NCBI GenBank assembly: GCA_011109175.1
Contig: RDEW01000037.1
Span: 159,557 to 191,575, forward strand
DNA length: 32,019 nt
Source: Dicyema japonicum
Taxonomy: Eukaryota > Dicyemida > Rhombozoa > Dicyemidae
Direction of reading: 5' to 3'
Shown here: positions 1 to 32,019 of the stretch, piece by piece
How positions within the stretch are numbered: the stretch's first letter is position 1
How the letters are laid out: each line of letters starts with the position of its first letter
The notes under the pieces: generated by a model
Databases searched by the model: none
The model's input: only the letters and a program-made list of their open reading frames with translations
What the model was told of the DNA's origin: nothing
Program-made: the position numbers and the translations under genes

Positions 1-2
1 AA

Positions 3-218
3 GAAGGAATAGAATTCCTAATGAATAATATGCCAGAAAATGTTCCAGATTCAAAATATATATTAGATTATTTTGATAGAACATATGTTCGCGGTTATTA
101 TCGTTGCTTAAATGATCGAGAAAACCCCTTAGCTGTTAGAATACAGCACATTGCTCCATTGTTTCCTCCAAATTTATGGAATGTGTATGAAGCTACACTC
201 AAAAAGTCAAGTCCGTAA
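3..218 (+). pseudogene. MULE-type transposase, C-terminal fragment (cut by window edge)
   Basis: The frame is open from the window edge to a TAA at 216-218 and gives about 71 residues. It contains VLDYF-like 'ILDYFDRTYVRGYYR' followed by 'APLFPPNLWNVYEATL'. That order resembles the segment after the catalytic core of Mutator-like (MULE) transposases, which normally continues into an RTNNxxEGWH-type block. Here the frame stops before that block, inside a hairpin-forming repeat, so the gene looks truncated at its 3' end. The 5' part lies outside the window, so I cannot say whether the DDE core survives. The family call rests on motif resemblance only. Confidence 0.55.
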
Positions 219-242
219 TTTCGTTAACGGACTTGACTTTTT
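201..242. repeat. Perfect 16-bp inverted repeat (hairpin)
   Basis: AAAAAGTCAAGTCCGT (201-216) is exactly reverse-complementary to 227-242, with a 10-nt loop. It overlaps the last codons of the MULE-like fragment. The AAGTCAAG core recurs in both orientations over the next 200 bp. Confidence 0.9.
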
Positions 243-295
243 TTTCCGTTTTGCGCTAAATTTCGAAAATTTATAAGGGAAAAAATTTCAAAAAT

Positions 296-444
296 GGAAA
301 AAAAGTCAAGCGGAAAAAAGTCAAGTATTGAAAAAATTATTAAAAATTAAAAGATGCTAGTAGTATCACAAAAATGCGATATAAACTAAAAAAGACAACT
401 TGACTTTTTTTCCGCTTGACTTTTTTTCCACTTGACTTTTTCTC
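296..444. repeat. Long inverted repeat of GGAAAAAAAGTCAAG units
   Basis: Two direct units (296-310, 311-325) face three inverted units (399-413, 415-429, 431-444) across a 73-bp spacer. Positions 296-325 pair with 399-429 with only one A-run length difference. This looks like a terminal inverted repeat of a DNA transposon or MITE, probably linked to the adjacent MULE-like ORF. That link is inferred from proximity and shared sequence with the 201-242 hairpin. Confidence 0.75.
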
Positions 445-536
445 CTACAATCGTCTAACATGCGGCCCTCGAAAGGCATAGGTGGCTATAAAACACAAAA
501 AATCATTTTGTTATTTTTTACATTTAATTAAAATTA

Positions 537-893
537 CCTAGTATCGAGTATGGCTGTGCTGCATGGATTGCCTCCTTATCAATATCGGCGCAGAGGAAGC
601 TAGAGGTTTTACAAAATCGATGTCTCAGGATTCTATTGAGATCATCGAAAAAGACGTTCATTTCGTTACTGCGGAGAACACTAAACGTCCCCCAATCATG
701 GAATACCATACGGAACGTCATCAGGACATCCTCAAGATGCCAAAGTCCCTTGACCATCTTCTCGGATTGCACATCAGACTATATAGAAGCCTGCCCGAGA
801 TATGAGAAGAAACCTTCCCCGTTGTGGAGATTAATACAGGACTCCAAAACTAACCGCAGGAAAGGGACTGGTATGGACACCGTGATCACTTAA
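537..893 (+). pseudogene. Non-LTR retrotransposon RT, C-terminal (thumb) fragment
   Basis: The open frame reads PSIEYGCAAWIASLSISAQ followed by KLEVLQNRCLRIL. This matches the thumb signature of jockey/CR1-type reverse transcriptases: P-x-x-E-Y-G-C-x-x-W, then K-L-x-x-L-Q-N-x-x-L-R-I. About 118 codons remain, ending with ...KGTGMDTVIT and a stop. No endonuclease or palm domain is present, so it is a 5'-truncated dead copy. A different LINE group from family A is likely, because the thumb motif differs. Confidence 0.75.
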
Positions 894-974
894 TTAGACG
901 ATAACTTTTATCCTCTTTCTCGTGATTTTGGGGTTAATAAAATAAAAAATTAATAGTATTTGTAAATCGCTTAA

Positions 975-2334
975 AACAAAGAAACGGTGTTTGAACGATG
1001 AATGGAGAATGATTCAAGATAAATGGGAACTTTATTTTTATACAACAGTTTATGTAAAAATACTTGTTTGATATGTAACCAGTTTATCGCTATACCCAAA
1101 GAATACAGCCTAAAAAGACACTACCAATCTCTTCATCGATCATAAAATTATTTCGAAGGCATTTGTTGCTTATTAACCAAGATTGTTCAATTTGTGTTTC
1201 AAAGCTAAATGAATTGCGAAAGATTTTAACTACGTTACAGACTCATTTCACTAAAAAATCACAATCAAAGTACTGCATCAGTTACTGCAAGCTATGAAAT
1301 CAGCAAAATGCTTGCAGTGAATGGAAAATCATATTGCGATGGTGATTTTATCAAGCTATGACCTGTAAAAACAGCAAAAATTATTTGTCCAGACAACGCC
1401 CAATTGTTTACAGAAACATCGTTGCCAAACACATTAATGAAATGTCTTTGAATTTGAAACACCAATTAAAGTCTGAATTGTTAAAATTTGACTATTTTTT
1501 AATTGCGATCGATAAAACAGTCGAAGTTGTTAGAATTGCACAATTAGCAATCCTCGATCATGTGATTCAGATTTTAATATTTATGTAGAATTTCTCGAAC
1601 TGGTACCGATGCACGATACTATCACAAGTAAAGATATTTTTGTAAAACTGTCACAAATTCTCTTTGACCATGGGTTTGATTTAAAGAAGCTTGTATATTA
1701 GCGCTCCGATATGGTTGGACGACATGCTGGTGTTGCTGCCAAATTGCGTGCTGAAATAGAAAAGTTAAATCCCTGGTCATCATTTGTCACTTTCGTTGTA
1801 TTATTCATGAGCAAAATTTGTGCTCAAAGATTTAAAAAATACGATTAGTTTGGTCACGAAGACAGTAAATATATCAGAAATCATTCCCTCAATCATCGGC
1901 AGTTTACTAAACTGCTGATAGATATGAATAATCAGTTCAGCAACATTACTTTTTATGCTTAAATCTGCTGGTTATCACTTCAAAAAGTTGTAAAATTATT
2001 TTATTTGTTAAAAATAATTCTATTTATTGAAATGAAAGGCAAAAACACACACAAAATGAAAAGCAGATGAAAGCTTACAAATGAAACTATTAGAAATCTA
2101 ATCAGATTCTATTTAAAGCTAAATATTTGGAGGTTGGAATACCTGCTTTCTTTTCATATCCTTCTGGAAAGCTCTTTTATGAAATTGACAAAAACTGCTC
2201 AAAGAACAAGACTAACAGATGAAAATTTATCCGCTTTAATAAAAGTCGGAACTGCACAACTAGTTAAACCCGACATATCAAAAATTATATCCAAAAAAGA
2301 TAAAGTACCTCTCACCAAAATTAAAAAGTGGTGA
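975..2334 (+). pseudogene. hAT transposase relic (BED finger, ZBED/Charlie-like)
   Basis: This is a decayed hAT transposase spread over several frames. A BED-type zinc finger is visible near 1065-1140: C-L-I-C, then KEYSLKRHYQSLH, giving C-x2-C...H-x4-H. It is followed by ASYEISKMLAVNGKSYCDGDF near 1275-1345, by 1358-1588 with FDYFLIAIDKTVEV...AQLAI, and by FLELVPMHDTITSKDIF then MVGRHAGVAAKLR near 1590-1770. The C-terminal piece at 2134-2334 has LTDENLSALIKVGTAQ, as in the hAT dimerisation tail. Frames change several times and stops interrupt it, so it cannot encode active transposase. An AT-rich stretch without coding signal (about 1980-2120) replaces part of the C-terminal half. Confidence 0.8.
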
Positions 2335-2425
2335 TTAAATAATTAAGTTTCTTTTATTTTTTTGTTTTTCGTCATAATAAAAAGTATTAAAAAAAAACCA
2401 GAACTAATCTTCCCTTGAGAAATTA

Positions 2426-2498
2426 TTTTAAATGCAGTCCTCGAAGGGAAATTACTACAAAATGCGGCCCTTGAAATGAAATGAGTTTGACACCTCTG
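2426..2498. repeat. hAT element 3' subterminal region and terminus
   Basis: The stretch has two GC-poor copies of a 'tgcrgyccttga' motif (near 2431 and 2463). It ends with GAAATGAGTTTGACACCTCTG, whose reverse complement starts CAGAGGTGTCAAACTCATTT, a typical hAT terminal inverted repeat. A related 'catgcggccctcgaaagg' lies at about 459-476, but I could not find a clean 5' terminus, so the left end may be lost. Confidence 0.65.
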
Positions 2499-2533
2499 GT
2501 CTAGAACAATTTCTATAATATTGGAACCCCACA

Positions 2534-3418
2534 ATGGGACACTCTATAACCTGTATTATTTATCATCTATCTAAGTGCAGCTTTGAAAGATCTAAGAAAA
2601 CAAATTGGATGTCTGGACAACTACTTTATGGATCTTATTTACAAAAGATCAGGAATGTCGATTTTGTCGCGGAAGATCGGGAATTTATAAACGTTATTAT
2701 GGAAAAAGCGAAAACAATTTTGAGTAAATGGCCACTCAAAGTCAATGAAGATAAAACTAAAGTAACCTCTATTGAAAGACAACCCGAATTGAGAAAAAGT
2801 GAAGGAACACCAGAAAACTCGGATCCTTACTTGGAGATTCAGAAGATATCATACGACAAAAGATATTGGTCACAATAGCATTTAAAAATTACAATTCAGT
2901 TTAATGAGAATCAAATTCCTACTAAGATGCGATTACGATTATATGATGGATTTGTCCGACCAGTCTTCATGTACAACACAGGTACTTGGGGAACATCAAG
3001 AAAGACACAACTCGACTGGTTTCACAAAGGCCAGCTAAGAAAACTCCTTATATTTTTGGCCAAAGAAAATCTCAAACAATTAATTATACAGACTGAATGA
3101 TTGTGGACCAATTAGTCTGAACGTACTTGAAGCTCACTGCGCCTTTTTGGACATTTTCTACTGGTGGGTAAAGCCGCCATGGAAAAATTTTTCGGCCATT
3201 CTTTATCTCCTGCATTCAGAGGATGTCCAAGAAGTTGTCTTCCAAGGACACTTGCGGAAGATCACGCAGTGATCGTAGGCAGACTGATGGATGCAGACGA
3301 TCTGAACAAAATCAGGAGGCGAGCACGACGACGAAAAAGATGGATAAGCTTAATAGTCGAAAAAAATGGCACAAGCGAAACCATAAACAGTGTTTACAGT
3401 AACGCGTATGTGCTTTAA
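2534..3418 (+). pseudogene. LINE family A reverse transcriptase, 3' half (decayed)
   Basis: The first frame contains NVDFVAEDREFINVIMEKA and then LKVNEDKTK, the palm end of RT. The YADD box itself has decayed to 'IRNVDFV'. After frame changes it continues RLRLYDGFVRPVFMYNTGTW (thumb), then a frame (3164-3418) with FRGCPRSCLPRTLAED and DLNKIRRRARRRKRW. This order is the same as in the copies at 8461-10640 and 28231-30187. There are at least three frame breaks and a 5' truncation. It begins about 35 bp after the hAT terminus. Confidence 0.7.
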
Positions 3419-3419
3419 C

Positions 3420-4320
3420 TAATTCATGCAATGACCAATGCGAAACGAGAAATCTAAGACATATTGTTTCTACAGTAATGGACAGAAGGCAAATACTAAA
3501 GAGGATTCCTTTACCATCTCAAAAGTCCTCCATGGAGAAGACGATCCCTGATTTAGTATCAACTAGGACCATTCGTTGTCCATAAAGAAACGCCGGCTGG
3601 ACAGCTGACTGTATGTATACTTACACTTCATTATATGGATAACATAATTCTTACCATTTTTAGACAATTCAACGTCATAACCACATGGATAATTTTTACT
3701 TGGGGGCACAGTGAAATTTCACTGATTTGAAGGGGATTGTAATATAATAACTGAATTTGTCTTTCAAATACCTCCCCTGTATTTTAGTAGTTGGAATTTA
3801 TTAGAATTAATTTTATATTCTTAGTTTGCAAGTTCATCCAGACATTTTCTCAAGTTGGAAATTTCCACATTGAGACAACTTTTTTACATTCTTTACACTC
3901 AATATTATCCTTTGATTGGTCATTTTCTTCAGATCAAACAAATTTATACTCTTTTAATATTTGGAGTTGAACTGCTATGAGCATCCACTCTCCTCTAAGA
4001 ATCAAATCCAGTATTTGTGACATAAATTTTCTGAGACACTCACAGACAACATCTTTGATAAAGAGAATGTAACTGGAGTAAGATTTCCAGTCATAATTAA
4101 TTCTTCTCTCTGTGACTATCCAGCCCCAGCGATGGTCGTCCTGCTTCCGAAGTATATGGAGAAACGTCATTGGGATCTGATCATTTTATGGTATAAGAAA
4201 AATGCAAAAAATAACAAGAAAACAATAGATTCTCATATAAATTTTCATCGAATTAGTTTGATTATCAAATCGCCTGATAGTGTAAGGTTGATAATCTCAT
4301 TTGGTATTCATAAATAATTT
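3420..4320. other. No gene recognised; AT-rich with unassigned ORFs
   Basis: I find no family-level match here. A - strand ORF at 3934-4170 (78 codons, ...WGWIVTERRINYDWKSYSSY...) and a + strand ORF at 4132-4317 overlap each other. Neither has recognisable motifs or convincing mini-intron extensions. They may be transposon debris. Confidence 0.4.
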
Positions 4321-4635
4321 AAAACACGTGAATTTATTAGTTACTCTGATCTCACTACATACAGTAAGCCAGCTGCTATGAGGCGTCCAGCTGAGAGTGT
4401 TGAAGGTTCCCACAACTCTCTTAGTGACATTGGTGGTCTTGGTCTCAAATGGATTTGATTGATAATGTCACCAAACTAGTAAAAAGAGGAGCCAAAACTT
4501 AAATCCATCCAATGAACTGGCATGTTAAATCAGATTTGTGATTCTTGTGTAATCTCCATCGAGAATAGTTTTCGAATCGATTATTGGCGAAGGATGGCTG
4601 TTTAGTAGTGTGCTTATTTTAACCAATGCATAATT

Positions 4636-4896
4636 TTAGTTAATAAATGAATCTTCGTCATGATGAGGAATTTGCTGTCTATGGCCATATAAACAATATG
4701 TCTGAGATTTGTTGTTTTTGGTTAAATCACTGCATGGATATACAAAATTCGTCAAGTCAGTAAGAAAATGTAAATTTTGCGTGAAATGTAATCTTCCATT
4801 GTAAAAATACAAGTTTCCCAATTTAGGCGGTTTACACGCAGGATACAAATAGTAAACGATCACATGTCGACATTTTCTGTTTTTTGATATTTGTAA
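4636..4896 (-). CDS. Hypothetical ORF, possible terminal exon
   Basis: On the - strand, a frame open from an acceptor-like 'aaaacag' near 4881-4887 runs to a TAA just after ...HHDEDSFIN. It reads CKPPKLGNLYFYNGRLHF..., then NFVYPC and CLYGHRQQIPHHDED. The composition is more protein-like than most ORFs here (balanced residues, several Cys and His), but I do not recognise it. The frame has no in-frame ATG, so if it is real it must be a 3' exon. I could not find its upstream exon. It could equally be part of an unrecognised transposon. Confidence 0.25.
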   Translation of the reverse strand, partial: LQISKNRKCRHVIVYYLYPACKPPKLGNLYFYNGRLHFTQNLHFLTDLTNFVYPCSDLTKNNKSQTYCLYGHRQQIPHHDEDSFIN

Positions 4897-4971
4897 ATTT
4901 ATTTATTATTAACCCAAGAACACAAATAATTTAATTACTAAATTAATTAAGTAATCTCGAAGGCATTTCTC
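4897..4971. other. Short AT-rich spacer
   Basis: AT-rich sequence between the hypothetical ORF and the RT fragment. I see nothing distinct in it. The stretch at 4320-4635 on the other side of that ORF also shows no recognised gene. Confidence 0.4.
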
Positions 4972-5460
4972 TTATTCTCCTCGTGAGCCTTCCGGGATCC
5001 AACGCAACTTCTCAGTGGGATGGTTTGGGGAATAGGAATTGGAGAGGGGTGATGTATACACTCTCATAAGACACGTCGTGGCTGTGTATTGTTGAGAGTT
5101 GCACTGCCTGCACATGGTTGCAAATCTTTTTTTATTTTGTCGGATACGGTCTTCAGTTGATGAGGGGATTCGTTTATCTTGTTTCCTGAGGTTACTAATA
5201 GTAGAGGCTGTTAAGGATTGAATGTCGCGGATTATTTGTCGTCCAGGACAGATTGATTCCCCATGACGCACAGACATAACTGACAGATGGCTCAATAAAT
5301 TGTTTGTACAATAATTTTAATGCTGGAAAAGGGTCTTAATGCCACCAAAAATAGATTTGATTATCCCTAACTTTCTTGAGCAGCTTCCAGAGATTCCGTC
5401 GACATGAGACGAAAAGGACGTGTGTGTCGAAGGTGATCCCCAAGATTTTCAGTTTTAATT
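4972..5460 (-). pseudogene. Non-LTR retrotransposon RT, C-terminal fragment
   Basis: Read on the - strand, the start gives KILGITFDTHVLFVS and then RRNLWKLLKKVRDN. This matches the K-I-L-G-V-T-F-D thumb entry of jockey-like RTs. After a frame break it continues ALKLLYKQLLSHLSVMSVRHG and a 107-codon ORF (4972-5295) containing CRQCNSQQYTATTC. No palm or endonuclease remains. The 5' part of the fragment lies in a 144-bp tandem duplication. Confidence 0.6.
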
Positions 5461-5646
5461 TTTATTAATTATTTTAAATTTGAAAAGTTACTAGTTAATA
5501 CTGATTATCCCTAACTTTCTTGAGCAGCTTCCAGAGATTCCGTCGACATGAGACGAAAAGGACGTGTGTGTCGAAGGTGATCCCCAAGATTTTCAGTTTT
5601 AATTTTTATTAATTATTTTAAATTTGAAAAGTTACTAGTTAATACA
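5359..5646. repeat. Tandem duplication, 2 x 144 bp
   Basis: Positions 5359-5502 and 5503-5646 are essentially identical. The unit carries the KILGITFD segment of the RT fragment plus an AT-rich flank. The near identity suggests a recent duplication or an assembly duplicate. It ends about 60 bp upstream of the SUDS3-like start codon. Confidence 0.9.
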
Positions 5647-5708
5647 ATTATTTATTTTTTTTTATTAAAATTAATTTAAAGTTCAAATCAAATTAATAAA
5701 TAAATGCT

Positions 5709-6433
5709 ATGAGAGGTGATAATTATTCAACAGAATCTGTAGGTTTTAGTAATCGCTAATATCAGTAGAAACGGAGCTGGCAAGTGAGTCCCATCCATTT
5801 ATCCATTCCACAGGAGTGTCTCTCATTGATAGGTAAGGTATTTTTGTTGAGATTCAGAGTTTATTCTAAAAGACTGAGAATAATCAATGATAAACTGCTG
5901 GAACTTGAATCAGGTGTGTCTGATGACTATGACAGAATATGTGAGTGTCTTCGTCAGAAGACTGACCGTCTGAAAAGCTACCTAATCTCGCGGAATGATC
6001 TAATTGTACATTTTGCTTTTATTTGAGGTAAAAATGGTGGAGAAAGATTTTGATGAGGAGATGATGCTGACTGAGAACGAATTTGAGGTTCCTGTGTCTG
6101 CATAACTTTTAGTCAAATAAGGCTGAGATCAAGTCGAAGATTATGGCAGAGATTCAGCTATCCAACAAAAAGTTTGTTAGCCACCAGCTAGAACTGGAGA
6201 TAAACGGTGAAGATTGTTAAATTACAGTAGACAGTCCCAAATCAAAGACTGACACGACTAGAATCCTCAGGAAGAGGGATGCTAGCTATCAGTTCACGGA
6301 AAGGCGGAAAAAAGCCATGGATATCTGCTACGTCGTGGCTGAGAGTGAGCAGTCTGTAGAACATGACTTGCATGTGATAGACAACATAATTAAAGCCAAC
6401 AACACAAATGATTTTGTTTACTATAATTTATAA
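5709..6433 (+). CDS. SUDS3: Sds3/BRMS1-family co-repressor subunit, six mini-introns
   Basis: Removing six GT-AG introns (5743-5765, 5784-5813, 5833-5857, 6006-6027, 6088-6112, 6207-6227; 23, 30, 25, 22, 25 and 21 nt) gives one 192-aa protein ending at TAA 6431-6433. The core, about residues 25-130, is a charged coiled coil: RLRIINDKLLELESG..., then NKAEIKSKIMAEIQLSNKKF and LELEI, followed by TTRILRKR. This order matches vertebrate SUDS3 and BRMS1L (QQLQEG..., KENLIAELEEKKK, LTMEL, TRKLRRR). Family members scaffold the Sin3-HDAC complex in the nucleus. It is shorter than human SUDS3 (about 330 aa), mainly at the N-terminus. The ATG at 5709 is the first usable start. The second intron has no in-frame stop, so its removal is inferred from its GTGAGT donor and family alignment. 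BRMS1 or BRMS1L orthology is an alternative. Confidence 0.82.
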
Positions 6434-6434
6434 C

Positions 6435-7929
6435 TTAACTAAAATTCGCACCAAAAGTCATTTCTTTTCTTAGTTCGCTCCAATAATTCGTCTTTTGTTT
6501 ATAAATAGGCTTACTTCGGTTGCTCTTTGGACGAATGTTCCCTGTGAAGGCCAGCGGGTCGGACAAGTCAAATGTCTCCACGTTTTGGACTACATGTGGC
6601 TTATCCCTGTAGTCTGGATAGACAAGTTGATTGCAAGTTGGATTTTCTATAAGGAATTTCTTCCATTTTTTTTCTGTTCCTTGGTTGTTGGTAATTGGGG
6701 TACTTTTTGGTAGTAGAGATCTGGTCAAGTCCTTAATTTGGGGGGATGGTCGTATTGTCTTGAGTTTGGTCGGTTTTTGAGTCTCCTGTTGTCTGGGAGG
6801 TTTAACTTTTTTTTCAGTGTTGACTCCAATGCTAATATTGTCCACATGTTCTACTCCATTGGTCTGTGTCGAAATTTCCACTTCATTAGTTGTCTGAATT
6901 CCCACACTGCATCTAGAATAAAGGAATTTGGTACTTCAATCTCTTCTTTTTGGATCCAACTTTGACCTGTTTCTTTGGGATTTCATTTAGAACCTCAATT
7001 CTGCGAGTATTAATATATAAATTACGTTTTAGGAGGTTCTACGGGTGATAGAGGCCTAAGATAGCATTAACTACAATTACTCTGATGGCAACAATATTTG
7101 TTGAGGATCAACCTTCTCTTGGGTCGTTACAAACTGGTCGTCCCACATTTTAGCGTTGGAAGAGATCAGTTGCATAAAGTGGTTACGACTAAAGTGCATG
7201 CCTCTCCCCCTTTCTTCGAATTCATTTGCCAGAGCTCGCAGCTCTAAAATCTGTTCGTACCATCCGTTTGATTTCTTCTAAACGTGTTCATTAATAAACC
7301 TTTTTTTCTGTCTTGAAATCGGAAGGTGGTTTATAATTTGACTGGTACTCTGAAGTCTTTCCCCTTAATATCTTAATTTGAGTATCCATGGTGGATGATT
7401 TATCGGCTGGTTTCTATAGCAACAAACATGACAACTTTTTGACTTGAGACATGTCTAAAATTTAAAAGTTGAATTTAACCCTTGCTTCTTGTGTTATTTT
7501 CTTTTTCGAGACAAACTCAATTTCTTTGGGAGTCCAAGGTCTGTACTCTCGCTGATACTCTGACTTTTGCTAAAATTGTGTAATCTTAAATACCAATGGA
7601 ATAATTGTCGGTTTAGACTTCATTATTTTCTCCCCATCAAATGTCACCAAATTACTTGGTGGGTCAGTCTGAATGCATTTCGGAGCATAAAATTTATTTT
7701 GTTCAGTTTTTTGTTTTTTATTAGTCTTTTCTTTGGTTTTCCTTTTGACCAAGGTCTCTTTTTTCTCATTATCTTTATTATCTGCATGAATCACTGAATC
7801 AGTCTGATTGACCTGTACAACGTTTTCTTTCTCACAAATCGAAATTGTAGGTTTCTTATATAATTTGAGTGAAAACCTTAGATATGTATCTTCTAAGCTT
7901 GTAGAGAATACTATTAGAGAATTTGTCAT
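6435..7929 (-). CDS. MDM1: MDM1-like centriolar microtubule-binding protein, seven mini-introns
   Basis: On the - strand, excising introns at 7570-7593, 7455-7479, 7407-7432, 7278-7299, 7056-7080, 7001-7025 and 6913-6934 (24, 25, 26, 22, 25, 25 and 22 nt) gives a 441-aa reading frame. It carries two MDM1-type repeats, SEYQREYRPWTP and SEYQSNYKPPS. These are followed by WYEQILELRALANEFEERG and GMHFSRNHFMQL, which match the MDM1 block (ELREKAEFYRKR...GTHFSRDHLNQIL). Vertebrate MDM1 binds centriolar microtubules and restrains centriole duplication. The C-terminal exon (6435-6912) is polar and Lys/Thr-rich. The start is uncertain: ATG 7929 is the most plausible, but the frame stays open upstream to 7953 and a further 5' exon is possible. 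The third intron could start three bases earlier. Confidence 0.8.
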
Positions 7930-8325
7930 TTTTTCCAATGACTGCGTATTCAAAGTTGTCGTTATTCCATGTCTCAGGTTGAATGACTCTTTTTTTGCGG
8001 TCGAATGATGGTTCTTAAGACATTAAATATTAATTTACCAAATTTTTGGTTAGACATATCGGTAGTCCTGTTGCTACGATCTTAAGTTTATTTACTCAGT
8101 TTTAATTATTTATATTTTAATAGTTAATTTATAATAATAACTTATTAATTACAAAATCTTTTTATATACGGATAATTTCCTGACGACCATTCTCCCTGAC
8201 CAAATCCTCTGATGAAGATTGCATTATGAAAACTATTCCCCTATAGAATGAAGAATGTCTGCGACGGTAGGACATGGGACAAAAATGGAAGAAAGCTATG
8301 ACTGTTTGTGCTGGGCTTACAATGG
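7930..8325. other. Upstream region of the MDM1-like gene; no gene recognised
   Basis: AT-rich sequence, presumably holding the MDM1 promoter and possibly a 5' exon on the - strand. A short segment at about 8214-8330 has more balanced composition but no frame I can assign. Confidence 0.35.
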
Positions 8326-8400
8326 TACATGGTTCTCAACCATTTTAGAGCTCCCACCCCAAAATCTTTTTTCATAAACTCTCACACTCCAAGAACATTT
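8326..8400. repeat. hAT-like terminal sequence
   Basis: The stretch 'catggttctcaaccatttt', followed by a 'gagctcccaccccaaaatc' segment, resembles the CAGTGGTTCTCAACCTTTT ends of many hAT elements. No transposase lies beside it, so it would be a solo end or a small non-autonomous element. This is recognition by eye only. Confidence 0.35.
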
Positions 8401-8460
8401 TCAATTTATATTATTTTATCATTGAACCAAAAGTTTGCTAATCTATAAAAAATAAAAAAT

Positions 8461-8709
8461 TTAACAATCAAACACAATAAACTTCAAATTAACAAAAATA
8501 AGTGACTTGGAAAAGTATTTTATCTTAGAGGCTTCGCGTTTCCGCAGCAGTCTGAGGACAACACTGTCTGTAACCCTAGATGAAGATCTCAGGAGGATTG
8601 GAAAGTGCCTTAAAGATGGGGATGATCCATATATGCTACGGAATATGGCAACGAATCGAAAAAGATGGGCGATGTTAATTAGATTGTTACCTTTTTTGGT
8701 GAAGTGGTG
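8461..8709 (+). pseudogene. LINE family A, 3' coding end
   Basis: The frame gives YFILEASRFRSSLRTTLSVTLDED..., then GKCLKDG and LRNMATNRKRWAMLI, the C-terminal tail of family A. The usual GRPRTTLP is mutated to SSLRTTLS. It ends directly at the 5' end signature of another family A copy (TGACGTG at 8708), so the two fragments lie head to tail. No palm or endonuclease is attached on the upstream side. Confidence 0.6.
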
Positions 8710-10505
8710 ACGTGTTTCTTTTCTGTACAATGGTTAAGAAAAATATCTAAAAAGCAGAAGATACAAGAGAATATGCTTGCTCTAAAGCTTCTTACGTTCA
8801 ATGCTAGATGAATATTTATGCCTCAATTAAGAAATATTCTCTGTGATGACTTAGAAAGATATACATTGGCTGTATACAAGAGACGAAAATTACCTACTAT
8901 CTCAAAGAAAACCATGGAAAATATCGACTAATATGCCTACCCAGTGACTCAAAACACTATGGTCTTAAATTCACCATTCACAGAAAACTATAATCTGACA
9001 TCAGTGGCATTTGGCGGGTGAATGACAGGATCTGCGTAATACAGATCCGTCTGAACAACCAACGTTCCCCCTAAAAATACACTAACAATTATAAATGTAT
9101 ATGCACCACACTATGAAGAGTGGCAAAAAACCAGACCGAACTGGATGAAGCATTATCAAAGACGTACAATGAATATGAGTCGTCCTCACTTATATTCATT
9201 GCTGGTGATCTAAATACGAAAATTGGAACAAAAAAGAAGTCAGAAGATACCTTCATGGGAAGACACAGACGTGGGAAAAGAAACTTGCCTGGGACTATAC
9301 TTGGCCATTTCTGCTCGGCAAACAAATTGTTCTTGTGCAACACTGCATTCTCTCATCGTGCATTCCAAATAACCACTTGGATGGGCGAACGAAGAAACCC
9401 AGAAGGAAAATTAGTCCCTATATACAACCAAATTGATTATATTATATGCCGGATCAATGACAAATACTCTCTTATAAACGCACGCTCATACGAAGGTTCA
9501 ACAACTGTCAGCAATCACAGAATGGTTATTGTCACCTTCAGCCTGGCGAAACATCAAACATAAGAAACATAATAACATTACAAACTATAATATTGAGAAT
9601 ACAAGAAATGGATACGCAACGGAAAAAATGATCTCTAATCCAGATAATCATAAATTACCAAAAATACATCTGCTCTTATATGAAGGACCTAACACTAAGA
9701 ATTTCATGGGATCGCACAAAAAATATAATAAACGAAGCAGCAAGCCAGTACCTCGGCACGTGGGAGATGACCAGTATGGGTCGGACGATACATACAGAAC
9801 TAGCAAAAAAGTTAAAAGAAATCCATACAAGAAAACTAAACGAAAAAGACTATAACAAGAGAAAAGCCTTTCAGGGGGAGAGAGACCAAATCCGTAGAAA
9901 AATCAGGAGACTGGACAAGACACTCCACCAAGAACTGCTTCGCAAAATCAATAAAGTAACCAAACTAAAAGATAATTCACAAATGTATATGGCCGTTAGT
10001 TTACTACGCTACACAAACCGGAAGGAATGAATAATCATCAAAGACAAAAATGTCAAGACATTACTAAATACTGAAGAGCAAGCGGAGGCAATTCCAACAC
10101 ATTTTGAGAAAATTTTCAATGTGACTACAGCAATCCCCCCATTCAAAAGAAAGCCAAGACCATTGAAAGAACCAGAGAAGGAAGATCAACTGCTGATGCA
10201 GTCTGGAGTCACATATAGAGATGTGCAACACATCAAAGATATTGCAATGCCATCACATTCTGGGAATGATCTATCAAAAGCCTTTGACTCGGTTAACAGG
10301 AACAAATTGATGACAGTGCTGGATGGGTTTATTGACGAATCGAGTCTAAGAATGATTCAAATCCTTCTATCTAACACAGAGCTACTTGTGAGAATTGGAA
10401 AAACCTACTCAAGAAAATTTGAAAGAAAATTTGGAGCAAGCTAACTTTTTATCTTATATTTTTTGCTGCACATGCGGGGCTCTCGTAAACGTGCTAATAA
10501 TAATA
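8708..10505 (+). pseudogene. LINE family A copy: APE endonuclease to partial RT
   Basis: This is the most complete + strand copy. The endonuclease starts near 8776 (LKLLTFNAR), continues with QETKITYYLKE, SKHYGLKF and IWRVNDRICVIQI after several frameshifts, then 9120-9563 in one frame: LIFIAGDLNTKIGTK, FSHRAFQITTWM, IDYIICR and SNHRMV. These match the APE-type motifs GDxN, T(W), DYI and SDHR (here SNHR). A linker follows (9680-10030). Then come DLSKAFDSVNRNKLM (RT fingers) at 10121-10444 and an internal deletion removing the palm. The 3' end is 'tgctaataataataag' near 10491-10506, a (TAA)n tail. Multiple breaks make it inactive. Confidence 0.8.
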
Positions 10506-10509
10506 AGTC

Positions 10510-10660
10510 GCTTGGATGAATATTTTATCTTAGAGGCTTCGCGTTTCCGTGACCGGCCGAGGACACCACTGCCGGTTATCCTAGATGAAGAGCTCAGGAG
10601 GATTGGAAAGTGCCTTAAAGATTGCACGTGCTTTGTCATGATCTTGACATCGCGTATGTG
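10510..10660 (+). pseudogene. LINE family A, 3' coding fragment
   Basis: EYFILEASRFRDRPRTPLP and VILDEELRRIGKCLKD repeat the tail seen at 8507-8620 with about 85-90% identity by eye. It follows directly after the (TAA)n tail of the previous copy. After KCLKD the similarity is lost, so it is truncated at both sides. Confidence 0.6.
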
Positions 10661-10894
10661 CCTATAAAAATAATAACAAGTGGCTTTTTGTTCTTGTTTA
10701 TTTTTAATGATTTGGTCGAATCTTGGGAATTTGTTTCTAATTGCAATACAAATTTCATGTTTTGGATTCAAACAATTTCTGTATTTTTAATTGCCAAAAG
10801 AGAGCTGAATCCTGATTCACACAAATTTGCCATTGCAAATGGAACAAGTTCATATTCATTCTCTACCATCATATATTCACGTCCAGCTGCCGCC

Positions 10895-11570
10895 AACTAA
10901 ATTTTCAGCCAATTTTAACAATTTGTGGACGATCGCTTTTCGTTACGAGACATCCCAAAAATACTTGGAGACATTTTCGACTAACTCTGACTTTCTTAAA
11001 ATATGTGGAGGAACAATGCACAACGGCTTCTCGCAAAATTAACATACTGAAAGCTGTGTCAGGCCATTCTTTCGGTCAAATCAAAGAGAGGCTATCATAT
11101 ATAAATAATTCATTCGAACCACACTTATTTATTCAAGTCCTTGTTGGTCAACTTTTATCTCCCTCACTTCTTTCGACAAACTAAAAAAAGTCCAAAACAT
11201 CGTGATCAGAACAATTACCGGATGTCTCAAATCAACCCCTATTGATCATCTTCATAGGAAATTAAAAATTTTCCCCATTGCAGACCATACAGACCATCCC
11301 TGTCCTTCTCTATGCAAAATAAAAATTATTATGAAAACACAAACCTTTCTCGAATGCTATCATCCATCTCTTCCAGCCCCAATGTCCGGGATCGTCTAAA
11401 ACTGATAAATGATTTTGTTTCTAAGAGAACTATCCGAAAATAAAATACTACGTTGGCCCCCTCTTCAGATAAACCAATCATAATCTTCTCTTACGAGGGA
11501 CATCCAGATAAACCTGGCTCGTTTACGATGTGAGTACCACAGTCAAGAGCGGAGGCTCCCAGAAATCTGA
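10895..11570 (+). pseudogene. Jockey-like LINE RT, thumb and C-terminal end
   Basis: Scattered frames give RDIPKILGDIFD (K-I-L-G-x-x-x-D), ILKAVSGHSFGQIKERL, then VQNIVIRTITGCLKSTPIDH followed by LHRKLKIFPIADH. The last part is INLARLRCEYHSQERRLPE. This is the standard order of jockey-clade RT C-termini, ending in an RLRCxxH block. Frames break at least four times. A related minus-strand copy sits at 26791-27330. Confidence 0.65.
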
Positions 11571-11579
11571 CAGGTATAT

Positions 11580-12175
11580 TTGGTTCTGTGCCGAACTAGG
11601 AGATGTACCAGGACAAGAGAAGAGGTGACCAAAACTCCTTATTTCAAGAACTATTCTGTATTAAGCGCCTCCAGCTCAGTTAAGGGTGGTTTACTTATTC
11701 TTATACACATTTTCATTCCTTTTACTGATTCTTTAACTTTTATTAAATTTTTCATAGCTGAGGATCTTAATATTATAATTATATCTGAGGATCTTAATAT
11801 GGAAATTTCATTTATCCGGGTGAATAAATCCTGTTTCACTATTTTCAATACATTCCACTGATATTGTCTTCCTAACGTAATTCCACTTTTTCTATTGAAA
11901 GTTGAATCTTATGTGATGATTTTAATGTTCATCATACTGCATGGTTATCCTTCAACAAATCTGATAAACGTGGAATGCAAATTCTGCATGATATGGTGGT
12001 TTTAGTTGTTCTGAATAATCCTGTTCTACATACTCGTTGTGCTCTAAATTCTGATCATTCTAATTCTCAAATAATCGCTCTCAATGGAATGTCCTTTATG
12101 ATTTCCCTACTGACCCATTACTTACAACCATCAACATACAAAGAGGAGGATCACGAAGATGTATATAATTTATAA
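11580..12175 (+). pseudogene. Jockey-like LINE endonuclease fragment
   Basis: Frames show YFKNYSVLSASSSVKGGLLI and LIHIFIPF. These are followed by DFNVHHTAWLSFNKSDKRG, MQILHDMVVLVVLNNPVLHT and LNSDHS. The DFNxHHxxW, NNP and SDH boxes match the APE endonuclease of jockey elements. An insertion-like repeat 'ctgaggatcttaatat' (twice near 11758-11802) interrupts the domain. It lies after the C-terminal end of another copy, so this looks like a rearranged or nested insertion. Confidence 0.65.
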
Positions 12176-12419
12176 ACGTGGAAAGTGGGATTTTACAAAA
12201 ACGTTATATCGCGTACTATAACCTTTCTTGTATACCTGTTGCTCTTTTGATGTTGCTGTCGAGTTGTTCACAAACTGTCTAATTGCTGACAAAGAAAATT
12301 TATTGAAATTATTAATTTTTTCAAAGAACGTAGGAGGATCAAATCAATGAACTCTCGAGAGGGTAGAATATCTTTCTGAAATGAATAAACGTATTCTTAA
12401 AATACAATACCAATTAATG

Positions 12420-12955
12420 GAATGACTATACTCTCAATATACTGGATCCTGTGTCTTTTAGAGAACCTTCATTCAACTGGTCTCTCAATAAAAAATTGTG
12501 TTATCTTTCAGTTGCCAACTTATTAATGGGTGCGAAGATAAACCACCATCCTACCCCGAATGGACTCTGCTGTAAGACATCGCATGCTCTGAAACCACAA
12601 TCCTAATTACTCAACTTGTTGACAACTCTTAAAACTCGAATGAAAAAAAGGACCTGACGGTCTTTCCATACACCATTTTAAAATCTAGGACCGATTGGAC
12701 TTTATGTTTTAACCGATTTAAGGGAACACCCAATTAATCACGGACCAGTACCTATGCTCTGGAAGAAATCCACAATTATTCCCATTTTGAAGCCTAATGA
12801 GACCCTTCTGATCCTTCTTATCTTCCAATTTTCCTTTTGTCTGTTGTTTCGAAGATTGCTGAGTAATACTATTTTTAATAAAACCGTATTTATCATTTTC
12901 CAAACCCCAACATGTCTTTATCATCCGATTACAACCTCGAATTGTAAATTATAAA
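12420..12955 (+). pseudogene. Jockey-like LINE, RT N-terminal fragment
   Basis: The fragment contains GPDGLSIHHFK, LGPIGLYVLTDLRE and PVPMLWKKSTIIPILKPNE across two frames. This is the RT fingers entry (GPDG...LK...W..a.IIPI.KP). It probably continues the endonuclease fragment at 11580-12175, as order and spacing fit one decayed element. The palm is absent. Confidence 0.65.
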
Positions 12956-12959
12956 GAAA

Positions 12960-13480
12960 ATGATGCTATTTCGTGCCAGCTGATAGATTCTTGCACGTGT
13001 TTCGAAAGATGATTTCGAAAAAACAATAAAACTCAAAATATCAACAGTCTGTTAAAGCTGCACAGAAATTATAGTTTCCGAAACATGAAGAGAAATTGGT
13101 AGAATTGATGGAGGTAGTAGAGTCTATAGAAAAATCAACTTTCTAGGTGGCTTTCTGAAAATATAGTTTCTTTTTAAAATATAACGGGTTTTTTTAAATC
13201 CATGGATATTGGGATTATAAAATCTTTCGAGAGTAATTATACAATACTCAGTCTATTTGACAGAATTATTATTATTATTAATAGCACTTTCGAAGAACCA
13301 AATATGTAATTTATTTAATTAAGGTTCCGCTTGTGCCGTATTTTTCTTCAGGTTATTCTTTCTTCCACAGGTTATTCGGTTGAGCTGGTGACGTGGCTCT
13401 ATTGCACACGTCTTTTTCATGCTTTTCTTGGGGATCTTTCACAGAATTATTGGAAACTCATAATATTTCGGTATATAATT
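12960..13480. other. No gene recognised; contains a LINE-A 5' end signature
   Basis: AT-rich sequence. At 13389-13400 it carries TGACGTGGCTCT, the same signature found just upstream of family A endonucleases at 8708 and 16842. No endonuclease follows here, so it would be an isolated 5' fragment. Confidence 0.4.
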
Positions 13481-13481
13481 C

Positions 13482-13850
13482 TTACAAGAAATGGAATTTA
13501 AAAGATACGGTCTTTTTTACAAAAATGACTTGGGAAGACATATTGGAAGAAACGATAAGGAATTGATTCAAAATTTTAAATAACTCCAATAACGAAAATC
13601 TTGAAATTGATAGAACAAACGTTAACGATCCTTTTATAGTTGAAGATTTTATAAACATTGTATACACGGAGAATGAAACATTTAATGAAAATTCTTTAGG
13701 ATTCGGAAAATAGTGAACAAGAATAAAAAAAATACCTGTAGATATTGTAGTTAGATTAACTGCAATAGAAAGGGAACTCTTTGACAATGTTGAAAATGAA
13801 GTTTCTCTAATTTCTTTAACAAGGCATTTTTAAAAATTATTTGTTCATTG
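13482..13850 (+). pseudogene. Decayed coding segment, possibly a DNA-transposon tail
   Basis: The + strand has broken frames rich in Glu, Asp and Asn: MTWEDILEE, NNSNNENLEIDRTNVND, EDFINIVYTENETFNE, then VVRLTAIERELFDNVENEV. Acidic tails of this type close pogo/Tigger transposases, but there is no diagnostic motif. The opposite strand ORF (13482-13787) is hydrophobic and is most simply a shadow. Confidence 0.25.
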
Positions 13851-15990
13851 TTCTTAAAGATTATTGATTTTTTCAAATTGGCCACAAAATTCTAAGGAAA
13901 AAATGGCAAATATGCTAGGGTCGACTGTAATAACTTTTAGAAGCAAAAACACTTAGTGATTTTGTACAGTATTGATTCCAAAGTAAGATGAGATGATACG
14001 ACCATTCCATACTCTAATATCTCCGAACAGGCTAGATAGTATCTTAGTATAGTAAAATTTTATTTTTATCAATCGTTGCTGCTATTAAGAGCAAAATTCC
14101 GTATATTAAATACGATATCTATGCTTGATGTGGTCAGGGGATCTATTCGGAAGGAAAGTTAGAGAAAACATTATTTTTAGACGCCGAAGGTTGGTTTGAG
14201 TTGTTTGTTCGTAGGTGAAGGTGGATTAAGGGTGGTACGGGTTTTTCCTTCGTTTAGTTTAGAACGAATGTCCTTTTGAGGCGGAGAGCTTTTACTTCAC
14301 TTTTCGAGCTCCGAGTTCCTGGTATCTGACTATAAATTGATAATCAGGAAAGTGAATCCCATCCATGAAAGTGCCGGTGTTGTTATTTATGTACGAGAAC
14401 CTTTTCTAATATATTCACGATAAAGGCTAAGCGCGTATGGTGCAAAACTGAACAGACATACCAAGTTTTTTATTGAGATTACCTAATGGTATCATCGATT
14501 GTATTGGAAAGCGCCTAGACGGCCTTCGGGAATCTACCGGAATAGTCCATGAAGAACAGTGTTTGGAAATTAGACGTAAATCTTTGTATATAGTGAAAAA
14601 AAATCTTTGTATATAGAATTCCTGCATGCGCAAGAGATTCCTCTTACACAGTCTAAGGCAGAAATGGTAGTACTATGCTTCAAGTACGCGACTTAAGAGT
14701 ATCGCATACCGGAGTAGCTACTGCAAGATAAAATAAAAATTTAGTGTTTCCGATTATTGACCGAGGAACATTTTTTGAAATAATGTCAATTTTGTAAAAG
14801 CCAGTTACACCAATTTAAAATGAGATACAATTTAATTATCCCCGAATACACCAAGAATAAAAGTTGATAATTAACAATTAATTTAGTGTGTACCATATAC
14901 TCAGAGATAAGTCCTTCTAAGTTCATCAGAACCAAAATAAGAAAACTATCAGTTTTTTGCAGAAACCCCTCTAAGGAGTTGAATAACAATTGATCCTTTG
15001 AACAAAGACATATACATAGAAATTAGTTGGAAGAAGTAAATCAACCTTTGATATATCTTTTAATCTGCGAAGGAGTGAGTTCTGCCTAAGCAGAGGGTTA
15101 TATAATGGAAACCTCACTACTCTTCGGTGGAAGGATTAAAAAACTGGAAAATGGGGTTGTTATCTAAAGAAAAACTGGTCTCTACTTCTAAAGTTGATTA
15201 ATTTTCCAACAAATTTAATCCAGTTGTCAGGTTGGCTCGACGTTCCTCACTTGATCCTACACAATAGGTACATAAACATTCACTAAAAACAGTTTTCTTT
15301 TTATCCAAAGATCTCAGTTATTTCCCATTTTATTTGTAATGAATTATCTTGATTCTTTACCAACTACGAATGCTATTAGCAAAAATATTAATGATATTGT
15401 ACATAGTATTGCAATCAGTCGAGAAAATCTATAATTATATGAAATTTATTTTAATCTGGAAAAACTTTAAAATGTTATATGAGGTAATTATGTTACTTGT
15501 TCTCATTCACGATTGCGTATTGATTGAGGAATCGATAATGATTAGTTGAGGGAAATTAATTACCATAAGTCTTAAATGAAATTAATAACGATATTTTAAA
15601 TAATATTTCGTTTTTTATGAACTTTTAAATCAAAAGTAAATGATAATATTGTAGGCATAAAAACGACCTTGTAAGGGTATATTGAAAAAATGAAATTATC
15701 ATAAACATTGAAAACAAAAATATTTAATCTCCTTTTTTCTGTCAGTGAACCTTATGTTGAAAAAACAATAAATATACTCATAAAAGTAACCATAAAATAA
15801 ACATAAATGTAATAATAGAGATCGTCACATAAAGTAGGCTTTTTTAGTTTTCGTAGAATTTATCTTATTAACTACCCTAAACTGTTCTCGAGTGTTTAAA
15901 GTGAAGCTGGCATATATAATAATTTTCAAATAGGAAATGTCTAATAATTAGAACAATTTTATAACAGTTAAAATTATTGCACTTAACATA
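13851..15990. other. No gene recognised; long AT-rich stretch
   Basis: Only short ORFs with biased composition occur. Around 14500-14580 a frame reads KRLDGLRESTGIVHEEQCLE. A related 'tagtccaygargaac' sequence occurs near 19252, so this may be an unclassified repeat family. A short direct repeat 'aatctttgtatatag' occurs twice near 14578-14617. I see nothing further in 14640-15990. Confidence 0.35.
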
Positions 15991-16053
15991 GCATGCCATT
16001 TAAAATAATTATAAAAATTTTAATTTTTGAAAAAAGAAAACAAGCAAAGTCAG

Positions 16054-16432
16054 TTAAGAGGCCAGGATTGCGACTAATCACCACCATTTTCAGCCTTACC
16101 CAGGGTCCTTCGAGGGGCTTGAATCTCTTCGAAGTAAGCCTTTGTCCGATACTGGATCTTCCACAAATCCAAATACTTCATATCTTTATATGCTTTATTT
16201 AATGTAATTTTTATTCTGCTGCGAATCTGAGCAGAATAGTTCAAAACCATTGTTCTTAATAATTGTAGATGTAGTGCTAATTGATTGTGTTAGTATAATT
16301 CCCTCACATTCAAAAGAACTAATTATATCACATAAGACATTATTTGTTGTAGCACTTTTAAATGTCTTTGAAAGGAGCTGTCTCATTGAGCGCATTTCCT
16401 TGCAAAGTATCAGGGGAAATTTGTTCTCAACT
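16054..16432 (-). CDS. Unrecognised gene fragment with two mini-introns (3' end)
   Basis: On the - strand, removing 16277-16307 (31 nt, contains TACTAAC) and 16074-16099 (26 nt, GTAAGG donor) joins three frames. The product ends with LRTMVLNYSAQIRSRI, NKAYKDMKYLDLWKIQYR, KAYFEEIQAPRRTLVAILAS and TAA at 16054-16056. About 106 residues are read back to an acceptor-like 'ctctcag' at 16433-16439. It is helical and basic, with no signal peptide or motif I recognise. A possible upstream exon on the same strand, about 16590-16720 (FKILTNLMGFMQYWSC), could not be joined. Splice signals like those of the named genes suggest a host gene rather than a transposon, but it could be a broken copy. Confidence 0.5.
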
Positions 16433-16841
16433 CTGAGAGCAGCCAGTAATAGTTAACTGTTAGTTTTTAAATTTATTTTGGTCTTTTTAAAAAAAATTTC
16501 TTTGATGAATCGAAGAGCATCTTAGAATATATTGATTTAGTGTCAAGACGTGAAATCAAACAAGTTTTATATTAATTGATTGTGGTTAAAAGTTTATAGC
16601 ATACTTAAGCAATTAATGAAAATACAGCTCCAGTACTGCATGAACCCCATGAGATTTGTCAGAATCTTGAAAGACGATCTTTGCCTAATCACCTCCTTCC
16701 TCCTAAGGCTGTGATCGATAGTGTTGACCACTCAGATAAATGCGAGTGAATGACTTGAATAAATTTTCAAAATTGTATATATCCCAAAATAATTCATAAT
16801 CATGCTAAAAATAATTCATAATCATTACTTGTTTGAACTGG

Positions 16842-17215
16842 TGACGTGGTTCTGAATTATTATGTCTATTTCACACATAACAATTGATCTCTTTACATTG
16901 GCGTCATTCAACGTCTGTGGATTGAAAGAAAAACATAAAAGGGGGATTTAATAAGTGACTTAATATTATACAAAGTCACTATATGCAGTATACAGGAGAC
17001 TAAAGTGAAGGATGCAGTTGAAGAGAAATACGGAGAGTTTAGACTTATACTACTAGACTCCGAATGCAACCACTACGGACTTGGCTTTGCTATACATAAA
17101 TGTCTTGATGGGAGAATCCACAGAGTGTGGAGAGTTAATGACAGAATAGCAGTACTCCAGATTAATAGTGGGAGGACTAATAATTCTTTTATATCCATAA
17201 TTAATATCTACGAAT
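16842..17215 (+). pseudogene. LINE family A endonuclease, 5' fragment
   Basis: It starts with the family signature TGACGTGGTTCT. Then it reads FTLASFNVCGLKEKHKRG, CSIQETKV, and 17005-17215: LILLDSECNHYGLGFAIHK, RIHRVWRVNDRIAVLQI and ISIINIY. It lacks the GDxN and SDH boxes, which are present in the copy at 8708. Stops and a frameshift break the first part. It is joined at about 17215 directly to a later part of the same element. Confidence 0.75.
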
Positions 17216-17221
17216 TCCGAA

Positions 17222-17448
17222 TTCGATACGCCTGCTAGAAAATGCACCTGCGGAGCTTGAGAAATGGTTTCTCAGCGTAAATGTTAACAAAACTGAAATT
17301 ACGGAAATCAAATCAGAAGACGATATTACCCATGAAAGATGGAGACATACTAATAAGCTTGGCTCTCTACTAGGAGACGCTGAAGATGTACTAAGGAGGA
17401 AAACACTGGCAAATGCGGCAATGGCTAAACTGAAGAAAGGATGACTAA
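17222..17448 (+). pseudogene. LINE family A RT palm/thumb fragment
   Basis: The frame reads LLENAPAELEKWFLSVNVNK, TEITEIKSEDDIT, and HTNKLGSLLGDAEDVLRRK. This matches 28776-29203 (read on the other strand) almost residue for residue. Everything between the endonuclease start and this segment is missing, so the copy is an internal deletion. It runs into an assembly gap. Confidence 0.75.
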
Positions 17449-17481
17449 NNNNNNNNNNNNNNNNNNNNNNNNNNNNNNNNN
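17449..17481. other. Assembly gap (33 N)
   Basis: The run of N lies directly after the family A RT fragment. An ORF read through it on the - strand is not meaningful. Confidence 1.
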
Positions 17482-18205
17482 GAGAGCTCAAACTACTGTA
17501 TGGTGCTCCATTCAAAGTTATACCTATATGTGAGACGATGTCGTTTCGAATTAAGAGGAGAAAGGTTTAGAAGCGATTAGTAATTTTATAGCATTCAAAT
17601 GACTTATAATAATAGTATTCACTCAAAACGTACGATAATAATAAGTCTTTTTTTATCTTTTAGGAAAATAGCTACAAGTTCCTCTAACGTTCAAGATTTG
17701 AATATTACATAAATTTTATTGAGAGTCCATTATTTTCTTTATTTAACCAAAAAGTGGAACAAGAGGCTACAAATATCTTGAGAGGATAAAGATATTTTGT
17801 AAAGATTACCACCTCAACATTACCGTAACTAACGGCGTTAAAAAGACAGTATTTAAAATTGTATCTCTTTGAAATCCATAATCTCACATATGTTATCAGA
17901 ATCATTGCTAATTATGGTAGGTTGGGGATTCAGATATTCAAGGTATCTGGAAGGAATTTAGTAAAGAGGAGTCGTCGTATATTTGTGAAATTAGGGCAAA
18001 TCAATTAAAATTGGATATTAACTTTGTGATGCAATCAAAATTCTAGGAATCAATAATTATCCATTTTTCAAATGAATTGACTTGCTAATGTCGAAAAGTT
18101 TGGTTTTGTATGATTCATGAGATCTCAGAATTGTACATCAATTGTAATATTTATAGGGAACTCAACCATTACAAGCAGTCGGAGACTATGGTAGACAAAT
18201 AATTA
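17482..18205. other. No gene recognised
   Basis: AT-rich sequence. A 'gataataataag' stretch near 17630 resembles the LINE family A (TAA)n tail and may mark the end of the preceding copy. No reading frame can be assigned. Confidence 0.35.
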
Positions 18206-18207
18206 AC

Positions 18208-18750
18208 CTTAGAAACTAAAATAAAAATATGTTCTGTTGGAATTTGTGGGTCTGATCTAACATTGTGGAAAAATAATAAAATAGGAAGCGAAAAGAATGT
18301 TCGACCTTTTCGAATTGGGTATGAATCTGCTAAAAGAGGTTGGAATAAATGTAACAATTATAAAATTTGGTAGTCCATTAAAGCATTTTGAGGAGATCGA
18401 GTCGCCATTGAAACTTTTTTTTAGCAACATTAAGGTATAGGTTCTTCCACAAGTCCAGAGCTCCCGATTGTGTCATAGATTCAGTCCTGAACCTTTATTG
18501 AATTAGAAATCGTTTGTTGATGATAATTCGTGTAAAGTTTATCTTTCTATTTTTGTTTATTAAGATATTGTGTAATATGTGTACTTATTACATTTCACTG
18601 CAATTAATGCGGTTTTGTGGTTATTCCAAATTAATCCATGAGGTTTCTAACGGATCTGTAAAACTGTACTTATCTCACTACTCGTTGGACTATTATAGAT
18701 CGTTGAATATCAGTGAAGAATCTGATTGTCACCATGAATCAGACGCTTGA
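18208..18750 (+). pseudogene. Sorbitol-dehydrogenase-like relic (zinc ADH superfamily)
   Basis: The frame reads KIKICSVGICGSDLTLWKNN and then IGYESAK. It matches the N-terminal zinc site of sorbitol dehydrogenases (SVGICGSDxHxW...GHE). The His of GHE has become Tyr. After a frame slip, FGSPLKHFE and, one base out of frame, GDRVAIE give the VGSxVKHLxxGDRVAIE block. A compressed ATLRYRFFHKSR...PDCVIDSVL (about 18427-18490) and HEVSNGSVKL...HYSLDYYRSL (about 18630-18720) could be the later blocks. Frameshifts, a lost zinc ligand and deletions indicate a dead copy. The first two blocks are the strong evidence; the later ones are tentative. Confidence 0.55.
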
Positions 18751-19520
18751 TGTACTAAACGAAAAAATAAATAATATTTATTATCTAACTATAAGTTATC
18801 CTGGAAGATGGGCTTTGTTTCCCATTGGATTCGTCAAAGTCATATACGGAAATGATTGGGGATAAATCTCACAGTTCTCCTAAATGAAACAATTTCTATT
18901 TCTAAAAAACAAATATTAATACTAATCAAACACAAATCATAATAATCCATTAACTTAGTCTATCAACCTTCTACCAATTAGCTTGGAAGGTAATCTGTTG
19001 TAGGTTGAGGTGATGACGTAGCTCTGATGCATTATGACAGTTTGAGTAAGCTAACGTTGTAATCCATCTGGAATAACTTGGTAGGTCTTACTTAAAGAAC
19101 TGAAACAGCATTTTAGAAAACACGTGATCTTAGTAATTAAATTTAATTGAAAATTATTGGAGCTAAAATGCGGTTTGTGGGAATAAAACTGTTTTCTATT
19201 ATCCTCCTGAATTGTAAGTTGCACAAGAGGATTCGTACGACGTGAGGCGGATAGTCCACGAGGAACGACGTTGAAAGTTACACGATCTCAAGGGTTCTCT
19301 TTATGTGAGTTGTATATGGATAGTTCTATTTACTTCCAACTGCCTCAAATACTCCCTTTGGGATGTAGTAATGATACAACCTCATCACATACGGAATAAC
19401 ATGGACCTTGCATATTTTGATTTTTATATTTTGAATACAAAAATTAATCAAAGACTAAAATAAATTATTTTTAAAACGATAATTGAAATAGTAAATAATC
19501 AACTATTTTTCAATCAGTTA
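18751..19520. other. No gene recognised; contains a LINE-A-like 5' signature
   Basis: TGACGTAGCTCT at 19014-19025 is a variant of the family A 5' signature, without a following endonuclease. Near 19250 a 'tagtccacgaggaac' segment resembles one at 14540. Nothing else is assignable. Confidence 0.35.
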
Positions 19521-19521
19521 A

Positions 19522-20320
19522 CACATGAATTGGATACGCCGAACGATATTTCGAGGCAACGTGACTGGGATGAGGTATACTCCAAGAATATCTTCGACGT
19601 GCTAAAGTCTGAGGCCAATTAGCATCGTCTTGCATGCCTCGTGTCATGGGAGTGATTGGATGCACTCCCGTCTTCCTCCCTGGGGACCCTATTGGACGAT
19701 GACTGCATTCGGATTGGGATCGCACAACGCCTGGGAGTTAATGTTTGCGTCGAACATTAATGTCGTTGTCGAGGGATCGCCGATGCCAAAGGGCTGCATC
19801 CGCTTTCGTGCAAAAGGAGTTCAGGCAGAACACCCCGCCATGCTGCTATGAACAACATTATCATGCGTGCTCTTGAAGCTGCAGGCTTCCCGGCAGTACT
19901 GGAGCCCGTGGGATTGGACCGCGGAGACGGGAAAATTCCGGATGGGTTAACTATCTTTCCGTTCACTGAGAGAAAATCGCTCGTATGGGACTGCACTGTT
20001 GTGGATTCTTTCCCGAACTCGATGATACTCAGCTCGGCGCAGTCTACTAGATCGGCAGCAGATCTGGCCGAGAAAATCAAGATTAAAAAATATGGCGAAA
20101 TGGAGACAGCTTTCGTTTTGTCTGATCCAGCGGGAAGTATGGCAATCGAGACGTCTGATCCAGCGGGAAGTATCGCATTTTTTTTCCTGAAGTAAATCAG
20201 GGGGAAATTGGCCCACTGTAAGAAAGACGCGCGGGAAGCGGTCTGGCTTAGGCAACGGATAGGATTGCAGTTGTCCGCGGAAACGCTTACTCCGTAATGT
20301 CGGGCGCTCTTCCCCATAGT
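19522..20320 (+). pseudogene. Retroelement C-terminal region: zinc-knuckle plus endonuclease-like domain
   Basis: A GC-richer island. The frame gives RQRDWDEVYSKNIFDVL, DDDCIRIGIAQRLGVNVCVE, a C-x-C...GLHPLSC knuckle, RHAAMNNIIMRALEAAGFPA, VLEPVGLDRGDGKIPDG and VWDCTVVDSF. It then runs KYGEME... and (after a slip) RIAVVRGNAYSVMSGALPHS. This architecture occurs at the C-terminus of RT-encoding elements in many invertebrates. The IPDG...WDCT pair resembles a PD-(D/E)xK nuclease core. At least three stops or frameshifts are present, and SDPAGS is locally duplicated. No RT domain lies upstream. Confidence 0.65.
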
Positions 20321-20506
20321 TAATAAATAATATTTTATTGATAATAATTAATGTCATTAAAAAAAGTTAACACATCAATACCATAATGTAAAAACCGCAT
20401 GAAAAGTAATGGCGATGGAACTACCAAGACTGTTGGGGAAATAGTACACCTCAAAGGAATCGTATATAATATAGTAAAATAGTAAGATTGTGTTATTAAA
20501 TCACAG

Positions 20507-22513
20507 TCAGTCATCCAACTCAAAAATAATACAGTTTGTAAGAAAAACATCATTTTCGCAGAAATCCTCTTTCATGTTACCACCATAATTCTGTTGAACA
20601 TCATTAAGCGGGGTAGTCACAATTTTAGATACATTGATCGATTTATCCTTGAAATTAGAAAAATAAAATAAACCAATAAATTAGACCTCTTTCTCTGACG
20701 TCTGTTTAATCTAGGAGAGGAAGGGTCAAAAAGTTGGGAAACCGTAGACTTTGTGTGATATGACAGTTGTCTTGTGGAATTGCAAAATGACACAGTCTTT
20801 TCTCTAAAATCATTCAGTCACAAACCTTTTAAAAGTAGGCGCCGCAGTCTCAGATACAGAGAGCGACCTAAGAATACCATGCGCAGCATCCGCTTCTTCA
20901 TTCTACAGACCATAACTACGAACCAGGGTACCCTGACAATGCTCAGTCGATTCGGAGCCATTTCTCGAACAGAAACGTCATCTTCCGCAAGAATATTTTC
21001 AAATCCATCAAATGAGGGCGGTGTGAAAAACTATCTTCTTTAAAAAAACCACCTGAACCAAATCATCTGAATTTCTTCCAAACCGCAACACACGTGAGAT
21101 CCCTTCTTCACAAATGAACCTCACAGTCACAAGCAGGTTCTCTTGGGTGAGATCAGTCGTGTGAGTCAGAGAAGAAACCCATTCCAAACAGAGAGTTAGT
21201 CCATAGCTTAGAGGGAACCCTCCCTGTCCCACCGAAATAAAACGAATAGTAAGAAGTTGCCCTTCATTGTTTATCCACAGTTTATCCTCGCAAATCCCAG
21301 AGACTTTAACGAGCACGTGCAAGGTTTTACCCTCTATTCGACAGTCAAACGGGGCCAAATGATAGTTCCTCCAATCAAAGAACTCATGGGGGTCACTTCC
21401 CCTCTCCTGCTCTTCAAAATTAAAGGGGATCATTTGGACCTCTTCAATTGGTCCCTCTTTTAATATTTGGTCCATCTTCTTGGATGACTGCTCTTCACTG
21501 TCATCAAAAACTCCTTCAGTATGTTCATCAACCTCATCGGCAGGGCTTTCTGGGGCATTCCTTACTTTGTGAGGAAGGATTATAGGAAGGGTCACAATGA
21601 GGCGCTTCTGTGTCTTGTCAAAAACAGCCGAACCAGCCTCCTCGTCCACAGAATAGTTAAAAGGGATCACCATGTGGTAGTTCCATGGAGCACATGCCTT
21701 TAGAAGGCCGTGCCGCTCAAAGACCTCAAATTCCACGTCCGAAGAGTTCGTTATTTCTGGGAGGGATACAATCACTTGCAATTCCCGAGGCCTTTCACGG
21801 TCTGAGGGATTACTCAGGCGGTCGTAATCATGTAACTCCACAAAGGAGCGGTACTTTATTACATACTCTGGCTGGACCACTACTGGGTTGGGTGGATTTA
21901 AGTCGGGTACCATCTGTTCCAGGGTTGGAGGGTCAAGGGGCTTGTTATCCTGGCTTATTATGGAAGCTGTGGGTGTCCCCTTGTAAGGGATTTTCAAAAT
22001 TTTGGCACTCTTTTGGATCACTGATTGGCTGAAAGCCTTGTTGATTCCGTCCACAGCGACTTCGATGGTCATTTTCTTGAATGTTACATTTCGCGACAGG
22101 GATAGGGCGTCCGGATGGAAGACTACATCAAAAACTGTGTATTTTTTGGTATTTTTTGAAACTCCTTCCTTCGGACGGAACAGAGAATGCGGAATGGTCC
22201 ATGTTGTCCCAGTTTGGTTAATTTTTTCTCGCTTTAAAGATGGTTTCTCTATGTTTTTATTGGAGCACATGTTTATGTAAACAAGTTGGTCTGAGATTGT
22301 CAGAGCCTTCACACAGAATCCAGGGTCAGGATGGATAAACTGGACTTCTCTGCCACGCTGTTTTTCCAGTTCCGTTATTTCCTCCTCATATCGACGTCGG
22401 TTTTCAGGGTCTTTCAACTCCTCAGCGTAATCAGCCAGAAGGTTACGAAATTCTTCGTTTTTCAGAGCTTTGGCAATACTGTCGAGCTCATCCTTCGATA
22501 AAGAACAATCCAT
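20507..22513 (-). CDS. DNAAF2: Kintoun/DNAAF2 dynein-arm assembly factor, four mini-introns
   Basis: Exon 1 (22513-21053) encodes 487 residues. Excising 21031-21052, 20903-20931, 20804-20825 and 20648-20673 (22, 29, 22 and 26 nt) extends the protein to 635 aa and a TGA at 20507-20509. The N-terminus ITKAL-like SIAKALKNEEFRNLLADYAE and DPENRRRYEEEITELEKQRG, then VQFIHPDPGF, is the PIH1 domain (to about residue 180). A CS-like domain follows (about 210-320, YVIKYRSFVELHDYD...). The recovered C-terminus ends FLTNCIIFELDD, as expected for Kintoun. The family works with HSP90 co-chaperones in the cytoplasm to preassemble axonemal dyneins. Without the introns the ORF would stop at residue 501 with a false tail. 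Additional in-frame introns in exon 1 cannot be excluded. It is divergent with the patatin gene. Confidence 0.9.
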
Positions 22514-22690
22514 GAACTACCAAGCCAACAGAAAATTATTTTAATGAATTTTTGGTTGACCGGTAAATAAAATTAATATAATAATTATTTAATTTAGTCA
22601 ACTTGACTTTGTTCATCAAATTATTATAAAATTATTTATTTTATTAAAATCGGATGATCTGGCATTGTAAAATTTAGCTTATTTGATGTG
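22514..22690. promoter_or_regulatory. Shared 177-bp divergent promoter region
   Basis: This is the only sequence between the DNAAF2 and patatin start codons, so both promoters and 5' UTRs must fit here. It is strongly AT-rich. GTTGACCGGTAAA at 22555-22567 resembles an imperfect RFX X-box (two facing half-sites), which would suit a ciliary gene. That assignment is weak because both half-sites have mismatches. Confidence 0.5.
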
Positions 22691-24318
22691 ATGAAAAACG
22701 GCATCAAAAATCAAGGAAAAAAATTGGAAACTGTCACCTGGATGTTCAATAGAGACAATTTTGACGCTTATATAGACAGTATTTACCGTAAAACACGGAA
22801 AATAGCTGATAAGTACATATCTTCTAAGGAATTCGATATTTCTACTTCAAAATCTGGCAAAGTGGAGGGAGAATTTCAAAATTATCGACTTCTACCTGCA
22901 AATGTTGGCCATAAAATTCATTTGGGTTGCTCTACCAGTACTACACGGAGAATATATACTCAGGAATTGGAAGAACTGCTCCAACCTCTCTCAAAGTCTA
23001 CTGAGGCTGAGATTTTGGTTAAGAATTTGGAAGAAATCAGGAGTTTGTTGTTAAAATATCCTGAATTGGCCAAGCTAGCTTACTCAGTACATAGAATTTA
23101 CATTTAGAATGGGATAATGCCCTACGTAGCTCGTTTAATTGACAGTGAGATCCAAGAAGAACACAATCTTGGATCCCAACTGCTTGCATTGATTGGTAAA
23201 GTCCCTAGACTCAGATTCAGGGGAGTAAGAGTTCTTGCTATTGACGGAGGTGGAATGAGGTGGGAATTTAGTCATTTTAGAGGTGTGGTTTCCCTCAGGA
23301 TCCTTCAAAAAATCGAAGAATTGTCAAATGGAAAGCTCATTGATATGTTTGACTTGGTTTGTGGGGTCTCCACAGGCTCGTTGATCGCCTCTAGTGTATT
23401 TGGTAGAGAAGTTCCCCCAGAAATGATTATTAAACTGTACAAGGAACTTGGAAGTGACATTTTCGTGAGGAACAGTTTTATTGGAGCTGGAAAGGTTGTT
23501 TTTTCTTCTTCTTTCTACGATTCCTCAGTTTTTACCCGAATTTTACAGTTTTGAACTTTTTTGATGTTTTAGAGACAATTTTGGAGACCAGAACTTGATT
23601 GACTTTGTAAAGACCATGAGATCTCCAAAAGTATATGATTCTGCTTTAAATTTAGCTTTCCTTACTGTCAACTCTTGTAAATGGCCGAGAAATGGAGCAA
23701 TTTGCTTTCAGGAACTACAACCCCCCATTTGATAGATTTACAGAGTTCAGGGGATCAGTCAACCATCCTGTTTGGCAGGCAATTCAGGCCTCGAGTGCGA
23801 TTCCTTTCCTTTTTGATGAGCTCACTGTGAACGGTCTTACCTTTCAGGATGGGGGACTCATGCATAACAACCCTACTCCTGTCGCCATCAGTGAGGCCCA
23901 CAGTCTGTGGCCTTCTGAGTCCTTGCACTGTGTAGTCTCTATCGGCACTGGACGGGCTTTTCCCTCTTCTTTCTCAATGGGGACTCATCCTTCCAGTCTG
24001 GGTTTAAAGGACAAATTCAATATGATACTGAAATGTGCGGCTGATCCTGAACGTAATTATGTATGTGATTTAGCCATGCATGGTGTGCTGAGAAGATTAT
24101 TACCTTCGTCGGTGTATTTCAGACTTAATCCTATTCTCTCTCAGAACATTAGTTTTGAAGAGACGTCTGAAGAGAAACTTGACCAGTTGATCTATGAAAC
24201 CGACATTTACTTGCGAAAGAATGAAGTTAAACTTAAAAGGTTGATTGCAAAATTAAGGGAGCCACGGACTATCCAACAAAGACTGAGGGACTTTCTGATT
24301 GGCTCTAAATATACTTAA
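22691..24318 (+). CDS. PNPLA8: Patatin-like phospholipase A2 (PNPLA8/iPLA2-gamma-like), four mini-introns
   Basis: Removing 23087-23107, 23260-23280, 23548-23572 and 23631-23655 (21, 21, 25 and 25 nt) gives 511 aa with TAA at 24316-24318. The oxyanion loop is DGGGMRG (residues 178-184), the nucleophile GVSTG has Ser213, and the catalytic Asp is in DGG (Asp356). VLAIDGGG and STLVNGREMEQFAFRNYN, WQAIQASSAIP and VVSIGTGR match PNPLA8 in order. The family hydrolyses membrane phospholipids, in vertebrates at mitochondria and peroxisomes. It is shorter than human PNPLA8 (782 aa). The N-terminus (1-132) is helical, without an obvious targeting peptide. ATG 22691 is the first in-frame ATG. The second intron is in frame and lies inside the oxyanion motif. 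PNPLA8 is the nearest family I recognise; exact orthology is not proven. Confidence 0.88.
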
Positions 24319-24680
24319 TATTTATTTACATAAACACTTTTGTGGTTATTTTTATTATAAACTTAAAATGTCAAGAGATTTCTGTTATGGAGATGGTTTT
24401 GTTGGCATTTGTTGTTAAAGACGATTTTGAAAATATTCTAAAGCAAGTTGTGCTTAAAATAATATTTGTGTTAAATTGACGTAATACATATTGTGGCATT
24501 CCACAATGCTCTGTCAGTTACAAATTGATTGAACCACGTGAGAAGGTTGTTAGTGTCTTTTATTATCGTGAAAGAATAATTATTTAATACAAAATTATGC
24601 AAAAAATTATAATCCAAGGCTCAATGATTATTTTCCAAGAGGAAGAGTATTTTTCCATTCCACATCTAGAGTCACTAAAT
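24319..24680. other. Downstream flank of the patatin gene; no gene recognised
   Basis: AT-rich sequence with a small inverted element around 'ttgtggcattccacaatg' (24491-24508). I see nothing else distinct before the LINE fragment begins. Confidence 0.4.
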
Positions 24681-25180
24681 ATCTACCGAAGGATCCCCCT
24701 CTTTTTCATTCTATTAAACCTATTCATGAGTGACATGCCTTCCTACAGCTGCGACGATACCCTATTCCTTGCTTACGCCGATGACTTAATCCTGGGAACA
24801 AGAGACTAGTGAATCCACACAGTGGGCACCCGAGAAACTAACTACACACAAGTCCTGAAAACTTTTACTATTTACTTCCAGTAGAAGATTGACTAACTCG
24901 GCGCCTCCATTGACCCTAAATGGAATAACAATTTCCTCCACAAATTCAACCAAAATACCGGGGGTCAGATATTCCAAAAGATTCCCAAAAGACCCAATAA
25001 TGACATTCAGCAAACATGTGAGCAACATAATTTCCTCTTCCCATCGAAAATTAAATTTTGTAAAATCTCTACTTGGATACTACAAGAGATGGTTCCATCC
25101 AACAGTAAATCATCTCTACTCCGTTCGAGGGATACGGGAGCTCTGCCAAAACTTCTAAACCTCCAAAAAGTTATTCGTCC
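24680..25180 (+). pseudogene. LINE RT fragment with YADD box (group C)
   Basis: The frame includes PSYSCDDTLFLAYADDLIL and GTRD, the catalytic YADD of RT. Then 24889-25158 has APPLTLNGITISSTNSTKIP, GVRYSKRF, MTFSKHVSNIISSSHRKLNF and WFHPTVNHLYS. The same sequence appears on the - strand at 30310-31003, so the two are copies of one element. Stops and frame changes show it is dead. Confidence 0.75.
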
Positions 25181-25189
25181 TCATCGGAA

Positions 25190-26170
25190 ATGTGTCGGAA
25201 CTCGGGGGGAACACCGAATAAAGATGGTCGGGATCACATGACGGCCTTTACTCTCCTTTGTTTTGAAATATTAAGTGTCGATCAGCCACAAGAATTTCTC
25301 TCGCTCCCTGCATGTCAAACGATGTTGTCCACAACATATACTGTTTTATTCACTCTCCATGATGTGGACAAGTCTATTAAATTGCTACACCTTAACCTTG
25401 CCTGTGGCCCCGACGGTGTCTGTGATATTCACCTCAACACATAGAACCTCGGGTACATATTGTTATCGAGACAACTATTCTATCAATTCCCATACAATAC
25501 CAAATATATAAACTAATTACATCAATTCTTAAGTCTGGAAAATCAAAAGACAATACATACTCTTATCTCCTTAACTTACGCTTTGTCAAAATTGTTGGAG
25601 AGCTTTTATTAATGCTAATCTCCCCTGTTTTACAATTTCTTGATTTTCAACATGGCTCAGAACAGGCCGTTCTATAACGACTCATTTAAGATCTAGTTAA
25701 TATAGAAGGCTTTAACATGAAGACGTATTCATGGACGGCTCTGGTATCTATTGATATACATTCGATTCTGTTAAGAGAACACTCCTAACTAAAATGATCT
25801 CTAATTCAAATTTACATCCGATTATCATGCTATAGCTGGAAAATTTCTTAACTGGCCGACGTGGAAGAGTCCGGATAGGTAAAACTACTTCAAGACTACT
25901 CCCAAATGGAGTCCCATAAGGTTCCTTTCTGTTTAACTTATTTTTACACAACTCACCTACTACCAAAGATAAGGAAACTATGAGATCCTAGGAGTAACAT
26001 TCGACTCTCTAATGACGTTTTTCAGTCTCATGAAGGAATTGTTAACCAAGGGGCTTCGAAAGTGGAACGTTCTAAAAGCTATCATAAAGAAGAGCCTTTT
26101 CTCACATGCAGCTTATATCAGTAAACTCTTTCTTCAAGTTATTTTGTCTATAATTTAATATGAGGTTTTG
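25190..26170 (+). pseudogene. LINE RT relic, heavily decayed
   Basis: CGPDG occurs as LNLACGPDGVCDIHL at about 25390-25440, preceded by DVDKSIKLLHL. Near 25990 the frame reads ILGVTFDSLMTFF and then KGLRKWNVLKAII, the thumb entry. The palm between them is mostly stops. The beginning (25190-25215, 'cggaactcggggggaacaccga') matches the 3' flank of group C at about 30285-30305, so it may be joined to that element's tail. Confidence 0.55.
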
Positions 26171-26790
26171 TTTTTTTAACAAAAGGACAACATATTGCTC
26201 ACTTGTCGTCAGAAGGTCATGCGAAAGGAAAACGTTGTATTCTACTTTAATGCCCTCTTTTATTTTCGCGGAATTTTCAGGATTATAGGGTTATTATTGT
26301 AAGTCGCACTAGAAGGAACTGCAAGATAAATTTCTTGAGAGGTTAGGGAATCACCATTTCAGGACGGTGTCCTTGTTTGTTTACTTAGATTATTAAAGAT
26401 AGGTCCTAAATGCTGTCTGATGTGAGGATCTGATAGCTAGTTAAGTAACCCCAGCCTCACAAACTTTTAGGAGACTATTAAAGTAGGACGCATCAGGTAG
26501 TTTCTATAGATCGGTCAACTTTGGCATGGTAGGCAAACAGCGTAATAGATCAGGACATTCACTCGGAGAGGTTGCAAAAATAACCGAGGACATCTTTCAC
26601 ATCATCCTTTACGTAAGTAGAGAGGGATGATGTCCACGTCGTATACGAGCTAGATTTATCCTAATGTCTCTTGGAAGAGGGGTCGGTGTAGTATTTTATT
26701 ATAACCAAGTCTTAGGATGGTTTTTTTGTGAAACTGTGTCAAATTATCCTGGTTTTGAGGGATAGGGTAAAAGATAGCATTCAAGACTGG
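26171..26790. other. No gene recognised
   Basis: Mixed-composition sequence without a usable frame on either strand. Around 26590-26640 there is a weak inverted pattern (cacatcatcc... / ...gggatgatgtc). Confidence 0.35.
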
Positions 26791-27330
26791 TCATGCTTTT
26801 TCATAATAATTTTTATTTTGTTTATGGACTTGCATAAAGAATGACAGAGATGGTCTGTATTGTAGGTATTGGGGAACTGTAGAACTTTCATTTTCAAATG
26901 GTCTGCAATGGAAAGGATTTCCAGTGAATATGATCAATAGGGGAGACATCCAATAATTGTTCTGAGTGCAATGTTTAGGATTTTNTATTTTGTTTATGGA
27001 CTTGCATAAAGAATGACAGAGATGGTCTGTATTGTAGGTATTGGGGAACTGTAGAACTTTCATTTCCAAATGGTCTGCAATGGAAAGGATTTTTGATTTC
27101 CAGTGAATATGATCAATAGTGGAGACATCCAATAATTGTTCTGAGTGCAATGTTTAGGATTTTTGTAGTTTTTTGATAGAATTGATGCAGATGGTGCTAA
27201 CAAGGACTTTCATAGTTAATTCTAGTTCAAATGAATTTTTATGATAGTTAGACTTTGTTTTGACCAAAAGAACACAGCTTTCAGTATGTTGATTTTTGCG
27301 AGAGGCTTTTATTCCGAAAATGACTCCAAG
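26791..27330 (-). pseudogene. Jockey-like LINE RT C-terminal fragment
   Basis: On the - strand the segment gives SRKNQHTESCVLLVKTKSN, LVSTICINSIKKLQKS, and EQLLDVSTIDHIHWKSKILS followed by IADH. This parallels the + strand copy at 11040-11300 (RKINILKAVSG..., STPIDHLHRKLKIFPIADH). Part of it is doubled across a single N at 26985. Confidence 0.65.
26814..27163. repeat. Near-identical direct copies around a single N
   Basis: 26814-26984 and 26986-27163 are the same sequence apart from a few substitutions and a 7-bp difference, separated by one N at 26985. This is most likely two contig ends joined without merging, not a biological repeat. Confidence 0.85.
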
Positions 27331-27339
27331 TATTTTTGA

Positions 27340-28219
27340 GCTGTTTAGTACGGAAAGTATTTCTTAAAAATAATTACAATTAAAAGGAAATTTGTCTGGC
27401 GATGGTCGAAAATGAAAAGAGTATGGTAAATTTAGATGGAGAAAGATAATTTACAATAAACTAGTTTTCAAGTAAGTTTAGTGATATATTGGTTGCTTCC
27501 CACTGTTTTTAAAACAATAAGAACTCATATGATAAAAGGAGTTTTTTGGAGTTTGTAGATGTAAATTGACAAATCTTAGAAGGAGTCTTAGGGTACTTCG
27601 TTTGGAAGGAATCAGAAATAAGACAAATAAGGCATTATTTCTGACATAAGAAATTTGTCAGCCGACTTTGAAGTTAGGAGGGATTTGATACGCAATAATT
27701 TTGTTACTAAGAACCCTTCTTGAAGTTCGATAAAATGGGCAATTGATAAAAGTATAGTCGTTGGGGAGGATTAGAGTTATTGAAACCTCATCGATATACT
27801 GAGTAAAGGTGCATATATGTTGAGTGTTGAAGAAAAAAACTTGTTTGAAAATGAAGAAATTCTTATATTAATATGAGTATGACTTGTTAGACAATTTTGG
27901 GTTATATATGTTGAGTGTTGAAGAAAAAAACTTGTTTGAAAATGAAGAAATTCTTATATTAATATGAGTATGACTTGTTAGACAATTTTGGGTTATTAGG
28001 ATGGTAGAGAAATCAGTCAGAAAGATCTTGGGCACGAATGATTTTTTTTTGTTTCAAGATTTTTATTAGCATGAATTTGATAATTTCTTTAGAGAAGTTA
28101 AGATAATAATTTTTATTATAACCTCTTGAGATGTGATTTTTGCAAGTGATGAGTAGGGCAAGTTTTGGCAACTAAAATTTCTAAAAAAGGCATCTAAAAA
28201 GGCATCTATGGCAACTAAA
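27340..28219. other. No gene recognised
   Basis: AT-rich. It contains the 91-bp tandem duplication listed separately and a short 'ggcaactaaaatttc' repeat (about 28168 and 28210). No coding frame stands out. Confidence 0.4.
27813..27994. repeat. Tandem duplication, 2 x 91 bp
   Basis: 27813-27903 and 27904-27994 are identical by eye. The unit is AT-rich and noncoding. Confidence 0.9.
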
Positions 28220-28775
28220 ATTTCAAAAATTATTATTATTAAGGGACTTTCACGAAAGCATGTGCAACACTCAAAACAATATTTGGCGTAAATCTCTTCC
28301 ATTTTCCTCTGTCGAATGCAAGCGATCTTAATTTGTCTAGGTCGTCCCCCGTTTTGATCTTTTTTTCATTTGATTTAGATATTTAAGACAATCGGCAGTG
28401 TCGTTCTCGGTCGTCCGCGGAAGGGTTTGTCGCAACTGTCAAAGTAATCTTCCATCGCGTTGTTATCGAGCGCGTTCGGGTTCATTCTTAATACATGTCC
28501 AAATAGCCTCCACCGGGCATCTATCACATCCTTGCTGATGTACGAGCAGATACACTTGTTGTAAATACCACTGGTTAATATTCTACGTGGCCACTCCATT
28601 CCGATTAAGCTTTTTGTTGCTTTCTATAGAACGAATCCAATTTTGTCAGTTCTTTAAAGGAACTTCTCCATGTTCCAGCGTTGTACAGTAAGATCAGTAA
28701 CACAAAGGCGTTGTAAAGCCTGCATCTGATGTCAATTCCAAGTCCTTTATTTCTTAGCCATCTTTTCCTCAGTTT

Positions 28776-29162
28776 AGCCATTGTTGCATTTGCCAGTGTT
28801 TTCCTCCTTAGTACATTTTCAGCGTCTCCTAGTAGAGAGCCGAGCTTATTAGTACATCTCCATCTTTCATAAGTGATATCGTCTTCTTTTTTGATTTTAG
28901 TAATTTCGGTTTTGTTTACAATTACGCTGAGAAACCATTTCTCTAGCTCCGCAGGTGCATTTTCTAGTNAGCCATTGTTGCATTTGCCTTTGTTTTCCTC
29001 CTTAGTACATTTTCAGCGTCTCCTAGTAGAGAGCCGAGCTTATTAGTACATCTCCATCTTTCATAAGTGATATCGTCTTCTTTTTTGATTTTAGTAATTT
29101 CGGTTTTGTTTACAATTACGCTGAGAAACCATTTCTCTAGCTCCGCAGGTGCATTTTCTAGT
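28776..29162. repeat. Near-identical direct copies around a single N
   Basis: 28776-28968 and 28970-29162 match with very few differences, separated by one N at 28969. Both encode the same KLGSLLGD-containing part of the RT, so the element is only interrupted on paper. An unmerged contig overlap is the simplest explanation. Confidence 0.85.
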
Positions 29163-29481
29163 AGGTGTTGGAGTGCGGTCGCGTCCCGTGATACAAAATC
29201 CACATCATCCGCATAAGATGTCTCTTCTATGTCTCCTATATAGCATTTACGGAGATCATGGAGTACAGATTCAAGATATATGGTGAATAGTAAAGGGGAG
29301 AGGGAATCACCCTGGGTGTCCCAATCATTGTTTTGAATCTGTGGGATGTTCTTTTTCTGTCCTCACAGATAGTCTTGTGCTCACAAGTAGTAGTCCTAAC
29401 CGACGATTCATCCAATATTTGTTTAAACAGTTTGTCTGTTTATTGAGTCAAAACCTCTGGAAAGACACGTCGTTGCGCTAT

Positions 29482-29657
29482 TGAATCTTTCTATTCACAA
29501 CAAGGTCGTTGCGCTCTTGAATTTTTGGTGCGTTACACAGCGCCATTTATGGCTCCAGACAATGTCCGCTGAATCTTTCTATTCACAACAAGGTCGTTGC
29601 GCTCTTGAATTTTTGGTGCGTTACACAGCGCCATTTATGGCTCCAGACAATGTCTGC
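29482..29657. repeat. Tandem duplication, 2 x 88 bp, inside LINE family A
   Basis: 29482-29569 and 29570-29657 differ by one or two bases. The unit covers the STADIVWSHKWRC segment of the RT fingers, so it breaks that frame. There is no N at the junction. Confidence 0.9.
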
Positions 29658-30309
29658 TGTAGACCTCCCTTCTCGGAACCCACTTTGACTTGCTTGTATG
29701 TATCCGCCAAACCCTTTATCAGACATAGTGCAATGTTTGGCAGCACCTTGCGTATCGAGTTTAGAAGTATGATTGGGTAAAAATTTTCTACTTTTCCTTT
29801 CGCTTTGTACGGTTTTTGTATTAATAATCAATTTCCAATTCCTAGATCGGTATTAGTTTCAAAAATGTCATTTAGATATTTTAAAAGCTAGGGGCTTATG
29901 TTGTCTGGCCCAACACTCTTGTTATTCTTCAGTTTATTTAGAGCTGATTCAACTACTTCCACTGTGATGCCACTCATTAATACCCTCGGTACTCTCTGGA
30001 AAGGGGGAAATTCGTCATTATCTGTATTCAGCAACATTTCAAAGTGACATGCAATTAATTCGGCCTTTTCTTCTAAATTACCTACAAATTTCATTCTTTG
30101 TTTTTGATTTGAAGGACGTTTTGTACTTTCTTTGTCCGCAGCAGCCATGAAGCCGCAAACATCATTGAATTGTCATTTAGGCATTCCATTTCAAAAATGG
30201 CATCTAAAAATTTTAATTTAATTAAAAAAAACAAAGGTAGGGGCTCCAGGCCCCCTTGAGCAGGCGCCTTATTTTCCCTCGGTGTTCCTCCCGAGTAACG
30301 ACGCACTTC

Positions 30310-31003
30310 CTCTATAAACTAATCACTTTTCGGAAGTTTCCGTTCTCCTCACGAGTTCCTAGAATTGGTTTTAATGAAGAGGAGGATCTTTGTAGAGTTT
30401 TCGTTACTGTCTCTTGGAAGGAGTTTAATTTCTTTAGGTTGATGTGGTATATGTTAGTACCCCATGCGGCGCAGCAGTAACTGATTAACGGAAGTATATA
30501 TTGGCAGTAGAGATGATTTACTGTTGGATGGAACCATATCTTGTTTATCCAATTAGCGTTTTTACAAAGTTCAATTTTTGCTGATAAGAGGAGATTATGT
30601 TGCTCACATATTTGCTGAATGTCATTAGTGGGGCATAAGTGACCCCCAGTATTTTGGTTGAATTTTTGGAAGGGATTGTTATTCCATTTAGGGTCAATGG
30701 AGGCGTTGAGATAGTCAATCTTCTATTGGAAGTGAATATAATAGAGCACGACTTTTCAGGACTTGTGTGTAGTTGGTTCCTCGTAAGCCAACAGTTCAGG
30801 TTATCCAGTGAATCTAGTAAGCGGATACCCACTGTGTGGATGCATTGGTCTCTTGTTCCCAGTACTATCGTAAAATTATTTAATTTATTTAATAACCCCG
30901 AAAAGGAACACCAAGAAAGAAGGAGTAAACCAACTAAATAAGTGATCCCGGTACACCTCAAAAGGATCGAGAGGTTTTTCTTATATTCCTTCTGAGTACT
31001 CAC
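30310..31003 (-). pseudogene. LINE RT fragment (group C), palm end to C-terminus
   Basis: On the - strand: LGTRDQCIHTVGIRLLDSLD, NLNCWLTRNQLHTSPEKSC, TPPLTLNGITIPSKNSTKIL, GVTYAPLMTFSKYVSNIISS, then after a frame break WFHPTVNHLYCQYILPLISY, CCAAWGTNIY and RKVISL. The YADD box that precedes LGTRD at 24770 has been lost here. It lies upstream of family A in the same orientation. Confidence 0.75.
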
Positions 31004-31342
31004 GAGTTTCCTGTACCGACGATGATCACCTTTTATTAGAATTTGAAGATGGGTGGGTTTTTTTCCAATTTACGTGTATTTGAGGCTTCTATTCTTGAAT
31101 GGAAGAAACGATTTGTTTCGTGCCCACACAGACCGATGAAACCGGAACCGTTGTTTTCGATTGAGGCGTGGTCAAGCATTGGGGGAAAAGATCGGCAGAT
31201 AGATTCGTTAGACGTACCAATTTGACTGTTAGGGCCAAATTATCGTAAAATTAATAATAAAAGAAAATCAATTTTTGTTTATAACGAGTAAATTAACTAA
31301 TTAAGCTGATTTTGATCCAGATTGTTGGTAATCCCTCTTCTC
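31004..31342. other. No gene recognised; one unassigned ORF
   Basis: A + strand ORF (31043-31225) reads FEASILEWKKRFVSCPHRPM and ends ...SLDVPI. Its composition is protein-like but I know no family for it. It could be a 3' exon or transposon debris. Confidence 0.3.
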
Positions 31343-32019
31343 TTAAAGAAGAGTGTGCCGTAAACTCCCTGTTACTCCCCATCTCCACATCAGAAATATC
31401 TCCGTTCGAGTCCATGGGCTGTCCCCACGGCATGCCAGTTCCACAAGTTGGGAGGTAGCAGAGGCGTACTCTTCATCGTATACCATCATCCCATGCTTAT
31501 GTTCAATGTGCATACTTTCTATCGTTTTCTTCAGAGAAATCGATTGAATGTAAGTCCTCGTTGATTCTTCAATAGATAATTCATCCATATGATTCTTGAA
31601 GCATTATGAGACAACTCCATCCCATATCAAAACTACTGGAAAAATCTTCACTTGACATTCATAGAGCAGCGAAAGTTCATTTGCAAGCAAGTCGTATTTG
31701 TGAAGTTTCTCAACTTGCTTTAGTCGGTCTTGTGAGGTAATCCCCACTTCAATTAAGGTTATTTTCTTCTTTGTTTTGTCATGCACAAAAATATCAGGTT
31801 TATTGTATTAGACTTTTGGTTTAGTCATAATCGACGTGCCAACTCTGATTTCGACATTTTGATTCGTCAATATCGACTGAACCGAATGTCCTTTCAATTT
31901 TCTGCTTTTTTTGATTCCATAGATTCGTCAAATATGAATGCACTTTAATACTTCACTATGTATTCGGAGATTATCACTATTTAGCATTTTACCACACTGA
32001 GTGGCCAAATTATCAACAG
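31343..32019 (-). pseudogene. RLE-type LINE C-terminal region (cut by window edge)
   Basis: On the - strand the frame starts at the window end: VDNLATQCGKMLNSDNLRIH, SRKLKGHSVQSILTNQNVEI, then NKPDIFVHDKTKKKITLIEV, GITSQDRLKQVE, KYDLLANELSLLYECQVKIF and IWDGVVS. After a stop it continues SIEESTRTYIQSISLKKTIE. The order PD...(I/L)xEVG is that of the restriction-like endonuclease of site-specific LINEs (R2/NeSL-type). It has at least three stops. The RT would lie outside the window. Confidence 0.7.

Follow-up and report, generated by a model that had tools for sequence, protein, structure and literature searches.

The window, i.e., the entire 32,019-nucleotide stretch of Dicyema japonicum DNA that was analyzed, harbors four recognizable host genes whose products resemble SUDS3, MDM1, DNAAF2 (also denoted PIH-like) and PNPLA8, three of which are predicted to be interrupted by miniature introns. 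Dicyemids (phylum Dicyemida) are tiny octopus parasites. The GC content of the window is 0.360 and the genome comprises 64.7 Mb; the published dicyemid (Dicyema japonicum) genome is given as 67.5 Mb with a GC content of 36.7% (PMC6736024). Long conserved frames of the window are read with the standard genetic code. The window contains 84 open reading frames of at least 75 amino acids, and the 20 that were scanned gave one RVT_1 match above cut-off; no part of the window was matched by Rfam, at gathering scores, or by a tRNA search. The assembly of the window shows faults at two single Ns, at positions 26985 and 28969, each flanked by near-identical copies (178 and 193 bases, respectively).

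Introns were predicted with a gene parser used in two forms. The signal-free form is a Viterbi parse based on GT...AG ends (15−60 nt), without length preference, and codon usage, and was run at penalties of 4 and 8. The signal-aware form uses terms for splice signals and for length that were trained on other genes of the same genome, with a threshold of 12. In later parses codon usage was trained partly on parsed genes. Codon-only parsing is blind to stop-free introns with a length that is a multiple of three (3n), such as the 21-nt intron of the PNPLA8-like gene, and this bias was checked by counting in-frame stops. Junctions were tested against Pfam, PDB sequences and genes of the same genome. 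At a penalty of 4, the signal-free parse yielded 14 introns (three in the SUDS3-like, eight in the MDM1-like, three in the PNPLA8-like and none in the DNAAF2-like gene); at a penalty of 8, two were left in the SUDS3-like gene, none in the MDM1-like gene and three in the PNPLA8-like gene. The signal-aware parse yielded 15 introns, and gene-end searches added two, with weak scores, at the 5' end of the SUDS3-like gene. The total is 17 predicted introns in the window, all GT-AG, with lengths of 21−29 nt (two of 21, four of 22, one of 23, two of 24, seven of 25 and one of 29 nt; mean 23.8). In the signal-aware parse the three intron-bearing genes scored 26.1, 39.2 and 59.0, whereas the reversed window gave two parses above threshold, scoring 12.1 (no intron) and 14.4 (three introns).

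The SUDS3-like gene (5709−6433, forward strand), delimited by the parses and a gene-end search, starts with an ATG at 5709 and has its stop at 6433. It is predicted to contain five introns. Those at 6006−6027 (22 nt), 6088−6112 (25 nt; 6094−6121 in the signal-free version) and 6207−6230 (24 nt) were found in both parses, and those at 5743−5765 (23 nt), at the 5' end of the gene, and 5833−5857 (25 nt) are the two weakly scored introns from the gene-end search. The product gave 21.1 bits (E 3.4e-4) with Pfam Sds3, under the cut-off of 25.4, and SDS3 was its sole match among PDB sequences at E ≤ 1, albeit a weak one (E 0.079). The adjacent MDM1-like gene (6435−8014, reverse strand), the presence of which suggests an animal host, has an uncertain first exon, and ends at 6435 and 6439 score alike. 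Its product matches Pfam MDM1 with 29.6−30.1 bits (cut-off 27). All eight of its introns were found in both parses, namely 7855−7876 (22 nt), 7570−7593 (24 nt), 7455−7479 (25 nt; 7443−7479, i.e., 37 nt, in the signal-free version), 7407−7435 (29 nt, uncertain), 7278−7299 (22 nt), 7056−7080 (25 nt), 7001−7025 (25 nt) and 6913−6934 (22 nt; 6907−6934, 28 nt, in the signal-free version).

The PNPLA8-like patatin phospholipase gene (22691−24318, forward strand; 511 aa, four introns) illustrates the effect of splicing most directly. The spliced product scores 108.4 bits against Patatin, compared to 40.5−44.6 bits for single unspliced pieces; the proposal that splicing restores frame and motif continuity is thereby substantiated for this gene. 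The introns at 23087−23107 (21 nt, with an in-frame stop), 23548−23572 (25 nt) and 23631−23655 (25 nt) were found in both parses, and the stop-free intron at 23260−23280 (21 nt) in the signal-aware parse only. Retention of the latter would split the motif GGGMR|GVV and lowers the Patatin score by 13.7 to 94.7 bits. The iPLA2beta sequence 6aun aligns with residues 173−493 of the product and bridges three of the four junctions.

The DNAAF2-like gene body (21008−22513, reverse strand; 502 aa) matches PIH1 (152.2 bits) and PIH1_CS (63.9 bits) and has no intron in either parse. An optional 3' extension (20507−21052, reverse strand) from the gene-end search holds four candidate introns, at 21031−21052, 20903−20931, 20804−20825 and 20648−20673; the four-intron version scores 83.5 vs 86.7 for the intronless end. 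The original prediction, which placed 21 GT-AG introns with a mean of about 24 nt in these four genes, is reproduced in number and mean (24.0) when the four optional introns are counted; otherwise it holds for the 17 introns in the SUDS3-, MDM1- and PNPLA8-like genes, at a mean of 23.8 nt. Because the DNAAF2-like body lacks introns, the statement that they occur in every recognizable host gene was too strong, and the two introns assigned to an unknown gene were not recovered, as there was no further multi-exon parse at a threshold of 12. The proposed family assignments agree with the matches to Patatin, PIH1 and MDM1, the last of which is over its cut-off; that to Sds3 stays below its cut-off.

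The same size class recurs in the other genes of the genome that were examined. In conserved genes, the signal-aware parse gave 238 introns in 38 of 40 parsed loci, with a median of 23 nt and a sharp mode at 23 nt; 229 of these introns are 20−29 nt long. The clustering is also seen with the parser that has no length preference, where 51 of 68 introns in CCT/HSP60 genes (vs 13.6% of 3298 GT..AG pairs) and 81 of 147 in a second gene set (vs 14.0% of 6545 pairs) fall at 21−26 nt. The six CCT products scanned, out of nine predicted, match PF00118 nearly end to end with 391−514 bits, compared to 61−195 bits for the highest-scoring unspliced piece of each of these genes, and real genes score 57.6−135.8 vs a top score of 22.5 among 45 dinucleotide shuffles. 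The length counts are 80 of 23 nt, 47 of 24 nt and 26 of 25 nt, i.e., there is no plain deficit of the 24-nt class. Of the 63 introns with a 3n length, 58 contain an in-frame stop, compared to 64 of the 166 with other lengths. The locus L072, a hoped-for intron-lacking paralogue of L060, is a DNA-level copy.

Outside (G)GT and AG the splice signals are weak. A G precedes the donor in 31 of 51 CCT introns and 49 of 81 introns of the second set. Branch statistics were obtained for those introns of 21−26 nt (51 CCT and 81 from the second set, 132 of 215 in total). An adenosine at −7 is found in 26/51 (p 5e-5) and 45/81 (p 1.9e-8), respectively, and at −7 or −8 from the 3' end in 111/132 introns vs 411/876 decoys. 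In the window, 12 of the 14 introns from the signal-free parse have this adenosine (P 0.003). TNAY occurs in 87/132 introns, compared to 34.9 ± 5.0 in shuffles, and 40/132 lack TNAY at −10..−5; the classical CTRAY motif, also considered as the branch signal, offers little gain (15/132 vs 7.5 ± 2.6 expected). These data suggest a putative branch site that is fixed by position. Genes for components of the major spliceosome are found in the genome: U2 (22 of 25 matches over the gathering score), U6 (9 of 10), SF1 and U1, where all 11 matches are under the gathering score (best 69.0, cut-off 69.5) and, of the 8 copies read, 7 have a canonical 5' end.

Indels or assembly errors could in principle yield broken gene copies in which frame breaks mimic introns, and the assembly of the window is indeed faulty at the Ns at 26985 and 28969, between near-identical copies. 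Yet every interruption has the form GT...AG, lengths cluster at 22−25 nt in essential genes genome-wide and the positional adenosine is common. Because random indels would yield none of these properties, this explanation is extremely improbable. The segments could also be removed from the DNA by an IES-like elimination, or be skipped by the ribosome, instead of being spliced from RNA, which is very improbable. Circular contigs in a dicyemid assembly (according to passages of PMC6543705) and a cited title on developmentally regulated circular DNA in Dicyema japonicum would be in line with elimination, but the GT-AG ends, the G before the donor, the branch-like adenosine and the concentration of stops in 3n segments speak against both processes. 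Furthermore, the presence of U1, U2, U6 and SF1 fits RNA splicing, and part of the text of a genomic/cDNA analysis assigns spliceosomal introns to dicyemid coding regions (PMC2222250). Judged from these sequence features, the segments are very probably ordinary U2-type spliceosomal introns cut to about 23 nt in a dicyemid genome. The spliceosomal nature originally proposed is corroborated by the same size class in other genes, the positional adenosine and the U1/U2/U6 RNA and SF1 genes, and dicyemids are the best-fitting lineage, to which genome size, GC content, intron size and gene content point. That the miniature introns are real but belong to another reduced animal or to a protist is improbable: ciliates do have introns this short (PMC12862383), but the MDM1-like gene, the standard genetic code of the long conserved frames, the orthonectid median of 57 bp and the closeness in genome size and GC content to Dicyema japonicum argue against it.

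For such U2-type introns, a mechanism may be outlined in which U1 perceives little past (G)GT(A/T), while SF1 and U2 would locate, by position, an adenosine in a loose TNAY context that lies 16−17 nt from the 5' end and 7−8 nt from the 3' end. Both distances would act as rulers that fix the total length at 22−25 nt, and therefore little sequence information would be required. Mis-splicing is probably cleared via translation, given that almost all 3n introns contain an in-frame stop; where ciliates with short introns show such a pattern, it is attributed to nonsense-mediated decay.

Published values for dicyemids, where the species compared are Dicyema acuticephalum, D. japonicum and Dicyema sp., include, in the portions cited, 26.2 ± 1.9 nt (n=16; PMC2222250), 24.93 ± 2.51 (n=41; PMC2483917), a median of 27 bp with about two thirds below 30 (PMC6543705) and a mean of 38.2 bp (PMC6736024); the orthonectid median is 57 bp (PMC6543705). 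The spliceosomal introns of about 25 nt in print are thus alike in size to those found here, where the mode is 23. Because dicyemid introns of such size have been in print since 2007, the miniature introns themselves are already known; the additions are the positional adenosine, the in-frame stops in 3n introns, and the U12/U6atac genes with AT-AC introns. Passages of the 2008 dicyemid study (PMC2483917) describe no branch-point signature, whereas a branch-like adenosine is seen here at −7/−8. As excerpted, the literature on Paramecium and other ciliates likewise reports introns of about 25 nt and an abundance of in-frame stops among those of length 3n (PMC5014332, PMC12862383), but 3n introns are under-represented there in most short length classes surveyed, and P. 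bursaria is stated to have U2-dependent splicing only. In Stentor coeruleus, part of the account in PMC9505925 places the branch adenosine, as here, at a fixed site without strong consensus, i.e., at position 10 of introns of 15 nt (90.90% of all introns), but the introns are shorter (15−16 nt) and the distance from the adenosine to the end is 6, compared to 7−8 here. Introns of the Bigelowiella natans nucleomorph are similarly tiny and uniform with weak signals (as outlined in PMC2222250 and PMC2483917), yet they measure 18−21 bp and reside in a reduced algal nucleus.

Outside the window, the genome contains candidate U12-type introns. A search for the U12-type pattern gave nine matches vs four for a reversed-pattern control; seven of the nine were inspected, and coding support was seen for three and not for L085, L089, L090 and L091. 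The three are predicted AT-AC introns of 48−58 nt in ArfGAP-, GGPS- and PLC-like genes, each conforming to an ATATCCTTT 5' site, an TTCCTTAAC branch site and an AC or AG end, with the frame restored upon removal. ArfGap scores 25.0 spliced vs 16.3 for the same piece unspliced; PI-PLC-Y scores 94.3 across the junction vs 85.3 for the downstream piece alone, and removal of the phospholipase C intron hardly changes the parse score (9.2 to 9.4); for the GGPS-like gene a longer piece yields 59.8 bits vs no match for the piece alone. Genes for U12 RNA (85.4 bits, cut-off 53) and U6atac RNA (37.0, cut-off 33) are present, and a separate minor spliceosome would process a small number of AT-AC introns, which, at about 50 nt, may be among the shortest minor introns that any animal has. 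The open-licence literature searched yielded no report of a minor spliceosome or of in-frame stops in 3n introns of dicyemids; a 2023 minor-intron survey excluded introns below 30 nt, according to a passage of its text (PMC10639083).

On balance, we lean toward a model where two intron size classes are handled by two spliceosomes in one dicyemid: U2-type introns of 22−25 nt, recognized mainly by two rulers (GT to A 16−17 nt, A to AG 7−8 nt) and selected through in-frame stops, and a few U12-type AT-AC introns with full consensus, in which shrinkage halted at about 50 nt. The additions listed above make an old question testable, namely how the two ends of an intron of 23 nt are located by the spliceosome of an animal. 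The branch-like adenosine appears when introns are aligned by position rather than by motif. The longer U12-type introns beside the miniature ones would provide an internal control, because different minimum lengths for two spliceosomes in one nucleus are suggested. For annotation, tools that bar introns below 30 nt would lose nearly all introns found here. If the model is correct, the minor spliceosome would survive even in a parasite of roughly 30 cells with a strongly reduced genome.

In the window (G000:C123:159557-191575; the whole genome totals 64.67 Mb over 191 contigs), three-frame translations display coding stretches that are interrupted by GT...AG segments. A first Viterbi parser, based solely on stop codons, codon usage, GT...AG segments of 15−60 nt and a fixed penalty per intron, placed three introns in the SUDS3-like gene (5709..6433, +), eight in the MDM1-like gene (6435..8014, −), three in the PNPLA8-like gene (22691..24318, +) and none in the DNAAF2-like gene (21008..22513, −) at penalty 4. 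At penalty 8, two, zero and three introns were obtained in the SUDS3-, MDM1- and PNPLA8-like genes, respectively; because introns are lost from the first two, codon evidence alone is modest for both. A second parser, which adds intron signals and lengths trained on other genes of the genome, yielded 15 introns across the whole window. Two more, both weakly scored, came from looking for gene boundaries and lie at the SUDS3-like 5′ end; the ATG of this gene is at 5709, the start coordinate of the original prediction. The total is 17 introns in three genes, compared to 21 of 21−31 nt in four genes in the original prediction; the conserved body of the DNAAF2-like gene is free of introns in both parses. 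The three intron-bearing genes score 26.1, 39.2 and 59.0, compared to 12.1 (no introns) and 14.4 (three introns) for the two parses above threshold in the reversed-window control.

Comparison of the conceptual proteins with the proposed families gave matches to Patatin, to MDM1 (above cut-off) and to PIH1 in one exon; Sds3 remained under cut-off. The spliced PNPLA8-like product matches Patatin at 108.4 bits (unspliced pieces, 40.5−44.6; Pfam), a score that drops to 94.7 bits when the stop-free 21-nt intron at 23260−23280 is retained. iPLA2beta, whose structure is known, aligns over residues 173−493, spanning three junctions, with the first junction upstream. Because Patatin is the sole Pfam family in this product, the name PNPLA8, in preference to the ankyrin-bearing PLA2G6, is our assumption. 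The MDM1-like product matches Pfam MDM1 at 30.1 and 29.6 bits (cut-off 27). No Sds3 match was found in Pfam for the SUDS3-like product of the first parse; the refined parse gives Sds3 at 21.1 bits (E 3.4e-4; cut-off 25.4), PDB sequences up to E ≤ 1 include SDS3 alone (E 0.079), and the SUDS3 identity is suggestive only. In the DNAAF2-like gene, PIH1 (152.2 bits) and PIH1_CS (63.9 bits) lie within a single exon; since the four PDB matches of the product are all PIH1D1, the name DNAAF2 is that of the original prediction and putative here.

Elsewhere in the window, a reverse transcriptase fragment at 28967−29359 (−) matches RVT_1 at 44.8 bits (cut-off 29.6), the only family above cut-off among 20 ORFs scanned. 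At 26985 and at 28969 a single N separates two near-identical copies, which agree to 94.9% over 178 bases in the first case and to 99.0% over 193 bases in the second; both are probably joints of overlapping contig ends in the assembly, giving false duplications. Exact or nearly exact tandem pairs at 5358−5645 (period 144), 27813−27996 (91) and 29482−29659 (88) are either recent duplications or further assembly joints. The GC content of the window (0.360) and the genome size (64.7 Mb) are near the 36.7% and 67.5 Mb published for Dicyema japonicum (PMC6736024).

Introns of the same size were found outside the window. Thirty loci merged into nine CCT/HSP60 genes contain 68 introns, 51 of which are 21−26 nt and 25 exactly 23 nt long, compared to a 21−26 nt share of 13.6% among 3298 available GT..AG pairs. 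All six of the nine predicted proteins that were scanned match PF00118 almost full length (391−514 bits; best single unspliced pieces, 61−195), and the best of 45 shuffled sequences scored 22.5 against 57.6−135.8 for the real genes. A second set of 31 loci, excluded from the training of its parser (12 of 142 kinase matches, SF1, three patatins and 15 of 21 AAA loci; the six AAA loci set aside are additional parts of genes already included), yielded 147 introns, 81 of 21−26 nt (compared to 14.0% of 6545 available GT..AG pairs) and 66 scattered over 16−60 nt. We take most of the latter to be parser noise because a signal-aware parse of all 40 loci of the two sets places 229 of 238 introns (in 38 loci; median 23 nt) at 20−29 nt; with a flat length prior the peak stays at 23 nt (60 of 220 introns). 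One AAA locus (L072) is a diverged DNA-level copy of another (L060), identical at 823 of 1138 aligned positions, of a gene that we take to be a proteasome-type AAA ATPase. The median orthonectid intron is 57 bp, according to the part of PMC6543705 available.

At the donor, position −1 is G in 31/51 (CCT) and 49/81 (second set) introns, +3 is mostly A or T, and G at +5 is scarce (12/51 and 22/81). Complementarity to U1 is higher in 55 CCT introns (4.65/9) than at other GTs in the same genes (3.61/9), but low. Counted from the 3′ end, A is found at −7 in 26/51 CCT introns (p 5e-5) and 45/81 of the second set (p 1.9e-8), where 39/81 have A at −8. Pooled over the 132 introns of 21−26 nt, out of 215, to which these branch statistics are restricted, A occupies −7 or −8 in 111 compared to 411 of 876 decoys (other GT..AG pairs in the same genes), and TNAY with A at −9 to −6 occurs in 87 (shuffles, 34.9 ± 5.0; decoys, 110/876). 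A single TNAY candidate is present in 88 of the 132; in 58 of these the A is 16−17 nt away from the 5′ end, and in 63 it occupies −7/−8. The motif is ambiguous in four and absent in 40. Of the 14 introns that the signal-free parse gives in the window, 12 have A at −7 or −8 (P 0.003). This positional A differs from the "no signature of branch points" stated, from common motifs in 41 dicyemid introns, in the accessible text of PMC2483917.

Among introns of 20−29 nt, an in-frame stop is found in 58 of 63 with a length divisible by three (3n) and in 64 of 166 others (Fisher p 2.6e-14); for the other two frames of these 63 the counts are 32 and 37. Since stop-free 3n introns may escape the parser, exons were checked for remaining GT..AG candidates that resemble introns, at thresholds that keep 75% or 90% of real introns. 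At 75%, lengths 21, 24 and 27 gave 15 candidates, compared to about 11−12 predicted from six neighboring lengths; over 18−30 nt the 3n candidates numbered 23 vs 20.0 expected (75%) and 74 vs 61.2 (90%), an excess that stems from lengths 18 and 30. About 36 missed stop-free 3n introns would be expected if their frequency matched the composition prediction (45%). The same pattern in ciliate introns is ascribed to nonsense-mediated decay in the portion of PMC5014332 consulted.

No sign of an unusual splicing system was seen among the machinery parts examined (U1, U2, U6 and SF1). The 11 U1 snRNA matches all reach E 7e-9 or lower and all lie below the Rfam gathering score. Of eight aligned copies (L036−L043), seven have ACUUACCUGG near the 5′ end and one has ACUUACUUGG; gaps in the last stem-loop are seen in seven of the eight. 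For U2 and U6, 22/25 and 9/10 matches exceed the gathering score, and GUAGUA and ACAGAGA, respectively, are intact in both aligned copies of each. Six of the 25 U2 matches lie within ~111 kb of contig C115 (about 851000−962500). The SF1 product, with its own introns spliced out, matches SF1-HH (96.5 bits) and a BBP-type KH domain (69.2 bits).

Single matches were found outside the window for U12 (locus L076, 1501−1629, −; 85.4 bits, cut-off 53) and U6atac snRNA genes (L092, 1501−1598, −; 37.0 bits, cut-off 33). The pattern TATCCTT-N(0,30)-TTCCTTRAC occurs nine times in the genome (reversed-pattern control, four); seven places were fetched, and three have a coding context with matching frames, all of them AT-AC introns of U12 type. 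Removal of a 48-nt intron in an ArfGAP gene (L087) raises the parse score from 17.1 to 33.1, of a 52-nt intron in a polyprenyl synthase gene (L088) from 17.6 to 28.1, and of a 58-nt intron in a phospholipase C gene (L086) from 9.2 to 9.4. The spliced products match ArfGap (89.9 bits; for the identical piece, 25.0 spliced vs 16.3 unspliced), polyprenyl_synt (59.8) and PI-PLC-Y (123.5, compared to 57.7 for the parse retaining the intron; downstream exon alone, 85.3, joined piece, 94.3). Each gene also carries U2-type introns of 22−26 nt, about half the length of its AT-AC intron. The shortest mean minor intron given in the consulted text of a pan-eukaryotic survey is that of Blastocystis, just under 42 bp (PMC10639083); "dicyem" is absent from the main text of that survey, and the literature searched, as far as its accessible text goes, was not seen to describe a minor spliceosome in dicyemids.

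Miniature introns in dicyemids (Dicyemida, ranked as a phylum in its taxonomy entry, taxid 10215) have been in print since 2007. The original prediction is correct as to the introns and probably also as to the dicyemid lineage. Within the literature searched, the branch ruler, the stop bias and the minor spliceosome add to what is published; all three are computational. The single U12 and U6atac genes suggest that this reduced 64.7-Mb genome retains a minor spliceosome.
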